Assembly: GCF_003201355.1 (NCBI RefSeq)
Contig: NZ_QICL01000002.1
Span: 124,001-188,000 of the forward strand
Direction: 5' to 3'
Origin: Indolivaga alginatilytica
Lineage (GTDB): Bacteria; Bacteroidota; Bacteroidia; Bacteroidales; Dysgonomonadaceae
DNA: 64,000 nt
Part shown: piece after piece, positions 1 to 64,000 of the stretch
How the letters are laid out: each line of letters starts with the position of its first letter
Numbering within the stretch: the stretch's first letter is position 1
The notes under the pieces: model-generated
What the model saw: only the letters and a program-made list of their open reading frames with translations
What the model was told of the DNA's origin: nothing
Database searches by the model: none
Position numbers and translations under genes: made by a program

Positions 1-820
1 CAAAAATGGCATCCCACTTCCCGTTTTTAATCAGCTCATATTTATCCCATCCGTTTGGATGCCCCGGACTCATAATGAAAACAGATGCAATCCTGTTTTT
101 ATATTTATCATAAAGGTAGCGACCTGTATTTTTTCGTATTTCTGTTTCTGTACGATGTGTGTCTTTTAAATATCCATGTCTGGAATTCATTATTACAAGC
201 GCTTTCTTTTTTCCGTTTCTGTAGGTTTGAATATTTGTATATTGTTCTATAAAGTTTTGTGCCATTAACGAATCTCTTACTGCTAAAATCGGATCGATAG
301 TGGCATATTCTTCCGGAGTCTTATAATTAGCCCAATCGAATTCTATATCACAGCCATATAAGTGTATCTTATTTTTGTTTGGTAAATTTTGATTTAAATT
401 ATACAGGTTATATATCAGCCAAGGATAGCTGTAGCAATTCCATAGGTGCATGGTGTTCCCTAATTGATATAGTTTAGTGGTTTCTTTATATGCTTGAATA
501 GTGTCATATCCTTCGTGGACAAGGAAGTTGTTTATTGGGGAAGAATTATTCACACAGCAGACTTCCAGATAAATTGCTCCTACATTTTTGATAAAGTAAG
601 GATCTTTAATAACATCTAACAATAGGTTGTATTGTTCAACTTCCGCATGATTTCTTTCGCTGAATACTACAATATCTTTTTCTTTGAACAGTTTTATGAT
701 ATAATCCTTCGCTGACGTCTTTTGCTCTGTTATAAACTTAAAATATTCATTGTCGTTCTGACCTTGTAATTGAACAACATATATAATACAGAATAGAGTT
801 AAGCAATATCTTCTAATCAT
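1..820 (-). CDS. Secreted ChaN/erythromycin-esterase-like protein, 3' part outside window
   Basis: An open frame starts at the ATG read leftward from 820 and stays open for 273 codons to the window edge, so the C-terminus is missing. The N-terminus (MIRRYCLTLFCIIYVVQLQGQ) is a signal peptide. Around residues 48-80 it reads VVFSERNHAEVEQYN, then GAIYLEV. A GE.NH-like box followed by a strand ending in E resembles the ChaN/TraB/erythromycin-esterase superfamily, whose members bind haem or hydrolyse esters. A later stretch with HLYGCDIEFDW and VIMNSRHGY has the acidic and His residues typical of that fold. The family call is inference from short motifs. The gene is 25 bp upstream of the NT-HEPN gene stop, on the same strand. 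Confidence 0.6.
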   Translation of the reverse strand, partial: MIRRYCLTLFCIIYVVQLQGQNDNEYFKFITEQKTSAKDYIIKLFKEKDIVVFSERNHAEVEQYNLLLDVIKDPYFIKNVGAIYLEVCCVNNSSPINNFLVHEGYDTIQAYKETTKLYQLGNTMHLWNCYSYPWLIYNLYNLNQNLPNKNKIHLYGCDIEFDWANYKTPEEYATIDPILAVRDSLMAQNFIEQYTNIQTYRNGKKKALVIMNSRHGYLKDTHRTETEIRKNTGRYLYDKYKNRIASVFIMSPGHPNGWDKYELIKNGKWDAIF

Positions 821-845
821 ATTTATTTAAATTTCAGACTTTAAT

Positions 846-1724
846 TTATATCATCTCCCCATATTCTTTTATTCTCTGTTCACAAATACGTTTAGTAATA
901 TCCCGAAGAAGTTCCACTTTGACCAACAAAGCATCAATATCCCCCTTCGTAACCAAGAACTTAGGATTATACCGAGCCTCTACATAAGCGTCTTTTAAGA
1001 GAGTAAACAACCGCTTCTCCTCCGCTGTATGCTGAGGGAAGACCTTTGCCAAATCTTCAGAGTAATGCTTAACCGACGAAGACAGTTTAGCTAAATTATG
1101 TTGCTTATTACTTCTCAACGTAAAAGACAAACGGATAGCATGATAATAGTTTTCAGAGGCTTGGTGAAGTTGAAAAGATGACATCTTATAATCTTCATAT
1201 TCATAAGCTGATTTTGCTAGTCTAAAGAAGCTATTCGCATTTTGAAACTTGTCATCAAAGTACTCTTGTGCCTGTAGCTGTATCTCCCTAAAATTTAATT
1301 TTCTTCTTCTGGCAAGTTTAAATTTACCGCTGTCATAAAGGATTATCCCCTCCTGCTTTAACTGCGTATAGAAATACCTGCCCTCCTCCAGCTGATTGTT
1401 AAGCGTCTTAATATCCTCGTTGATAAACTGAACAGGCGTTTGCGTTTCAGGGTTTTTGTAATACAGATTATCTATATTATCCAGAGCATGCGAAGCTTTC
1501 TTATTGAGTATACCGCTTGTAACAACCAGTATATCATAATCGGACATAAACAAAGTAGGTATACCGAACTCTACACGCTCATCAAATTCCACATATTTCC
1601 CTGTAGCATAACTACCGTAAAGAATAATCATTTCGGCTTGTGGCAGGCGCTCCCTTATCTTGCTGACAAGAAAATATAAATCTTCCTGTTTACGCTTGGG
1701 CAGATGTGATATGGATTTTTTCAT
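846..1724 (-). CDS. Nucleotidyltransferase-HEPN domain fusion protein
   Basis: I chose the ATG at 1724 (MKKSISHL, 292 aa); the longer frame to 1748 would need a TTG start. Residues 35-68 form a minimal nucleotidyltransferase core: G37-S38 and, after a long insert, S61-D62-Y63-D64. The C-terminal half (about 150-290) is helical and HEPN-like, with QLHQASENYYHAIRL and an Rx4H motif (R204 to H209), the RNase signature of HEPN toxins. In the HepT/MntA pairs these domains are separate toxin and antitoxin, and MntA AMPylates the toxin. Here they are one chain, so self-inhibition is plausible but inferred. The neighbours give no functional hint. Domain assignment is firm; cellular role is unknown. 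Confidence 0.85.
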   Translation of the reverse strand: MKKSISHLPKRKQEDLYFLVSKIRERLPQAEMIILYGSYATGKYVEFDERVEFGIPTLFMSDYDILVVTSGILNKKASHALDNIDNLYYKNPETQTPVQFINEDIKTLNNQLEEGRYFYTQLKQEGIILYDSGKFKLARRRKLNFREIQLQAQEYFDDKFQNANSFFRLAKSAYEYEDYKMSSFQLHQASENYYHAIRLSFTLRSNKQHNLAKLSSSVKHYSEDLAKVFPQHTAEEKRLFTLLKDAYVEARYNPKFLVTKGDIDALLVKVELLRDITKRICEQRIKEYGEMI

Positions 1725-1909
1725 GAAAAAGTATTTTGTTACGAGCAAAAATAGTTAATTATTAGCAAACAAAAGTTTGCAGCGACCCTATAATTCCATA
1801 TAAATATAAAGCAGATATAAGTAAATGAAAGTATTTGATGTCATATATCTTTAAGTAAACGAGTTGGCAGGTAAACAAGGAAATGTTGACTGCTCACTGT
1901 TAACTGATT

Positions 1910-1946
1910 TATACTTAACCAAGTAATAAAAAGGTCTTAGACCTTA
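1910..1946 (+). repeat. Dispersed AAGGTCT palindrome element, copy 1
   Basis: TATACTTAACCAAGTAATAA is followed by the palindromic core AAGGTCTTAGACCTT (1931-1945) and a final A. This copy retains both the left flank and the intact core. It is not next to a stop codon; the nearest gene downstream is at 2110. Confidence 0.8.
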
Positions 1947-1964
1947 AAAAAAAGAAATAACTTT

Positions 1965-1972
1965 TATATTTG
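1965..1972 (+). promoter_or_regulatory. Candidate promoter -7 box for the gene at 2110
   Basis: TATATTTG matches the Bacteroidetes sigma-ABfr -7 consensus TAnnTTTG. Transcription would start near 1979, giving a leader of about 130 nt. No convincing TTG -33 box was found. Confidence 0.5.
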
Positions 1973-2109
1973 TAATAATTAAACTCCGGCTGTGATTTTT
2001 ATTTGCCCCACGCACACTTGCAGGTAAATAACACCGACCCCGCAGACGAGGCACAAAGCTGAAACTATTAATCACAAAGGCTTGCTATTCTTAGCAGGCT
2101 TAAAAGCGG

Positions 2110-2511
2110 ATGTTTATGAATCAGAAAAATAATGATTTCAAACACTTGGTCGGACACGCATGTTCAGCCCTTCCTTTGTCTCACTTAGCAATAAAAGAGA
2201 AGTACAACAACTATCCTCTATGTCTGATAAGGTATATGGAAAAAGGTAATCTCATGGATTATGTGGAAGTCGGTTTTGACAAAGAGAATGTCTCCCTGAC
2301 CTTTATTATGGACAAAGAAGACAAGTGCTGTTCAGCATCGATCCATTTCTATGAACCCAAAGATGAAACCTTGTTTATCATCTTTTTGCGTCAATACTCA
2401 AAATATTACAGTTACAGGAAAAAGTGCTGGATATTGAAAGACTCTATTTATTGTAAAATAGAAGAGAGTGAAAGCACACACTTCTATTTTTATAAAATGC
2501 CGGTTTCATAA
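2110..2511 (+). CDS. Hypothetical protein, 133 aa
   Basis: I do not recognise this protein. It has no signal peptide or membrane segment and looks cytosolic, mixed alpha/beta and rich in Tyr, Cys and Lys (YSKYYSYRKKCW near residue 97). Two ATGs lie close together (codons 1 and 3), so the start is uncertain by two residues. The gene stands alone, preceded by a TATATTTG promoter and an unusually long leader, and followed by a long inverted repeat. The isolated position between repeats suggests an accessory gene. Its function cannot be inferred. Confidence 0.6.
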   Translation: MFMNQKNNDFKHLVGHACSALPLSHLAIKEKYNNYPLCLIRYMEKGNLMDYVEVGFDKENVSLTFIMDKEDKCCSASIHFYEPKDETLFIIFLRQYSKYYSYRKKCWILKDSIYCKIEESESTHFYFYKMPVS

Positions 2512-2528
2512 AAAAACGAAGCAGAATC

Positions 2529-2703
2529 TTAAACTAAGAGGGTGTGTCAAGAGTCTGAACAGAACACAAATTACACTGAAATAACAGAAAATACAGATTT
2601 TTTTTTATTTCGCTATTTAACAGTGATTTATGAAATACAAAAATCTGTGATATCAGTGTATTCTGTGTGCTGGATATCTTATGACACACCCCCCTTGGTT
2701 TAA
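2529..2703. repeat. Long imperfect inverted repeat, MITE-like
   Basis: The ends mirror each other: TTAAACTAAGAGGGTGTGTCA on the left (2529-2549) and TGACACACCC...TTGGTTTAA on the right (2682-2703). The inner arms also pair: AGAACACAAATTACACTGA against TCAGTGTATTCTGTGTG, and ACAGATTTTT against AAAAATCTGTG. The roughly 175-bp unit is non-coding and would fold into one long hairpin. Related sequence (CAGAACACAGAGTGCACTGATAC) occurs near 30,946 and, weaker, near 50,062, so it belongs to a dispersed family. Confidence 0.75.
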
Positions 2704-2711
2704 TTCATCAC

Positions 2712-2783
2712 TCATTTCTCTTTGAGCTTCTCAATCTGCTCCTTCAAAGCATAATCAATTATAATACAATTGCAGTTTCGCAT
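2712..2783 (-). pseudogene. Possible 3' gene remnant or micro-ORF, 23 aa
   Basis: The frame MRNCNCIIIDYALKEQIEKL plus KEK and a TGA stop runs leftward. IDYALKEQIEKLKEK looks like the charged helical tail of a larger protein, and the upstream in-frame sequence has no longer frame. It could be the last piece of a lost gene truncated by repeat insertion, or chance. Confidence is low. Confidence 0.2.
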
Positions 2784-2823
2784 AAATCATAAAACAAACA
2801 GATTTATGAAAGACTTAAATTCT

Positions 2824-2831
2824 TATATTTG
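2824..2831 (+). promoter_or_regulatory. Candidate promoter -7 box for the cupin gene
   Basis: TATATTTG lies 24 bp before the ATG at 2855, matching the Bacteroidetes TAnnTTTG -7 box and implying a short leader. Confidence 0.55.
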
Positions 2832-2854
2832 AGCAATCAAACTTAATAAAATAT

Positions 2855-3313
2855 ATGAAAAAGATTGAACCAATTGCCGAAAATACAAACTATACAGCTG
2901 TTAATATGGGAAGTCTCGATGAAATAAAAGACCACTCATTAATTCATCCCAAGACACAACAACTGATTGAAGGAAAGGTTTTTCTGAAAGAATCAACAAA
3001 ATCTACAGGAACCGAAATCTCATTTAATACGCTACCGCCTAAGACCGAATTATCATACTTCCACATTCATACGAACAATGAAGAAACATACATCTTTCTA
3101 AAGGGTTCGGGTGATTTTCAGGTTGACGAAGATTGCTTCCCTATAAAAGAAGGAAGTGTTGTAAGGGTTTCACCTTCCGGAGTAAGAGGATTGCGCAATT
3201 CTTCGGACGAACCAATGGTATATATGGTTATTCAATCAACAGAAGGCTCTTTGGGGAAATATACCACAGAGGATGGTAGGCGAGTAGACCATGAATCGAA
3301 ATGGAGTTTATAA
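2855..3313 (+). CDS. Cupin-domain protein
   Basis: This 152-aa single-domain cupin carries the metal-binding motif FHIHTNNEE (H70, H72, E76/E77) followed by IFLKGSGDFQVD, and a second conserved strand set (EGSVVRVSPSGVRGLRN). The family binds Fe, Mn or Zn and ranges from dioxygenases to isomerases and small-molecule sensors; the substrate cannot be read from sequence. There is no signal peptide, so it is cytosolic. It has its own promoter. It is convergent with the LuxR-type gene, and both stop codons share the 6-bp palindrome TTATAA. Confidence 0.85.
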   Translation: MKKIEPIAENTNYTAVNMGSLDEIKDHSLIHPKTQQLIEGKVFLKESTKSTGTEISFNTLPPKTELSYFHIHTNNEETYIFLKGSGDFQVDEDCFPIKEGSVVRVSPSGVRGLRNSSDEPMVYMVIQSTEGSLGKYTTEDGRRVDHESKWSL

Positions 3314-4081
3314 TAACTTCATCATTTCCGCAGTGTGAATAGCTTCCAAAGAGTTGTTCACACTCAGTTTTTGAAGAATATTTTGTCGGTGCCTGTTAAC
3401 AGTATTGATACTGATGTTTAACCGGGGAGAAATTTCTTTACTCAGAAGACCTTCCTTGATAAGTTTTAGTATCGCTTTTTCGCGTTCGGAAAGAATAGAA
3501 GCCCGCTCTTCATATAGAGATATAGTAATAATTTCGCCGGTCTTATTATTTGTAATTTGGCTGTTAATACCTATTGCCGGAATCTGATTTGGAGATAGGT
3601 CATACTGGCAAAGTGCCAGCCACATATTTTCACAAGGTGAATTTCGCAGTATCTGAGTCTGATTAGCGATATACTTATATACACCCTCTCCGTTAAGCAT
3701 TCTTATTCTGCAACTCGAGCGGTATCTTAGTCGTTCAGCAATGGGCTGATTGCACAAAAAACGAAAGAACTTTAATTCCAGCATGCGTTTATCCACTAAA
3801 TCTTCGGGATGAATACGGTGATATATACAATCTTCATCCAGAGATTCAATAATCTCTTGTGATATATCTTCAGGGGAAAGACCCAAAAAATCACCAAACG
3901 TACCGATCGAAAAGTAACTCCTGTTTGCCGCCAGATCGGTAAGTACAGCACATCCGTTATTTACTTCTGTGAGTGACTGAATAAGCTTCCGGCAATCTTG
4001 CAATGTCTTATTATCGAATAAGCTCTGATCGAAACTTTGTATGGAAAATGCTTCTTCAAGTTCTGCTTTTAATACGTCCAT
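3308..4081 (-). CDS. LuxR-type transcriptional regulator with N-terminal sensor region
   Basis: The 257-aa protein ends in a GerE/LuxR helix-turn-helix (about residues 195-257): LSEREKAILKLIKEGLLSKEI, then NISINTVNRHRQNILQKL. The first 170 residues look like a PAS-type sensor (GDFLGLSPEDIS, YRSSCRIRMLNGEGVYKYI), an arrangement seen in Bacteroidetes regulators. There is no phosphoacceptor receiver domain. The divergent neighbour is an acyltransferase gene whose start lies less than 100 bp away, so it may be a target; this is inference. The CDS overlaps the cupin gene by 6 bp. Confidence 0.8.
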   Translation of the reverse strand: MDVLKAELEEAFSIQSFDQSLFDNKTLQDCRKLIQSLTEVNNGCAVLTDLAANRSYFSIGTFGDFLGLSPEDISQEIIESLDEDCIYHRIHPEDLVDKRMLELKFFRFLCNQPIAERLRYRSSCRIRMLNGEGVYKYIANQTQILRNSPCENMWLALCQYDLSPNQIPAIGINSQITNNKTGEIITISLYEERASILSEREKAILKLIKEGLLSKEISPRLNISINTVNRHRQNILQKLSVNNSLEAIHTAEMMKLL

Positions 4082-4174
4082 AGTGATTCATGATAGTAGA
4101 TGGTTATAATTCAGTATTGTACTGTCGATATCCAATACATACATTTACGTAAAAATAGAAAATCGTACAACATT

Positions 4175-5257
4175 ATGCAAATAAAAGGAATTAATCCGGA
4201 GGAGAGAGTTGTTTTTTTAGATTACCTCAGAATAATAGCTTGTTTTATGGTAATCATGGTGCATTCGTGCGAGTTTTTCTTTATAGATGGAGACTCTATC
4301 GGCATACGGAATGCTTCGGACGGGTTTTGGGTGAGTGTTGTCGATAGTTTTTTCCGTTCCTCTGTTCCTCTCTTTGTTATGGCTTCTTCTTATCTATTAT
4401 TACCATTGAAAGGTAATAATACGGAAGTTTTTTTTAAACGTCGTTTTGTAAGAGTTGTTATTCCGTTTGTGGTATGGTCGTTGCTTTACGCAATTCTTCC
4501 TTTATGTTGGGGAGCGGTTTCATTAGCGGATGTAAAATCAAATCTGATACAGTTGTTGACTAATTTTGGTGCAGCAAGCGGTCATCTTTGGTATATCTAT
4601 ATGCTTATCGGGCTTTATATGTTTATGCCTGTATTATCGCCTTGGCTTAGAGAGGCCTCTAAGCGAGGGTTGCAGTTGTTTCTGGCTGTTTGGTTTGTTA
4701 CTACATTTTGGCACTACGCAAAGTTGATTGTCGGGGATCTTTATGGTGAATGTTATTGGAACGAATTTCACATGTTCTGGTATTTCTCGGGATTCATCGG
4801 TTATCTGGTATTGGCGTATTATATACGTACTTATATCGATTGGTCTTTGAAAAAGAGTTTGTGTATTGGTGGTACGTTATTTATTGTGGGTTATCTTTTT
4901 ACTGCTATTGTTTACTATCAACGCACATTTACCGCAACTCAATTACAGGAGCTTGAATTAAGCTGGCGTTTTTGTTCTTTCAATGTTGTTTTTATGACCT
5001 TCGGAGCTTTTGTTATACTGAAAAAAATAACATTCCAAGGCAAGTGGTTGTATGGTATTGTTCGTCAACTCTCAGGATTGAGTTATGGAATATATCTTAT
5101 GCACATATTTCTGCTTGGCTTTAGCTATAATCTCATAGGAGGTCATTTTTCGACTCCGGTCACCATTGCTTTGGTGGGCGTCAGTACTTTTACCAGATGC
5201 TGTATTCTGGCAAAACTGATTTCTTACCTGCCGGGTAGTAAATACTTAATCGGGTAG
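4175..5257 (+). CDS. Membrane acyltransferase, acyltransferase-3 family
   Basis: I chose the ATG at 4175 (MQIKGINPEERVVFLDYLRI); the upstream extension to 4100 is not protein-like. This gives 360 aa with about ten hydrophobic segments. The family hallmark is FLDYLRIIACFMVIMVHSCEFF near the N-terminus, with the conserved R and the catalytic-type H at the end of the first helix. Such OafA/WecH-like enzymes transfer acetyl or succinyl groups to surface sugars from the cytoplasmic side. The C-terminal PGSKYLIG is typical of Bacteroidetes members. The sugar target is unknown. A strong hairpin terminator follows. Confidence 0.85.
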   Translation: MQIKGINPEERVVFLDYLRIIACFMVIMVHSCEFFFIDGDSIGIRNASDGFWVSVVDSFFRSSVPLFVMASSYLLLPLKGNNTEVFFKRRFVRVVIPFVVWSLLYAILPLCWGAVSLADVKSNLIQLLTNFGAASGHLWYIYMLIGLYMFMPVLSPWLREASKRGLQLFLAVWFVTTFWHYAKLIVGDLYGECYWNEFHMFWYFSGFIGYLVLAYYIRTYIDWSLKKSLCIGGTLFIVGYLFTAIVYYQRTFTATQLQELELSWRFCSFNVVFMTFGAFVILKKITFQGKWLYGIVRQLSGLSYGIYLMHIFLLGFSYNLIGGHFSTPVTIALVGVSTFTRCCILAKLISYLPGSKYLIG

Positions 5258-5290
5258 TGAATGAAGAGAATATAATTATAGTTATAGCAG

Positions 5291-5326
5291 AAAGGGAAGG
5301 TAATCCGATCGGATTACCTTCCCTTT
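5291..5326. terminator. Bidirectional terminator, perfect 36-bp palindrome
   Basis: AAAGGGAAGGTAATCCGA is followed at once by its exact reverse complement, then TT on the plus side; A-rich sequence on the left gives T-rich sequence on the other strand. It lies between the convergent acyltransferase and GH2 genes and can terminate both. Confidence 0.85.
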
Positions 5327-5343
5327 TTAGTTGTAAGACTATA

Positions 5344-8199
5344 TTATTTTGAAGTAATAGCTCTGTCCAGAATAGAAACCATTCCTCCTAATCCCACTTT
5401 ATCACCTGTATTTCCTTCAATAAGAACATTTAGTTGATAATCTCCTGCTAATGGAGGGAATTCAGCAACAAAGTCGGAAGCTTCCGCTTTATCTTTGGTT
5501 CCTATCAACTGTCCATTAAGCCAGATTTCAGCCTTGCCTGTTAGATTTCTGAAAAGAATTCTGCCGCCTTCGGTTTGTTGAAGTTTATAGGGTGTAAATG
5601 TCGATCTGTAAACCTGATACTTTCCTTTTTCCAAAGTCTGTAACTGACCGTTACGGATTGGTTCCCAACTGTTCATGTCATTATCCGAAAGTTTTAGATT
5701 TGGATCGGGACGTGAGGTTGTACTGGGAGACAACAGCCATTTGTCGAGTACCAGAGTAGGAGATACTCTTGCTACGAATGGAATCTGTGCTACTTGCCTT
5801 ACGGGAATACTTATAGTTGCCGATTTCAGACCTTTGCTCTTAGCTGTCACTATCACATTACCGTTTGTATTCTCGTTACTTTGAATTATTGCCTGAGCTA
5901 ACCCGTGATAAAGGCTTCTCGTTGTAGCTTTATCCAATTCATGTGAGTTCGGATCTCCGTTGCCAACGCCAATCAGTTTTCCATCTCCCGATACTTCAAA
6001 CTCGATAAGCATATTTGCTGTGGGTACAGGTCTTCCTTTTTTATCTAATGCCTGTACAGTGATAGGCATAGCATCCCATCCGTCTCCGTCGATAGAAGAG
6101 CGATCAGCAATTAACTGAATACTTACAGGTTCGTCTGTAGTCTCTACTTTCGTACGAATTACTTCTTTGCCACTTCGATAACCGATGGCTTCCAGTTTTC
6201 CGGGTTGATAAGGTATATCCCACGAATTGAAATTGTATTTATCTACATTTTCTTCTGCAATGGTTTTGCCATTCACTATTAGCTTAACTTTATCAAGATT
6301 GCTGATAGCCATTACTTTTATATTCTTGCCAATACTGTCAGCAGGCCAATTCCAATGAGGCTCTAAGCGAAGAATAGGACGATCTAACCAGAAAGCCTGA
6401 TAAATGTAATAAGCCGATTTCGGGAATCCGCATAAATCCATGATTCCGAAGTTTGAACTTACAGTTGGCCATGCAAATGGGGTGGGTTCTCCTTTATAAT
6501 CGAAACCTGTCCATACAAAGCAACCTGCCAGAAACGGGCGTTCATTAATATCTTTCCACGATTTTCGGTGAGTTGTGCCCCAATCAGGGTGCTGTGTATC
6601 GTACGAATCTAATAGGTTTTTACTGTGATCTGTCACGTATTGTCCTCGTTGCATTACGCACGATACATCTTCCGAACTGGTGAGACACATATGAGGGTTT
6701 GCTTTTCGAAAATCGTCATAAGCGTATGATTGGTAGTTGAAGCCTACAACATCAGCAGCCTGCGATACATTTATTTCAGAAAATAACCCACCATTCATTG
6801 CTGCAGTAACGGGGCGTGTGGTATCTAATTTTTTTACTTCGGTCGACATACGTCGTACCATTTCATAGCCTATTTCTGTTCCTTGCATGGGCTCTTCATT
6901 GAAAACCGACCATAGGATAACACTCGGATGGTTACGGTCGCGTTGTATCAGCCATTGCAATTGACGTATATATTCGGGTGATGAATTGAAGTTGCGGTTT
7001 TCATCCATAACCATAATACCGATGCTGTCGCATGCCTCAAGAAACTCCCTTGATGGCGGATTATGTGCACAGCGATAAGCATTCGATCCCATCTCTTTCA
7101 GTTTACGTAAGCGAAATTCCCAAAGAGAATTGGGCATAGCAACGCCTACACCTGCATGATCTATATGATTACAAGTCCCTTTAAGTTTCATCGGCTGGTC
7201 ATTCAGATAAAAGCCTGTGTCTTTATCAAAACGAATGGTGCGGAAGCCACATTTGGTGGTAGCTTCATCCAATAGCTTTCCATTTTGTTTCACCTTAGTT
7301 TCTACTGTATATAAATAAGGATCATCCACTGACCATAAATGCGGATTGCTTACAGGGATAGATAATGATGCTATTGCCTGATCGAAAAGCTTTACCGAGG
7401 TTTTGTTAGTGTTCTGTGCAATTTGCTTTCCCGATTTGTCAAACACACTTACCTCTACTTCTATGTTTGAGACATTACCTTTTCCTGAATTCTGTAATGT
7501 TATTTCGGCAGGAATCTCCCAACTACCGCTTGCTGTTTTTACAGGGTTGGCATATACTCCATCGGTAATAATATGAAGTGGCGAACGTTTTACCAGCCAT
7601 GTGTGGCGATAAATACCTGCACCCTCGTACCACCATCCTTCTTGTGCTACTGCATCTACCCGAATGGCAATTGTATTTATTTCATCGCCATATTTTACAA
7701 GAGGAGATACATCAATGTATGATGAGGTATATCCGCACCAATTGCGATGCACAACTGTGCCATTCACCCAAATAGTGGCATGTGTTGCAATACCATCAAA
7801 TTGAAGTTCGAGATGTTTGCCTCTGTCTGAGTTATCCAGTTTGAAGTGACGACGATACCATCCGTAACCTCGTTGTTTGTAACCTTGTGACAAGTTTTCG
7901 GTAGAGTCGAAAGGCATTTCTACTGCCCAATCGTGAGGTAAATCTAGTTCACGCCAGCTTTTATCATCATAGCCGGGAGCTGCTGCTCCTGTTGCCCGAG
8001 CCGCCTTTGTGCTCGTATAGGTAGCGTTATGACCTTTAATTATTGGAAAGGGAATATCTCCCGGATGAAAGCGCCATCCTTTATCTAACGATAAACGCTC
8101 GTTTTTTACTGCCAGTACTGAATTTTCATTGTTACCTTGTTGAGCGAAGACCTCTAGGAAAAAGCAAAGAACGAGTACTAATGAAAAGGTTTTTTTCAT
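5344..8199 (-). CDS. Glycoside hydrolase family 2, beta-galactosidase-like
   Basis: The 951-aa protein has a signal peptide (to about residue 19, ...LEVFAQ), so it is periplasmic or exported. Domains in order are a GH2 sugar-binding jelly roll (about 35-215: GWRFHPGD, DLPHDWAVE, WVNG), an Ig-like domain (220-320), a TIM barrel (325-620), then C-terminal beta domains (DUF4982-like and a final jelly roll). The acid/base is probably E435 in WSVFNEEP; the nucleophile is probably E510 in TSSED. FVWTGFDYKGEP is the usual barrel-end motif. No SusC/D pair is nearby, so its polysaccharide is unknown. Confidence 0.9.
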   Translation of the reverse strand: MKKTFSLVLVLCFFLEVFAQQGNNENSVLAVKNERLSLDKGWRFHPGDIPFPIIKGHNATYTSTKAARATGAAAPGYDDKSWRELDLPHDWAVEMPFDSTENLSQGYKQRGYGWYRRHFKLDNSDRGKHLELQFDGIATHATIWVNGTVVHRNWCGYTSSYIDVSPLVKYGDEINTIAIRVDAVAQEGWWYEGAGIYRHTWLVKRSPLHIITDGVYANPVKTASGSWEIPAEITLQNSGKGNVSNIEVEVSVFDKSGKQIAQNTNKTSVKLFDQAIASLSIPVSNPHLWSVDDPYLYTVETKVKQNGKLLDEATTKCGFRTIRFDKDTGFYLNDQPMKLKGTCNHIDHAGVGVAMPNSLWEFRLRKLKEMGSNAYRCAHNPPSREFLEACDSIGIMVMDENRNFNSSPEYIRQLQWLIQRDRNHPSVILWSVFNEEPMQGTEIGYEMVRRMSTEVKKLDTTRPVTAAMNGGLFSEINVSQAADVVGFNYQSYAYDDFRKANPHMCLTSSEDVSCVMQRGQYVTDHSKNLLDSYDTQHPDWGTTHRKSWKDINERPFLAGCFVWTGFDYKGEPTPFAWPTVSSNFGIMDLCGFPKSAYYIYQAFWLDRPILRLEPHWNWPADSIGKNIKVMAISNLDKVKLIVNGKTIAEENVDKYNFNSWDIPYQPGKLEAIGYRSGKEVIRTKVETTDEPVSIQLIADRSSIDGDGWDAMPITVQALDKKGRPVPTANMLIEFEVSGDGKLIGVGNGDPNSHELDKATTRSLYHGLAQAIIQSNENTNGNVIVTAKSKGLKSATISIPVRQVAQIPFVARVSPTLVLDKWLLSPSTTSRPDPNLKLSDNDMNSWEPIRNGQLQTLEKGKYQVYRSTFTPYKLQQTEGGRILFRNLTGKAEIWLNGQLIGTKDKAEASDFVAEFPPLAGDYQLNVLIEGNTGDKVGLGGMVSILDRAITSK

Positions 8200-8311
8200 A
8201 GATATTTAGTATTTATCAATTTCTGAGTTGTGGCTTAAAGATAATACATATATCTATCCTATCCTATAATTCGTATGTGAGGAGTTAATTATTTATTAGT
8301 TTGGCTAAGGT

Positions 8312-8857
8312 TTACTTCCAGTCAGATTTGGTTATGACATATTTATACTCAATACTCCAAACGCCTTTACATATAAGTCTTTCTTCGAAATCGGACGATT
8401 TAACCATTCCGATGGATTCCATCAATCGAATAGAGGCTGTATTCTCAGAGTCGGTGATGCCAAATACTTCATTAATCCCTGAGATGTTAAAATAATAATC
8501 GCAGAGCAAATTTAATACTTCCTTTGCAAATCCTTTATGCTGATAGTCAGGTGAAATATTAAATCCGATCTCAGCTTTACATTCGGCAACACATACAGCA
8601 CAATCTCCTATAAGTTTATTGTCTTGTTTGTTTATTACAGCAAGACCGATCCATTCTCCTTCTTTATCGAGGTCTGAATCTTTATTTTTATCTATAAAAT
8701 CGGCGGTTTGCTCTTTTGTAAAAGGTTCCCAATATTGATATCGGGCTACCTCTTCTAAAGAACGATACGAATATATGGCTTCGAGGTCGGTTTCATGGAT
8801 GCTTCTAAGTAAAATTCTTTGAGAGCTAATGGGGCTATTTTCCATTTTTGGTGTCAA
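8312..8857 (-). CDS. GNAT-family N-acetyltransferase, RimJ/RimL type
   Basis: This 181-aa cytosolic protein begins with the RimJ/RimL pattern ISSQRILLRSIHETDLEAIYSYRS and contains the acetyl-CoA loop after EIGFNISPDYQHKGFAKEVL (about residues 95-118), then NTASIRLMESIGM (about 138-150). The family transfers acetyl groups to protein N-termini, antibiotics or small amines; the substrate cannot be told from sequence. A TAACTTTG box (8880-8887) just upstream suggests its own promoter. Confidence 0.85.
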   Translation of the reverse strand: MTPKMENSPISSQRILLRSIHETDLEAIYSYRSLEEVARYQYWEPFTKEQTADFIDKNKDSDLDKEGEWIGLAVINKQDNKLIGDCAVCVAECKAEIGFNISPDYQHKGFAKEVLNLLCDYYFNISGINEVFGITDSENTASIRLMESIGMVKSSDFEERLICKGVWSIEYKYVITKSDWK

Positions 8858-8888
8858 TGTAGATTCGTTTATATGAGAACAAAGTTAG

Positions 8889-9458
8889 TTACTTTTCTAA
8901 CATATGTGTGCAGTAGTTAATAATAGGGTCTTTAGATGCTTGCCCGTCTCCTAGGTCTAGTTTAAGATGAAGCTTATTTATGAGTTTCATCGAATTGCCG
9001 TTGAACTCTGCTTTATCTACTGCTATTGAAATAATTTTCTCCGGAATATTGTGATAAAATGCTCCTGTTTCGGTTTTGCCCTTTTCGCCTATTTTATTTT
9101 TATTCCCGTGTTGAATGAAAAAATTGATGAAGTAGTATTTCAATGATTTTTTGAACTTTAGATTTAATAGGAGAGTTTCTTTTTCTTCTGTATTTACATG
9201 TATGGTAATTCCATCATTTGTCTCGGATATATTTATATCTGCTTCTATTATTTCATCGAAGCGATGGTATTTTTGGAAGACTGATTTACTTTCGTATGGG
9301 GATAGGTAACATACTTTTTTGCCGTCATATTCAAGTATCCAAATTTCAGTCATTCTTTTAAATGTATTAGGAGTATCAGACCAGTTTAAAACCCATACAC
9401 AATACTCTTTAAACTTGAGTCCGGGTATCATATGCCCCTTAAAAGGTAGTAGTTCCAT
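8889..9458 (-). CDS. Hypothetical protein, 189 aa
   Basis: I do not recognise this protein. It is soluble, without signal peptide, and rich in beta-strand-like alternation: TEIWILEYDGKKVCYLSPY near residues 38-56, then GITIHVNTEEKETLLLNLKF. It resembles small Bacteroidetes proteins of unknown function linked to lipid- or carotenoid-associated enzymes, but that is a weak impression. It shares strand with the GNAT gene 31 bp downstream and may be co-transcribed with it. Confidence 0.6.
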   Translation of the reverse strand: MELLPFKGHMIPGLKFKEYCVWVLNWSDTPNTFKRMTEIWILEYDGKKVCYLSPYESKSVFQKYHRFDEIIEADINISETNDGITIHVNTEEKETLLLNLKFKKSLKYYFINFFIQHGNKNKIGEKGKTETGAFYHNIPEKIISIAVDKAEFNGNSMKLINKLHLKLDLGDGQASKDPIINYCTHMLEK

Positions 9459-9495
9459 ATGTTTTCTTTTAGTATATAAAGATACAAAAGAGAAG

Positions 9496-10848
9496 TCAGA
9501 TTCTGGGTAGTATAAGAATAATGCAGGTTCCCTTGTTTTCTTCGGAAACTATTTCGTACTTAATCTTATTCTTTTCAAGAATGCGCAGAGCGATAGATAA
9601 ACCTATACCACTGCCTTGTATTTTATTTGTGTTATCTGCCCGATAAAAAGGTTTGCTAATATTGGCTAATTGGTCGGAAGGTATTCCTATACCCTTGTCG
9701 GTAATTGACATTGAAAGATTACCTTCTGTTTTAGATAAATGAATATCCACAATGTTTCCCTGAGAGTATTTAACTGCATTTTCTATGAGGTTGAACATTG
9801 CCATGAGCAATTGAGTTTTGTCTTTGCTTACAGATAGCAGTTGCTCATCTTCGGGTAGAATATCTACATCGACTTTTATTTTAGAGTCGGGATACCGGTC
9901 GGATATCTTACTTATTATTTCCCAGATCAAGTCGTCAATCCGTACTTGTGCCCTAATATCTGAGTCCTCTCTCAGATCGGAAATAACAATCAGGATATTG
10001 AGTATTTCCTCTAGTTGATAAATTTGTTGAATAAGTTTGTCCGATAATTGTTTGTATTCTTCTGCTGTACGGTCTTTTATCGAGAATACTTCCAGATTAC
10101 CAAGTATTGAGGCTAGAGGTGTTTTGAATTCGTGAGATACATAGTTTACAAAATTCTTTTGAATGATAAATGTCTCGGAAAGTTTATCCAAAAGGACATT
10201 GAATGTATCCGTTAGGTCTTGCAGTTCATCTTTGGTTTGAGGAGATTCTATCTGAACATCTAAATTTTTGGTTGAGATGTTATTTACCTGATTTATTATC
10301 CTTCTAAATGGGCGATATGCTACATGCGACACCCATCTGCTCAATCCTATGATAGTTAGTAAACCTATTATTAAAGCTGCCAAAAGAACCCATAAAAGCT
10401 GATTCATCTGCTCGTTGAGATATTCTTTTTTCTTTTTAGTGATAACCACAAAGTCTCCTTGATTGTCTTCGTAGAAGATGCCGTTACAAAGAAATTCATC
10501 AGTTGAAAAAGACAATTGTTTTTCCTTACGTATGCGATCGAGTATGTTAATCGGAATGTCTGCGGGTTTAGCTCCGTAGCTAACTTTATTTTCTTCGTTG
10601 TATATCTGATAGTACGAATCCGAAACGGCTTCCTCGAATTGCTTTCTTATTTTAGCAAAATCTCTACTGCTTAGCTCGTCTTCTTCCAGATAAAAAAGAG
10701 CTGTTATCTGAACCGTTTTTTGCAAGCCTTGATAAATAGATTTTTCTACATTATTGTAATATAAAGCATATATAAGGAGAGATAAGATTGCGAATATCAC
10801 TCCAAATACAATAGAACAAAATAGGCTTAAACGAGTCTGAACTTTCAT
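9496..10848 (-). CDS. Sensor histidine kinase of the metal-efflux operon
   Basis: The 450-aa inner-membrane kinase has TM1 at about 10-30, a periplasmic sensor loop (31-150), TM2 at 151-170, a HAMP domain, then HisKA with phosphoacceptor H239 in NYVSHEFKTPLAS and a HATPase domain: N box LIENAVKYS, G1 DKGIGIPSD, G2 GSGIGLSIA. It follows its response regulator by 4 bp and is the last gene of the efflux operon, matching CusS/CzcS. The periplasmic loop has few Cys or His residues, so the metal sensed cannot be predicted. Confidence 0.9.
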   Translation of the reverse strand: MKVQTRLSLFCSIVFGVIFAILSLLIYALYYNNVEKSIYQGLQKTVQITALFYLEEDELSSRDFAKIRKQFEEAVSDSYYQIYNEENKVSYGAKPADIPINILDRIRKEKQLSFSTDEFLCNGIFYEDNQGDFVVITKKKKEYLNEQMNQLLWVLLAALIIGLLTIIGLSRWVSHVAYRPFRRIINQVNNISTKNLDVQIESPQTKDELQDLTDTFNVLLDKLSETFIIQKNFVNYVSHEFKTPLASILGNLEVFSIKDRTAEEYKQLSDKLIQQIYQLEEILNILIVISDLREDSDIRAQVRIDDLIWEIISKISDRYPDSKIKVDVDILPEDEQLLSVSKDKTQLLMAMFNLIENAVKYSQGNIVDIHLSKTEGNLSMSITDKGIGIPSDQLANISKPFYRADNTNKIQGSGIGLSIALRILEKNKIKYEIVSEENKGTCIILILPRI

Positions 10849-10852
10849 AATC

Positions 10853-11539
10853 TTATTCGTTATGTGTTCTTATCATATAACCTCTTCCTTTAATGGTTTC
10901 TATGAGTTTGGTATGCCCTTCTATATCTACTTTGTTACGCAGATACGATATATATACATCTACGACATTGGTGCTCGAATCATAATTGATGCCCCATACG
11001 GAATCGAGAATCTGACTACGGGGAAGAACTTTATTCTTATTCTCCATCAAAATTTTAAGAAGCTTAAATTCCTGAAGGGTCAGTTTTATTTCTGTATCGC
11101 CTCTTTCTATACGATGTTCATCTATATAGAGTTTCAGATCATCACATTCCAAAATTTCAGAAGGTGTATTGTAATTCAGCTTAGCTCTGCGAGTCAAAGC
11201 ATTGATGCGCGCAATCAATTCTTTGAAATGAAAAGGTTTTGCTAAATAATCGTCAGCTCCATAATCTAAAGCCTTTACTTTATCATCGGGTTCTCCCAAA
11301 GCACTGACTACGAGAATGGGGGTGTTTATCTTCTTGTAACGGGTGTATTGCAGAAGCTCTATCCCATCAATATCGGGTAACATAATATCAAGTAAAATCA
11401 AATCCCATTCCCGTTGGCTTATCAGACTTCGTGCATCCGTGCCATTTTCAGCCAGAACAACTGAAAATCCACTCTCTGTAAGTCCTTTAACCATGAACTC
11501 ACTAATGCGTATGTTATCTTCAACAAGAAGTAGCTCCAT
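10853..11539 (-). CDS. OmpR-type response regulator of the metal-efflux operon
   Basis: This 228-aa protein has an N-terminal receiver domain with acidic pocket E7/D8, phosphoacceptor D51 (LILLDIMLPDIDG) and the conserved Lys in DDYLAKPF. A C-terminal winged helix (about 130-225) carries KLTLQEFKLLKIL and SSTNVVDVYISYLRNKVD. It is CusR/CzcR-like. The kinase gene follows 4 bp later and the RND pump gene lies 49 bp upstream, so it most likely autoregulates the five-gene operon. Confidence 0.92.
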   Translation of the reverse strand: MELLLVEDNIRISEFMVKGLTESGFSVVLAENGTDARSLISQREWDLILLDIMLPDIDGIELLQYTRYKKINTPILVVSALGEPDDKVKALDYGADDYLAKPFHFKELIARINALTRRAKLNYNTPSEILECDDLKLYIDEHRIERGDTEIKLTLQEFKLLKILMENKNKVLPRSQILDSVWGINYDSSTNVVDVYISYLRNKVDIEGHTKLIETIKGRGYMIRTHNE

Positions 11540-11588
11540 AAATAAGTTGCATTATTGTAAGACCTAAAAATAATAATTTTTATTGACC

Positions 11589-14500
11589 TTAATCTCTTTT
11601 CAACCTTTTATCTCGTCTGTAAGCAAAGTAAAACACTTGTGGCAAGACAGTAAACGATAAGAGCATACAAATCAGTATTCCTCCTACGATCATAATTGCC
11701 AATGGTCTTTGTATCTCAGAACCCATTCCGGTTGACATAGCTGCCGGAAATAATCCCATCGATCCCATAAGGGCAATCATCAGTACGGGGCGTACTCTGT
11801 TGTGTACTGCTTCATCAATAGCCAGTCGGAGATTATGGCTTCTCTGCATTTTACTTTTCATCAATGCGATCAACAGAATACTATCAATTGCCGTTATACC
11901 GAATAGGATAATAAAGCCGATTCCTGCCGATATGCCGAAGGTTGTATTCGTTATCCATAGCGATAAAAATCCTCCGATAAAGGCGTAAGGCATGGCACTG
12001 GCTGCAATAAGAGTATCTTTTATGGTTCCAAAATTCATATAGAGAAGGAACAAAATAAGAAGTAACGCGGCAGGAACAATTACCATCAAACGTTTGGTGG
12101 CTCGTTGTTGACTTTCGAATTCACCTGCCCACTGCATCTTATTTTCAGGTTTCAATTGAACCTTATCAGCTACCTTTTTCTGAGCTTCGGCGATGGTAGA
12201 TCCTAAATCGCGATCGCGTATGCTGAATCCTACACCAATATATCGGCTATTTCCATCTCGGTAGATAAATGTAGGTCCTGTGATGAATGTTATATCTGCA
12301 ATCTCTTTTAAAGGAACTTGCTTACCATCCATTGTAGGAATCAGTATATTTCCAATTTTATCCTCATTGTCTCGGTATTCTTTTTGGAAACGGATATTTA
12401 CATCAAAGGTTCGTTCTTCTTCGTAAAATTTAGTTGCCGATTTTCCTCCAATCGCCATTTCTACTACGGCTTGTGCATCTGCCATAGATACTGCGTAGCG
12501 AGCCATTCGCGTTTCATCTAATTTTATTTGTAATTCGGGAAGGCCTATGCTCTTGAAAACGTTTACATCTTCGATCCCTTTAATGTCCTTAATAGAAGCT
12601 GCTGTTTGATTGGCTAGGTCTTCTAATTGGTGAAGGTCGTTTCCGAATATCTTGATAACCAATGAGCTTTTTACTCCTGCTACGTATTCTTCAACATTAT
12701 CCTGTATGGGTTGGCTGAACCCGAAGATTACACCGGGATATATATCGAGCGAATCTTTTATTTCGTTTATAAGATCATCCTTGGTGATCTTTCGATCCCA
12801 TTCTTTTTCAGGCTTTAATTGAGTATGAAATTCTATATTAAAGAATCCTGTCGGGTCGGTACCATCATTGGGTCGACCTGTTTGTGATAAAACAAACTCA
12901 ACTTCGCCAAAATTTCTCAGTTTCTTCTTCATCTGTTTGGTTATTTTTACCGACTCTTCCAGATTTACACTGTTAGGTAAAGTGGCACGAATGTAAATTG
13001 CTCCTTCGTTCATACTAGGTATAAACTCGGTACCCCAATAACAGAATCTGGCAACACATAGAGATAATAAGATGCAGAAAGCAATAATAGTTCCTTTACG
13101 GTATCGTGTACCAAATTCATATATCTTATACAATGTTGATGTAAAGAATCTACTGATGAAATTAGTTCTTTCTTTCAATGGTTTTGTCAGTAAAACTTTA
13201 CACATTACAGGCACATAGGTTAAGCTAAGGATGAGTGATCCCAGAAGTGCGTATCCTAATGTGAATGCTAAAGGAGAGAACATCTTGCCTTCTACTTTTT
13301 GGAACGAGAAGATAGGGAATAAGGCTACAACCAGAATCAATTGGGCGAAGAAAATATGTGAAGCAACGGTTCCTGCACTCTTTTTGATAAGTCCGCTTTT
13401 GAGCGTATTTTCATACCTGCCTTGAAGTAAGACGGATCGCTTTTCCATCTCTACAAAGACAATCTCCACTATAACCAGTGTTCCTTCCAGAAGTAAACCG
13501 AAATCGAGTGCCCCCATCGAAATAAGATTGGCGGGTAATCCCTGAATACGGAGCATTACAATAGCGAATAAAAACGATAGTGGAATCACTGTGGCTACAA
13601 TCAGAGTTGTTCGCCAGTTGAATAGGAAAATGAATACTACAATAGAAACCAAGATGATGCCTTCCAGCAAATTTCTGATAACTGTATGCACAGTAGAATC
13701 CACTAAAGTTGTACGGTCGAGAAATGGTTCTATTTTGACATTTTCGGGTAATATTCTCTCGTTAAGTTCGGTTATCTTTTCTTTTAGGTTGATAATGACA
13801 TCGCTCGGATTTTGTCCACGAAGCATTATCACAATACCTTGAACAACATCGTCATCGTCATCAAGACCTACTTGCCCCAATCTCGGTTTGGATGATATAT
13901 TTACTGATGCTACCTGTTTTACTCGGATGGGTGTACCCCCTTTCACTTCGATAAGTATATTTTCTATGTCCTCTACACTTTCTAGTAATCCTACACCTCT
14001 TACAACAAATGCCTGACTTCCTTTCTGTATAATATCTCCACCAACGTTGATGTTGCTGTTCGATACGGCTTCGAATACTTCCAAAGGAGACAAATCGTAA
14101 TTGTTGAGTTCGGCAGGATTCACTTTAATCTCGAACATTTTCTCCTCACCTCCAAAACTGGCGATACTTGCTACACCGGGTACGGATAATAACTCGCGTT
14201 CCACAACCCATTCGTTGATGGCTGCTACTTCTCTGATTGGTAAGTCACTTTTGAGAACATAGCGATAAATTTCGCCTGTTGCCCCTGAAGGTGGTTCAAT
14301 CGAAGGATCGGCTCCATCGGGCAAATCCAACCCCTGCATACGATTCGAAGCATATTGCTGAGCAAAGAAATCGTCAACATCATCTTCGAATATTACTGTG
14401 ACTACGGATAATCCGAAAAGCGAGGTAGAGCGTACATCTGCTTTGCGCGGAATAGTGTTCATTTCCCGCATAATGGGGAGCGTTATAAACTTTTCGACCT

Positions 14501-14687
14501 CTTCGGCACTCCGTCCCTGCCATTGTGTAATAATTCTGACTCGGGTATTGGTTACGTCCGGATAGGCCTCAATGGGCGTGTGTATGTAGCATATGATACC
14601 TGCAATAAAAAGTATACCGGTAAGAAATAGTACAAGTATATGATTGCGTAAGGCAAATGCTATTATTTTTTCGACAAACTTGTGCAT
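11589..14687 (-). CDS. Heavy-metal RND efflux pump, CusA/CzcA family
   Basis: The 1032-aa inner-membrane transporter has the RND layout: TM1 at 12-32, large periplasmic loop, TM2-6 at 338-490, a second loop, and TM7-12 at the end. YPDVTNTRVRIITQWQGRSAEEVE is the CzcA-type porter start. The proton-relay helix reads DFGLLLEGTLVIVE with D395, E401 and E408; the usual second Asp (DFGxxxDG) is replaced by Glu, a subtype mark. It pumps cations such as Cu, Ag, Zn, Co or Ni with adaptor and outer-membrane partners encoded just upstream. Substrate is not resolved. Confidence 0.92.
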   Translation of the reverse strand: MHKFVEKIIAFALRNHILVLFLTGILFIAGIICYIHTPIEAYPDVTNTRVRIITQWQGRSAEEVEKFITLPIMREMNTIPRKADVRSTSLFGLSVVTVIFEDDVDDFFAQQYASNRMQGLDLPDGADPSIEPPSGATGEIYRYVLKSDLPIREVAAINEWVVERELLSVPGVASIASFGGEEKMFEIKVNPAELNNYDLSPLEVFEAVSNSNINVGGDIIQKGSQAFVVRGVGLLESVEDIENILIEVKGGTPIRVKQVASVNISSKPRLGQVGLDDDDDVVQGIVIMLRGQNPSDVIINLKEKITELNERILPENVKIEPFLDRTTLVDSTVHTVIRNLLEGIILVSIVVFIFLFNWRTTLIVATVIPLSFLFAIVMLRIQGLPANLISMGALDFGLLLEGTLVIVEIVFVEMEKRSVLLQGRYENTLKSGLIKKSAGTVASHIFFAQLILVVALFPIFSFQKVEGKMFSPLAFTLGYALLGSLILSLTYVPVMCKVLLTKPLKERTNFISRFFTSTLYKIYEFGTRYRKGTIIAFCILLSLCVARFCYWGTEFIPSMNEGAIYIRATLPNSVNLEESVKITKQMKKKLRNFGEVEFVLSQTGRPNDGTDPTGFFNIEFHTQLKPEKEWDRKITKDDLINEIKDSLDIYPGVIFGFSQPIQDNVEEYVAGVKSSLVIKIFGNDLHQLEDLANQTAASIKDIKGIEDVNVFKSIGLPELQIKLDETRMARYAVSMADAQAVVEMAIGGKSATKFYEEERTFDVNIRFQKEYRDNEDKIGNILIPTMDGKQVPLKEIADITFITGPTFIYRDGNSRYIGVGFSIRDRDLGSTIAEAQKKVADKVQLKPENKMQWAGEFESQQRATKRLMVIVPAALLLILFLLYMNFGTIKDTLIAASAMPYAFIGGFLSLWITNTTFGISAGIGFIILFGITAIDSILLIALMKSKMQRSHNLRLAIDEAVHNRVRPVLMIALMGSMGLFPAAMSTGMGSEIQRPLAIMIVGGILICMLLSFTVLPQVFYFAYRRDKRLKRD

Positions 14688-14749
14688 ACTATATAGATAA
14701 CTAGTAATATTAAATGATATATTTAAAAGCTATAACAGTCTGTTGTTAT

Positions 14750-14787
14750 TATGCTTACCAGAATAGTGAAAAAGGGACGAGACCTTA
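14750..14787 (+). repeat. Decayed AAGGTCT palindrome element, copy 2
   Basis: TATGCTTACCAGAATAGTGA then AAAAGGGACGAGACCTTA: left flank and right arm resemble the family, the left arm is mutated. The terminal TTA (14785-14787) is the reverse complement of the adaptor gene's TAA stop codon. Confidence 0.55.
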
Positions 14788-15876
14788 ATCTTTGAGACCT
14801 GAGTGTATCAGTAATTGATTCTTTATAACAATGTTTTCTCCTTCCGATACCCCTGAGGTTATATAGGTTACATTGTTATGGTGTCCGCTGAGAGTGACTT
14901 CTTTCGATTTGAAATTATCCGGTGATTCTTCAACTACAACATAATAACGATCGTTATCAAAAACCAAAGCTTCTGACGGAACAGATACTAATTTGTTATG
15001 GGTCTCATTTTTTAACCTGATTACTGCAGACATTTCAGGCTTTAGGCGTAAGTCTTTATTGGGCATTACTATTCGAGCTTTCAGTACTTTTTCTTCGGGG
15101 TCAAATACCTGTGACAGAGAATTTATTTTACCCTGAAATATTTCGCCAGGATAGGAAAGGGTGGTGATTTTCACATCTTGCCCTTCTTTTACAAAAAGCA
15201 GATTGCTGGCATATACGTTTGCTGTAATCCACACAGTATTCAGATCTGCAATAATAAAAAGGGGATCGCTGTCGGCTGAGACGGTGCTTCCTGATGAGGC
15301 ATTTTTGCTGACAATATATCCACTCATAGGGGCTTTAATGGAAAATGTACCACTTCCTTTGTCTGACCCGAATACCGCCATATCAGTTTGTATTTTGCTG
15401 TAAGCCGCTTTTGCTTGGCTCAGTTTGGCTACTGCTTCCATCAATTCTTTTTCGGAGAGCATATTATCATCGAACATTGTTTGAGCAGTCTTTAATTCAC
15501 GCTCGGCAATCTTAACATCCGATTCCAAACCAACCCGTTCCGATTGTAGCGAGCTTAACTCTGTACTTCTGATGTCAAGCAATGTCTGTCCTTTCTGTAC
15601 TTTATCACCAAGAGAAAAATACGAACGTTCTATAATCCCTCCGATCATAGGTACATAGTTTATTACTTTATCTGGGTCATATTCTACCTTGCCTGTCAAA
15701 GTCAACTCTTCTTCCTGGTTGCTTAATAGGGCTTTGGTTGTTTTTACATTCTGAAGAAAAGCTTGCTTGATCTCAGGTTTCCCGTCTGCGTTATCTGCAT
15801 TTGATTTACTTCCGCAAGAAGCAAGAAGTAGAATTTGTAAAGCAGCAATCGTAAATGTAATCTGTCTCTTTATCAT
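14785..15876 (-). CDS. RND periplasmic adaptor, CusB/CzcB family lipoprotein
   Basis: The 363-aa membrane-fusion protein has a lipoprotein signal with lipobox LLASCGSKS (Cys about 21), a barrel-sandwich hybrid (VPMIGGIIERSYFSLGDKVQKGQTL and FSIKAPMSGYIVSKNASSGS) flanking an alpha-hairpin (about 115-155), and a beta-barrel (DVKITTLSYPGEIFQGKI). It bridges the inner-membrane pump encoded 97 bp downstream and the TolC-type channel encoded 30 bp upstream. Its stop codon lies in a decayed repeat element. Confidence 0.92.
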   Translation of the reverse strand: MIKRQITFTIAALQILLLASCGSKSNADNADGKPEIKQAFLQNVKTTKALLSNQEEELTLTGKVEYDPDKVINYVPMIGGIIERSYFSLGDKVQKGQTLLDIRSTELSSLQSERVGLESDVKIAERELKTAQTMFDDNMLSEKELMEAVAKLSQAKAAYSKIQTDMAVFGSDKGSGTFSIKAPMSGYIVSKNASSGSTVSADSDPLFIIADLNTVWITANVYASNLLFVKEGQDVKITTLSYPGEIFQGKINSLSQVFDPEEKVLKARIVMPNKDLRLKPEMSAVIRLKNETHNKLVSVPSEALVFDNDRYYVVVEESPDNFKSKEVTLSGHHNNVTYITSGVSEGENIVIKNQLLIHSGLKD

Positions 15877-15906
15877 ATGTTTTAGTTCTTTCTGTTTTTT
15901 GTAATC

Positions 15907-17199
15907 TTATTTTATTTCAGAGCCCACTGTGTATTGTAGTTCCTCAAATTGTGTATCGACTTTCTTTCTTGCCGAAAGAAGGGTTTCTTTATTCGTTTTA
16001 TAAGAATCCATAAAGTCTATATATTCAAGCATGCTGATGTTTTTGTTTAATAGATTCTTTGTATATATGGTGAGCATTCCGTCTAGTTCCGATAATAGAC
16101 TGTTTTCACTTACACGTTTATAGAATCGGTATGCTAAAGCATAATTTCCGAATGCTTCGGCAACTTCGTGCTGTGCTTGATTTTGTTGTAATTCTGCCAA
16201 ATGAATACTTTGGTCTCTGTTTATGCGGGCGGCTTTTATGTTTCCTTGATTACGATTGAAAAAGGGTATATCGAAACTAACTCCAAAACCAACAAAGTCT
16301 TTCCATACACCACCATAGCGGTCGTAATTGGCATTTACTGTAATATCGGGAATGCGCTGTGCTTTTTCATAAGCCAATGACTTTTCGTGATACTGAGTTT
16401 GTAATCTGGATGCTTTCACATCAGGGCGATACTCCGAAGCCATAGCTAATAACTCAGCTAATGATAAGTTAGTGGGATCTTGAACCGTTTTTGTATTATC
16501 TATTATTTCGATGACAACCGAAGGAGGAACATTAAGCAGAGTTTTAAGACCTTTCTGCTGTTCATTTAGATCTATTTGAGTGTCATTAGCCTCATTTTCC
16601 AATTCAAGTAAAGCCGATTGTAACCTGAGTAATTCGCTTTTGGCAATATTGCCCTGTGCTACTTGTTTTTGATAGGCAATGGTTAATTGCCCTAAAGACT
16701 CTTCTTGCTGTGCTAAAACTTTTTGGTATGCTTGTAGATAAACTATTTCGTTGATTGATTTTCTGAGTTCAACTTTAAGTCCTCTGAATACTTCTTCAAA
16801 TTCTTGAATGGCTATTTCTTTAGAGATTTTTTCTTGCTTTACAAGTTTACCTCTTTTTCCTGCTGTCTGGATTAGTTGGCTTAGTTCAACTGAGAATTGC
16901 GTGTTTCGGGCAAAAGACCCGAATAGGGGAGGAATAGCTTCTTTCTCACCTTCACGTTGTCTGTCAGTACTCCAAAGGTTGATTTGTCCGACAGATATTT
17001 CGGGGTTGTCCCATAATTTAGCTTGTACAATAGCGGCATCTGCGATATCGATATTTAGATGCTCGGCTATAAGTTGCAGGTTTTGTTTTAGGAATAATGC
17101 TTCAACCTGTTCAGCTGAGAGCTGTAGCACTTGTGGTTCTTGTGCTTTGATATTTGTCAGGCTGAAAATACTCAGCAGAAGTAATAGATATTTTTTCAT
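15907..17199 (-). CDS. TolC-family outer-membrane efflux protein, CzcC/CusC-like
   Basis: The 430-aa protein starts with a Sec signal peptide (MKKYLLLLLSIFSLTNIKA) and contains two OEP repeats. Hallmarks are NPEISVGQINLW near the first barrel strand, long coiled helices rich in Gln/Glu/Ala (NEIVYLQAYQKVLAQQEESL), and VSFDIPFFNRNQGNIKAAR in the second repeat. It is the first gene of the efflux operon, with a TATATTTG promoter box 26 bp upstream. Confidence 0.92.
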   Translation of the reverse strand: MKKYLLLLLSIFSLTNIKAQEPQVLQLSAEQVEALFLKQNLQLIAEHLNIDIADAAIVQAKLWDNPEISVGQINLWSTDRQREGEKEAIPPLFGSFARNTQFSVELSQLIQTAGKRGKLVKQEKISKEIAIQEFEEVFRGLKVELRKSINEIVYLQAYQKVLAQQEESLGQLTIAYQKQVAQGNIAKSELLRLQSALLELENEANDTQIDLNEQQKGLKTLLNVPPSVVIEIIDNTKTVQDPTNLSLAELLAMASEYRPDVKASRLQTQYHEKSLAYEKAQRIPDITVNANYDRYGGVWKDFVGFGVSFDIPFFNRNQGNIKAARINRDQSIHLAELQQNQAQHEVAEAFGNYALAYRFYKRVSENSLLSELDGMLTIYTKNLLNKNISMLEYIDFMDSYKTNKETLLSARKKVDTQFEELQYTVGSEIK

Positions 17200-17224
17200 C
17201 TTTAGGAGTCGATATTTTATTTTG

Positions 17225-17232
17225 CAAATATA
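17225..17232 (-). promoter_or_regulatory. Candidate promoter -7 box of the metal-efflux operon
   Basis: Read leftward the sequence is TATATTTG, 26 bp before the start of the outer-membrane factor gene. No clear -33 TTG is seen, as expected for a promoter that needs an activator. Confidence 0.5.
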
Positions 17233-17318
17233 TCGTCCTAAGATTAGAGGCGTTTTTGAGGTGTATTAGAAGTTTGTTAAGGCAAGATTAGAATAGGATT
17301 AGAAAAGAAACGTTGTGA

Positions 17319-17378
17319 AATTTAATTACCCCCCCCCCTAAAGGTTGGATGCAACTTTTAGGGGGGAATTAAATTATA
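17319..17378. terminator. Inverted repeat with C10/G6 arms, probable terminator
   Basis: AATTTAATTA, ten Cs, TAAAGGTTG, a short loop, then CAACTTTTA, six Gs, AATTAAATT. The arms pair over about 25 bp, with the C tract longer than the G tract. It lies downstream of the lipoprotein gene at 17413 and upstream of the efflux operon, and is followed on both sides by AT-rich sequence. The C10 run is prone to slippage. Confidence 0.7.
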
Positions 17379-17412
17379 AGGACTTTAAGAAAAATATAAT
17401 TAAATTAGAGCC

Positions 17413-18333
17413 TTAGCCTCTACTATTAGTGGGTCTACTTGTTTCAGAAGAAGTAGAATTTTCATTTTCGGTGTTAGTCCTACCACCACTCGTGGGTTCT
17501 CTAGTAGTAGCCTCATTCATATTTGTATATGTCAATACAATCTTTAATGATGAAATTATATCATTAAAACCATCTCCGTTATATTTTCTGTACGCTTTAA
17601 CCTTGAAATCAGTAGATATACTCTTTTCCTCACCAGGTTTCATTGGTCCATATTGCCCATCGGTCCAAGCAGTAGAAGCATAGTTTGATATATTTTCACC
17701 TCCATAGTTTATGTGTTCCCACATATGCAAAGCTGCTTGTCCTCTATAATTACAAGAGGGAGTCATGTTACCTATAGTCAAAGAGACTTTTGCTAATGAT
17801 ATGTTATCATTATGACCATAAACTCTTAAATCGGGATATAAGGCTAGATCTACATCTTTTGTGGTATCAGAACTAGATATACGAGGAAAATTATAAGTAA
17901 GTTCTATTAGCATAGAAGTTGTAGGAGTTAAAAAGCTATCATAATTCTTATATAATCTTACAACTACTCTCATGTAAATTCGTGAATCTGTAGCTCTTAA
18001 TTGAGGCTTTGATTTTTCAAATTCTAGATATTCTGACTCGTTATCAAAATAAGTAATTTGATTATCATCGCTAACAACTACAAGCTTATTTTCATTCTTA
18101 CCAAGTTTGTTATAGGTTATCTGTGTTTCATAGTCCAAAATAATTACTGAATCACCTTCTTCATAATATTCAGAAGAATAGAATTTGCCTTTATAGCTAA
18201 ATTCCATTGTTTTCAACACTGGTTTTGAATCAACAGATTCATTACTAACACTAGTACTAGTGAAAATCTCTCCATCATTCGAACATGATGAAAAAGTAAA
18301 AATACATAAAATCAATAAAAATAGATTCTTCAT
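17413..18333 (-). CDS. Hypothetical lipoprotein, 306 aa
   Basis: The protein has a lipoprotein signal peptide (LCIFTFSSCSND, Cys about 17). The middle is beta-rich (EFSYKGKFYSSEYYEEGDSV, then paired strands with IYMRVVVRLYKNYDSF), and the last 35 residues are a low-complexity Ser/Thr/Asn/Gly/Arg tail. WEHINYGGENISNY recalls beta/gamma-crystallin-like strands, but one repeat is not enough for a call. It has its own TATATTTG box at 18364-18371 and a strong inverted repeat downstream. I do not recognise the family. Confidence 0.65.
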   Translation of the reverse strand: MKNLFLLILCIFTFSSCSNDGEIFTSTSVSNESVDSKPVLKTMEFSYKGKFYSSEYYEEGDSVIILDYETQITYNKLGKNENKLVVVSDDNQITYFDNESEYLEFEKSKPQLRATDSRIYMRVVVRLYKNYDSFLTPTTSMLIELTYNFPRISSSDTTKDVDLALYPDLRVYGHNDNISLAKVSLTIGNMTPSCNYRGQAALHMWEHINYGGENISNYASTAWTDGQYGPMKPGEEKSISTDFKVKAYRKYNGDGFNDIISSLKIVLTYTNMNEATTREPTSGGRTNTENENSTSSETSRPTNSRG

Positions 18334-18363
18334 AAAATTTGCATTAAAAAATTGATATAATTA

Positions 18364-18371
18364 CAAATATA
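18364..18371 (-). promoter_or_regulatory. Candidate promoter -7 box for the lipoprotein gene
   Basis: Read leftward this is TATATTTG, 31 bp before the ATG at 18333. Confidence 0.5.
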
Positions 18372-18437
18372 ATGAAAGTTACTTAAGTTAAAAATAGTTT
18401 TATGTATTTGTTAATTGTTATGATGGTTGTGTTAAAA

Positions 18438-18466
18438 AGTAACGCCTGTAATTTACAGGCGTTACT
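18438..18466 (-). terminator. Rho-independent terminator
   Basis: AGTAACGCCTGTAA and TTACAGGCGTTACT form a 14-bp perfect stem with a one-base centre, followed on the minus strand by TTTTT. It ends the 160-aa lipoprotein gene. Confidence 0.85.
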
Positions 18467-18494
18467 ATATGATTAAATAAAATATGTCTCTTTA

Positions 18495-18977
18495 TTAATA
18501 TGTAAAGTTGAAGATAAGAGCAACTTTGAAATCGTATTTGACACGAGCTGCAGGATCTTCGAATTTATCCGAAGATTCAATGTAAAATTCAACATTCTTT
18601 TTATCATATGATAATGCACAAGAAATAGTTTCAGTAAATGGGATATCATTTTCTATGTATGATCTAATATAAGGTAAAGGTAATACGTTTTCCTTTCCAT
18701 CGTTATCAAATATGTATATATTTCCTACTGCCATCCCTGCTTCATAATCATTTTTCTGTAATTCGGGAAAAGACACAGATGCTTTATACCGTCCAGTTAT
18801 AGGATCCCAATTCCATTGATTAGCATTAATTGTTATATTGTCTTTAAGTAACACATATGCAAAGTCTCCTTGAGGATCTACAAAATAAGTGTTTTCCTTA
18901 GTACAAGACCCCAACAAAAAAGAAATCGAGAATATTAATAATGCGATTTTAGTCAGATTTAATAATTTTTTAGTCAT
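18495..18977 (-). CDS. Hypothetical lipoprotein, 160 aa
   Basis: A lipoprotein signal with lipobox FLLGSCTKE (Cys about 25) leads a small beta-sandwich-like domain: DFAYVLLKDNITINANQWNW, RYKASVSFPEL, then KVALIFNF at the end. Small Bacteroidetes lipoproteins of this kind are usually anchored in the outer membrane. No known family is recognised. It lies between the tRNA-His terminator and its own terminator, so it is a single-gene unit. A role shared with the adjacent 306-aa lipoprotein is possible but unsupported. Confidence 0.65.
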   Translation of the reverse strand: MTKKLLNLTKIALLIFSISFLLGSCTKENTYFVDPQGDFAYVLLKDNITINANQWNWDPITGRYKASVSFPELQKNDYEAGMAVGNIYIFDNDGKENVLPLPYIRSYIENDIPFTETISCALSYDKKNVEFYIESSDKFEDPAARVKYDFKVALIFNFTY

Positions 18978-19041
18978 ATAGTGTAATTTTAGTTTAGCTT
19001 ACTTACTATTACAAACGTATGTAAAAATAGTGAAATAAAAA

Positions 19042-19069
19042 AGCATTCTTGAAATGAATCAAGAATGCT
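19042..19069 (-). terminator. Terminator after tRNA-His
   Basis: AGCATTCTTGA and TCAAGAATGCT form an 11-bp stem with a six-base loop, followed leftward by TTTTTT. It lies 12 bp beyond the tRNA 3' end. Confidence 0.85.
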
Positions 19070-19081
19070 CCTGTGCTTAAG

Positions 19082-19156
19082 GGTGAAAGACGGGGCTCGA
19101 ACCCGCGACCTCCTGAACCACAATCAGGCGCTCTAACCAACTGAGCTACAATCACC
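19082..19156 (-). tRNA. tRNA-His (GTG anticodon)
   Basis: Read leftward from GGTGATTG it folds into a cloverleaf: D arm GCTCAG..GAGC, anticodon stem CCTGA/TCAGG around TTGTGGT (anticodon GTG), T loop TTCGAGC. The extra 5' G (-1) pairs with C73, the histidine identity pair. CCA is not encoded. The acceptor stem has two adjacent U-U mismatches (5:68 and 6:67), since the 3' strand is CTTTCAC where CAATCAC would pair. A promoter box and a terminator flank it. Confidence 0.95.
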
Positions 19157-19171
19157 ATTTTGTTTGCGGTG

Positions 19172-19179
19172 CAAAGATA
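19172..19179 (-). promoter_or_regulatory. Promoter -7 box of tRNA-His
   Basis: Read leftward this is TATCTTTG, with TTG 15 bp further upstream (19195-19197), fitting the Bacteroidetes TTG/TAnnTTTG promoter. It is 15 bp before the tRNA. Confidence 0.6.
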
Positions 19180-19274
19180 TATAAATTTTTTACTCAAACA
19201 AGACGTTTATGCGAAAAAAATCATCAAAAAAGAATATCCCTTTCTTAGTTGAGGGCTAAGGGTTGTAACTCAGC

Positions 19275-20486
19275 TTAATCGAATAAATTGAGCTGAATAT
19301 TTCCTTTGGGCTTATCTGGCTTTTTAGCGTCTCCAAAGACTGTTTTACCTCTGTAAAGGTACGATTCGTCTCTCTCTTTTTGAACGATAGCATCAAAATT
19401 ATTGTTTGGAGTAAATCCACGCTCCATCTCCTGAGCAATTTTTGATAAGTTTTTAAGAGCATCCGACTTGTCTTTTTCGCCTAAACTGGAAAGATGAACA
19501 GCCTTATCGAATATCTCAATAGTTTCGTCATAAATAGTCAATGGAACGGGAAACGGATGCCCGTCTTTACCTCCATGAGCAAAACTAAATCTGGCAGGAT
19601 CTGAAAATCGTGAGGGCGAACCATGTATAACTTCACTCACCAATGTTAGTGATTGTACGGTACGAGGGCCTACACCTTCCAAAAGTAGTAGTGATTCTAT
19701 GTCCTGTACATTCGTTTCGTGAGCCAATGCCAGAGCGGCACCCAAACGTTTCAGATTAACATCTTTTGCTTTCACCTCGTGGTGTCGCGGCATTATCAAT
19801 GATATTTCACGCATCAACTGATCGGGGTTTTCCTTTGTCAAGTCCAGTATACCCGTTTTCAGAGGTCGGGCGTCTTTGTCTGTGAGATTTAGAATTAACC
19901 CTTGATTCTTCCCATAAATATAAGAATGTGGCTCTTCGGTAAATGATTTCACATTTTCGGACATCCAGTGATAACGGCGTGCCATCTTTTCATTAGGATT
20001 CATACCTTGCTGTATAACTGCCCATTCGCCTTCAACGGTGACTACAAATGAGTGAAGATACAGTTGAAATCCGTCTTGTATTGCCGTATTATCTACTTTA
20101 GCGGATAGCTTACTGGCAGTAACGAGTTCTGTACCATTTAGTCCTGTTCGGTTGGCAACAGCTAATAATTCAGTAGGAGTTTGCCGTGAGGCTTTTCCTC
20201 TTCCGCCGCAAATATATACACCTAATTCGGCAGAACGGACATTGATGGCTTTTTTTAAAGCATTCATAACCGATGTTGTGATGCCCGAAGAGTGCCAGTC
20301 CATACCTAACACACAACCTAAGGACTGAAACCAAAACGGATCACTCAGTTTCTGTAATAGGGCAGTACGTCCATATTCTATGACGATAGCCTCTACAATA
20401 GCCCCACCCAGATGGCTCATGCGTTGTGCAAGCCAAGGCGGTACAGTTCCGTAGTGTAGGGGTAAATCGGCATGTCCTCTTTTCAT
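19275..20486 (-). CDS. DUF763 domain protein
   Basis: The 403-aa protein matches DUF763 from its first residues (MKRGHADLPLHYGTVPPWL). It has GCVLGMDWHSSGITTSV near 95 and a helix-hairpin-helix-like segment LLLLEGVGPRTVQSLTLVSE near residues 265-285, which suggests nucleic-acid binding. The biochemical role of DUF763 is not established. FAHGGKDGHPFPVP near 305 is another conserved patch. It is 4 bp after the CPBP protease gene stop and probably shares its transcript. Confidence 0.88.
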   Translation of the reverse strand: MKRGHADLPLHYGTVPPWLAQRMSHLGGAIVEAIVIEYGRTALLQKLSDPFWFQSLGCVLGMDWHSSGITTSVMNALKKAINVRSAELGVYICGGRGKASRQTPTELLAVANRTGLNGTELVTASKLSAKVDNTAIQDGFQLYLHSFVVTVEGEWAVIQQGMNPNEKMARRYHWMSENVKSFTEEPHSYIYGKNQGLILNLTDKDARPLKTGILDLTKENPDQLMREISLIMPRHHEVKAKDVNLKRLGAALALAHETNVQDIESLLLLEGVGPRTVQSLTLVSEVIHGSPSRFSDPARFSFAHGGKDGHPFPVPLTIYDETIEIFDKAVHLSSLGEKDKSDALKNLSKIAQEMERGFTPNNNFDAIVQKERDESYLYRGKTVFGDAKKPDKPKGNIQLNLFD

Positions 20487-20490
20487 CGAC

Positions 20491-21252
20491 TTAAAATATA
20501 TGATAGAAGATCCAATACATCATCCCGAAGTTATAACCTGCATGGCAGATTACGGCTCCCCATATTGAACCTGTCATTTCTTTACATTTAAAGAATATCT
20601 GACTCGCAATAAACATGCTTGCTACCCAAAGCAGGGCAGGTATAAATAAGAAATCCCATTTACCTAAATTATAGATAATGCCGAAATGGGCTAAATGTGT
20701 CAATGCGAATGCCAGACTATCGAATATGGAAGCTTTTTGTTCGCCGTACTTTTCGACAAAGCTGCCATGGATTACACCTCTATATAAAAATTCTTCTCCA
20801 ATCGGGCTAAAAGTCATACCCGTAAGTGAGAATGTAAGAAATAGTATCAGATTATTAGTTGCTGTTAGTTCGCCTGCCGGAAGGGTATATGATTTTGAAA
20901 TGTATATAAAGCTATTGTTTATGGAGTCTCCAAATAATAGATTCGAGCTTATAAACATAAAGGAACAAAAGGCTATCCCGATCAGGAAAGAATATAGTAG
21001 CCATCTATAATTCTGAGGCTTTTTTATGCCGATGTATTTTCTTCCCTCTTTGTTCAAAAGGATAAACGGTGTAATCCACATAAGCATGAATATGATAGAC
21101 ACCAAACCATAGCTTCCGGAGATATTTGCTTGAAGGACTATGATAAATCGGGGTATACCGAATAGAAGTATCAGTAGAAGACCAAATTTCCAATTGTATG
21201 TAAGGAAGTTTCGCCAGAAGGGTTTGAGTATCGATTTATCCATCATTTTCAA
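20491..21252 (-). CDS. CPBP-family intramembrane metalloprotease homologue
   Basis: The 253-aa multi-pass protein has seven or eight hydrophobic segments and the Abi/CAAX-protease signature: EEFLYRG (E153, E154, R158), LTHLAHFG (about 188-195) and CHAGYN (about 240), which supply the Glu and His metal ligands. Members cleave prenylated or membrane proteins, or only process peptides; the substrate here is unknown. A TATATTTG box at 21266-21273 precedes it, and DUF763 follows 4 bp later. Confidence 0.88.
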   Translation of the reverse strand: MKMMDKSILKPFWRNFLTYNWKFGLLLILLFGIPRFIIVLQANISGSYGLVSIIFMLMWITPFILLNKEGRKYIGIKKPQNYRWLLYSFLIGIAFCSFMFISSNLLFGDSINNSFIYISKSYTLPAGELTATNNLILFLTFSLTGMTFSPIGEEFLYRGVIHGSFVEKYGEQKASIFDSLAFALTHLAHFGIIYNLGKWDFLFIPALLWVASMFIASQIFFKCKEMTGSIWGAVICHAGYNFGMMYWIFYHIF

Positions 21253-21265
21253 ATTATAGCCTATA

Positions 21266-21273
21266 CAAATATA
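21266..21273 (-). promoter_or_regulatory. Candidate promoter -7 box for the CPBP-DUF763 pair
   Basis: Read leftward this is TATATTTG, 14 bp before the ATG at 21252, so the leader would be very short. Confidence 0.45.
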
Positions 21274-21404
21274 GTAGTAAAATCGTTCTGATTATATCTC
21301 TTTGTTCTGATATTCTTAGAATATGAGATCATAGGCATTGTTAACTATTTACGACTGTCTTTTACAACTATAAATAGTTATGGTTGTTATATCTATTAAA
21401 GCTT

Positions 21405-21425
21405 CAAAAAGGTCTGTGGCTTTAA
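21405..21425 (+). repeat. Possible decayed AAGGTCT element
   Basis: AAAAAGGTCTGTGGCTTTAA keeps the left arm and part of the right arm of the dispersed palindrome, about 50 bp before the gene at 21477. It is too decayed to be sure. Confidence 0.3.
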
Positions 21426-21476
21426 AAACGATTAATTTATTTTTATATTCGCTTAAAGCTAGTTATTTTTGCACCA

Positions 21477-21692
21477 ATGAAGCCAAAACAGAAATTGACG
21501 GCTGCGATTCGCACCAAACAAGCAAACTTTTCATTGAGTGATGAAGAGTATAATCTGATATCTTTATATATGAAAAAGTATAAGATATCCAATAAATCGC
21601 GGTGGCTGCGAGAGACTGTATTGGCTCATGTTCTCAAAAATCTGGAATTGGATTATCCCACCCTTTTTGGTGAAAATGAAATGCGCCGATGA
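21477..21692 (+). CDS. Small ribbon-helix-helix-like protein upstream of tadA
   Basis: The 71-aa basic protein has the pattern of a MetJ/Arc-type or MobC-like fold: a short strand (ANFSLSDEEYNLI) then two helices (SLYMKKYKISNKSRWLRETVLAHVL). It ends by overlapping tadA by 4 bp (ATGA), so the two are translationally coupled. It could be a DNA-binding regulator, but no target is known. A decayed repeat lies in its leader. Confidence 0.65.
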   Translation: MKPKQKLTAAIRTKQANFSLSDEEYNLISLYMKKYKISNKSRWLRETVLAHVLKNLELDYPTLFGENEMRR

Positions 21693-22153
21693 CAGCAACA
21701 GCTATACTTAACGATGAGTCCTTTATGCGTCAGGCTATTAATGAGGCTAAGTATGCGTACGAGAAAGACGAAGTGCCTATCGGGGCGGTTGTAGTGTGCC
21801 AGAACCGGATTATAGCCAGAGCCCATAACCTCACCGAGACATTGAATGATGTAACTGCCCATGCCGAAATGCAGGCTATAACAGCCGCCGCTAATGTATT
21901 AGGCGGAAAATATCTCATTGATTGTACTCTCTATGTAACGGTAGAGCCTTGCCCTATGTGTGCAGGTGCTTTGGGGTGGTCACAGATTACGAGAATTGTA
22001 TACGGGGCAGCCGATCACAAAAAGGGTTATTCGATGATCTCCCCTAAGTCATTACATCCTAAAACCACGATCGTATCAGGTGTCCTTGAAAAGGAATGTG
22101 CCCAACTGATGCAAGACTTCTTCAAAAGCAAACGGGATCGAAGACCCTTTTGA
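21689..22153 (+). CDS. tadA: tRNA-specific adenosine deaminase
   Basis: The 154-aa cytidine/deoxycytidylate-deaminase fold enzyme has zinc ligands H58 (in HAEMQAI, catalytic E60) and C88/C91 (PCPMCAGAL). TadA converts A34 to inosine in tRNA-Arg(ACG). The N-terminal FMRQAINEAKYAYEKDEVPIGAVVV is typical. A guanine deaminase is a less likely alternative. It follows the small RHH-like gene with a 4-bp overlap and converges on yaaA. Confidence 0.92.
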   Translation: MTATAILNDESFMRQAINEAKYAYEKDEVPIGAVVVCQNRIIARAHNLTETLNDVTAHAEMQAITAAANVLGGKYLIDCTLYVTVEPCPMCAGALGWSQITRIVYGAADHKKGYSMISPKSLHPKTTIVSGVLEKECAQLMQDFFKSKRDRRPF

Positions 22154-22185
22154 GGCTCCGCATTGCATCCAGCGACTCAATGAAA

Positions 22186-22213
22186 TAATACAAAAGGGGC
22201 TGAGCCGCCCTTA
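22186..22213 (+). repeat. Variant palindrome element at the yaaA stop
   Basis: AATAATACAAAAGGGGCTGAGCCGCCCTTA is laid out like the AAGGTCT element (AATAA, palindrome, TTA) but with a different arm sequence. The final TTA is the yaaA stop codon read leftward. The GGGGCTGAGCC stem could also help terminate tadA transcription. Confidence 0.45.
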
Positions 22214-22972
22214 CCTTATAAATACCCAATCATCACCATTGGATAAGGAAGGAGAGAACGAATACCCTTCGGTATCGAAATGTTTTAAATCTTCGATGGT
22301 TGTAATCTGATTTTGAATTACAAAACGACTCATCAAGCCTCTTGCCTTTTTTGCATATACTACTATCTGCTTATAGCCTTTAGGAGTGTCTTGTTTGAAA
22401 GATGGTGTAATAATGCGTACCTTCTTGCCAAGAGCTTTCTTGTCGATTACTTTACTGTATTCATTCGATGCCAGATTGAGCCAGATATTTCCATTGGCTT
22501 TAAGTTGCCTAGCCAGATATTCGGTTAAAGTCTTTCTCCAATAAGCATATAGATCGGCTCCTCTGTCATTAACCACTTTGGTGTGCATCTCCAAACGATA
22601 AGGATGTATAATGTCAAGAGGTCTTAAAGCTCCATATAATCCCGATAAAATAGTGAGGTGTTTTTGTGCGAACTCCCAATCGCTGTCGGTAAATGTTTTA
22701 CTGTTTAAGCCAAGATATACCATTCCGTTGTAACCCAAAGCAGCTTGCTTTTTTTGTGCCCTTCCGATTCCGAAAGATTGCACATACTGATAAACATCGA
22801 GTGTTATCTTAGGATTGATATTCATTAGTGTACCTATTTCATTGGCTGATAAATCTTTCAGTATATCGTTTAAATAATGGGCATCTTTTTCGAATAAAGG
22901 TTTTGTTTTTTTCTCAATGGTTGCCGGACTCTCAAAGTCCAATATCTTGGCTGGGGAGATTGTTATTATCAT
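22211..22972 (-). CDS. yaaA: Peroxide stress protein YaaA
   Basis: The 253-aa protein matches the YaaA/DUF328 family: start MIITISPAKILDF, LGYNGMVYLGL near residue 80, HLTILSGLYGALRPLD near 106-121, YRLEMHTK, and LMSRFVIQNQI near the end. In E. coli YaaA lowers free intracellular iron and limits DNA damage during peroxide stress. It has a TATATTTG promoter box at 22995-23002. The stop lies in a palindromic element. Confidence 0.93.
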   Translation of the reverse strand: MIITISPAKILDFESPATIEKKTKPLFEKDAHYLNDILKDLSANEIGTLMNINPKITLDVYQYVQSFGIGRAQKKQAALGYNGMVYLGLNSKTFTDSDWEFAQKHLTILSGLYGALRPLDIIHPYRLEMHTKVVNDRGADLYAYWRKTLTEYLARQLKANGNIWLNLASNEYSKVIDKKALGKKVRIITPSFKQDTPKGYKQIVVYAKKARGLMSRFVIQNQITTIEDLKHFDTEGYSFSPSLSNGDDWVFIR

Positions 22973-22994
22973 AAGTTTCTATTTTTCTTTACTA

Positions 22995-23002
22995 CAAATA
23001 TA
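22995..23002 (-). promoter_or_regulatory. Candidate promoter -7 box for yaaA
   Basis: Read leftward this is TATATTTG, 23 bp before the yaaA ATG. Confidence 0.5.
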
Positions 23003-23053
23003 ACTTCTTGTTTCTTATCAGCCAAGTAGGTCTCATGCCTTTCATTTTTTTGT

Positions 23054-23113
23054 GTAGGGGCAGACCTGTGTGTCTGCCGCGAATTGGGTGAACACACACA
23101 GGTTCACCCCTAC
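23054..23113. repeat. GTAGGGG-type interspersed inverted repeat
   Basis: GTAGGGGCAGACCTGTGTGT on the left mirrors ACACACAGGTTCACCCCTAC on the right, with a short centre. It lies 13 bp beyond the phoR stop and could act as its terminator. A related GTAGGGGC/GCCCCTAC pair occurs at 25227-25286, and partial copies near 24,870 and 34,240. Confidence 0.8.
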
Positions 23114-23126
23114 AAATAAATGCTCT

Positions 23127-24854
23127 TTATTTTAACAAGCTGAATAAGAATTCCAATCCTCCATCCAATCTGTTTTTAACCTGAATCTCTCCTTTGTGAA
23201 GTAATACGGCATTTTTTACAATAGACAATCCAAGCCCTGAGCCTCCCGAATCTCGGGTACGCCCTTCGTTTACACGGTAGAATCTCTCGAATAAACGACC
23301 CAGATACTGTTCGCCTACACCAACTCCTGTGTCATAATAGGAGAAATACACATATTTCTCGTCTTTCATATAGTTGTTGATGTGTATTTCGATATTTGCT
23401 CCGCCATAGTTTACGGAGTTATCCATCAGATTGCGGAATATCGAGTACAGCAAGGTGTAATTACCGTGTATAACCAATTCTTTATCTACGGAAATAGAAA
23501 GAGCAATGTCATTTTCCTTTAGCTTACTGGCCATATCTATTCTTAGCTCATCCAATAGAAGGGAAAGGTTTACCGGTTCCATCACAAATTGTGCAGGAGC
23601 TTCTTCTATTTTACTGATAAGGCTCACGTCCTCTATCAGATTGGAGAGGCGTATCGATTGGAGATAGGCCCGGCTTATAAAGAAGGCTTGCTTATCTTCG
23701 GGCAGATGCTGTTCGTTTAAAGTTTCAAGATAACCACGTAAGCTTGTAACAGGAGTTCTCAGCTCGTGTGCAATGTTGTTGGTCATTTCCTGTTTCAAAA
23801 GACGGTTTTTCTCTATTCTTGTTATATCTCTGATCGTAATCTCGAACGATTTATCATCAAAAACGATAACCTGTATCGAAAGAATTTTTCCACCGACTTC
23901 GTACTGTGATGCAGAATAATTCTGATCTTTTCTTCTGTTGTTTAAGAATTCCAATACGGGTTTAAATGCCTCGTTCTCGAATAACGAATTTACGTCAAAC
24001 GTGGGGTGGGTGGCTATAAGATTTACAAATTGAATGAAATGTGTATTGGCATATATTTTCCGGAATTCAGCCGTAAATATACACAAGCCGACTTCCGAAT
24101 ATTGGAAATGCTGGATCAGCTTTTCACGTTCTATTTCTACATTGCGTTTACTGTTTTCTATTTCATTGAATATGTGTACCAGTTCTTTACTGATGTCTCC
24201 CAGCTCATCATCCGGAAATTTAGTGTCTTCGGGCAAAGGTTTACCCTCTTTTATTCTTGAAGTGAAGTCTTTTAGTTTAATAATGGAATTCTCGAAGCGG
24301 GTTGCAGCTATATTTACTAATATCAATATAATAATAAATAGTGTTATTACGATGTATATAAATAAGTTATCAGCTTGAAGCGAACTTTGAGTTTCTACAT
24401 TATAAGGCAAAGCAACCCGAATGAAATACGTTTGAAAGTATTTTGCATAATACAGGTATTCGTGTTGCGTAGAAGACGACATGCGGATATTTGCTCCGAA
24501 ATCCTGATATTGGGCTTTTCTGACTTCGGGACGGTTGAGGTGATTGTCTAAAGTCTTCAGATCGGAAACATCTTTGTCGTAAAGCACATTCCCCTCTCCG
24601 TTTATAATAGTGACCCTTATGTCTTTAGGTAGAATTTTAATTAATTCATCGACATGTGCCATATTGCCGTCTCCCGATTGATTCAGAGCAATATATTGAT
24701 GGATAATCTCCACATAACCATCGAGTTTCGATTCGAGAGCTTCCGTTCTGTATTTTTTTTCCTGCTTTTGCTCTGATATAATAATACATATCGAAAAGAT
24801 GGCAAAAAGGATTAGCATGAATCCGAATATCCGTTGTTTGTAATTTAGTTTCAT
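23127..24854 (-). CDS. phoR: Phosphate-regulon sensor histidine kinase
   Basis: The 575-aa kinase has TM1 (10-27), a periplasmic region (28-162), TM2 (163-184), a linker/HAMP-like region, a PAS-like domain (about 240-345: SEVGLCIFTAEFRKIYAN), HisKA with H363 (NNIAHELRTPVTS), and HATPase motifs NLMDNSVNYG, DTGVGVG and GSGLGLSIV. It is assigned as PhoR because it follows pstSCAB-phoU-phoB on the same strand. Unlike the close spacing of the rest, 746 bp separate it from phoB, so it probably has its own promoter. Confidence 0.88.
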   Translation of the reverse strand: MKLNYKQRIFGFMLILFAIFSICIIISEQKQEKKYRTEALESKLDGYVEIIHQYIALNQSGDGNMAHVDELIKILPKDIRVTIINGEGNVLYDKDVSDLKTLDNHLNRPEVRKAQYQDFGANIRMSSSTQHEYLYYAKYFQTYFIRVALPYNVETQSSLQADNLFIYIVITLFIIILILVNIAATRFENSIIKLKDFTSRIKEGKPLPEDTKFPDDELGDISKELVHIFNEIENSKRNVEIEREKLIQHFQYSEVGLCIFTAEFRKIYANTHFIQFVNLIATHPTFDVNSLFENEAFKPVLEFLNNRRKDQNYSASQYEVGGKILSIQVIVFDDKSFEITIRDITRIEKNRLLKQEMTNNIAHELRTPVTSLRGYLETLNEQHLPEDKQAFFISRAYLQSIRLSNLIEDVSLISKIEEAPAQFVMEPVNLSLLLDELRIDMASKLKENDIALSISVDKELVIHGNYTLLYSIFRNLMDNSVNYGGANIEIHINNYMKDEKYVYFSYYDTGVGVGEQYLGRLFERFYRVNEGRTRDSGGSGLGLSIVKNAVLLHKGEIQVKNRLDGGLEFLFSLLK

Positions 24855-24914
24855 ATCGTTTTATTTGTAGGGTAGGGCTTGTTCCACCCGTTAATTTTAT
24901 AAAAATAAGTACAC

Positions 24915-25058
24915 ATTGGTTACACTTACTATACATTAAGTTATACAATAAAGTGACAATTATGCCTCATTTGTATACTTTTTGTCACTTTTTCAAACGT
25001 TTGATAATGAGTATGTAATGTCTAAAAAGGTTACAAAAGTTACAAAAGTAACACTTTT
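24915..25058. promoter_or_regulatory. GTTAC/GTTAT repeats upstream of phoR
   Basis: GGTTACACTT and AAGTTATACA at 24918-24950, then GGTTACAAAAGTTACAAAAGTAACAC at about 25029-25054. These spaced GTTA units resemble those before pstS and may be PhoB sites for a separate phoR promoter. This is inference. Confidence 0.35.
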
Positions 25059-25226
25059 TGAACTGTTTCTTTTTCAGATACTGTGTAATTTGAAAATATG
25101 ACGTTAAATGCTCTCATTTACTTATAGATAGATAAATATGCAAATAAGTAACTCGAATCAGTAGTTTTATTATATAAAATGCTCTTTTAAGTTATTAATT
25201 TCCTACGCGCAATCAAAGATTGTTTG

Positions 25227-25531
25227 TTGTAGGGGCATTTTTCCGTTATATTTTGCTTTTCGGGTGTATGCAATACGCCCCTACAACGAACAGATGCCTC
25301 ACCCCCGAAGTTAATGTCGGCTTTGCTTACGCCCGTCAGGCTAGCGACCTTGCCGGTTGCACGGGGTACCCGATGTGGGAGGAAAGCGTAAAAAACAAAA
25401 AGATATCAGACTCAAACGTATTTTTTTGTTTTCGCTTTCGGAGCACCTATCGGGTCGGGCAAAAGGCACAGTCTTGATCTTTTGTTTCGTTTTGCATCAA
25501 GGCAAAATGAAAGACAAACCCGATAGGGTGC
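25227..25531. repeat. Three consecutive inverted repeats between phoB and phoR
   Basis: First pair: TTGTAGGGGC (25227-25236) with GCCCCTACAA (25277-25286). Second: GAAAGCGTAAAAAACAAAAA (from 25382) with TTTTTTTGTTTTCGCTTTC (to 25439). Third: GCACCTATCGGGT (25443-25455) with ACCCGATAGGGTGC (25518-25531), enclosing TTTGTTTCGTTTTGC and GCAAAATGAAAGACAAA. Together they could form three long hairpins. It is either a composite of mobile repeats or a structured RNA. Confidence 0.65.
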
Positions 25532-25600
25532 GTCAGTAAAAAAGAGCGTTTATTACTAACAATTCAACAACTGATCGCATAAATAAAAAAATATACATTC

Positions 25601-26296
25601 CTATTCAGAGACAAAATTATACCCGTATCCTGTTCTATTTACAATATGATCGCCATATGCTCCTATTTTTTTTCTCAAACGGGCTATGTGCACATCTACC
25701 GTTCTTTCTAATACGATGCCGTCTCCTTCCCAAGCTTTAGCCAGAATGTCGGATCGAGAAAATACCTTTCCTGTATTTTTCACTAAAAGAGTAAGTATAT
25801 TGAACTCCGTTTTTGTCAGCTCTATAGGCTTACCACTAACCGAAACTATTTTCATGTCCATGTCTATACTTAGATTGCCGATACTTAAAATATCTCCCTG
25901 ATTTGTTTGAACCGGCAATGCTGTACGCTTCAATACGGTTTTAACACGGGCAATAACTTCCTTTATAGAAAAGGGTTTAGATATATAATCGTCCCCGCCG
26001 ATAGAGAATCCAGTGAGCATATCATTCTCAGTGTCTTTGGCTGTCAGAAATATAATAGGCGTATAATTCCCCGACTTTCTTAATTGATCTGCCATCTTAA
26101 ATCCCGATATTCCACCCATCATCACATCAAGTAGTATTAATTTATGATCGGGCGTTAATTTTTTAATTGCCTCTTCGGCAGACTCTGCTAAATCTATCTT
26201 ATAACCTTCATTCTCGAGGTTAAACTGTAGAATCTCCCTGATATCGATTTCGTCGTCGACAATTAAGATCGAAATATCTTTATTCGTTGTTTCCAT
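25601..26296 (-). CDS. phoB: Phosphate-regulon response regulator
   Basis: This 231-aa OmpR-family regulator has acidic pocket D14/D15, phosphoacceptor D57 (LILLDVMMGGISG), and the conserved Lys in DDYISKPF. Its winged helix (about 130-230) contains ELTKTEFNILTLL and VLERTVDVHIARLRKKIG. It overlaps the end of phoU by 17 bp, so it belongs to the pst operon, which supports PhoB over other OmpR regulators. Its kinase lies beyond the repeat island. Confidence 0.9.
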   Translation of the reverse strand: METTNKDISILIVDDEIDIREILQFNLENEGYKIDLAESAEEAIKKLTPDHKLILLDVMMGGISGFKMADQLRKSGNYTPIIFLTAKDTENDMLTGFSIGGDDYISKPFSIKEVIARVKTVLKRTALPVQTNQGDILSIGNLSIDMDMKIVSVSGKPIELTKTEFNILTLLVKNTGKVFSRSDILAKAWEGDGIVLERTVDVHIARLRKKIGAYGDHIVNRTGYGYNFVSE

Positions 26297-26960
26297 GTCT
26301 AATGTCTTTACCTTCTGTTAGATAAATTGTTGCTTCGGCAATATTCGTTGCGCTATCTCCAATACGTTCGAGGTTTTGAGCTATTGCACTTGTATTCATA
26401 ATGTTCATAATCTGTTCTTTCGTCAAACTCTTGTTTGCAAAAGAACTTTGTAGCGATTCGCTGATTTGGTAGAAAAGGTGGTCTACCTTGTCATCGTCTT
26501 TTATCACCTGATAGGCAAGACGGGTGTCTTCGTTCGAAAATGAGAATATTGCATTGCGAAGCATCTCATCTACCGATTTCAGCATCTTGTATATTTGTTT
26601 TTTCTCTTCTTCAAATTCTGGTTGATTCTGATATGTCGTTTTAGTGTAATGAATTACATTCAATAGCATATCGCCAACCCTCTCCAGATTTGTTGTTATA
26701 TCCTGATAGGTAATGATCAATCTTAGATCGGCAGCCTTTGGCGAAAACTGAAAGATAGAGAAAACAACTTCTTCACGTATCTTTATTTCGAGCCTGTCCA
26801 TGATTATTTCATTTGCTTCGGCTTCCTCATAAAGTGCTGTTAAACTCTGATCTTGCAATACCTTTTCAGCAATTTGCATTTGCAACAAAGCCGTCCGCGA
26901 GAGTAACTCAAAATCATTAAGTAATACCTTAAGTTGTTTTAGTTTTATATTGGTTGTCAT
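26280..26960 (-). CDS. phoU: Phosphate-signalling regulator PhoU
   Basis: The 226-aa all-helical protein has two PhoU repeats. The first carries E-rich metal-cluster motifs (TALYEEAEANEIIMDRLEIKI and TTNLERVGDMLLNV), the second NLERIGDSATNIAEA near residues 195-210. PhoU links the Pst transporter to PhoR and represses the regulon when phosphate is ample. It follows pstB after 124 bp of repeat DNA and overlaps phoB by 17 bp. Confidence 0.94.
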   Translation of the reverse strand: MTTNIKLKQLKVLLNDFELLSRTALLQMQIAEKVLQDQSLTALYEEAEANEIIMDRLEIKIREEVVFSIFQFSPKAADLRLIITYQDITTNLERVGDMLLNVIHYTKTTYQNQPEFEEEKKQIYKMLKSVDEMLRNAIFSFSNEDTRLAYQVIKDDDKVDHLFYQISESLQSSFANKSLTKEQIMNIMNTSAIAQNLERIGDSATNIAEATIYLTEGKDIRHGNNE

Positions 26961-27084
26961 AATTTTATCAGTTATCAGGTAACAGTCATCAGTTACCAGT
27001 TTTTAATTATCAGTTATTAGTTGTTCACAATCGGTTATCAGGTAGTAGTTATCAACTCATTGTTAACTGCTAGCTGTTGACTGT
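26961..27084. repeat. GTTATCAG-type repeat between pstB and phoU
   Basis: The whole interval is built from variants of (T)CAGTTATCAG, GGTAACAG, CAGTTACCAG, CAGTTATTAG, GGTTATCAGG and TGTTAACTGC. These form loosely tandem and inverted units of about 8 bp. Similar GTTAACTG/GTAACTTG remnants occur near 1,885, 40,420 and 44,100, all at gene borders. Confidence 0.7.
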
Positions 27085-27864
27085 TCATCCGAATACTCCC
27101 GTTAAGTAATCTTCGGTGCGTTTATCTTTAGGTTTGGTAAACATTTGTTTTGTTGTACCATATTCTATCAGTTCTCCCAGATACATAAACATCGAGTTGT
27201 CCGATATACGAGCGGCCTGCGACATATTATGTGTAACAATTACTATCGTATATTGCTGTTTCAGTTCCAGAATAAGGTCTTCAATTCTGTTTGTAGAAAT
27301 AGGGTCGAGTGCCGATGTCGGTTCGTCCATCAATAAAATCTCAGGTTTCAAAGCAATGGCACGTGCAATGCATAAACGTTGTTGCTGTCCTCCCGAAAGA
27401 AAACTTCCCTTTTGAGTCATCGAGTCTTTTACCTCATCCCAAAGAGCAACACTTTTCAGACTGTTTTCTACAACTTCGTCTTTTTCAGCTTTACTCAGTC
27501 CTATATTATTTAATTTATATCCTGCCAGAACATTATCATAAATACTCATGGTCGGGAAAGGGTTGGGACGTTGGAAAACCATGCCTGCCAAACGTCTTAC
27601 TCGCATGGGGTTCATATCGAAAATATTTTCACCCTTGAGTAATATCTGTCCTGTAGTTTTAATATCAGGATATAAGTCGTGCATTCTGTTTATGGCTCTC
27701 AGAAGGGTACTCTTACCACATCCCGAAGGTCCCATAATTGCCGTAACCGTATGCTCCTTAATCGTTGCATTTACGTCTTTTATCGCTTTCTTTTCAGGAT
27801 TGTAAGATACCGAAACATCTTTAAGCTCCAGAATATATTTATCGTTATTTATTGAATTTTCCAT
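27085..27864 (-). CDS. pstB: Phosphate ABC transporter ATP-binding protein
   Basis: The 259-aa ABC ATPase has Walker [10 protein letters not shown] (about residues 45-53), Q-loop [14 protein letters not shown] with the PstB-specific RPNPFP, signature [14 protein letters not shown], Walker [13 protein letters not shown], and H-loop VTHNM. It powers high-affinity phosphate import through PstC/PstA. Its start overlaps the end of pstA by 16 bp. Confidence 0.96.
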
Positions 27865-28727
27865 TTTTTAGCAATGCTTTTAGCAAATATATTTATACCT
27901 AATACAACTAACAAAAGTAATAAGGATGAAGACCATACAAGCGGTGCAAGATTGGGGTCGTTGTAAAATTCCCAGATCAATAAAGATATTGCACTTGTGG
28001 GTTCGGTTATATGCCAGTTTACAGTGGATGCTCCCAAAACGGTAACAAGCAGAGGTGCTGTTTCTCCCATAACCCTCGATACTGCGAGTAGCGAACCTGT
28101 GAATAATCCTCCAAAAGCCGAAGGTACAAGTATTTGTAATACTACGGATGTGTATGAGCCTCCCAATGCTAAACCTGCTTCTTTGAGCGAAGTGGGCAGC
28201 ATTTTGATACTTTCCTCAGTAGATCGGATAATCATGGGTAACATCATAATAGCAAGTGCGATACTACCGGCCAGAGCCGAATAGCTGTGCATTGGTTTTA
28301 CTACCCATACATATACTATAATACCTATTACGATAGAGGGAATACCCTGCAACAGATCGGAAAGGCTTCTTATGAGTTTAGTGAAAGTTTTCTTTTGATT
28401 TTCGGCAAGATATATTCCGGTAAGAATCCCTACAGGAATAGCTATAATCATAGCCAGTAAAAGGATAAGCAGTGTACCTGTCAGTCCGTTTAATATACCT
28501 CCGGGTATAGGCTCGTTGCTGATTTTAGCCAGCATGGCATCCATTGACGAAGGCGATACTTCGGTAAATAAACTTAGATTGAATTGTTTATATCCTTTCT
28601 TAACCAGTTCCCACAAGATGAGGAATAGTGGAATCATTGTGATTCCGCAAAAGGTGCAAACAACGTAAAAGAACAATTTACTTTTGAGTTGTCTGTATCG
28701 GGATGTTGAGAATATTGTCTTTTTCAT
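27849..28727 (-). CDS. pstA: Phosphate ABC transporter permease
   Basis: The 292-aa permease has six hydrophobic segments and the PstA pattern [20 protein letters not shown] in the N-terminal third, then [20 protein letters not shown] (the EAA loop contacting PstB) near 175-195, and [12 protein letters not shown] near 223. It pairs with PstC, whose gene overlaps its start by 4 bp. Confidence 0.95.
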
Positions 28728-29572
28728 TTATTTACAAGTTTCAATATATACTTGGCTATAAAGTTAATCGTTGCTGTTATCAGGAATAATAATAATCCGA
28801 TAGCCATGAGCGAACTCAGCTTCAAACCGTCAGCTTCACCAAATTGATTAGCAATGATACTCGCCATTGTATTTCCTGTATCCGACAGATGAGTTGGTAT
28901 ATTATTGGTGTTTCCGATCAGCATAGTCACTGCCATTGTTTCGCCTAATGCCCTGCCTAATGCCAATATGTATGCGGCAAAGATACCCGATAAAGATACG
29001 GGTAAGCTAACCGTTTTGATGACTTCCATTTTGGTAGCACCCAAGCTGTAAGCAGCTTCTTTCAGTTCGTTGGGAACCATCGATATAAACTCTGTACTTA
29101 GCGATGATGCGTAAGGAATAATCATTATTGCCAGAACAATTGAAGCCAGCAATACGCCAAATCCCTGAGCGCTTACACCCATATCTATAAGTATGGGACG
29201 CAAAACATAGAATCCCCATAGACCAAATACAATGGAAGGTATTCCGGCTAGGAGGTCGACTATAGAACTTACTATGGTTGCTATCTTGGTTTGTTTGAAA
29301 TACTCTCCATTGAACAATGCAATTGATAATGAAAAGGGTATACAAAAAAATAATGCCAGTAGTGCTGTAATAAGTGTGCCTGTAATAAAAGGGAGTGCTC
29401 CGAAATTGTTATTGACAGAATCCCATTCGCTTGAACTTATAAAGTTGAACAAGCCAAAGGAGGAAAAAGCACTTATGCTCTGGGTGACCAGAGCATAAAT
29501 AACCCCTGCTGTCAGAACCAAGATGAGGCATGACGCTATAAATAATATTGATTTAAAAATCTTGTCTTTCAT
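28724..29572 (-). CDS. pstC: Phosphate ABC transporter permease
   Basis: The 282-aa inner-membrane permease has six segments and PstC marks: FGALPFITGTLITALLALF, GIPSIVFGLWGFYVLRP, EFISMVPNELKEAAYSLGAT (EAA loop) and GRALGETMAVTMLIGN. It forms the phosphate channel with PstA. It starts 42 bp after the pstS stop, with an AGGTCGCAGACCT repeat copy in that gap, and overlaps pstA by 4 bp. Confidence 0.95.
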   Translation of the reverse strand: MKDKIFKSILFIASCLILVLTAGVIYALVTQSISAFSSFGLFNFISSSEWDSVNNNFGALPFITGTLITALLALFFCIPFSLSIALFNGEYFKQTKIATIVSSIVDLLAGIPSIVFGLWGFYVLRPILIDMGVSAQGFGVLLASIVLAIMIIPYASSLSTEFISMVPNELKEAAYSLGATKMEVIKTVSLPVSLSGIFAAYILALGRALGETMAVTMLIGNTNNIPTHLSDTGNTMASIIANQFGEADGLKLSSLMAIGLLLFLITATINFIAKYILKLVNK

Positions 29573-29590
29573 TCCGACTTATTAATGTCT

Positions 29591-29607
29591 TTAGGTCGCA
29601 GACCTTT
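29591..29607 (-). repeat. AAGGTCT palindrome element between pstS and pstC
   Basis: Read leftward: AAAAAGGTCTGCGACCTAAA, about 10 bp after the pstS stop and 20 bp before pstC. It is inside the operon, so it is transcribed and could form a small hairpin that tunes expression of pstS against pstC. Confidence 0.75.
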
Positions 29608-29614
29608 TTGTTAT

Positions 29615-30676
29615 TTAGTTCGCAACAGGTTGAGCTACTTCTATTGCTTTACCGTCAAATGTGATTGATTTTATGATTGCCGTTGTCTTTTCCAAAGCTT
29701 TGGCAGGTAGCGGAGCGTAGTGGGTTTTCACTGCAATCTCTTGTCCTTCTTTGCTTATAATGTAGTCGAATAATGCCACTAATGCTTTAGCCTGAACTTC
29801 GGTTTTCTTGTTATAGTTTTGTTCCTTGTAAGCAATAATCCAAGTGAAAGTACTGATAGGATAAGCTTCAGGATTAGATGAGTTGGTAATGATTTGTCTT
29901 GTATCATCCGGAAGATCGGCTTCAGCCGATGCTGAGATACTCTTATCATTAGCTGCGATAAAGTTACCAGAACTGTTTTGTAGTGATGCTGATGCAATAT
30001 TCAGAGCCAATGCATATTCAGAACCGATATATCCGATAGAACCTTCTGTTCCCGAAATAATTCCTGCTACACCGGGATTACCTTTTGCTGCAACTCCCAC
30101 AGGGAATTTCAACGATTTACCACTGCCGATTTCGTTTTTCCAAGCCTCGTTGGTTTTAGCCATATATTCAGAGAAAACTGAAGTTGTACCACTGCCGTCC
30201 GAACGATAAACTGCTGTTATTTCTTTGTTGGGGAATGTAATGTTTGGGTTGATAGCTTTGATTTTAGCATCATTCCAGTTTGTAATCTTACCTCTGAAAA
30301 TATCTGAGATGATTTCAGAACTCAGCTTCAAATCAGTTACTCCCGGAAGGTTGTAAGATAGAACCACTGCTCCAAGTGCTGTTGGTATATGTATTACATC
30401 TGAACCCATTTCTTTAAGTTCTTCGTCAGATAAAAATACATCGGTTGCCCCAAAGTCTACAGTTTTGTCTTTTAAGCTTCGTATTCCCCCACCACTGCCG
30501 ATAGCTCCGTATGTAACATTGTTACCGGATGCTTCGCTGAATTTTTTGAATACTATGTTATAAAATGGAGCGGGAAATGTGGCTCCTGCACCCGATAGTT
30601 TTGCTGTTTCACCTTTGTTGGAATTACAGGCTGTCAACGAGATAGCTGCTGCTAAAATGAATAGTAATTTTTTCAT
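29615..30676 (-). CDS. pstS: Phosphate-binding lipoprotein
   Basis: The 353-aa substrate-binding protein has a lipobox (AISLTACNSN, Cys about 17). Phosphate-binding motifs are GAGATFPAPFY (about 30-40), GAIGSGGGIRSL and RSDGSGTTSVFSEY (about 158-171). It captures phosphate at the inner-membrane outer face or in the periplasm and hands it to PstC/PstA. It is the first gene of the operon, with candidate PhoB sites about 165-190 bp upstream and an AAGGTCT element 16 bp before the ATG. Confidence 0.95.
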   Translation of the reverse strand: MKKLLFILAAAISLTACNSNKGETAKLSGAGATFPAPFYNIVFKKFSEASGNNVTYGAIGSGGGIRSLKDKTVDFGATDVFLSDEELKEMGSDVIHIPTALGAVVLSYNLPGVTDLKLSSEIISDIFRGKITNWNDAKIKAINPNITFPNKEITAVYRSDGSGTTSVFSEYMAKTNEAWKNEIGSGKSLKFPVGVAAKGNPGVAGIISGTEGSIGYIGSEYALALNIASASLQNSSGNFIAANDKSISASAEADLPDDTRQIITNSSNPEAYPISTFTWIIAYKEQNYNKKTEVQAKALVALFDYIISKEGQEIAVKTHYAPLPAKALEKTTAIIKSITFDGKAIEVAQPVAN

Positions 30677-30690
30677 ATTTTCTTTTTCTT

Positions 30691-30706
30691 TAAGGTCTCA
30701 GACCTA
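30691..30706 (-). repeat. AAGGTCT palindrome element in the pstS leader
   Basis: Read leftward: AAATAGGTCTGAGACCTTAAA, ending about 16 bp before the pstS ATG, so it probably lies in the 5' untranslated region. Confidence 0.75.
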
Positions 30707-30794
30707 TTTAATGTTTTTGTAAAAATAAGTGCAACCGATAGTTATAATTGAATAATGTTAGTAAAATACTAACTGTTGCTTATTTCCTTTTAAT

Positions 30795-30825
30795 TTGTTG
30801 CAATATTATAGGAGAATTGCAACAA
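30795..30825. promoter_or_regulatory. Perfect 10-bp dyad upstream of pstS
   Basis: TTGTTGCAAT (30795-30804) and ATTGCAACAA (30816-30825) are exact reverse complements separated by 11 bp. The spacing of about two helical turns suits a dimeric regulator, though a transcript hairpin is also possible. Confidence 0.5.
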
Positions 30826-30840
30826 TTGCATCAAGGAAAT

Positions 30841-30870
30841 GTTACGAAATGGTTAAGAATATAGTTAAAG
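30841..30870 (-). promoter_or_regulatory. Candidate Pho box: three spaced repeats upstream of pstS
   Basis: Read leftward the units are CTTTAAC, TCTTAAC and TCGTAAC, spaced 12 and 11 bp apart with AT-rich spacers. PhoB binds direct 7-bp repeats with an 11-bp period, so the geometry fits; the sequence differs from the E. coli box. It lies upstream of the first gene of the pst operon. Confidence 0.5.
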
Positions 30871-30944
30871 ATTGAGTTCTGTATATTTTATAAACAGATA
30901 GGGGAGGGTTTTGTTTGTGAGACGTAGCTGCTAAGAGTGTAAAA

Positions 30945-31062
30945 TCAGAACACAGAGTGCACTGATACTACAGATTTTATATGAAATGCAAAGTCGCCAA
31001 GACAGTATTATCTTGTTTGTAATTGTCGGATAAGAAAGAAAAAGCTTTGCGTCTTTGCGTTA
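30945..31062. repeat. CACAGAG/CAAAGTCGCCAAG interspersed repeat
   Basis: AGAACACAGAGTGCACTGATAC, then ATGCAAAGTCGCCAAGACAG, and finally the inverted counterpart AAGCTTTGCGTCTTTGCG. It shares its first part with the inverted repeat at 2529-2703 and its middle with 50,060-50,123. It is non-coding and lies between folC and pstS. Confidence 0.65.
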
Positions 31063-31085
31063 AAAAAAATTGCGGATTCTATTAA

Positions 31086-32372
31086 TCAGAAGCATTCTAA
31101 AGCTTCTGCCACAACAAAGTTGCTTCCTCCTATAAATATAAGATCATCAGGATTAGCATTGGTGAGTGCTGCTTCAATAGCCGACTTTACAGTGTGGAAA
31201 GTATTTCCCTGCAGATCAAAAGCTGAACCTTTATCGGCAAGTTCATTTTCGTCCAATGCACGCGAGATTGTTGCTCTTGTAAAGTAATAAATAGCTTCTT
31301 TGGGAAGGAGAGCCAGTACATGACTTATATCTTTATCGTTTACCATTCCTATAACAATATGGAGACGGTCGTATTTCTCGGAAAGGAGTTGTTCTGAGAC
31401 GTATTTGATACCACCAACATTATGACCCGTATCGCAAATTATTTTAGGATTAGCCTGTTTGATTATCTGCCATCTGCCCATAAGGCCTGTAATTTCTGTG
31501 ACCAGTGAAAAGCCTGTATAGACCGATTGCATAGTGGTGTGGATTCCTCTTTTGCGAAGGGCATCAATGGCACAAAGTACGGTTGCCGCATTCTTGATCT
31601 GAGGTAAACCTCCTAATTCGCCTTTCAGATTAGGGTAAGCATTGGTTTGAAACAACCACGAACCATTGTCCAGCTTATCGGCTGCATATATCAGATTCTC
31701 ATCTTCGGCAAAGATAATAGGAGCATCAACCGATTCGGCTTTCGATTCGAATATTTTGCGTACTTCTCCCTCGGCTTCGCCTATAACTACAGGAATATGA
31801 GGTTTTATGATGCCTGCTTTCTCGTAGGCTATCTTTTCGATTGTATCTCCTAAAAACTGAGTATGATCGAGACTTATATTAGTGATAACCGATAGTTCGG
31901 GAGTTATAATATTTGTGCTGTCTAAGCGTCCGCCAAGACCGACTTCAATTATAGCAATATCTACTTCCTGTTCTGCAAAGTAGCAGAAAGCCATCATCAT
32001 AGTCAGTTCGAAGAATGAGGGGTGTATCGGTTCATAATGGCTTTTGTGATTAGCTACAAAATCGACTACATATTGTTCTGATATTTTGTTGCCATTTACA
32101 CGTATCCGTTCTCTGAAATCAACGAGGTGAGGCGATGTATAAAGCCCTACCTTATGTCCTGCCTGTTGAAGTATTGCAGCGAGCAGATGCGAAGTCGAGC
32201 CTTTGCCATTAGTACCTCCGACATGTACCGTTTTATACTTTTTATGAGGATGTCCGAAGTACTTGTCTAATGCCAAGCTATTGTCTAAGCCTTCCTTGTA
32301 GGCACTTCCTCCAACATGCTGATAAACGGGTAGCCGGCTATATAGATATTCCAGAGTTTCTTGATAGTTCAT
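31086..32372 (-). CDS. folC: Folylpolyglutamate synthase/dihydrofolate synthase
   Basis: The 428-aa Mur-ligase-type enzyme has the P-loop GGTNGKGSTSHLLA (about 52-65), the folate-binding segment YTSPHLVDFRERIRVNG, VGLGGRLDSTN (about 143-153), ISLDHTQFLGDT and CDTGHNVGG. It adds glutamate to dihydropteroate and to folates. It begins 2 bp after the cls stop and is probably co-transcribed with the genes to its right. Confidence 0.95.
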   Translation of the reverse strand: MNYQETLEYLYSRLPVYQHVGGSAYKEGLDNSLALDKYFGHPHKKYKTVHVGGTNGKGSTSHLLAAILQQAGHKVGLYTSPHLVDFRERIRVNGNKISEQYVVDFVANHKSHYEPIHPSFFELTMMMAFCYFAEQEVDIAIIEVGLGGRLDSTNIITPELSVITNISLDHTQFLGDTIEKIAYEKAGIIKPHIPVVIGEAEGEVRKIFESKAESVDAPIIFAEDENLIYAADKLDNGSWLFQTNAYPNLKGELGGLPQIKNAATVLCAIDALRKRGIHTTMQSVYTGFSLVTEITGLMGRWQIIKQANPKIICDTGHNVGGIKYVSEQLLSEKYDRLHIVIGMVNDKDISHVLALLPKEAIYYFTRATISRALDENELADKGSAFDLQGNTFHTVKSAIEAALTNANPDDLIFIGGSNFVVAEALECF

Positions 32373-32374
32373 TT

Positions 32375-33817
32375 TTATAAAAGAGGTGTAAATAGTCTGA
32401 AAATCGATTCGAAAAATCGTCTGTGTCTCGGTCTTTTATCCCACTCTTCGGGGTCGACCAATTCAGAAGATTCCATATCATCCAGAAATATATTTTTAGC
32501 AGTCAATGCAGTATCATTATTGTAGACAAAGGCATCGATCTCAAAATTATGTTCAAAGCTTCTCACATCCATATTCGCCGATCCGGTTATAGTAAGGGCA
32601 TCATCTATAATTATCATTTTAGAATGGATAAATCCTCCGGTGAAGAAGTAAATCTTAACCTTAGTATCTAAAAAGTTCTTGATAAACGATTGGGATGCGA
32701 TATTCACAAATGTAGTATCGGATTTCTTAGGAATCATAATCCGCACATCTACACCACTCATGGCAGCCGTTTGTATGGCCAGCATAATAGCATCGGTAGG
32801 TATCAGATAAGGAGTCTGTATATAGATATAGTCCTTTGCATTGGTTATTGCCTGAAATATGCCTTGATGTATTTCCTTAAACTCACCGACAGGTCCACTG
32901 GTTGCAATTTGCATCAGATTATCACCTTTTGCTGTCAACGGCGGGAAATATTTATTGGCCACCAAAAATTCGGAGCGGGAAGCATACCAGTCTATAATGA
33001 ACGAAGTTTGCAAGGCATGCACCGCCTTTCCTTCGAGTTTGAAGTGGCTGTCTCGCCATACTCCGCCATTAACTCCGTTGATGTATCTGTCGGCAATATT
33101 CATTCCTCCCATAAAACCAACTTCGCCGTCAATAACCACCACTTTACGGTGATTACGGTAGTTTACACGGCTGGTAAGTAGCGGAAATGCCACTTTAAGA
33201 AATGGAGTAACCTGTATTCCTGCTTTTGCCATCTCTTTATAGAATTTCCTTTTGGCAGTCCATGAGCCTACATCGTCGTATAAGACTCTAACTTCAACGC
33301 CTTCCCGGGCTTTTTCCATCAGCAGGCTTTTTACCTGATTGCCAATTACATCATCCATAAAGATGTAATATTGAAGATGGATATATTTCTTTGCCTTTCT
33401 TATTTCTTCGAAAAGGGCGTCAAACTTATCAATGCCATTTGTATAAAAGGTAATCTTATTGCCTCCGTAAAGCGGCGTATCTTTCTGCTTGTTGAGCAGA
33501 TTGATTAATCCTTTATACTCAGTGGGTGGGTTTAGCGTTTCTAGTAATTCAATTCGTTCCAGCGTTTTTCTATTTATCTTTTTGTGCATCTTACGGGAGA
33601 TCAGCCTTTGTTTACGGTGATCTTCTCCGAAGAAGTAATAAAAAATAAGTCCGACTAAGGGTAGCAGAAGAAGCACTAACACCCATGCTATCGTTTTCAA
33701 TGGATTTCTATTCTCGGAAATAACAACTATTACTACTCCTATTGCCGTAAGTACATATAGCAATTGGAATACTAAAATGAAGTTATTTGCCGAAAAAATT
33801 TCCATTATATTATTCAT
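32375..33817 (-). CDS. cls: Cardiolipin synthase
   Basis: The 480-aa membrane enzyme has two N-terminal TM helices (about 13-33 and 41-62) and two phospholipase-D HKD motifs: NHRKVVVID (H223, K225, D230) and HSKMIIIDD near residues 395-404. It condenses phosphatidylglycerol molecules into cardiolipin. The start overlaps the preceding 155-aa gene by 4 bp, and folC follows 2 bp later. Confidence 0.94.
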   Translation of the reverse strand: MNNIMEIFSANNFILVFQLLYVLTAIGVVIVVISENRNPLKTIAWVLVLLLLPLVGLIFYYFFGEDHRKQRLISRKMHKKINRKTLERIELLETLNPPTEYKGLINLLNKQKDTPLYGGNKITFYTNGIDKFDALFEEIRKAKKYIHLQYYIFMDDVIGNQVKSLLMEKAREGVEVRVLYDDVGSWTAKRKFYKEMAKAGIQVTPFLKVAFPLLTSRVNYRNHRKVVVIDGEVGFMGGMNIADRYINGVNGGVWRDSHFKLEGKAVHALQTSFIIDWYASRSEFLVANKYFPPLTAKGDNLMQIATSGPVGEFKEIHQGIFQAITNAKDYIYIQTPYLIPTDAIMLAIQTAAMSGVDVRIMIPKKSDTTFVNIASQSFIKNFLDTKVKIYFFTGGFIHSKMIIIDDALTITGSANMDVRSFEHNFEIDAFVYNNDTALTAKNIFLDDMESSELVDPEEWDKRPRHRRFFESIFRLFTPLL

Positions 33818-34206
33818 ACATCGAGTAGTCTAAGTATATCTTCTTTTAAGATAGTTCTGTTCCACGAATATGTTTTGTCAGTAGCTTCGAGATACTCTAT
33901 CAGATCGAGAGCTATATGCAGTTGATATGCTTCTTTTATATCACTTATTTCGTATTTAGTTAGTAAGAGTTTTGCGTATTGTTCAATCAGATCATTATCA
34001 CCTATTTTTATTGTAATAGTCTCTGCCGAATCTTCCTGGCTGATGTTGAAATCATTATTAAAAAGGAAAAAGCATTCCTTTATAAGCCGCTTCTTTTCGG
34101 TAGAAACAGATTCTAAGTCTTTTTTTGCGTCTATCAATTCATGTAACCTGGCAAAAAAATCTTCGATAAGCCGTTGTAAATAATCTTTTTTTCTTTGTTG
34201 AATCAT
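33814..34206 (-). CDS. Hypothetical protein, 130 aa
   Basis: I chose the ATG at 34206 (MIQQRKKDYLQRLI); the frame stays open to 34281 but that part runs through a GTAGG-type repeat remnant and reads poorly. The protein is helical and charged, with no signal peptide, and possibly tetratricopeptide-like (YEISDIKEAYQLHIALDLIEYL). It resembles the DUF6483 family, but I am not sure. It overlaps cls by 4 bp, so it belongs to the DUF2809-cls-folC transcript. Confidence 0.65.
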   Translation of the reverse strand: MIQQRKKDYLQRLIEDFFARLHELIDAKKDLESVSTEKKRLIKECFFLFNNDFNISQEDSAETITIKIGDNDLIEQYAKLLLTKYEISDIKEAYQLHIALDLIEYLEATDKTYSWNRTILKEDILRLLDV

Positions 34207-34261
34207 TAGCGAATATTTATTACTACCTTTTATTTGTAGGCGCAGACCTATAGCTTCTCCC

Positions 34262-34672
34262 CTAAGGACGAACAGATACACAATCTTTTCTGTCTAATAT
34301 CAGACAGATAGCTGCACCTAATGTATAACAAAACATATCAACCCAACTGAATGACGAACCTATTACTACTCGCATGATGGTATTGTCCTGCATATTTAAA
34401 ACTTCAACCAAATTGAAATACTGTCCGATTTCTACAGCATATGCAAAAAATAAAACACCGATAGCCAAAGGCAGGGGATTCATTTTTACAAAAGTCTTGA
34501 AAAAATAGTACATTAACATAACCACCAGTATATCGCCTACATAGGGTCGGATAATACTATCTTTTACAAATAAAGCTATAATAACCTCAATAACAAATAT
34601 AAGCAAAAAACATAAAAAAGATTTAAGATCGAATCTAAATTTTATAGCGACCTTACTTTCTGTATTTGTCAT
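34262..34672 (-). CDS. DUF2809 family membrane protein
   Basis: The 136-aa protein has four hydrophobic segments, with [18 protein letters not shown] in the middle and a C-terminal [19 protein letters not shown], the family pattern of DUF2809. Function is unknown for this family. It overlaps rsgA by 20 bp at its start, so translation is coupled to rsgA. Confidence 0.8.
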
Positions 34673-35582
34673 TGGTCTCGTCTTCTAAGATATTAATATA
34701 TGATTTATATCTGGTTTCGCTGATATAGTGGTTTTCTACGGCTTCTCTCACGGCACAACCCGGTTCGTTGGTATGCATGCAGTTGTTGAAGCGGCAATTG
34801 TGCGAAAATTTGAATATTTCGGGGAAATAGTGGCTTATCTCTTCGGGGCTCATGTCTACTGTCCCGAAGCCTTTGATACCGGGGGTATCTATAATAAAAC
34901 CTCCTTGTGGAAGCTCGAGCATTTCGGAGAATGTAGTTGTGTGCATTCCCTTTCCGTGATAATTAGAAATATCACCCGTCCGCAAAGTAGCATTGGGCAC
35001 TATGGCATTAATAAGAGTTGATTTACCAACTCCCGAATGTCCGGAGAATAACGTTATCCGGTCTTTTAGTTTATCATTCAGAATATCCAGTCCGGTGCTG
35101 TTTCTTGCTGAAATTTTGAAGCATGGGTAACCTATATATTCATATAAGTTGATCAGGGCTTCCATATATTCTATTTCCTCTTCATCGCAAATGTCTATCT
35201 TATTGAATAATAGATTGACGGGGATACGGTAAGCTTCGGCTGAGGCTAGAAAACGATCGATAAAGACAGTCGTAGTCACAGGTTTTGAAACGGTGACAAT
35301 AAGAAAACACAGATCGAGATTGGACGCTATGATATGAGATTGCTTCGACAGGTTAGACGATCGTCTGATGATGTAGTTCTTACGGGCTTCAATTTCAGTA
35401 ATAACACCGGTGCCATCTTCATTCATGACAATAGATACCCTATCTCCTACCGTTATCGGGTTGGTGCTTCTGATATCTTTAAGCCTGAAACTGCCTCTTA
35501 TTTTGCACTCAACATCTTTGTTTTCATCTGTTCGTACAAGATACCAGCTTCCTGTATTTTTTATAACCAATCCTCTCATCAA
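34653..35582 (-). CDS. rsgA: Ribosome small-subunit GTPase
   Basis: The 309-aa circularly permuted GTPase starts with an OB fold (about 1-75), then G4 NKID (about 137-140), G1 GHSGVGKST (about 180-188), a Thr-rich switch (GKGMHTTTF) and G3 DTPGI. The C-terminal zinc knuckle has [14 protein letters not shown]. RsgA checks 30S maturation and releases RbfA. An AAGGTCT element lies 26 bp before its start. The first 20 bp of the DUF2809 gene overlap its end. Confidence 0.95.
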
Positions 35583-35607
35583 GCTTTTTTCATTGTTTTC
35601 TAATTCT

Positions 35608-35625
35608 TAAGGTCTTAGACCTTTT
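35608..35625 (-). repeat. AAGGTCT palindrome element in the rsgA leader
   Basis: Read leftward: CAAAAAGGTCTAAGACCTTAAG. The palindromic core is intact at 35609-35623. It lies 26 bp upstream of the rsgA ATG. A degenerate GTAGG-type repeat is next to it (35645-35672). Confidence 0.75.
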
Positions 35626-35744
35626 TGATATTAATTAATCTCCCGTAGGTGTATGACATTATACCTCTACATTTCTTTCGTCTGTAAAGGTATAAATTAA
35701 GTGCTAATAATGATTTATTCTTGTATGATTTAAGAATGCGTCCC

Positions 35745-36989
35745 TCAATTTAGCTTGTGAATAACCAATCCTGATCGAAGCTTTGGCTCGAACCAGGTAG
35801 TTTTGGGAGGCATAATATTGTTTGAATCTGAAATTCTCATCAATTGCTCCATAGTAACAGGATGGAGAACCATTGCCAGAGCCATTTCTCCACTGTCGAC
35901 ACGTTGTTTCAATTCATTTAAGCCTCTTATTCCCCCAACAAAATCGATTCTCTTGTCGGTGCGCAAATCTTTGATACCAAGAATGTCATCCAGAATATAT
36001 TTTGAGGAAATGGTTACATCGAGTATATCAATAGGATCATCATCATTATATGTATTTTCCTTAGCAGTTATACTATAACATTTGTGATCTACATAAATAG
36101 AGAAGTTGTGTAATGCTGTTGGACGGATTATATCCGATCCTTTTTCTTCGACTATGAAAGAAGCTTCTAGCTTTTTTAGAAACTCAGATGGAGTTAGTCC
36201 ATTGAGGTCTTTTACCAAACGATTATAATCAATGATATTGAGTTGGCTTGCCGAAAAACATACCGCCATAAAGTAATTATACTCTTCGTTTCCTGTGTGA
36301 TTGGGATTCTTCTTAGCCTTTTCTGCACCTACTAATGCGGCAGCCGCCGATCGGTGATGCCCGTCTGCAATATATAGATAAGGTATTCGGGCAAAGAGAT
36401 TGGTTATATTATTTATATCCTTTTTATCATCTATTATCCAGAAATGATGTCCTACATTATCGGGAGTAGTAAAATCATATTCGGCAGGCGATGATATGGC
36501 TCGCTTTATAATTATATCCAATTCATTGTTATCAGGGTATGCAAAGAAGACAGGCTCTATATTAGCATCATTCATGCTAACGTGTAACATACGATCTTCT
36601 TCTTTATCTTTTCGGGTCAGTTCGTGTTTCTTTATTTTACCCGTCATGTAATCTTCAACATGAGAGCAAACCACTAAACCGTATTGAGTTTTTCCATTCA
36701 TTGTTTGAGCATATACATAGTAGTTTTCCTGCTCATCTTGTACGAGCCACCCTCTTTCCTGAAATTTGTGAAAATTCTTGACTGCACGCTCATACACTTC
36801 GGGGTGATGCTCGTCTATTTCTATTTCAAAATCTATTTCCGGTTTGATGATTCGGTATAATGACTTCTCGTTATCTTCCGCTTCAAGTCTGGCTTCAAGA
36901 GAATTGAGTACATCATAAGGGCGTGATGCAACTTCTTTGATGATGTTTTTAGGAGGGCGTAAGCCCTTAAATGGTTTTACGGTAGCCAT
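35745..36989 (-). CDS. DUF1015 domain protein
   Basis: The 414-aa cytosolic protein opens with the family signature ATVKPFKGLRPPKNIIKEVAS, then RPYDVLNSLEA, with YIADGHHRSAAAALVGAEK near residues 208-226. DUF1015 is widespread and often encoded near serine-biosynthesis genes (serA/serC), but those genes are not in this window. Homologues of DUF1015 in archaea include serine kinase SbnI/SerK-type proteins; the family resemblance does not prove that activity here. Confidence 0.88.
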   Translation of the reverse strand: MATVKPFKGLRPPKNIIKEVASRPYDVLNSLEARLEAEDNEKSLYRIIKPEIDFEIEIDEHHPEVYERAVKNFHKFQERGWLVQDEQENYYVYAQTMNGKTQYGLVVCSHVEDYMTGKIKKHELTRKDKEEDRMLHVSMNDANIEPVFFAYPDNNELDIIIKRAISSPAEYDFTTPDNVGHHFWIIDDKKDINNITNLFARIPYLYIADGHHRSAAAALVGAEKAKKNPNHTGNEEYNYFMAVCFSASQLNIIDYNRLVKDLNGLTPSEFLKKLEASFIVEEKGSDIIRPTALHNFSIYVDHKCYSITAKENTYNDDDPIDILDVTISSKYILDDILGIKDLRTDKRIDFVGGIRGLNELKQRVDSGEMALAMVLHPVTMEQLMRISDSNNIMPPKTTWFEPKLRSGLVIHKLN

Positions 36990-37146
36990 AAGAGATGTGT
37001 TTAGATTGATGGATAAAAGGTTTTATTTCATGTAAGAATATTAAGTTGATCAAAATTATTTAGGGATACATCTTCAAATAACCCTAGGTTATAGTTATTA
37101 TATTTAATAAGGTCTGATATCTTGATAAAGTGTGTAAGATAGCAAA

Positions 37147-37190
37147 AGAGTAAAGAATAAAGAGCTTTATACCTCTAAATTCTTTACTCT
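37147..37190 (-). terminator. Terminator downstream of frr
   Basis: AGAGTAAAGAATAAAGAG (37147-37164) and CTCTAAATTCTTTACTCT (37173-37190) pair with few mismatches. On the minus strand the stem is followed by TTTTGCT. It lies 28 bp beyond the frr stop. Confidence 0.8.
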
Positions 37191-37218
37191 CTATTTCTTT
37201 TTAAGAAAAGACTGAAAC

Positions 37219-37779
37219 TTATACAGTCATAATTTCTCTTTCCTTAGCAGCAAACAACTCATCTATTTGTTTGATATATCTGTCGTGAATCTTTTGAATA
37301 GAAGCTTCTGCATCTTTAGCAACATCTTCGGGTGTACCTTCTTTTACCGATTTTTTTGCAGCATCTATAACATCGCGACGAGCATTGCGGACACTGATTT
37401 TGGCATCTTCAGCTTCTTGTTTCGATTGTTTTACCAGTGCTTTACGACGTTCTTCGGTAAGAGGGGGAATAGATAAGCGAATCATTTCTCCATTGTTATC
37501 GGGATTTAGTCCAAGGTCGGAGTTGATAATCGCTTTTTCTATTTCGCTTAACATATTCTTTTCCCAAGGTTGGATAACGATAGTTCTGGCATCGGGAGTA
37601 TTAACAGAAGCAACACCTGTAAGAGGAGTAATATTTCCGTAATAGTCTAGTTTGATACCATCCAAAATACGAGGATTTGCTTTTCCTGCACGTATGTGAG
37701 CCAAAGTTTCTTCTAAAAACTCAATTGTTGATTGCATTTTGGCTTCAGCTTTTTTTTCGAAGTCTTTAATGTCTGTCAT
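37219..37779 (-). CDS. frr: Ribosome recycling factor
   Basis: The 186-aa protein matches RRF over its length: [21 protein letters not shown] near residues 39-60, then VQPWEKN and [14 protein letters not shown] (about 101-114), and helical ends forming the three-helix bundle. It splits post-termination 70S ribosomes with EF-G. It is downstream of pyrH, the common arrangement, although 126 bp separate them here. Confidence 0.96.
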
Positions 37780-37870
37780 TTGTTGTGAAAATTACAAATA
37801 TGTTTATTCTTTTTGTTTATTAAATAAGAATGTATGGAGTTTACTATTAGTGCTTGTCTGCTTGTTTGTT

Positions 37871-37908
37871 ATATCAAGCCAAGCAATAAGAAGGTCTGCG
37901 ACCTCTTA
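37871..37908 (+). repeat. AAGGTCT palindrome element overlapping the pyrH stop
   Basis: AAGCCAAGCAATAAG, then the core AAGGTCTGCGACCT and CTTA. The final TTA (37906-37908) is the pyrH stop codon read leftward. The CAAGCCAAGCAATAA flank matches other copies. Confidence 0.8.
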
Positions 37909-38616
37909 TGCGTGAACGTAAGTACCAATGTTTTCGCCTCTCATCACCTTTGCCAGATTACCAACAGTGTCCATGTCGAAAACAATGATCGGAAGATTGT
38001 TTTCCTTGCACATTGTTGTTGCAGTTAAGTCCATTACTTTAAGCCCTTTGTTGTATACATCGTCATAAGATATATTCTCGAACTTGGTTGCAGTAGGATC
38101 TTTCTCCGGATCGGCAGTATAAATGCCATCTACACGAGTACCTTTCAGCATAACATCAGCTTCTATCTCGATACCTCGAAGTGCCGACCCTGTATCGGTC
38201 GTAAAGAATGGATTGCCCGTTCCGCATGAGATAACAACAACCTCGCCGTTTTCCAATGCTTCGATAGCCTTCCATTTCGAATACAATTCGCCAATAGGCT
38301 CCATTCGTATGGCAGTCAGTACACGGGATTTTTGTCCAATAGCGGTCAGAGCCGAACTAAGCCCCAGGCTATTGATTACAGTTGCCAGCATACCCATCTG
38401 ATCGCCTTTTACACGGTCATATCCTTTCGATGCACCACTCAGTCCACGAAAAATATTTCCACCTCCGATAACTATTCCGACCTGCACACCCATTTCTGCT
38501 ATTTCTTTAATTTGGGCTGCGTATTCCGACAAACGTTTCTCGTCGATACCATATTGTTTGTCTCCCATGAGAGATTCGCCACTAAGTTTGAGCAGTACTC
38601 GCTTATATTTTGCCAT
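37906..38616 (-). CDS. pyrH: UMP kinase
   Basis: The 236-aa amino-acid-kinase-fold enzyme has KRVLLKLSGESLMG at the start, VIGGGNIFRG (about 49-58), DQMGMLATVINSL, and ISCGTGNPFFTTDTGSALRGIE (about 130-152). It makes UDP from UMP. Its stop codon lies in an AAGGTCT element, and a decayed copy lies 61 bp upstream of its start, so pyrH is flanked on both sides by the family. Confidence 0.96.
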   Translation of the reverse strand: MAKYKRVLLKLSGESLMGDKQYGIDEKRLSEYAAQIKEIAEMGVQVGIVIGGGNIFRGLSGASKGYDRVKGDQMGMLATVINSLGLSSALTAIGQKSRVLTAIRMEPIGELYSKWKAIEALENGEVVVISCGTGNPFFTTDTGSALRGIEIEADVMLKGTRVDGIYTADPEKDPTATKFENISYDDVYNKGLKVMDLTATTMCKENNLPIIVFDMDTVGNLAKVMRGENIGTYVHA

Positions 38617-38676
38617 TTATTAAGTAGATAAAAGTGTTTAGTGATACATCTTAGGGTAACAACAGACAATATCTGT

Positions 38677-38713
38677 TATACTTGCCAAAATATTAAACAG
38701 GCACGAAACCTTA
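38677..38713 (+). repeat. Decayed AAGGTCT element upstream of pyrH
   Basis: TATACTTGCC is conserved, followed by AAAATATTAAACAGGCACGAAACCTTA. The palindrome has decayed but the right arm and final TTA remain. No gene now ends there on either strand. Confidence 0.5.
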
Positions 38714-38902
38714 AATATTTATACAATAATAAATACAAAACTAAATAATTTTTGTTACAATCAAGCCAATGTGAATATCAAAGCTGCTAATTATTATAAA
38801 AATAACGATTTGTTTCAACCTGAAATTTGTTGATGTTTTTATTGAAGGCCATTAATATTGAAGATCATATATAACTTATGCTGCATTATTGCTTTTTTTT
38901 AG

Positions 38903-39118
38903 ATGATGCGTTTTCTTATATTCTTTATCTTTGGAAAGAATACACTAAATTCTGTTGATGTGAGAACTGCACTTTTAGTTTTAATAATGATATTTGTGTT
39001 TTTCCCGACTATGAGCGGGCAAATCTTTGATGATAATTATAACAATAAACGACAAGGTTTTAGCCTGAAAACGGATTCGGTAATTATAAGTAAGGGATAC
39101 ATTATATCTTTTAGCTAA
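38903..39118 (+). CDS. Possible small secreted protein, 71 aa
   Basis: The frame starts ATGATGCG and has a hydrophobic segment (TALLVLIMIFVFFPTMSG, about residues 23-40) followed by a polar 30-residue tail. It could be a short secreted peptide or chance. It ends 55 bp before the start of the next gene, also secreted and on the same strand. Nothing in it is recognised. Confidence 0.35.
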   Translation: MMRFLIFFIFGKNTLNSVDVRTALLVLIMIFVFFPTMSGQIFDDNYNNKRQGFSLKTDSVIISKGYIISFS

Positions 39119-39172
39119 TAATTATTGGGTAGAGATAAAGGCAGAAAAGTACGACAAAAAAAAAGAGAAAAG

Positions 39173-39931
39173 ATGAACAGTAAGTTTTTATTATTTCTTA
39201 TAATATACATCCTTGTTTCGGCGGGAAATTGTTTTGCCAATAATTCGGACGATCAAAACATCAGACTGATAGATACGGTTGTTGTAGTGCAGCAAAAAGA
39301 GTTTCATTTGAGACAAGTGCCTCGATTTGAATTTGACAGTCTTCGGGCGATTCATTTTGTGCCGCCATCGGAACCCATAACCGATATGGAAACAATACAG
39401 AAAATTTTAGGACCTGAATATGATATAATTTATGACATCTCTACTGCTTACGGTGATTCATGCTACTATATAAAGGAATTTCGACGGAACAACAAATTCA
39501 GGTTGTTGATTCAAGAGACTGACGGTCTGAAAGGATACTATCCGCGTGAGCGTATCATGTTGTACTATGGCGGAAATAGTAGCGATCAGGCATTTTTTAC
39601 AGATACGGGCGATGATGCTTACAATCCGGCGTACTCTGTAACTTCTGCTGATAAGCGATTTAGAATAACGGGATTGCACACAGGGCAAGAATCGGCGGAC
39701 TTAAGAATTGAATGGAGAGGAGCTAAACAGCAATATGAAGTATTATGTGATGATTTGTGGGAAATTATTGAGCAGATACCATACGAAGCCAATATAGGAC
39801 GCAGAGAGTTTATCTTTAGCCCGTTTTGGGTTGATAATACACTTTATTTTAGAGTCGGATATTCCGTTGATGAAGAAGATTGGGCTGGCGAATACAATTT
39901 TATAGCTATTACTATGCCTTCAAAAAAGTGA
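39173..39931 (+). CDS. Hypothetical secreted protein, 252 aa
   Basis: I chose the ATG at 39173 (MNSKFLLFLIIYILVSAGNC), because it starts a good signal peptide; the frame upstream to 39125 would need TTG. The mature part is beta-rich (VVVVQQKEFHLRQVPRFEFD, RITGLHTGQESADLRIEW), and its C-terminal third has several W and Y residues. No catalytic motif is seen. It is probably periplasmic. Function is unknown. Confidence 0.65.
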   Translation: MNSKFLLFLIIYILVSAGNCFANNSDDQNIRLIDTVVVVQQKEFHLRQVPRFEFDSLRAIHFVPPSEPITDMETIQKILGPEYDIIYDISTAYGDSCYYIKEFRRNNKFRLLIQETDGLKGYYPRERIMLYYGGNSSDQAFFTDTGDDAYNPAYSVTSADKRFRITGLHTGQESADLRIEWRGAKQQYEVLCDDLWEIIEQIPYEANIGRREFIFSPFWVDNTLYFRVGYSVDEEDWAGEYNFIAITMPSKK

Positions 39932-40001
39932 AGCTTTATCTTTTATCAGAAAATATAACCGGTTAAAGAATACATTGAAAAATAATAATAGCTACGGGGC
40001 T

Positions 40002-40023
40002 AAGTATTATATTTGTAATACTT
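40002..40023 (+). promoter_or_regulatory. Promoter -7 box inside a perfect dyad, upstream of yraN
   Basis: AAGTATTA (40002-40009) and TAATACTT (40016-40023) flank TATTTG, so the -7 box TATATTTG (40008-40015) sits at the centre of an 8-bp perfect dyad. It is 24 bp before the ATG at 40047. This is either an operator or chance in AT-rich DNA. Confidence 0.45.
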
Positions 40024-40046
40024 AATAATCAAACAAATCCAGGAAG

Positions 40047-40412
40047 ATGGCAGAACATAACGATCTGGGTAAAAGAGGTGAGGATCTGGCCGAAGACTAT
40101 CTTCGTAAGAATGGTTATCGGATTATGGAGCGTAATTGGGGGTGCGAAAAATATGAAATAGATATAATTGCGTCTAACTCCGAATTTATTGTTTTTGTGG
40201 AAGTGAAAACACGCACATCCGATCACTGGGGAAATCCCGAAGAGGCTGTTTCGAAAACAAAGATCAAACGAATAGTGCAGGCTGCCGATTTTTATCTGAA
40301 AGAATATGATATTGAAACTCCTGCCCGATTTGATGTAATAGCTATCGTGATAAATAAGAAAACTCAGGAAATAGACCATATAGAAGATGCCTTTTGGTCG
40401 CCTGTAAACTAA
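40047..40412 (+). CDS. yraN: YraN/UPF0102 family protein, endonuclease-like
   Basis: The 121-aa protein matches UPF0102: LGKRGEDLAEDYLRKNGYRIMERNW, then EIDIIASNSEFIVFVEVKTRT, with the PD-(D/E)xK-type E..D..E-x-K residues, and DFYLKEYDIETPARFDVIAI. It is a Holliday-junction-resolvase-like fold whose physiological role is not settled. It is preceded by a TATATTTG promoter inside a dyad and followed by two YjbR-like genes. Confidence 0.9.
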   Translation: MAEHNDLGKRGEDLAEDYLRKNGYRIMERNWGCEKYEIDIIASNSEFIVFVEVKTRTSDHWGNPEEAVSKTKIKRIVQAADFYLKEYDIETPARFDVIAIVINKKTQEIDHIEDAFWSPVN

Positions 40413-40475
40413 AATAGTTACAAGTTGCAGAGGCAAATCCGTAACCTGTAACTCATAACCTATAACTCAAATAAT

Positions 40476-40853
40476 ATGAATATAGAAGATGTAAGAGAAT
40501 ATTGCCTTTCGGTAAAGGGAGCGGAAGAATGTTTTCCTTTTGATGAAACTACAATTGTATTTAAGGTAATGGGTAAAATGTTTGCCTATATGGGATTAGA
40601 GAGGCGTGATGATGGTTTTATGTTAAACCTGAAATGTGATCCTGAAAAAGCTATAGAGCTCAGAGAAAAGTATGAGTGTGTTATACCTGGTTACCATTCC
40701 AATAAAAAATATTGGAACTCTATTTTCATTGAGCAAAATATGCCGGATGATGAACTAAAATACTGGATTAATCATTCGGTAGAAGAAGTCATAAAAAAAC
40801 TACCCAAGAAACAACAGGCGGAATATGCTGAAATGAAGTCGGACTCATTATAA
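40476..40853 (+). CDS. MmcQ/YjbR family protein, first of a tandem pair
   Basis: The 125-aa protein has the YjbR pattern: MNIEDVREYCLSVKGAEECF, FKVMGKMFAYMGL (about 28-41), a strand with LNLKCDPEKAIELREKYE, and GYHSNKKYWNSIFIEQNMP. MmcQ/YjbR proteins have a CyaY-like DNA-binding fold; function is poorly known. The next gene is a clear paralogue 13 bp downstream. Confidence 0.88.
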   Translation: MNIEDVREYCLSVKGAEECFPFDETTIVFKVMGKMFAYMGLERRDDGFMLNLKCDPEKAIELREKYECVIPGYHSNKKYWNSIFIEQNMPDDELKYWINHSVEEVIKKLPKKQQAEYAEMKSDSL

Positions 40854-40865
40854 AAAGAGATTAAT

Positions 40866-41246
40866 ATGAATATCGAAGATCTGAGAGAATTTTGTCTGTC
40901 TGTAAAAGGAGCGAGTGAATCTTTTCCTTTCTTTGATGATAGAATATTGGTCTTTAAAGTAATGGATAAAATGTTCGCTTATGTGAATATAGAGCCGAAA
41001 GATGCACAGTTTAGGGTGAGTATGAAATGTTTTCCCGAAAGGTCGGTAGAGTTGAGAGAGAAATATGAAGGCGTTGTAAATGGTCAGCATACTAAAACCT
41101 TAACGTGGAACTCTATTTATCTGGAAAGTGATGTTCCTGATGATTTAATAAAAGAGCTTATTATGCATTCGGTAGAAGAAGTAATTAAGAAATTACCAAA
41201 AAAACGACAGGCGGAATATGCGGTCATGGAGGATAAAAACATATGA
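40866..41246 (+). CDS. MmcQ/YjbR family protein, second of a tandem pair
   Basis: The 126-aa protein is a paralogue of its upstream neighbour: MNIEDLREFCLSVKGASESF, FKVMDKMFAYVNI, MKCFPERSVELREKYEG and SVEEVIKKLPKKRQAEYA match at the same positions, while the middle is divergent. The tandem layout indicates local duplication. Its end overlaps birA by 4 bp. Confidence 0.88.
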   Translation: MNIEDLREFCLSVKGASESFPFFDDRILVFKVMDKMFAYVNIEPKDAQFRVSMKCFPERSVELREKYEGVVNGQHTKTLTWNSIYLESDVPDDLIKELIMHSVEEVIKKLPKKRQAEYAVMEDKNI

Positions 41247-41974
41247 ACGAGCCCTTGTTTATTCATTTGGATGAAGTAACATCTACCAATTCTTATCTGA
41301 AAAATCTGAGTGATGTGAAGTCTTTGGAAGACGGAACATCTGTATATGTTGATTTTCAAAGTGCAGGGCGAGGTCAAAGAGGCAATTCGTGGGAATCGGC
41401 AAAGGGCGAGAATCTCATGTTCAGCACTATTTTATATCCCAAAGGTCTAAAAGCCGATCGTCCGTTTATTATATCTCAAATTATATCTCTGGCAATAAAA
41501 GATGTGTTGGATAACTATACCTCGGATGTCTCGATCAAATGGCCGAATGATATTTATTGGAAAGAAAAGAAGATAACGGGTATTCTTATTGAAAACGATA
41601 TCATGGGGGACGAAATCAACCGAATGATTATAGGGGTAGGGCTTAATCTGAATCAAGATACTTTTACAAGTAACGCCCCTAATCCTGTATCGTTGAAACA
41701 GATTACGGGCGATTCATATAATGTAGTGAACATACTGACTCAAATAATAGACCGTATGCTTTCTTACTATGCGAAATTAGACTCTCCGGAAATAATAAAG
41801 GCTGAATATAAAGCCTCTTTATTCAGAAAAGAGGGGCTTTATCTGTTTGCTGATACTGAAATAACCTTCCTTGCTCAGATTCATGATGTTGAAGACTCCG
41901 GATTGCTAGTCTTAAAACTCGAATCTGGTGAAACCCGAAAGTTCGCCTTTAAAGAGATCAAATATATTCTTTAA
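41243..41974 (+). CDS. birA: Biotin--[acetyl-CoA-carboxylase] ligase
   Basis: The 243-aa enzyme lacks the N-terminal helix-turn-helix of E. coli BirA and begins directly with the catalytic domain: LDEVTSTNSYLK, then QSAGRGQRGNSWESAKGENL (biotinyl-AMP loop, about 37-56), and IKWPNDIYWKEKKITGILIE. It joins biotin to the carboxyl carrier protein and cannot repress transcription as the E. coli protein does. A C-terminal SH3-like cap is present. It overlaps the second YjbR gene by 4 bp. Confidence 0.95.
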   Translation: MNEPLFIHLDEVTSTNSYLKNLSDVKSLEDGTSVYVDFQSAGRGQRGNSWESAKGENLMFSTILYPKGLKADRPFIISQIISLAIKDVLDNYTSDVSIKWPNDIYWKEKKITGILIENDIMGDEINRMIIGVGLNLNQDTFTSNAPNPVSLKQITGDSYNVVNILTQIIDRMLSYYAKLDSPEIIKAEYKASLFRKEGLYLFADTEITFLAQIHDVEDSGLLVLKLESGETRKFAFKEIKYIL

Positions 41975-42004
41975 GGTGTTTTTTAGAGCTGCTTATTCCC
42001 TCAA

Positions 42005-42670
42005 TTATCGTAGAAATTCGAATTCAAAAGAAAGACTGTCATAAATTTCTTTTTGCAACGGATCTTCCGAATCTTTGAATACAGTCACTTTCTCTAAAAT
42101 ATTCTCAGCCAATGCGGGAGAGAACTTACCTGCATTTTTCAGAAATAAAATGGCTGCATTACGTAGAGAAATGTTTTCGGAAATAATGTCTTTCCAGATA
42201 TATTGAAATGTATCTATTTCTATCTTTACTGTAAATTTCTTAGCGAGTAAACGTCTTACGATAAGCCAATATCCTGTAGCTCGCACATTCCCGTCCTCTT
42301 TGTTTATCCATTCTAAACCTATCTGATCCGAAAAGTCGAGAGTCTGAAAAAGGTTTACACAAACTTGTTCCCTTATTTCCTGATTAGGAATCTGATGTAC
42401 CCACTCATTTGCAGTTTCCTCTGAAAACTGATCGATAGGATATAACAATGTAGCCAATATCTTTAACTCACGAGTGCCATCCAACCAAAGAGTTTCAGCC
42501 AGATTTTTATCCGATTCGTAACGAGAGGCAATCTCTTTTATCTTTTGTATGGATACGCCAAAATTGAGTTTGTAGTTAAGCCCGTAACCTCTCATGCTCG
42601 CAGAAGCAACACCATTCATTGCCATTCGGCATCGCTTGCGAATATCTCTTATGATTTCTTCCTGCATCAA
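42005..42670 (-). CDS. DNA-alkylation-repair protein, AlkD-like
   Basis: The 221-aa protein is a HEAT-like repeat all-helical protein, matching DNA alkylation repair enzymes: LNFGVSIQKIKEIASRYES, LWLDGTRELKILATLL, and GNVRATGYWLIVRRLLAKKF. AlkD removes N3- and N7-alkylpurines without base flipping. It overlaps the Dabb gene by 4 bp, so both may be translated together. No HhH-GPD motif is seen. Confidence 0.8.
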   Translation of the reverse strand: MMQEEIIRDIRKRCRMAMNGVASASMRGYGLNYKLNFGVSIQKIKEIASRYESDKNLAETLWLDGTRELKILATLLYPIDQFSEETANEWVHQIPNQEIREQVCVNLFQTLDFSDQIGLEWINKEDGNVRATGYWLIVRRLLAKKFTVKIEIDTFQYIWKDIISENISLRNAAILFLKNAGKFSPALAENILEKVTVFKDSEDPLQKEIYDSLSFEFEFLR

Positions 42671-42969
42671 ATTTCGTAATCTACGGCTACCCGGCTGTTT
42701 ACAGCTTCTTTTACAAAAGGTAATATAGCTTGGTGTAACGGATGATTCTGATAAGCATCCAATGCTTCCTTAGATGCAACTTCCGAGTAAAGAGCTACAT
42801 CGTAATTTGCAGCCGAATCAAGAAAATTAATACCTACTTCAACTTTAACCAAGCCATCTATTTTTCCGTTAAGATCTTCCAGTTTTTCTTTGATTAATAA
42901 AGCGTTTTTTGCTTTATCATTTCCATGAGCTTCTTCTTTGAGCTTCCAGAACACAATATGTTTAACCAT
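42667..42969 (-). CDS. Dabb family (stress-responsive A/B barrel) protein
   Basis: The 100-aa single-domain protein begins MVKHIVFWKLKEEAHGND and has the dimeric alpha/beta-barrel pattern, with ANYDVALYSEVASKEALDAYQ and VDYEI at the end. The family includes olivetolic acid cyclase and stress proteins; this short form has unknown activity. It is co-directional with and overlaps the AlkD-like gene. Confidence 0.85.
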   Translation of the reverse strand: MVKHIVFWKLKEEAHGNDKAKNALLIKEKLEDLNGKIDGLVKVEVGINFLDSAANYDVALYSEVASKEALDAYQNHPLHQAILPFVKEAVNSRVAVDYEI

Positions 42970-42989
42970 GGTGTAATTGTTTTTTGTTT

Positions 42990-43188
42990 AGAGTCCGTTT
43001 TAATTTTATAGCTAATTTTTTTTATAGCTATTTTTAGATGGATTTTTCGTTTCTTGCTTGCTGATTTAGCGGGCTAAATCGAAAGGGAGAAACGAAAAAT
43101 ACGCTAATAAAGAGCATAAAAAAATAGCTAAGACTAATTCGAAAGAGCCTGCAGTAAATATTTTCGCTAAAATTTAAACAGGCTCTTA
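42990..43188. repeat. MITE-like nested inverted repeat
   Basis: Three palindromic layers share one centre. The core GATTTAGCGGGCTAAATC is at 43063-43080. Next, GATTTTTCGTTTC (43041-43053) pairs with GAAACGAAAAAT (43088-43100), and ATAGCTATTTTT (from 43024) with AAAAAAATAGCTA (to 43130). The ends AGAGTCCGTTTTAATTTTATAGC and its counterpart GCTAAAATTTAAACAGGCTCTT also mirror. There is no ORF. The size and structure fit a miniature mobile element or a long hairpin RNA. Confidence 0.7.
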
Positions 43189-43317
43189 CTTACAATGAAC
43201 AAAGATAAATAAAAAACAAGGATTGAAACAGCCCTTTATAGCAAGTTTATATAGCCGGAGCAGGTGTTTTACTTAAACTTTGTTTCGCAATATACACTGC
43301 ATCAATCATATTATACT

Positions 43318-43325
43318 TAAATTTG
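43318..43325 (+). promoter_or_regulatory. Candidate promoter -7 box for pepE
   Basis: TAAATTTG fits TAnnTTTG and lies 26 bp before the pepE ATG. Confidence 0.45.
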
Positions 43326-43351
43326 TATAGAAATTACCAATAATTAGAACA

Positions 43352-44065
43352 ATGAAATTATTATTACTGAGCAATTCAACTAATCCGGGCGAATCCTATT
43401 TAGGTTATCCTAAACAAACAATAAAATCATTTTTAGGAGATAAGCCTCTCAATATAGTGTTTATACCTTATGCAGCGGTTACTTTTTCGTATGAGGAATA
43501 TGCGGGAAAGGTAAACGATAGCTTGCAGGAGGTAGGTCTTCAGGTAAAAGGAATACATACTTTCGTAAATGCCAAAGAAGCTATACGTACTGCAGATGTT
43601 ATAATGATCGGTGGTGGTAATACCTGGAAATTGACCCGAACCCTGCAGGAAAACGATCTGATAGATATTATTCGTGAGAAAGTGAATGCCGGTACACCTT
43701 ACATCGGATGGAGTGCAGGATCTAATGTGGCATGTCCGACATTGAGAACTACGAATGATATGCCTATTGTAGCTCCTTTAAGTTTCGAAACTCTCAATTT
43801 AGTCCCTTTTCAGTTGAACCCGCATTATCTGGATGCCCATCCTGATAATCATGGCGGAGAAACCAGAGAAATGAGAATAAATGAGTTTATTATAGAAAAT
43901 CCGGAAATATATGTAGTAGGTTTGAGAGAATCAACTATCCTGCATTTCGAGAATGGAAAATTATCGTTAATCGGCGATCGCTCTGCACGTATATTTAAAT
44001 TCGGAAAAGAGCCATATGAATTGACTTCTAAGGACGATTTCAATTTCTTGGTAAGCCTGAACTAA
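43352..44065 (+). CDS. pepE: Dipeptidase E
   Basis: The 237-aa S51 peptidase starts MKLLLLSNSTNPGESYLGY and has the nucleophile elbow GWSAGSN (S121), MIGGGNTWKLTRTL (about 85-98) and NPHYLDAHPDNHGGETREMR. PepE hydrolyses aspartyl dipeptides. It has no signal peptide. A TAAATTTG promoter box and a nested inverted repeat lie upstream. Confidence 0.94.
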   Translation: MKLLLLSNSTNPGESYLGYPKQTIKSFLGDKPLNIVFIPYAAVTFSYEEYAGKVNDSLQEVGLQVKGIHTFVNAKEAIRTADVIMIGGGNTWKLTRTLQENDLIDIIREKVNAGTPYIGWSAGSNVACPTLRTTNDMPIVAPLSFETLNLVPFQLNPHYLDAHPDNHGGETREMRINEFIIENPEIYVVGLRESTILHFENGKLSLIGDRSARIFKFGKEPYELTSKDDFNFLVSLN

Positions 44066-44143
44066 AAGTATATGTAAATAGTTATTATATAAGCGTAGTA
44101 ACTTTCTTGTAACTCGTAACTAATTACCTGCAACTGTTCAACT

Positions 44144-46219
44144 ATGGGATATTTAAATAAAAAGCTGAAAATACCAACCCCTACCTTTTTTATATTTGCT
44201 ATTATTCTGATAGCTTACTTTGCTCCACGCGAGACTACGGTAAGCTACAATGAGAGCGAAGGTAAGCCTTGGCGCTATGGGCTTGTAACAGCCCCTATGG
44301 ATTTTCCTATTTATAAGCCGGAGGCGCAATTAGAACAGGAGAGGGATAGTATTTTAAAGGAGTATATTCCTTATTATAGCTTAGATAAATTCAGGTCGGA
44401 AAGGGCAATCACTCTGTTTACGAATGATGCTCAGGCAGCTGAAATACCCGAAGGGTATATTCAGTATGTGCAACGAAAGATGCACGAAATTTATCAGGCA
44501 GGATTAATTGCCGCTACAGATTATGATAAAATAGAAGAAAGTAACTTGCAACAACTATATCTTATTAATGGTGATAATGTTGCTTCTATCCGGAATATTA
44601 ATTCCTTTTATACATCAAAACTGGCTTATGAAAAGCTGATAAACGATCTTCCCGAGAATTTGCAATTGTATGTTATTCAGTCTCTCAACTTGAATAACTA
44701 CTTGTATGATAATATCATCTTAGATAGCGAACTTTCGAAGAAAGCTAAAGATGAACTGTTGATGAAAGTCCCCTTTGCAGAAGGAAACGTTCTGGCAGGG
44801 CAGAAGATTATCGATAGAGGTGAGATTGTAACACCCAAGACTGTACATATACTCAATTCATTGCAAAAAATTACAGAGCAGAAAGAGGGGTCGACTACGC
44901 GTAAGAATTGGATGGTTGTAGGAGATATTATATTGATAACAGCCCTCATTATGGCGTTTATGACTTACCTGATATTTTTCCGTCCGAGAGAATATTATGA
45001 CAGGCGTAATGTGGTGTTTATGCTCATGATGGTTACTGCTCTATGTGTATTAACGGGACTCTTTGTAAAGCTGGGATTCAATGTCTATATAATCCCATAT
45101 GCTATGGCAACGGTTATGGTACGTACATTTATCGATTCTCGTACAGCCATGCTTACACATCTTATAACGGCTATAATCTGTTCGCTGATGGTACCGTTTC
45201 CTCAGGAGTTTCTTCTGTTGCAGATACCCGTAGGCTTTATGTGTATCTTTAGCTTGAAGGATTTGTCGGAAAGGTCTCAATTGATAAAATCGTCGTTCTT
45301 TATCTTACTTACCTATACATCTCTTTATATTGGTGTGACATTAGCTCTGAAAGGTGATATCAAACAGATTGACCCATTGATGTTCCTTTATTTTGCGATC
45401 AACTTTATGTTCGTAATGTTTGCATACCTGTTGGTGTATATGTGCGAAAAGGTATTCGGATTTATATCGGGAGTAAGTATGATCGAACTATCGAATATCA
45501 ACAAACCTTTATTGCAGCAACTGTCGGAGGTGGCACCGGGTACGTTTCAACACTCGATGCAGGTCTCTAATTTAGCGGCTGCGGTAGCCACTCGTATTGG
45601 AGCAAATGCTCCTCTGGTGCGTACGGGAGCATTGTATCACGATATCGGAAAAATGATTAATCCTGCTTATTTTACCGAAAATCAGATTCCGGGAATGAAT
45701 CCTCATATAGGACTGTCTTATAAAGAAAGTGCGCGTATAATTATAAATCATGTGCCCGAAGGAATTAAGATTGCCCGCAAATATAATCTACCTCAACAGA
45801 TTATCGATTTTATCGCAACTCATCATGGAACGGGAAAGGTGAAATATTTCTACAATTCCTATAAAAACGAACATGCAGATGAGGCTGTAAGTGAGGCTGA
45901 TTTTTCGTATCCGGGTCCAAATCCGTTTACGAAAGAAACAGCAATTCTGATGATGGCAGACACAGTAGAAGCTGCATCGAGAAGTCTAAAAGAATATACA
46001 GAAGAATCTATATCTCAATTGGTAAATAGGCTGATTGATACTCAAATGCATGACGGATTACTCAGAAATGCACCTATTACCTTTAGGGATATTGAGATTG
46101 CAAAGAACATATTCAAGGAGAAACTGATGACTATATATCATTCTCGTATTGCCTATCCGGAGTTATCAAAGGAGGCAGAAAAAAACATAGAAGAAGCTGA
46201 AGAAAAAGCTTCGATGTAA
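44144..46219 (+). CDS. 7TM-HD phosphodiesterase, PgpH-like
   Basis: The 691-aa protein has an N-terminal TM (about 13-27), an extracellular 7TM-7TMR_HD region, seven TM helices (about 265-445), and a cytosolic HD domain (about 465-650) with HSMQVSNLAA, YHDIGKMINP, HHGTGKVKYF and MMADTVEAASR. PgpH in Listeria degrades cyclic di-AMP to pApA, so this is the likely role. The GTAACTCGTAACT repeat remnant just upstream (44098-44135) marks the border with pepE. Confidence 0.9.
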   Translation: MGYLNKKLKIPTPTFFIFAIILIAYFAPRETTVSYNESEGKPWRYGLVTAPMDFPIYKPEAQLEQERDSILKEYIPYYSLDKFRSERAITLFTNDAQAAEIPEGYIQYVQRKMHEIYQAGLIAATDYDKIEESNLQQLYLINGDNVASIRNINSFYTSKLAYEKLINDLPENLQLYVIQSLNLNNYLYDNIILDSELSKKAKDELLMKVPFAEGNVLAGQKIIDRGEIVTPKTVHILNSLQKITEQKEGSTTRKNWMVVGDIILITALIMAFMTYLIFFRPREYYDRRNVVFMLMMVTALCVLTGLFVKLGFNVYIIPYAMATVMVRTFIDSRTAMLTHLITAIICSLMVPFPQEFLLLQIPVGFMCIFSLKDLSERSQLIKSSFFILLTYTSLYIGVTLALKGDIKQIDPLMFLYFAINFMFVMFAYLLVYMCEKVFGFISGVSMIELSNINKPLLQQLSEVAPGTFQHSMQVSNLAAAVATRIGANAPLVRTGALYHDIGKMINPAYFTENQIPGMNPHIGLSYKESARIIINHVPEGIKIARKYNLPQQIIDFIATHHGTGKVKYFYNSYKNEHADEAVSEADFSYPGPNPFTKETAILMMADTVEAASRSLKEYTEESISQLVNRLIDTQMHDGLLRNAPITFRDIEIAKNIFKEKLMTIYHSRIAYPELSKEAEKNIEEAEEKASM

Positions 46220-46247
46220 AATTAAACACACTAAATTCTCTGAAAAA

Positions 46248-46616
46248 ATGGATATACCAAAGCCTTTAAGGGTTGTAAGTATTGTATTGGTAGTATTAGG
46301 AATTATAAGAATAGTTGCAGGCATATTGGGACTTATAGGATTGCGAGGTTTTTTCTCTGAAAATCCCGATCTGATTACTCAGGTTATAATTGAAAATTTT
46401 GTGGCAGGTCCACTAATCTTGATTTCAGGGTTGTTATTATTGAAAGGTAAAGCAATCGGTAGAATCCTTTTAGTTGTAGCGGTGGTTGGATCGTGGATTG
46501 CCAGTTTTGTAATTTCCAAAGAATATAGCATAGGTACTCTGATTATATTCAGTGCCATAATTGCTATTCTATTCTTAGAAGACAAGATCAAGCAATATTT
46601 TGCAGATAAAGCTTAA
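46248..46616 (+). CDS. Small membrane protein, 122 aa
   Basis: The protein has four hydrophobic segments (RVVSIVLVVLGIIRIVAGIL, VAGPLILISGLLLL, RILLVVAVVGSWIASFVI, GTLIIFSAIIAILFL) and a short charged C-terminus. It is 28 bp after the 7TM-HD gene and followed by a bidirectional terminator, so the two probably form one transcript. No family is recognised. Confidence 0.65.
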   Translation: MDIPKPLRVVSIVLVVLGIIRIVAGILGLIGLRGFFSENPDLITQVIIENFVAGPLILISGLLLLKGKAIGRILLVVAVVGSWIASFVISKEYSIGTLIIFSAIIAILFLEDKIKQYFADKA

Positions 46617-46634
46617 ACAGATTTGTTCTAAAAT

Positions 46635-46674
46635 AAAAAGAGGCGATGTTTGATTTCAAACATCGCCTCTTTTT
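46635..46674. terminator. Bidirectional terminator
   Basis: AAAAAGAGGCGATGTTTGA and TCAAACATCGCCTCTTTTT form a perfect 19-bp stem around a two-base loop. It separates the convergent membrane-protein and DUF4091 genes and has T tracts on both strands. Confidence 0.9.
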
Positions 46675-46688
46675 ATTTTTCGTTCTCT

Positions 46689-48470
46689 TTACTTCGAGAT
46701 TTCGTTAATCGTCATTTTCGCCTTATTCAGCATATCATTAATAGGCTCTGCTGGTTCAATAGTATTGAATTTAGCAACTTCGGCATTCAGTTTTTCCAAC
46801 TTGCTTAAAGATTCGGGAGTGTTGGCTTTCTTCAAGTCTTCTCTTAGAATGCGAATCTTTTCAAAATCCTGTATACCTTCTATCAAACGTTCGAAGCGTA
46901 TAGAGCTACGTGCCTCAGGATATACAATATATGTATCACCACCGGGCCATGTTCTGAATCGAGAATCGGTCAATGGATTTTCTACCCATGAGTTGTATGC
47001 CCAACGCAAGAAACCGTCGAAATCGGCAGCAATAGCATACCAGCTGGCATAAACAGACTCTGCTGAGTTAGAGAATGTAAACATATTAGGGAACTTATCA
47101 GAACAGCAAACGTAATACGTGGTTATCAAACCTTTTTCGCGACGCATAGCTATATCAGCCGAATCTACTTTCGCACCGGCAGCTACACACATATCTTTTA
47201 TGAATGGGTATTTCTTGTAGCTTTTGTGATTATCAGCCAATGATATACCTAGTTCGGGAGCTACTTTTTGTAGCAGGTCTACTGTTGCTTTCATCGCTTC
47301 GGGCGAACGCTCGTCCATAGCAATATTGGTTATCTCTAACCAGCCCTTTTCTTTCAGATGTTTGGTGAAATCAGTTAAAAAAGGAGTCCACATATCAGCG
47401 AATATTTTTGTTCCTGGATCAGCCTTCACATTTATAATCTCTTTAGAAGCAGCATCGGTATAATGTATCTCGTTATTCCAGGGAATCATCGAATAACAAT
47501 TGATCATTTTATTGATTCCTAAATCCATCATCAGTTGTACCCACTTGTCGAATATGGCATAATCGTAAGTCCATGTTCCATCTGTGTTTTTTGTCCATAT
47601 AATCATATCAGCATATGGGTCGAAGCATTGGTTGTGCCAAGGTTCTTTATTGATGTTTGCGGTAATTACTTTCTGTCCTGCATCGGCAAGCATTTTCATC
47701 TGGGGTTTAAGAGCTTCAAAATGTTTATCGCTCCACATTTCTAAGTTCTGAACACGAGCCACAGCCGAAGGATGTTGCCACAAATCAAGATGATAAGTCC
47801 ATTCAGAGGGAGAGGGTAAGGTTCTATCTTGAACCTCTATACTGATCTCAAATTCCTGAGTCTTTTGGTCTCTGGCATATACTTTAAGCTTACCATTATA
47901 AGTTCCCGCTGTTGCCGATTGAGGAATGTTTATACTAAGCCATACGGGACGTACGGTTTTAGCTTCGATATTGAAGCACTCCAAATTATCGAGCATATCG
48001 GCAGCTAGTGACGACGGGAAATCCTCAGGTTTACGATAGCCACAACCCGGCTCGAATATATCGGTCATAACATAACGAACAAATCTGGCTTGAGCTATAT
48101 CAGAAGATAGTTTTCCGTTGGGAGAAGTAAAGTCGCTGAATTCGCATTCTACTTGTTGAATGTCTTCAGCGCTCCAAAGTAATAGCTGTCCCGAAAGTTT
48201 TTCACCTTTCCATCCGGTTACTGTATATGATTGGCTGGCTTTAACTTCGGGCATTACCGATTTCGGATATTTGTCGTCTATACTCACAAAAGAAGCATTT
48301 AGTCCCGGAGGTGTCTGGCTCCAATTAGATAACGTGTCTGCTGTCGGATCAGCCATCTCAGCAAAGGTATCACACGTTTTTAGGGGTCTTTTCTGTTCGC
48401 AACTTGCAGATATTCCGCAAAGGATTATCAGGCAGATTAAGTTTCTTGCCAAAATCAAGGTTTTTTTCAT
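46689..48470 (-). CDS. DUF4091 domain lipoprotein, glycoside-hydrolase-like
   Basis: The 593-aa protein has a lipobox (GISASCEQ, Cys about 24), a beta-sandwich N-terminal region (about 60-215), and a TIM-barrel-like domain with WTYHLDLWQHPSAVARV, ITNIAMDERSPEAMKATV and a C-terminal DUF4091 motif (ADFDGFLRWAYNSWVENPL, YPEARSSIRFERLIEGIQDFEK). DUF4091 proteins are common in Bacteroidetes polysaccharide-degrading strains and are thought to act on glycans. Catalytic residues are not established here. It is monocistronic. Confidence 0.85.
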   Translation of the reverse strand: MKKTLILARNLICLIILCGISASCEQKRPLKTCDTFAEMADPTADTLSNWSQTPPGLNASFVSIDDKYPKSVMPEVKASQSYTVTGWKGEKLSGQLLLWSAEDIQQVECEFSDFTSPNGKLSSDIAQARFVRYVMTDIFEPGCGYRKPEDFPSSLAADMLDNLECFNIEAKTVRPVWLSINIPQSATAGTYNGKLKVYARDQKTQEFEISIEVQDRTLPSPSEWTYHLDLWQHPSAVARVQNLEMWSDKHFEALKPQMKMLADAGQKVITANINKEPWHNQCFDPYADMIIWTKNTDGTWTYDYAIFDKWVQLMMDLGINKMINCYSMIPWNNEIHYTDAASKEIINVKADPGTKIFADMWTPFLTDFTKHLKEKGWLEITNIAMDERSPEAMKATVDLLQKVAPELGISLADNHKSYKKYPFIKDMCVAAGAKVDSADIAMRREKGLITTYYVCCSDKFPNMFTFSNSAESVYASWYAIAADFDGFLRWAYNSWVENPLTDSRFRTWPGGDTYIVYPEARSSIRFERLIEGIQDFEKIRILREDLKKANTPESLSKLEKLNAEVAKFNTIEPAEPINDMLNKAKMTINEISK

Positions 48471-48613
48471 AGCATCTAAAAAGATTGGTTATTATAGTAT
48501 TTCGTTATAAACTGTTTTACAGCAATAAGGTATAAATGTAGTAAATAGTAATTAGTAAAGAAAACCAAATATTGTTAATGCTCTCTTAATAAGAAGTTTT
48601 TGTGATTAAAATG

Positions 48614-48645
48614 AAAAGAGACATCTGTACAGATGTCTCTTTTTT
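48614..48645 (-). terminator. Terminator adjoining the cbpM-like stop
   Basis: AAAAGAGACATCTGT and ACAGATGTCTCTTTT form a perfect palindrome with no loop bases, followed by T on the plus strand. The stop codon of the 115-aa gene (48644-48646) touches the right edge. Confidence 0.8.
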
Positions 48646-48991
48646 ATTCGTCTATCTCTTCCCACAAATCTTTATGGTGAAGCGATTTCAGTTTTCGCAA
48701 TGAGTAGAGTTCTTGTTCCAGAGTTTGTACTTTCTTCAATAAATTTTGTATAACATCTATACCTTCGATGTTGATCGAAAGATCGTAATACCAGTTTGCA
48801 AAACGTTCTAAATCGGGTAGCTGCGATTCTCTTATATAATGTTCCCCTTCAACTATCTCTATCTCTATCAATCCTTCGTTCTCTAACAGATCGATGAAAG
48901 ATGCTTCTACTTGCGAACTGTTACAGTATTCTTCTATTATAATTAGTCCTGTTTTCATAACGATATTCTTTAAGTAACAGTAAATATTCAA
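48644..48991 (-). CDS. Chaperone modulator, CbpM-like
   Basis: The frame begins at 48991 (MNIYCYLKNIVMKTG); an internal ATG at codon 12 (48958; MKTGLIIIEEYCN) may be the true start. It matches MerR-like CbpM: IEEYCNSSQVEASFIDLLENEG, then ESQLPDLERFANWYYDLSIN and a C-terminal coiled coil. In E. coli CbpM inhibits the DnaJ-like CbpA, whose homologue is encoded 63 bp upstream here, which supports the call. Confidence 0.8.
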   Translation of the reverse strand: MNIYCYLKNIVMKTGLIIIEEYCNSSQVEASFIDLLENEGLIEIEIVEGEHYIRESQLPDLERFANWYYDLSINIEGIDVIQNLLKKVQTLEQELYSLRKLKSLHHKDLWEEIDE

Positions 48992-49026
48992 TACAATATT
49001 ATCGAGTAATATCAGTCTATTGTACC

Positions 49027-49062
49027 TATACTTACCAAAGTAATAAATAAGTATTAGACCTT
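49027..49062 (+). repeat. AAGGTCT element overlapping the cbpA-like CDS end
   Basis: TATACTTACCAAAGTAATAA, then ATAAGTATTAGACCTT. The left arm has decayed. The TAA stop (49054-49056 read leftward) lies inside the palindrome and the last codons (AAG GTC) are the right arm, so the element forms the end of this protein. Confidence 0.65.
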
Positions 49063-49983
49063 CGATTGATAACTTGCAAGTTTCTTGAAGAGGTCTTTTT
49101 GCTCATCAGTCAAACCTGTTGGAACTTTTACAGAATAGGTGATGTATAGGTCACCAAACTGTCCGTCTTTTTTATATACAGGAAACCCCTTGCCTTTTAA
49201 CCGAACTTTAGTTCCATTTTGAGTTTCGGGTTTTACTTTCAATTTTACTTTTCCCGATAGAGTATCTATCATAGTCTCACCACCCAGTACTGCGGTATAT
49301 AAGTCTAACGATTCATTTACATACAGATCGTCTCCTAATCTTTTGAATAACGGGTCTTCTGCAATTACAAATGTGATATACAGATCTCCGTCAGGACCTC
49401 CGTTTACTCCCGGTCCTCCTTGTTTGGGTAGTTTTATAACTTGTCCGTCGGCAATACCGGCGGGAACGGTTATACGTATATTTTTACCGTTAACGGCAAG
49501 AGTTTGCTTATGTGTTTCCGATGCATCTTTTAAGCTGAGATGCAATTCGGCAGTATAGTCTTGCCCTTTGAAGCCATGCGATCTGCCGCCACGTGAACCT
49601 CTACTTCCTCTGTTTCCGAATAAGGATTCAAAGAAGTCCGAAAATTCGCTGTCGTCGCTAGAATAACTATAACTGGCATCGCCTCCAAATCCGCCGAAGC
49701 CTCCTCCAAAACCTCCACTTTGAGATTGTTGTTGACGGGCTTTCTCGTATTCTTCGCCATGTTGCCAATGTTCGCCATATGTATCGTATTTTTTTCTCTT
49801 TTCGGGATCACTCAAAACTTCATTAGCTTCGTTTATCTGCTGAAATTTTTGATGTGACTCCTTGTCATCCGGATTTAAATCGGGATGATACTTTCTGGCT
49901 AATTTTCGATATGCCTTTTTGATGTCGTCGGCTGAGGCATCCTTTTTTAGCCCAAGTACGCTATAATAATCAATAAATGCCAT
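49054..49983 (-). CDS. DnaJ/CbpA-like chaperone
   Basis: The 309-aa protein has a J domain (1-70) with KYHPDLN (H33, P34, D35), a Gly/Phe-rich linker ([12 protein letters not shown] near 90-101), and DnaJ C-terminal domains I and II (about 140-300). It lacks the zinc-finger region (no CxxCxGxG repeats), which makes it CbpA-like rather than DnaJ. It works with DnaK. The cbpM-like gene follows 63 bp later. Its last residues are encoded by a repeat element. Confidence 0.92.
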
Positions 49984-50059
49984 ATTTTATTTAGTTTATG
50001 TTATTAACATCTTATCCTGCTTATTCGTTCATTTGCCGAGTTTGTCCCAAAGGTGGAAT

Positions 50060-50195
50060 AGACACACAAAACATACTGAATATAGAGATTTTATATTAAA
50101 CGCCAAGTCGCCAAGCAGCAAAGTTATTTCCTTATTATTCGAAGACTAAAATCTCATTCTTTGCTCCCTCTCTATAGGAGAAGGTTGGGATGAAG
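50060..50195. repeat. Decayed interspersed repeats between pbpC and cbpA-like genes
   Basis: GACACACAAAACATACTGAATA, then AACGCCAAGTCGCCAAGCAGCAAAG (50099-50123), related to the repeat at 30945-31062. A second type follows at about 50164-50195, CCCTCTCTATAGGAGAAGG then TTGGGATGA. The flanks carry no gene. Confidence 0.5.
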
Positions 50196-50230
50196 TACAG
50201 TATATTCGATATTCTGTATCTCCTTTGAGA

Positions 50231-50268
50231 TAGCTTCCTGCAAAGCAATAAAAAGGTCTGCGACCTTA
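50231..50268 (+). repeat. AAGGTCT palindrome element overlapping the pbpC stop
   Basis: TAGCTTCCTGCAAAGCAATA, then AAAAGGTCTGCGACCTTA. The core is AAGGTCTGCGACCTT (50253-50267) and the last TTA (50266-50268) is the pbpC stop read leftward. Confidence 0.8.
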
Positions 50269-52635
50269 CTTTACAGTAAAGTTAAGAACTAATGAGTTGC
50301 CCGTTTCATCCACAACAGTCAATCGGTGTTTCCCTGCAACGGGAGCTAATTCTTTCTTATGAAAATTCTGAGTCTCGCCAACATAAGTATCATCTAAGTG
50401 CCAATATACTTTTGTCTGCGGATTGCGGTGAGCCAGTTCGAAGATGACCTTTCCGGGCGATCCGTCCAATTGCTTCGGTATACTTACAACCCCATTTGCA
50501 AACGGATATATGAATTCCATCGTTTTGGTTTGATCTTCGTCCATACATTCGGGCGAAAATGGTGGTAACATCTGATAAGACGGATGTTGTTCTTTATAAA
50601 ACCATTCCCACGAAGGCGGTAAAACAAACCACGAAGTTTGTACTATACCTCTGCTTCCTGCGCAGTTTTCATACACTCTGTATTTGAAATCTTCGGATAC
50701 ATTTATCCTTATATGAAAATCGCAGGCGTTAGTCTCCATACCTTTTTTAGTAATCCATACTGTATCGGCTGATGTTTCAGGACAATTTATGCCCGTCAAC
50801 ATTCCGCTTTCTTTACATGTTTCAGCTTGTATAAGATCGCTTGTGGGAGGTGTAAACCATTTGGATGTGGGTAGCGAATTGAAGATATCGAACATTACCA
50901 TTCCGGCAGTTCTTGCACCCGTCAATCCCGGGCGACCTTCTCCGTCTGAGTTACCCACCCATACGCCAACGGCATATTTAGGATTAACTCCCACTGCCCA
51001 ACCGTCGCGGAAACCAAAGCTTGTGCCTGTTTTCCATGCAATTTTTTGTATGGATGGGATAGACCTCCAATCGATCTCCTCCGGACGATTTACATTCGTC
51101 AGAGCATCAAAGGTCAGCCAGATAGCACCCGCTTCAAACAGTGGTCTCGTAATACGCTCAATAGGTTCGTTATTATCCTCGCTGTAGATATACGAGATCG
51201 GTTTGTGTTTCCAGTAACGTTGTTCGTCGTTATAATCGTTCAAAGATTGTGCCATATGTGCATACATAGACGTGATGTCCCATAATTTACCTTCAGCTCC
51301 ACCCAGAATAAGCGAAAGCCCATAAGTATCGGGCGAACGTGACAAAGTTGTCATACCTGCCTCCTTCAATAGGGAGTAGAATTTGGGTATACCGTATTTT
51401 CGGAGTGAAACCACAAACGGAATATTGAGAGATCGTGCCAATGCTTCGGAAGCAGGAGCTGCACCATCGTAATTGAGACTGAAATTCTTAGGGCTGAAAC
51501 CGTTGATATTGATCGGTATATCTGCCAGTAATTGATTGGGGAGTAATTGACCATCCTGAAGCATGGCACAATAGAGGAACGGCTTTAATATACTACCCGT
51601 ACTTCGCGGTGCTTGAATAACATCTACCTGATTGGCTGAGACGCTTTTATCGAAATTGACATTTCCGCAATAAGCAACAACCTCGTTCTTTTCAATATCG
51701 ATAACTACTGCGGCGATGTTCTTTATTTCATTCTGTGCAAATTCGGCATTCCATCTCGATAATATATTCTCAATCAATAATTGTCGGCGTTTATCAATGG
51801 TAGAGCGTATATGTTTGCCGCCTTGTTCCATATATATCTTAGTTACAAGGTGAGGTGCAACTTGTGGTAGTGAATAGGGTTCGAAGGGTAGGGGCTCGGC
51901 TATCGAAAGCTCGTAATCTATCTCATCAATAACTCCCTTTTCTTGCAGACGCTTGAGTAGGTTGTTTCGTTTGTTTAAAAGTTTCTCTCTGTTACGACCA
52001 AAGTGCATAATTGCAGGAGAATTAGGAAGTACAGCCAGTGTTGCCGCTTCTGCCCAAGATAGGGTAGAGGATTGATGCCCGAAATATCGCCATGATGCGG
52101 CTTCTATTCCTACAACATTACCGCCCATTGGAGCATGTGAAGCATATAGATTTATAATTTCATCTTTCGAATAGGAAAACTCAAGCCGTGTAGCTAAAAT
52201 CATCTCAATAAACTTCTCTCCGAAAGTCCGCTTTTCTTTTCTCGATAAACGGATGGTTTGCATGGTAATGGTACTAGCCCCACTTACAATTCGTTTCTGA
52301 GAGATATTCTGTTTAATGGCTCTAAAGAGCGAGATCGGATTTATACCCCAGTGATAACTGAAATACTGATCTTCGAACTGAGTAACGCATACTCTGTATT
52401 TTTCGGGGACGGAATCAACGGAAGGAAAACGCCATTGCTGATCGTTGGCAATACGTGCCCCCAATAATTCGTTTTCTCTATCGGAGACCACCGTACTATA
52501 TGGAACATCAAAAAGTGGCGAAGGCAGACAGAATATATACCAGATAACTAAAATACTGCACAAAGGAATTGCTATTTTGTATTTAAGCTTGGCATTCTTA
52601 TATCTGTTTATCCACTTTTTGATATTTTCTTTCAT
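50266..52635 (-). CDS. pbpC: Penicillin-binding protein 1C
   Basis: The 789-aa bifunctional enzyme has an N-terminal TM (about 20-38), a glycosyltransferase-51 domain (about 55-235, catalytic E88 in FEDQYFSYHWG), a transpeptidase domain with S348-x-x-K351, SLN (SxN motif) and KTGTSFGFRD, and the C-terminal BiPBP domain (about 700-789) typical of PBP1C. It polymerises and cross-links peptidoglycan. In many bacteria it is linked to an alpha-2-macroglobulin gene, absent here. An endonuclease/phosphatase gene lies just upstream (7 bp). Confidence 0.94.
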   Translation of the reverse strand: MKENIKKWINRYKNAKLKYKIAIPLCSILVIWYIFCLPSPLFDVPYSTVVSDRENELLGARIANDQQWRFPSVDSVPEKYRVCVTQFEDQYFSYHWGINPISLFRAIKQNISQKRIVSGASTITMQTIRLSRKEKRTFGEKFIEMILATRLEFSYSKDEIINLYASHAPMGGNVVGIEAASWRYFGHQSSTLSWAEAATLAVLPNSPAIMHFGRNREKLLNKRNNLLKRLQEKGVIDEIDYELSIAEPLPFEPYSLPQVAPHLVTKIYMEQGGKHIRSTIDKRRQLLIENILSRWNAEFAQNEIKNIAAVVIDIEKNEVVAYCGNVNFDKSVSANQVDVIQAPRSTGSILKPFLYCAMLQDGQLLPNQLLADIPININGFSPKNFSLNYDGAAPASEALARSLNIPFVVSLRKYGIPKFYSLLKEAGMTTLSRSPDTYGLSLILGGAEGKLWDITSMYAHMAQSLNDYNDEQRYWKHKPISYIYSEDNNEPIERITRPLFEAGAIWLTFDALTNVNRPEEIDWRSIPSIQKIAWKTGTSFGFRDGWAVGVNPKYAVGVWVGNSDGEGRPGLTGARTAGMVMFDIFNSLPTSKWFTPPTSDLIQAETCKESGMLTGINCPETSADTVWITKKGMETNACDFHIRINVSEDFKYRVYENCAGSRGIVQTSWFVLPPSWEWFYKEQHPSYQMLPPFSPECMDEDQTKTMEFIYPFANGVVSIPKQLDGSPGKVIFELAHRNPQTKVYWHLDDTYVGETQNFHKKELAPVAGKHRLTVVDETGNSLVLNFTVK

Positions 52636-52641
52636 TGATCT

Positions 52642-53502
52642 TTATTTTGTGAACTCAATTTGAGTAACTACAGGATAATGGTCGGAAGGCAGGCGGGGTA
52701 CACTGTTTGTATCCCAATAATTATCGTTTAAGATGGCATAACGTATAACGTTGAAATCCTTGGTAAGAAAAATATGATCTATACGCTCATCTGTTTTTCT
52801 CGTCAGGTCGAATGCATTGAATGTTCCGTTATTTGCATACTTGACAGGAGACAACTCATATGAGTCTCTCAGCAAGCCTGATGTATCCAAAAAGACGTAG
52901 CTTTCATTATTCTGGTCTACGTTGAAATCGCCGGTTAGTATCGCCGGTTTTTTTCCGGCTATCTTTTTAATTTTCTCAAGAACTAGTTTAGTTCCTTCTT
53001 TACGGGCTTTTATGCCGACATGATCGGTGTGTAAATTAAAGAGATAGAATACTTTGCCCGATGCTTGTTCTTTAAATTTACCCCACGTGCAAATACGAAT
53101 GCAAACTGCATCCCATCCCAAATTAGGTTTAGAAGAGTTATTCGCTAACCAGAAATTTCCTGAATTCAGCAATTTATACTTATTTTTTTTGTAGAAAATT
53201 GCAGAATATTCCCCTGCTTTCTTGCCATCGTCTCGTCCGACACCAATATAATCGAGTTCGGGTAATTGTTCCTTTATGTTTTCCAATTGGTTATGCAATC
53301 CTTCCTGTGTTCCGATAATATCGAGGTTGTGGTATTTGATCAAATTGCATATTTCGGGCAAACGTTGTTGCCAACCATTACCATTTTTTATATCATCCGA
53401 GTTCTCGTTACGAATATTATATGTTGCTACAGTTATTCTCTGAGCATTCACGATATATGAACAATTTAATATACAAAGTAGTAATAAGAATTTTGTTTTC
53501 AT
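52642..53502 (-). CDS. Endonuclease/exonuclease/phosphatase family protein, secreted
   Basis: The 286-aa protein has a signal peptide (LLLCILNCSYIVNAQ) and the EEP fold: VATYNIRNEN, IIGTQEGLHNQL (metal-binding Glu), LFNLHTDHVGIKAR, ILTGDFNVDQN and DRIDHIFLTKDF, with SDHYPVVTQI at the end. Such enzymes act as phosphodiesterases or nucleases; the substrate is unknown. It ends 6 bp before pbpC and may be co-transcribed. Confidence 0.9.
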   Translation of the reverse strand: MKTKFLLLLCILNCSYIVNAQRITVATYNIRNENSDDIKNGNGWQQRLPEICNLIKYHNLDIIGTQEGLHNQLENIKEQLPELDYIGVGRDDGKKAGEYSAIFYKKNKYKLLNSGNFWLANNSSKPNLGWDAVCIRICTWGKFKEQASGKVFYLFNLHTDHVGIKARKEGTKLVLEKIKKIAGKKPAILTGDFNVDQNNESYVFLDTSGLLRDSYELSPVKYANNGTFNAFDLTRKTDERIDHIFLTKDFNVIRYAILNDNYWDTNSVPRLPSDHYPVVTQIEFTK

Positions 53503-53533
53503 CGTTTATTAGTTTAGTGTTTCTTCTAACATA

Positions 53534-53568
53534 AAGACGAAGCTAATTTAATTAAAAAGCTTCGTCTT
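53534..53568. terminator. Hairpin between the gamma-CA and nuclease genes
   Basis: AAGACGAAGCT (53534-53544) and AGCTTCGTCTT (53558-53568) are exact reverse complements with a 13-bp AT-rich loop. T-tracts are weak, so this is a probable terminator of the gene at 53649. Confidence 0.6.
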
Positions 53569-53630
53569 ATATTATATTTTGGATATGAATGATTTTTGTT
53601 TGTCTTTTATTTCTCGAAGTAAAAGTTGGC

Positions 53631-53651
53631 AAAAAGGTTTGCGACCTTTTA
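53631..53651 (+). repeat. AAGGTCT element at the gamma-CA stop
   Basis: AAAAAGGTTTGCGACCTTTTA: the core AAGGTTTGCGACCTT is 53635-53649, and the final TTA (53649-53651) is the stop codon read leftward. The flank AAAGTTGGC resembles TTGCC of other copies only loosely. Confidence 0.7.
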
Positions 53652-54170
53652 TTCTTCATCTTTGAACCAACCCGAATACATCAAATAATTCTTAGCAATT
53701 TTCTGATTCATTTCTTTGGCCTGCTCGGCATCCACTTTCTTTACGAATTTGGCAGGTACTCCGGCATATATGCTTCCGGGTTCTATAATTGTTCCGCTGA
53801 GTACTACCGATCCGGCAGCAACAATAGAGCCTTCGCCTACTACTGCATGATCGAGAACTATTGCTCCCATGCCGATTAGAGCTCCGCTTTCTATTTTAGC
53901 ACCATGTATTACTACATTATGACCTACCGAAACATCATCGCCTATCTCAACAGTCGACTTTTGATAAAGTGTATGTAAAACAGTACCGTCTTGAATATTC
54001 ACACGGTTGCCTATACGTATTGAATTTACATCACCACGAAGTACAGCATTAAACCAAACGCTGCAATCATCGCCCATGATTACGTCTCCTATTATTGTTG
54101 CATTATCTGCCAAAAAAGCATTTTTTCCTATTTGAGGTGTAAAACCTCTAACTTCTTTAATTAAAGCCAT
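53649..54170 (-). CDS. Gamma-carbonic anhydrase family protein
   Basis: The 173-aa left-handed beta-helix (hexapeptide repeats such as VWFNAVLRGD, IRIGNRVNIQD, VEIGDDVSVG) has metal ligands H66 (HTLYQK), H84 and H89 (GHNVVIHG). These match the zinc/iron ligands of gamma-class carbonic anhydrases, though many relatives (PaaY, YrdA) lack strong activity. A C-terminal helix (EQAKEMNQKIAKNYLMY) is present. No operon partner. Confidence 0.9.
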   Translation of the reverse strand: MALIKEVRGFTPQIGKNAFLADNATIIGDVIMGDDCSVWFNAVLRGDVNSIRIGNRVNIQDGTVLHTLYQKSTVEIGDDVSVGHNVVIHGAKIESGALIGMGAIVLDHAVVGEGSIVAAGSVVLSGTIIEPGSIYAGVPAKFVKKVDAEQAKEMNQKIAKNYLMYSGWFKDEE

Positions 54171-54229
54171 TTTATTTTTCTATATAAATATAAAGTAAAT
54201 ACGAAGCGCAGCAAAAAAGGGGGATAGCC

Positions 54230-56023
54230 TTAGATTGCTTTAGTCTTATCTTTCAGCCATTCTTTTTCTTCTGCGGAAAGACTTGATGACAATCGGTCAT
54301 ATACATACTGATGATAATTGTTGAACCATGAAATTTCTTCCTCTGTAAGCATTTCCTTTACGATTGGGGTTGTATCTATCGGGCAAAGAGTAAGTGTTTC
54401 GAAAGAATAGAAAGCTCCAAACTCTGTTACACAATCTTCTTTTGTCAAGATCAGATTCTCAATACGGATACCGTATTGATTAGCTCGGTAAAGTCCCGGT
54501 TCGTTAGATGTTACCATTCCCGGCTGCAATGTAGTCGGATTTTCGTTCATCCGTATATTTTGAGGACCTTCGTGTACATTGAGAAAATGACCGATACCAT
54601 GCCCAGTTCCATGCAGATAATTAAGTCCATTATCCCATAAAGCTTTTCTAGCCAATATATCTATCTGGCTGCCTCGTGTGCCTTCCGGATATTTACATGT
54701 TGCTATACCTATGTGACCTTTGAGTACCATGGTATAATCCTTTTTCATTTGCTCGGTAAGAGGTCCTACGGCAACAGTACGTGTAATGTCGGTAGTGCCA
54801 TCAAAATATTGAGCGCCCGAATCTATCAGTTGAAGCCCTTCGGGTTTCACTTTAGCTGAGCTTTCGGGTGTTACATGATAGTGAACAATTGCTCCATTAG
54901 GCCCATAACCTGCTATTGTATCGAAACTTTCTCCTACATAAAGGTCTTGTTGACTCCTGTATTCGGTTAGTTTTTCAACGATTGTCATTTCTTCCACTTC
55001 ACCTGTTGGTACAGCTTCTTCAAACCACATAAGGAATTTTACTAAAGCAACACCATCGCGTTGCATTGCATTGCGGAAGCCTTCTTGTTCAGTTTCATTC
55101 TTCTTGCTTTTCATCAGATCGGCAGGAGAAGGAATATCTATGATGCGGCAAGTTTTTGGGATCTTATTATACAGAGCGAAAGATACTTTTGAACTTTGTA
55201 AGCAAATTCGGGTTTGAGGATGAATTGAGCTTATATAATCAAATATCTTATCGTAATCGGCTACTTGTATGTTTTCCTGTTTGAAGTATTGACCCATCTC
55301 TTGAGTCAGCTTCTTAGGATTGATAAACACGACTGTTTCTTTTTTAGAAACATAAGCAAAGCAAACTGCTACAGGATTACACTGAACATCATTCCCCCTG
55401 ATATTGAAAAGCCATGCAATTGTATCCAACGATGCTACTAATAGCGAGTCAGCACCATGCTTGTCTATAATAGTACAGATTTGTGAAATCTTTTTAGAAG
55501 CTTCAAGTCCGCTGTACTTAACGGGTAGTTCAAAAATAGGATTCAGAGGTATCTGAGGTCTGTCTTTCCATATTTCAACAAAAGGGTCGTAATCAGTTAT
55601 TAGATGTAATCCGTTTAGATTCAATCTAACATTTAGCTGAAAAGCTTCGTTTGCTGCATATACGTTTCCATCGATACCCACAGTATTGCCTTCGGATAAT
55701 TCAGAAATCAGCCATTCTTCAATAGTTGGGGTCGTGGGCAAGCCTTCTCTGAAAAGATCGATGCTTGTATTTTCTAATTGCTTTGCAGCTTGAAGGAAAT
55801 AACGCGAGTCTGTCCATAAGCCGGCTTTATCTCGTGTAACAACTACAGTACCGGCAGATCCGGTGAATCCGCTAATCCATTCTCTTGAAGCCCAATGTGC
55901 GGCAGGATACTCACTCAGATGAGGATCGGTGCTGGGGATTATAAACGCATGTAGTTGTTTTTCTTCCAGAAACTTTCTTAGTGCTCCCAGATGGCGTTGT
56001 ATATTGTTTGCCATGACGTGCAA
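54230..56023 (-). CDS. pepP: Xaa-Pro aminopeptidase, M24B
   Basis: The 597-aa protein has two N-terminal creatinase-like domains (about 1-310) and a C-terminal M24 pita-bread domain with metal ligands in LIDSGAQYFDGTTDITRT (two Asp), HGTGHGIGHFLNVHEGP (His), NEPGLY (Glu) and IENL (Glu). This is the long eukaryote-like form common in Bacteroidetes. It removes an N-terminal residue preceding proline. It is the gene upstream of the gamma-CA gene on the same strand. Confidence 0.93.
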   Translation of the reverse strand: MHVMANNIQRHLGALRKFLEEKQLHAFIIPSTDPHLSEYPAAHWASREWISGFTGSAGTVVVTRDKAGLWTDSRYFLQAAKQLENTSIDLFREGLPTTPTIEEWLISELSEGNTVGIDGNVYAANEAFQLNVRLNLNGLHLITDYDPFVEIWKDRPQIPLNPIFELPVKYSGLEASKKISQICTIIDKHGADSLLVASLDTIAWLFNIRGNDVQCNPVAVCFAYVSKKETVVFINPKKLTQEMGQYFKQENIQVADYDKIFDYISSIHPQTRICLQSSKVSFALYNKIPKTCRIIDIPSPADLMKSKKNETEQEGFRNAMQRDGVALVKFLMWFEEAVPTGEVEEMTIVEKLTEYRSQQDLYVGESFDTIAGYGPNGAIVHYHVTPESSAKVKPEGLQLIDSGAQYFDGTTDITRTVAVGPLTEQMKKDYTMVLKGHIGIATCKYPEGTRGSQIDILARKALWDNGLNYLHGTGHGIGHFLNVHEGPQNIRMNENPTTLQPGMVTSNEPGLYRANQYGIRIENLILTKEDCVTEFGAFYSFETLTLCPIDTTPIVKEMLTEEEISWFNNYHQYVYDRLSSSLSAEEKEWLKDKTKAI

Positions 56024-56076
56024 TATTTAAGTATGGTGAAACTATAAGAGTCCGGCGTAGTAGTTGAGGACTCTAT

Positions 56077-56427
56077 TTAACTTTTCATTTTGCAGGACCC
56101 TGTAAAACGGGCTCCCGGTTCTATCTCTATGATTTGAGTAGTAATATCTCCAATCAGATTTGCTGTAACTCTAAGTATTATCGTGTCTTCGCACAACACG
56201 TTGCCTGAAACTTTTCCAAGTAAATCAAGATTTTGACATTCTACATCACCCGAAACGTGACCGTTATTACCGATGATGATTTTTCCCTGGCTGATAATAT
56301 TTCCTTCAATAACTCCATCGATTCGAATATCATCTTGCGTGACTAGATTTCCTGTCAGGACGGTTCCTGTCGATAATACATTATGCATGCCACTTGGGGC
56401 TGGTGCGACTTCCTTACGATTTAGCAT
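56077..56427 (-). CDS. Bactofilin
   Basis: The 116-aa protein is a DUF583/bactofilin domain: STGTVLTGNLVTQDDIRIDG, VIEGNIISQGKIIIGNNGHV, SGDVECQNLDLLGKVSGNV, with repeats of about 18 residues forming a right-handed beta-helix. Bactofilins polymerise into cytoskeletal filaments that help set cell shape or localise cell-wall enzymes. No peptidase (LmdC-type) partner is next to it. A TATATTTG box precedes it. Confidence 0.92.
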   Translation of the reverse strand: MLNRKEVAPAPSGMHNVLSTGTVLTGNLVTQDDIRIDGVIEGNIISQGKIIIGNNGHVSGDVECQNLDLLGKVSGNVLCEDTIILRVTANLIGDITTQIIEIEPGARFTGSCKMKS

Positions 56428-56459
56428 ATGTCAAATTATAATTGAGATTTTTCAGATAA

Positions 56460-56467
56460 CAAATATA
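56460..56467 (-). promoter_or_regulatory. Candidate promoter -7 box for the bactofilin gene
   Basis: Read leftward this is TATATTTG, 33 bp before the ATG at 56427. Confidence 0.5.
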
Positions 56468-56560
56468 AAAAAAAAACTTAGCTTTGCAGCTCTATTCTTC
56501 TACTTAAGTAACAGCAGCTATATAATACAATACTATTCGGCTATAAGAGCCGATTGTATT

Positions 56561-56598
56561 TATACTTGCCAAAGCAATAAAAAAGGTCTGAGACCTTA
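56561..56598 (+). repeat. AAGGTCT palindrome element in the folB leader, best copy
   Basis: TATACTTGCCAAAGCAATAA, then AAAAGGTCTGAGACCTTA with the core at 56583-56597. This copy is the most complete and defines the consensus. It ends 17 bp before the folB ATG. Confidence 0.85.
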
Positions 56599-56614
56599 AT
56601 GTATATCACAGGTT

Positions 56615-56968
56615 ATGGAAACATACATATTACTTGAAAATGTCGAGATATATGCCAATCACGGTGTGTTTGCTCAGGAGACTCTAGTTGGGAATCTTTT
56701 CGTTATCAATCTTAAGCTAAACGTTAATTTCGAGAAAGCTTCAGTATCGGATGATCTGGATGAAACTCTAAGTTATGCTTCAGTTTTTGATGTTGTAAAA
56801 AGAGAAATGATGATACCGTCCAAGTTACTGGAACATGTAGCCGGAAGGATCGTTCGAGCATTGAAATGTGAATTTCCGAAAATCGAAAAAGTAGAACTGA
56901 AAATCTCGAAGAGAAACCCTCCCGTTGGAGGCCAAGTCGAGTTTGCTAGTGTGGTGATTATAGATTGA
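56615..56968 (+). CDS. folB: Dihydroneopterin aldolase
   Basis: The 117-aa protein starts METYILLENVEIYANHGVFAQE, with the pterin-binding/catalytic segment typical of FolB, then DLDETLSYASVFDVVKREM and the Lys-containing KRNPPVGGQVEFASV. It makes the 6-hydroxymethyl-dihydropterin precursor of folate. It is followed by trmH (6 bp) and a hypothetical gene (12 bp) on one transcript. The repeat element lies in its leader. Confidence 0.94.
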   Translation: METYILLENVEIYANHGVFAQETLVGNLFVINLKLNVNFEKASVSDDLDETLSYASVFDVVKREMMIPSKLLEHVAGRIVRALKCEFPKIEKVELKISKRNPPVGGQVEFASVVIID

Positions 56969-56974
56969 AATGTT

Positions 56975-57505
56975 ATGAGAAAACTGAAAATAACGGAATT
57001 GAATAGAATTTCGGCAGAAGAATTTAAAGAGACTGAGAAAATACCCTTAGTGGTTGTGTTAGACAATATTAGAAGTTTGAATAATGTAGGATCTGTATTC
57101 AGAACTTCGGATGCTTTTCTTGTAGAGGCGATCTACTTGTGCGGAATAACTGCAACTCCGCCTAATCCCGAGATACATAAGACTGCATTGGGAGCGGAGC
57201 ATTCTGTAACATGGCAATATTTTGAAGATACGGTAAAAGCTGTGGAGAAATTGCAAGAAAATAACTATACGGTTTTTGCTATTGAACAAGTGGAAAACAG
57301 TGTGATGTTAGATGATTTACAGCTCGATTCTGATAAGAAATATGCAATTGTTATGGGTAACGAAGTGAAAGGTGTACAACAAGCCGTTGTTGATGCTTGT
57401 AATGGCTGCATCGAGATTCCCCAATATGGAACGAAGCATTCTTTAAATGTAGCCGTAACTACGGGAATTGTAATCTGGGATTTCTTTAAGCAACTTCATC
57501 CTTAA
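56975..57505 (+). CDS. TrmH-family RNA methyltransferase
   Basis: The 176-aa SPOUT enzyme has NIRSLNNVGSVFRTSDAF (motif 1), IVMGNEVKGVQQAVVDAC (motif 2) and IEIPQYGTKHSLNVAVTTGI (motif 3, trefoil knot). It uses S-adenosylmethionine to methylate 2'-O of tRNA or rRNA; the exact position is not predictable. It starts 6 bp after folB. Confidence 0.92.
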   Translation: MRKLKITELNRISAEEFKETEKIPLVVVLDNIRSLNNVGSVFRTSDAFLVEAIYLCGITATPPNPEIHKTALGAEHSVTWQYFEDTVKAVEKLQENNYTVFAIEQVENSVMLDDLQLDSDKKYAIVMGNEVKGVQQAVVDACNGCIEIPQYGTKHSLNVAVTTGIVIWDFFKQLHP

Positions 57506-57517
57506 TAGATGTAGAGT

Positions 57518-58132
57518 ATGATAAGTGAGAAAGGAAAACGGAAGCTTATCTATAAAGATCAATTATTTTATTGGTTTGTGAAATTAGATGAGGATTATGA
57601 TATACCCTATTTGCATATCATTTCTGATGACAAGCAGCTGTGTTTAGTTTATCGAGTGAATCAAATCAGTGATGAGTTTATACATCCAAAAATAGGAGTC
57701 CTGAAAAGTGATAAGATGAAAAAAGGGTTGTATTGCTTCTTCTCACCAATAGCAGACGAATTTATTTCTACTCATAATGTTCGAGCGATATTAAACTGGC
57801 ATGAACAACAGGATGAGAATTTAGATCCAATCGAAGTGAGAGTACCAACTAATCCTTTTGAAGATATTGATTTTAAAGATGGATATGTAACCCATATTGA
57901 AACTGATTTTTCACGAGACAGTTTACGTGAAGATATGTTGCAGGTTATCTATCCGAAAGGTTATTTGTTAGATGTTGGTTGGTATGGTGCAAGTGAAGGA
58001 TTTATCGTTTCTATAATCAAGGATCAAGATTGGGAAAATCCTATAAGAAAAACAAGGAAAAGTATTTTTAATTTGAATGAGGCTGTTGTTAAATCAATAG
58101 AGATCATTGGAAAGTTAATGATGGACAAATAA
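57518..58132 (+). CDS. Hypothetical protein, 204 aa
   Basis: I do not recognise this protein. It is soluble, acidic in the middle (NWHEQQDENLDPIEVRVPTN), with YSQLFYWFVKLDEDYD-like aromatic residues at the N-terminus and an amphipathic C-terminus. It has no signal peptide. It is 12 bp after trmH on the same strand and converges on waaA 26 bp later. A short tail region (IRKTRKSIFNLNEAVVKSIE) may be a helix. Function is unknown. Confidence 0.6.
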   Translation: MISEKGKRKLIYKDQLFYWFVKLDEDYDIPYLHIISDDKQLCLVYRVNQISDEFIHPKIGVLKSDKMKKGLYCFFSPIADEFISTHNVRAILNWHEQQDENLDPIEVRVPTNPFEDIDFKDGYVTHIETDFSRDSLREDMLQVIYPKGYLLDVGWYGASEGFIVSIIKDQDWENPIRKTRKSIFNLNEAVVKSIEIIGKLMMDK

Positions 58133-58158
58133 ATGCTCTAACTTCTTACTCAGCTCCT

Positions 58159-59394
58159 TTACTTCAAATCAATAATCTGCATTACTTTATCTACTACACC
58201 TGCATTGTTTCTTACATATTCTCCTGCAAGATTACCTGCTGAACTTAGTACCTGAGGGTATTCTAAAAACTCATTCATAAGACTCCAGAAGTTTTCGTCA
58301 TCTTGTATCGGATATCCTCCGCCTTCTTCGATGAGTTGATGCGCCTCTCTGAACTTCTTGAAGTTTGGTCCAAAGAATACAGGGATGCCATATACGGCAG
58401 CTTCTAGAATATTATGAATACCGACTCCAAATCCACCACCTACGTAAGCTATTTCTCCATATTCGTAAAGAGAGGATAGTAAGCCGAAAGAATCGACTAT
58501 AAGACAGTCGTATTGTTGTATGTTTTCTACTGTTGCCTTTGAATAGCGGATAGAAGGACGTTTTACTATGCTTTCTATATAGCTTAAATGTGCTTCGTGT
58601 ATTTCGTGAGGTGCTATTATAAGCTTAAGGTCAGGGTTGCCATTGAAGTACTTTACAAATATATCTTCATCCTTAGGCCATGAACTTCCGGCTACAAGAG
58701 TTATCTGTTTTTCGCCTTTTTCGTTTTTGGTAAATGCTTCCGCAAGAGGAAGTGTTTTAGCTCCGGCTTTAATGTCTAAAACCCGATCGAAGCGGGTATC
58801 ACCACAAACTTCCACATTCTTTACTCCGATATTATTGAGGAGTTGCTTCGAGTTTTCATCCTGTACACAAATACAGGAGTAAAAGTGAAGCATCTTTTGG
58901 TAAAATTTTCCGTACCATCTAAAGAATATCTGATTGGGACGGAAAATAGCTGATACCATATAGATGGGTATGTCTTTTTTATGTAGTTGATTAACATAAT
59001 TGTACCAGAATTCGTACTTTATGAAAATCGCCATGTGAGGGTTTGCCAGATTCAGAAAGCGTTTTACTTTGCTCTTTCTGTCGAAAGGGAGGTAACATAC
59101 TATATCTGCCAACTCATAATCTTTACGTACTTCGTAGCCCGAAGGCGAGAAGAATGTCAATAGTATTTTGTATGATGTATGATTCTCCTTTATGTTTTCG
59201 ATAATTGGTCTTCCCTGCTCAAACTCACCTAATGATGCGGCGTGTAACCAAATATATTTAGCATTGGGATCTATTTCTGATTCAAGTTTTTTGAACACAT
59301 CTCTGTGTCCTTTAACTATCAATCTGGCTTTTTTGTGAAAAGGCGATATGATATATACAATAAAAGCGTAAAGACCTATGATGAAATTATACAT
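58159..59394 (-). CDS. waaA: 3-deoxy-D-manno-octulosonic acid transferase
   Basis: The 411-aa inner-membrane enzyme has an N-terminal TM anchor (about 1-18), a conserved lipid-A-binding region HAASLGEFEQGRPIIENI (about 50-67), and a C-terminal GT-B half with VAGSSWPKDEDIF, IIAPHEIHEAH and EYGEIAYVGGGFGVGIHNILE. It adds Kdo to lipid IVA. It follows gltX by 2 bp on one transcript. Confidence 0.95.
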   Translation of the reverse strand: MYNFIIGLYAFIVYIISPFHKKARLIVKGHRDVFKKLESEIDPNAKYIWLHAASLGEFEQGRPIIENIKENHTSYKILLTFFSPSGYEVRKDYELADIVCYLPFDRKSKVKRFLNLANPHMAIFIKYEFWYNYVNQLHKKDIPIYMVSAIFRPNQIFFRWYGKFYQKMLHFYSCICVQDENSKQLLNNIGVKNVEVCGDTRFDRVLDIKAGAKTLPLAEAFTKNEKGEKQITLVAGSSWPKDEDIFVKYFNGNPDLKLIIAPHEIHEAHLSYIESIVKRPSIRYSKATVENIQQYDCLIVDSFGLLSSLYEYGEIAYVGGGFGVGIHNILEAAVYGIPVFFGPNFKKFREAHQLIEEGGGYPIQDDENFWSLMNEFLEYPQVLSSAGNLAGEYVRNNAGVVDKVMQIIDLK

Positions 59395-59396
59395 GC

Positions 59397-60920
59397 TTAA
59401 GCTTTGTATTCAATTTTAGAAATAGCAGTTTTTAATCGATTAAGAGTTTCTTCTTTACCAATTGTTGCCGTAATGTCAAACATATGAGGTCCTTTCGATT
59501 CGCCAACAATAGCCAGTCGAAAAGCATTCATTATATTGCCTAAATGGTATCCTTTATCTTCGATCCATTGTTTTACAATTTCTTCTTGGTTGTGTGCCGA
59601 GAAATCGGATATTGCATTCAATACATCAGATAATTCGGATATCTGAGCCGATGAATCTTCTTTCCAGCGTTTTTTTATTACTTTCTCATCATAGCTATCG
59701 GGAGCTTTGAAGAAGAAAGAGGATTGATCCCATAAGTCGGGGATTAAGTTAGCACGCTCTTTTATAAGACCCACAACTGTTTCAATATACTCAACTTTAG
59801 CGTTGACTCCTTCTTTTTGCAAGATAGGTTCGAATAGTTTTGCTAATTCTTCATTAGAAGTAGCTTGAATATATTGATGGTTGAACCATTTTCCTTTTTC
59901 GAAGTCGAATTTCGCACCACTTTTGCTACATCTTTCAATTGAGAAAAGTTTGATTAACTCCTCCATAGACATGATCTCCTGGTCGTTGCCGGGATTCCAT
60001 CCCAGTAAAGCTAAGAAGTTAACAACTGCACTTGGTAGATACCCGCTTTCTCTGTATCCCGAAGATACTTCTTGAGTCTTAGGATCAGTCCAAAGCAAAG
60101 GAAATACGGGGAAACCTAAACGGTCGCCGTCGCGTTTACTTAGCTTGCCTTTTCCGTCAGGTTTCAAAAGAAGTGCAAGGTGGGTGAATTTTGGCATGAT
60201 GTCTGTCCATCCAAAAGCCCTGTATAATAATACATGCAGAGGAGCAGATGGTAGCCATTCTTCGCCTCTTATTACATGCGATATTTCCATTAAATGGTCA
60301 TCTACAATGTTTGCAAGATGATATGTAGGCAGATTGTCTGCTGATTTGAATAATACTTTGTCGTCAAGCTCTGATGAGTTAATAACTACTTTTCCTCTGA
60401 TAAGATCGTCTACTGTAATATCCTCATTAGGCTCTATCTTGAAGCGGACAACGTAATTTTCGCCTTTGTCAATTAGTGTCTGAACCTCTTCTTGCGAAAG
60501 AGTCAAAGAGTTTTTCATAAGTCCTCTTGTAGAGGCATCATATTGGAAATTCTCAATTTCTGCTCTTTTGGCATCTAACTCGGCAGGAGTGTCGAATGCC
60601 ATATAAGCAGCACCTTTATTGAGAAGAATATCAACGTATTCTTTATAAATATGTTTTCTGTCTGATTGTCTGTATGGTCCGTATTGACCACCAACGTGAG
60701 TTCCTTCATCAAAGTTAAGACCTAGCCATGTAAGTGCTTCAATGATATATTCCTCAGCACCCGGCACAAAGCGTTGCGAGTCAGTATCCTCAATTCGAAG
60801 AATGAAATCTCCACCTTGTTGTTTAGCAAAAAGGTAATTGTATAATGCAGTACGTACTCCTCCGATATGCAATGGACCTGTAGGACTGGGAGCAAAGCGC
60901 ACCCTTACTTGTGAACTCAT
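59397..60920 (-). CDS. gltX: Glutamyl-tRNA synthetase
   Basis: The 507-aa class I synthetase starts [20 protein letters not shown] with the HIGH-type motif HIGG, then [11 protein letters not shown], and KMSKS counterpart KLSKRDGD (about 263-270). The C-terminal anticodon-binding half (about 340-507) is helical. It charges tRNA-Glu. Being discriminating or not cannot be read directly. waaA follows 2 bp later. Confidence 0.96.
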
Positions 60921-61120
60921 ATTGATAAAAATATCTGTGACTCGAATTTAGAAAAATGGCTACAAAAATATGCAAAAAATCTCAATATTAGACTAAAGTA
61001 TTTATCAAATAAGCATCTTTTAGTTTCAATCTTACTGAAAAAAGATTTTTGTCATAAATTAATTATATCTTTATCAGTAAAGTGTAATTATTAACTTATG
61101 TATACATGTATTCATTCTAG

Positions 61121-61846
61121 ATGATACTAAGTCATTTTTTTGCAAACGATATCGATGTAATATTCTGGATATTATTAGAAGGCGGAATTTATATGATCAT
61201 TGGAGTTTTGCTTTGTATAAGGGGAATATCTTCTTTTTTTGTAATGTGTGATCATATCATACAAAAACTTGGTAGTAAGATTATCAGAAATGCTTTATCT
61301 ATTCTAGTCTTCTTGGTCTATTTAGGGTTGTTAGTCTTCTCAATATATATACCCATATGGGTAGGCGAACAAAGAGGGTTTGTTATCGCGGCAAAAGTGC
61401 TTTATGCTATCGGATGGGTACTGATTTTGCCTGATATTGTATCTGCCTTGATTGAGGAGATAAATCGAGGAAAGATTAGGATCAGCAAGAAAGAATTAAG
61501 AGAAAATCCTCATCTCCTATTAAATGCACGGGGAGTATACTCTATCGCTAAAATAATTAGGCTGGATGAAATATCTCCCCAATATTATTGGATTACGTAT
61601 GAGTTTCTATGGAAAGGCAGACGATACACCAACAGGATAGCCAGATATAAGACAAAGAGAAACGGAGCATTCGAAATATATGAACAGGATTGTCTCTTTT
61701 TTGTTCTACTGATGAAAAAAAATCCCTCGAATAACATTTTAACAGAGAATTTAGTACCTCAAACTAGAAAGTTAACATTGACAGAAGAGGATGTTCCCAA
61801 AAATGGCTGGAAAAGAAGAGAGTATATGCAATTTATTGAACAATAA
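61121..61846 (+). CDS. Hypothetical membrane protein, 241 aa
   Basis: The protein has about three hydrophobic segments in its first 110 residues (FWILLEGGIYMIIGVLLCI, ALSILVFLVYLGLLVFSIYI, AAKVLYAIGWVLILPDIVSA), then a basic cytosolic or periplasmic half with GRRYTNRIARYKTKRNGAFEI. That half resembles DUF3592-like domains only faintly. It stands alone between gltX and the C1 peptidase, with a terminator after it. Confidence 0.6.
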   Translation: MILSHFFANDIDVIFWILLEGGIYMIIGVLLCIRGISSFFVMCDHIIQKLGSKIIRNALSILVFLVYLGLLVFSIYIPIWVGEQRGFVIAAKVLYAIGWVLILPDIVSALIEEINRGKIRISKKELRENPHLLLNARGVYSIAKIIRLDEISPQYYWITYEFLWKGRRYTNRIARYKTKRNGAFEIYEQDCLFFVLLMKKNPSNNILTENLVPQTRKLTLTEEDVPKNGWKRREYMQFIEQ

Positions 61847-61880
61847 AAAAGACCCAATCTCTAAAAGAAAGGGTCTTTTT
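61845..61880. terminator. Bidirectional terminator
   Basis: AAAAAAGACCC and GGGTCTTTTT form a 10-bp stem across a 15-bp loop, with A/T tracts on both strands. It separates the convergent 241-aa and C1-peptidase genes. Confidence 0.8.
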
Positions 61881-61902
61881 ATATATTGTTCTAAGTAATG
61901 GC

Positions 61903-63099
61903 TTATCTAAGATTTAATTTGCCGGCAACGTCTTTAGGTACAGCTTCTTTGTTTACAACAAAACTGATTGTTTTGTATTTTACGAAAGCCTCCGATGCAT
62001 ACCAAATACCTTTGTAAGCTCCTGCTTCTCCCCAAGAGTTTTTTACTAAATAGTATTTAGTTCCGTTTTGATCTTTTACGATGCCAAAAATCTGCATACC
62101 ATGATCGTCAGTTGTCTCATAGTTATCATATCCTTTTTGGCGCATCTCTTGAGTAATTACAAGTTCTTTAACGGGACCTTGCTCAATTTTCTTTTTTAGG
62201 GTTGAAGTCTTTTCTGTTGCAGACAATCCTAACCAATGAGCTTGGTCTGAACCTACATTCTCGGGAGCACTATCATCCGGAACTACTGCGATTCCGTTAC
62301 GAGAAAAACCTACCTCGCTTACATCCGAAGCCCAAGCAATAGTATATCCTTTTTCGATGGCATTATCCATTACCTTTATCATATCGTCCAAAGGAACATT
62401 GTAAGACAATGCCCAACGCCAGTTGTCCGGAACTTCTACCGCAAAGGGAGCGTAGAATGGGTGATGTGTAAATGAGGTGAATGATATATAATTATTGCTG
62501 TTTAAGCCAAGTTCTTTAGCAAAACTTTGTGGTGTATAGTTTTTACCTTTATATGTGAAGTTTTCGGGCTTTTGTCCTAAAAAAGCATCAAGTATACCTG
62601 AGAATCCGTTATACCATGATGTTGAAAGCTTTTTGTTGCCGTTCTTCATGATGCCGTTGATGTATCCTGTAAGACCGTCAGCCATTTCACCGTGTTTGTG
62701 TCCGGTTTCACCGTAATCAAGTCCGGGCATCACTTCATTGGGTGCGACTCCGTATTCGTTTAAAGTTTCGATAACATCGGCAAAAGAACCTCCCTGAGAG
62801 AAGTTAAGGCTTCCGTTCAGGCGGATATATTTTACCGCTTTGTCTTCATAATTGCGGCGTACGATATACATTTCGGAAATATCCTGTTCTCCTTTTCCCA
62901 TTTTCAATAGTTCTGACTCTAAAAAGCCAACACCTGAGAATGACCAACAGGTACCACTGCTTCCCTGATTTTTTATGGAAGTGATTGGGTTTTCTTTTAC
63001 TACTGAAAACTGATAACCGGGTGAGTTCGTGTTATCAGTTTGTGCCCATGCCGATACAGCTATCAAGAGAGCAACAGATGCAACAAAAAGTTTCTTCAT
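61903..63099 (-). CDS. C1-family aminopeptidase (bleomycin-hydrolase-like), secreted
   Basis: The 398-aa peptidase has a signal peptide (LLIAVSAWAQ) and the papain fold: KNQGSSGTCWSFSG with nucleophile C51, the His in DDHGMQIFGIVK (about 333) and Asn in VKNSWGEAG (about 358). Bleomycin-hydrolase/PepC relatives are usually cytosolic hexamers, but Bacteroidetes have secreted versions like this. A TACCTTTG box (63122-63129) gives its promoter. Confidence 0.9.
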   Translation of the reverse strand: MKKLFVASVALLIAVSAWAQTDNTNSPGYQFSVVKENPITSIKNQGSSGTCWSFSGVGFLESELLKMGKGEQDISEMYIVRRNYEDKAVKYIRLNGSLNFSQGGSFADVIETLNEYGVAPNEVMPGLDYGETGHKHGEMADGLTGYINGIMKNGNKKLSTSWYNGFSGILDAFLGQKPENFTYKGKNYTPQSFAKELGLNSNNYISFTSFTHHPFYAPFAVEVPDNWRWALSYNVPLDDMIKVMDNAIEKGYTIAWASDVSEVGFSRNGIAVVPDDSAPENVGSDQAHWLGLSATEKTSTLKKKIEQGPVKELVITQEMRQKGYDNYETTDDHGMQIFGIVKDQNGTKYYLVKNSWGEAGAYKGIWYASEAFVKYKTISFVVNKEAVPKDVAGKLNLR

Positions 63100-63121
63100 A
63101 TTATATGTTTTTTTAGTATCA

Positions 63122-63129
63122 CAAAGGTA
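63122..63129 (-). promoter_or_regulatory. Candidate promoter -7 box for the C1 peptidase
   Basis: Read leftward this is TACCTTTG, 22 bp before the ATG at 63099, matching TAnnTTTG. Confidence 0.5.
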
Positions 63130-63268
63130 AAGAAATAAGTATAAAGACTATATTTTTTATCCTAAAAGAGTTAATAAGTAAATAAAAGTATTTAAATGGA
63201 CTGTTTTATAATCATAGCAGATTATAGGTTCTGTTTTAGTCGAAAGTTTAATAAATCAGTGATTTTCT

Positions 63269-64000
63269 TTATAACCATGTGTCTAAATATTGCTGTGCTA
63301 TTTTTATATAGTCGTGATGTTGTTCTACGAATAAACGGCTATTGATTGATTGTTGAGGAATCTGTTCCCTATTTAAGATTAGATTCTCTAGTTTGTTGAA
63401 TATATCCTCCTCGCTAGGGAGTACATTTATGATAGGATGATTGTCCTTTTCATTTAGCAGGTTGTACATTTCGGGTTCTCCACCTCCTACCGCTAGAAGT
63501 CCCTGTGCCATGGCTGTTAGCGCATTCATGCCCGGCGTGTACGAATAGAGTTGATCCAGCAATACATCTGATTGATCTCTCATTGCAATGTATTTATCGT
63601 AAGGCACAGATTCTGCTTTATGGATGATACATTCATTCGGATATTTTGATTGTACTTCTTGCAAGCATTTATATAGGATATCAGTTCCTTTGATTTCGTT
63701 TCTCTGTTTTTGTATCCCTATAAAAAATCTCACCTTAGATTGGTCTTTACCTCTTTGGGTGAAAATGATTTCCGAAGTATTGATAGGGGCGGGAATATAG
63801 GTAAGTTTTTTCTCGAATTGAGGCTTGTAAGAAACGAAATACTCATAAAGGCAGGCAATTATACCGTCCGATCTTTCAGCTATTTCCCTGTTTACATCCA
63901 CTTTATCTTTATCAGTCCAAACCCTGATTATTTCTTTGGCTGAATCGAGATAGTCCGCTCGGTTTGGTATATCAAACTCCGAATAGCGAAAAGTCTCTTT
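63269..64000 (-). CDS. Glycosyltransferase (GT-B), N-terminus outside window
   Basis: The frame is open from the right window edge to the stop at 63269; the 33 codons before 63901 continue in frame (KETFRYSEFDIPNRADYLDS), so the gene starts outside. The visible 243 residues are the C-terminal half of a GT-B glycosyltransferase: KLTYIPAPINTSEI, KVRFFIGIQKQRNEIKGTD, LLDQLYSYTPGMNALTAMAQ (donor-sugar site) and GGGEPEMYNLL. Targets such as LPS or capsule sugars are not determinable. A GTG/ATG start at 63901 is unlikely. Confidence 0.8.
   Translation of the reverse strand, partial: KETFRYSEFDIPNRADYLDSAKEIIRVWTDKDKVDVNREIAERSDGIIACLYEYFVSYKPQFEKKLTYIPAPINTSEIIFTQRGKDQSKVRFFIGIQKQRNEIKGTDILYKCLQEVQSKYPNECIIHKAESVPYDKYIAMRDQSDVLLDQLYSYTPGMNALTAMAQGLLAVGGGEPEMYNLLNEKDNHPIINVLPSEEDIFNKLENLILNREQIPQQSINSRLFVEQHHDYIKIAQQYLDTWL

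Follow-up and report, generated by a model that had tools for sequence, protein, structure and literature searches.

The palindrome that recurs through the window, the 64,000-nucleotide stretch of DNA analysed here, was found to be the right end of a non-coding element of about 93 bp in the genome of the window (G000), a Dysgonomonas relative of 5.12 Mb. This element very probably represents a MITE family that duplicates its TA target site, has IS630-type (Tc1/mariner superfamily) inverted repeats and is mobilised in trans by a transposase of the IS630 family. Its consensus was TAAGTAA…TTTAATGC…GCAATAAA[AAGGTC-NNN-GACCTT]A, with sharp TA…TA borders. The terminal inverted repeats were imperfect, about 24 bp long (TAAG-N12-TTTAWTGC) and placed at equal offsets from both ends. 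In 54 copies, which had been chosen to start with TA, the left and right ends were concordant at positions 1-4 in 87-98% and at positions 17-20 in 74-94%, and the spacer inside the repeats was entirely different between the two ends. The 74 trimmed copies spanned 86-100 bp and 28 of them measured 93 bp, in a survey whose script retained copies of 80-100 bp only. An element of this size is too short for a gene and encodes no protein, and it showed the other features of a MITE: a length below 200 bp, high copy number, dispersal, terminal inverted repeats, and TA duplication with empty sites. Some copies were up to 98% identical to each other, which indicated recent spread. No convincing gene-bearing copy was found in an 857-kb sample by strict pairing of left and right ends, nor among the matches listed after loose pairing in the same sample. 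In the window, tRNA was the sole match to Rfam covariance models at gathering thresholds, and the element matched no Rfam family; it also had no match in plasmid and phage collections (DNA search) or in viral contigs (exact pattern).

The copy number was far above chance, and neither of the outcomes that the earlier note had named as refuting its reading occurred. The exact palindrome AAGGTCNNNGACCTT occurred 289 times in G000, while its reversed control was absent, and in the 857-kb sample the arm AAGGTC was counted 60 times against at most one occurrence for each of the remaining 179 permuted arms. The proposed density of one copy per about 5 kb held for the element (150 nhmmer matches at E ≤ 0.01 in 857 kb) but not for exact palindromes, which occurred once per about 18 kb. 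The central bases, which had been taken as variable, were not free: four complementary loop pairs made up 58 of 60 loops (TCA/TGA 26, GCA/TGC 13, TAA/TTA 11, ACA/TGT 8), and the other two differed. Gene calls were made with our own simple caller, by which about 84% of bases were called coding; 4 of 127 copies with at most one mismatch in the 857-kb sample lay inside genes, so that an equal occurrence within coding regions was not seen. The claim that copies sit only between genes needs a correction, as several reached into the final bases of a stop codon. Many copies lay no more than tens of bases from a start or stop codon, and both orientations occurred, at 5′ and 3′ gene ends.

A scan of the window allowing two mismatches gave 20 strand-matches compared with 1.2 expected from shuffles (largest shuffle 6). 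All eight good copies reported previously were recovered, four as exact palindromes (1931, 35609, 50253 and 56583) and four with one mismatch on the better strand (29592, 30692, 37891 and 53634, the last given before as 53635, one base off). The 20-bp left flank shared by some of them was real and extended into the element. Full-length elements were located at 56505..56598 (plus strand, right-end palindrome 56583-56597) and at 30691..30782 (minus strand), the latter stopping 15 bp short of a start codon. A 129-bp member at 1818..1946 (plus) had the TAAGTAA left end, a longer middle and an intact palindrome at 1931-1945. The four copies noted as decayed (14750, 21405, 38677 and 49027) proved to be parts of near full-length elements, all on the plus strand: 48971..49063 and 38621..38713, which were full-length with decayed hairpins, and 21334..21423 and 14694/14698..14787, which were nearly full-length. 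The remaining copies consisted of right-end parts. On the plus strand, 50241..50268 carried the palindrome 50253-50267, which overlapped the stop codon of a minus-strand gene with penicillin-binding protein domains (50266-52635); 53607..53648, a weak model match (E 0.46), abutted the stop codon of gene 53649-54170; and 37864..37905 abutted that of gene 37906-38616. On the minus strand, the part at 29592..29634 had its palindrome (29592-29606) 8 bp past the stop of gene 29615-30676, and 35608..35628, a weak match (E 0.69), contained the exact palindrome 35609-35623 upstream of an rsgA-like gene (34653-35582). A decayed palindrome at 37109..37123 (plus), with no model match at E ≤ 1, may be a further remnant.

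Orthologous loci were compared with those of Dysgonomonas sp. HGC4, in which the sites lacking the element mostly carried a single TA. At 12 scored empty sites, when both the length and the bases of the gap were left free, a single TA was best or tied at 9 (sole best at 5, tied at 4, beaten at 3); the strict test, in which TA junctions alone were tried, was passed at 6 of the 12. In the window, the element at 56505..56598 was missing from HGC4, whose empty site read as a single TA, G000 having one additional T. That at 30691..30782 was likewise not present at this place, its TA junction having been read by eye outside the scored set. The decayed elements at 48971..49063, 38621..38713 and 14694/14698..14787 were common to both genomes, and HGC4 had similar sequence at the place corresponding to 53607..53648. 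These comparisons bear on the possibility that the palindrome is an immobile host signal (operator, attenuator or terminator) maintained by selection. Such a signal would fit the closeness of many copies to start and stop codons, the covarying stem and the terminator-like reading in one direction, and one shared site (C2:51751 in G000) retained the full Watson-Crick stem in both genomes. However, at the other five of six sites occupied in both genomes the stem was broken in at least one of them, which speaks against a regulatory hairpin, one of the options of the earlier note, as the primary nature of the repeat. Orthologous sites without the element, about 77 bp of conserved unit beyond the palindrome, and the presence of copies in either orientation at the 5′ as well as the 3′ ends of genes also make this explanation very improbable.

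The assignment to IS630 was based on element ends in related genomes. The same architecture was present in two further Bacteroidales families, where 18 of 30 loci were exactly 93 bp. In G396, an element-bearing genome of another Bacteroidales family in which the right end of a sister mini-element matched 152 times, an IS630 element (L230) had one end resembling the mini-element left end. When 204,942 windows were scored with a profile built from the left ends of mini-elements in G396, this end ranked 32, and all 31 windows above it were mini-element ends; the second end ranked 719 and did not score. Similar ends were found in 4 of 6 further IS630 relatives. Altogether, in 5 of the 7 IS630 copies examined the TAAGTA/TAAGTG ends were inverted relative to each other and matched at 22-26 of 30 bases, and 2 were without such ends; IS630 elements with TAAGTA...AATTA-type ends occurred outside the family of the window. 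No DDE_3 gene was detected in any of the nine element-bearing genomes searched in the family of the window, and mobilisation there is accordingly inferred; tblastn for IS630 relatives among the loci collected returned none, and G000 contained one partial DDE_Tnp_1 (PF01609) copy at a contig edge. An IS630-family transposase would move the Dysgonomonas copies in trans.

A single TA is also compatible with an IS200/605-like element ending in TA. According to that explanation, the repeat would be a single-strand, non-autonomous element whose right hairpin is the transposase foot and whose TA is the target end, which would agree with a hairpin at just one end and with occupied sites that read like a TA duplication. 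It is nonetheless highly unlikely, because inverted repeats were present at both ends, the resemblance was to IS630 ends instead, orientation along C1 (38 plus, 46 minus; n = 84) showed no strand bias, with GC skew negative throughout, and a Y1_Tnp match was missing in 4 of 11 element-bearing genomes. REPs have a GTAG-type foot, and RAYTs adjoin their REPs. A REP element moved by a RAYT, a REP-associated Y1 tyrosine transposase, was also very improbable: the palindrome is short, dispersed, mostly extragenic and present in hundreds of copies, and G000 has one Y1_Tnp gene, but the flanks of this sole gene, the only ones read, held other hairpins of the GGATTTGCAATCC type, the same four genomes lacked a Y1_Tnp match, among them G004 and G005, which had at least 150 element-model matches each, the consensus has no GTAG-type foot, and TA borders together with inverted repeats delimit a unit of about 93 bp. 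The suggestion of a REP- or MITE-like element was thereby upheld for the MITE, by TA borders, empty sites, inverted repeats, the lack of a gene and IS630-type ends, and not for the REP.

The MITE differed from the IS630 ends examined, in which no such palindrome was seen, by the covarying 15-bp palindrome at its right end, with the stem variants GGTC, GCTC, GTTC and GCAC. RNAalifold on the whole element retained the right hairpin alone, and pair 87-95 stood out in APC-corrected covariation. A fold of the whole element was rejected, as the other helices looked subfamily-specific (mean z -1.0, 61 copies). For a gene running into the right end, the palindrome followed by TTTTTATTG would resemble an intrinsic terminator, and 50267-50253 and 56597-56583 (minus-strand direction) matched a terminator-like scan. 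The hairpin of the putative terminator was short (-5.5 kcal/mol, z -0.9); when the 50 nt of native sequence at 50241-50290 were folded, a different hairpin was predicted.

Right ends facing a stop codon lay exactly on it in 14 of 36 cases (6 expected), compared with 3 of 25 left ends (p = 0.04), an excess that depends on our own gene caller. An element entering a TAA stop codon at its TA would leave the stop intact (TA+A) and, with the right end facing the gene, would also supply the putative terminator; insertions of this kind may therefore be harmless and so over-represented. Tentatively, and with considerable doubt, a long-lived MITE lineage, apart from its IS630 parents, might have acquired the terminator-like palindrome as a device for docking on stop codons, by which the stop is kept, a terminator is supplied and insertions are nearly harmless. 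This could explain the survival of the 93-bp form in several Bacteroidales families with a palindrome changing in concert between lineages.

The element belongs to a known general kind, the IS630-type MITE, and its odd feature is the changing hairpin at one end, often exactly on a stop codon. With it, Bacteroidales gain a MITE family of the IS630 type, and its asymmetric, covarying, terminator-like end offers a case in which the evolution of harmlessness at gene ends by a selfish element can be tested. Its copies may also confuse predictions of terminators and regulatory motifs in Dysgonomonas genomes. No earlier description was found in the open-access literature searched, which is no proof of absence. 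Like REP/RAYT systems, it has extragenic palindromes at high copy, but it consists of a TA-bordered 93-bp unit to which no RAYT was found linked. Correia/NEMIS and ERIC are described as MITE-like with TA termini and target duplication; they occur in other bacteria, their inverted repeats measure 24 bp in Correia and 7 bp in ERIC, and the part of PMC2229807 that treats them mentions no asymmetric palindromic end such as that present here (PMC2229807). SPRITE of Streptococcus pneumoniae is, by the account cited, a terminator-like repeat near gene 3′ ends whose copies were suggested to be co-opted terminators, but it is an 18-bp duplex described there as without significant similarity to IS ends (PMC3049150), whereas the mini-element has IS630-type ends. 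The repeat unit of pneumococcus (RUP) is similar as described in the sections cited, with about 100 bp, about 100 copies, a TA target, IS630-like inverted repeats and intergenic location (PMC2229807, PMC3049150), a likeness taken from these descriptions, in another host phylum. IS630-Spn1 was proposed as the mobiliser of RUP (PMC2229807, PMC3049150), whereas no parent IS was found for the mini-element in the family of the window. RUP is also described as folding by pairing its inverted repeats (PMC3049150), whereas the mini-element carries a separate, covarying palindrome at one end.

The earlier note had proposed a dispersed palindromic family, REP- or MITE-like or a regulatory hairpin, and the family proved to be real: 20 strand-matches with at most two mismatches were found in the window against 1.2 expected, and the genome-wide copy search yielded 289 copies of AAGGTCNNNGACCTT and none of the reversed control across the 5.12 Mb of G000, the assembly to which the window belongs. 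Exact counts in other genomes of the genus were 120 (G001), 39 (G003), 141 (G004) and 94 (G005, taken as Dysgonomonas sp. HGC4), with 0 in G002, which is 62% complete. In an 857-kb sample, consisting of parts of the G000 contigs C1 and C2 with the window included, the arm AAGGTC had 60 exact copies and every other of its 180 permutations at most one, while the runner-up among unmasked 6-bp arms of any kind had 8 (N runs were present). Copies with at most one mismatch lay inside genes predicted by a simple gene caller in 4 of 127 cases in this sample.

Alignment of the flanks revealed a longer unit with the palindrome at its right end, an element of 86-100 bp with a mode of 93 bp (28 of 74 copies trimmed by a script that retained copies of 80-100 bp only). 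The borders were sharp: outside, just an A/T bias of ~0.3-0.6 bit per base was measured for three bases and a weaker one thereafter, left of TAAGTAA in 49 copies picked for the exact motif and after GACCTTA in 70 copies. Since the left end and the reverse-complemented right end agreed in 54 copies at positions 1-4 (87-98%) and 17-20 (74-94%), and also at 12, 15 and 22, the ends are imperfect inverted repeats, TAAG-N12-TTTAWTGC. Variants included two 168-bp copies carrying inserted middle sequence and some copies of ~120-130 bp, of which several carry a mid-element hairpin of the GTAGGGGC type. Another hairpin repeat, GTAGGGGCAGACCTATGTGT...ACACATAGGTTCACCCCTACA (C1:562730-562852, C2:2903-3029 and C2:41924-42052; 37 matches of GTAGGGG[CA] in the 857-kb sample), was observed inside some element copies and seems present elsewhere too. 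A repeat of ~530 bp whose inverted ends are like AATCAGTAGTTGAAT (C1 near 365534-366052, 382700-383225 and 516913) adjoins the element or its right end in three cases.

The window matches the close relative HGC4 (protein 97% identical at locus L086), and flanks could be paired with the examined sequence of the other genome for 17 of 98 near full-length copies in G000 and 11 of 26 in HGC4; the remaining copies presumably fall outside the sequence covered. From these 28 flank pairs, 12 were scored as empty sites and 16 were dropped, because both sides held a copy or the flanks lay further apart than a set length. When TA alone was tested as the junction, 6 of the 12 empty sites held a single TA flanked on each side by 12 bases of which 8 or more matched; in a free test (gap 0-6, any bases) the single TA was the sole best at 5, tied at 4 and not best at 3. 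Because 7 of 74 copies in the 857-kb sample had a nearest neighbour of at least 95% identity, with a median of 80%, the element has spread in several waves, some recent.

The right hairpin was the sole clear covarying structure of the element. Across 61 copies, pair 87-95 was G-C in 53, C-G in 4 and T-A in 3, and 8 cells were changed on both sides compared to 1.1 in shuffles; two pairs showed such change, a number that 115 of 500 shuffles also reached. In G396, an element-bearing Bacteroidales genome of another family, the stem is GCAC/GTGC. With G-T scored as a pair, 5.95 of 6 stem pairs were found in the 22 copies that have a close relative (≥85%) and 5.0 in the 24 isolated ones (<75%). Six sites carried a copy in both G000 and HGC4 (window 14694, 38621, 48971 and the region of 63175; C2:32779 and C2:51751), and the full Watson-Crick stem was kept in both genomes at one only, C2:51751, where the G000 copy also bears a GTAGGGGC-type insert. 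Among the 12 G000 copies absent at the HGC4 site, 3 had the full stem and 4 more lacked the outermost pair alone (read by eye). Taken together, the hairpin tends to decay with age, in small numbers and with one exception.

Read from a gene into the right end, the palindrome has TTTTTATTG behind it and resembles an intrinsic terminator. A scan of window positions 44001-64000 gave 24 terminator-like sites against 12.9 expected, two of them element palindromes on the minus strand (50267-50253 and 56597-56583). Against a terminator, the palindrome fold reached only -5.5 kcal/mol (z -0.9), and the real context 50241-50290 folded otherwise. By our own gene caller, with copies known by the right end alone excluded, 36 right ends faced a stop codon among 73 intergenic trimmed copies, and 14 of the 36 lay exactly on it, compared to 5.98 expected if every TA were equally likely to be chosen (binomial p 0.001); for left ends it was 3 of 25 against 3.14 (right versus left, p 0.04). 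This docking is consistent with selection for harmless insertions supplying a putative terminator. At C1:391809 and C1:128090 the element seems to form the reading-frame end, since the stop codon of a predicted gene lies within its AATAA stretch beside the palindrome.

The covariance model of the element (R1) matched 7 of 393 order-wide genomes at E≤0.001 under stricter filters, by which weak matches were lost: G000, G001, three of the same family, and G222 and G396 of other families. A phylum-wide draw gave 1 match in 395 genomes, G000 itself. Among 12 chosen genomes the element model matched 10 at E≤0.01, with at least 150 matches each in G000, G001, G004 and G005. Two genomes of other families, G076 (with locus L039) and G096 (with L020), held 71 and 7 exact AAGGTCNNNGACCTT and no match to the element model; their palindromes are a different or very diverged repeat, that of G076 being something else.

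No DDE_3 (IS630) transposase gene was found in the nine genomes of the window's genus and family that carry the element; both carriers from other families, G396 and G222, have such genes. Three Pfam transposase families searched across G000 gave few transposases, with one partial DDE_Tnp_1, one Y1 and no DDE_3; at locus L019 (C1:535982-536215) a Y1 (RAYT-like) transposase lies between its own hairpins, of GGATTTGCAATCC and GGGATTATAAATCCC types. The DDE_3 match of G222 was a fragment, and a loose scan nearby gave no convincing end. The G396 gene, of the NCBIfam IS630 family and split over two frames, lies in an element of 1,114 bp (L230) flanked by TA, with ends TAAGTAAGTCTTAACAATTAATTTATAT and TAAGTAGATGTTGAGAATTAGTTTATAT. 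G396 has its own version of the mini-element right end (152 matches with at most two mismatches), 18 of 30 loci read being exactly 93 bp, and the left end of this IS630 is similar to that of the G396 mini-element, TAAGTAATATAAAACAATTAATGT. With 11 such mini-element ends as the profile, the IS630 left end ranked 32nd of 204,942 windows from 34 loci; mini-elements accounted for all 31 windows above it and for the two directly below, and the second end of the IS630 came only 719th. Five of seven IS630 copies compared (L230, three viral-contig loci and three plasmids) had inverted ends of the TAAGTA/TAAGTG type, in which 22-26 of 30 bases matched; such ends were absent from the Phocaeicola and Bacteroides plasmid copies, both of which look truncated. 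The longest inverted arms were 5 bp in the ten ends of the five copies that have them (first 24 bases), compared to 6-7 at mini-element right ends.

Bacterial MITEs are described by Delihas 2007 (PMC2229807) as shorter than 200 bp with TA ends, and by the features tested the present family is a MITE. The same paper gives RUP with IS630-Spn1 as the case of ends matching an IS, and PMC3049150 describes RUP, BOX and the terminator-like SPRITE. By analogy, the present family may work like RUP, with IS630 as putative mobiliser, but differs from it by a covarying palindrome at one end and by a 93-bp layout common to three bacterial families.
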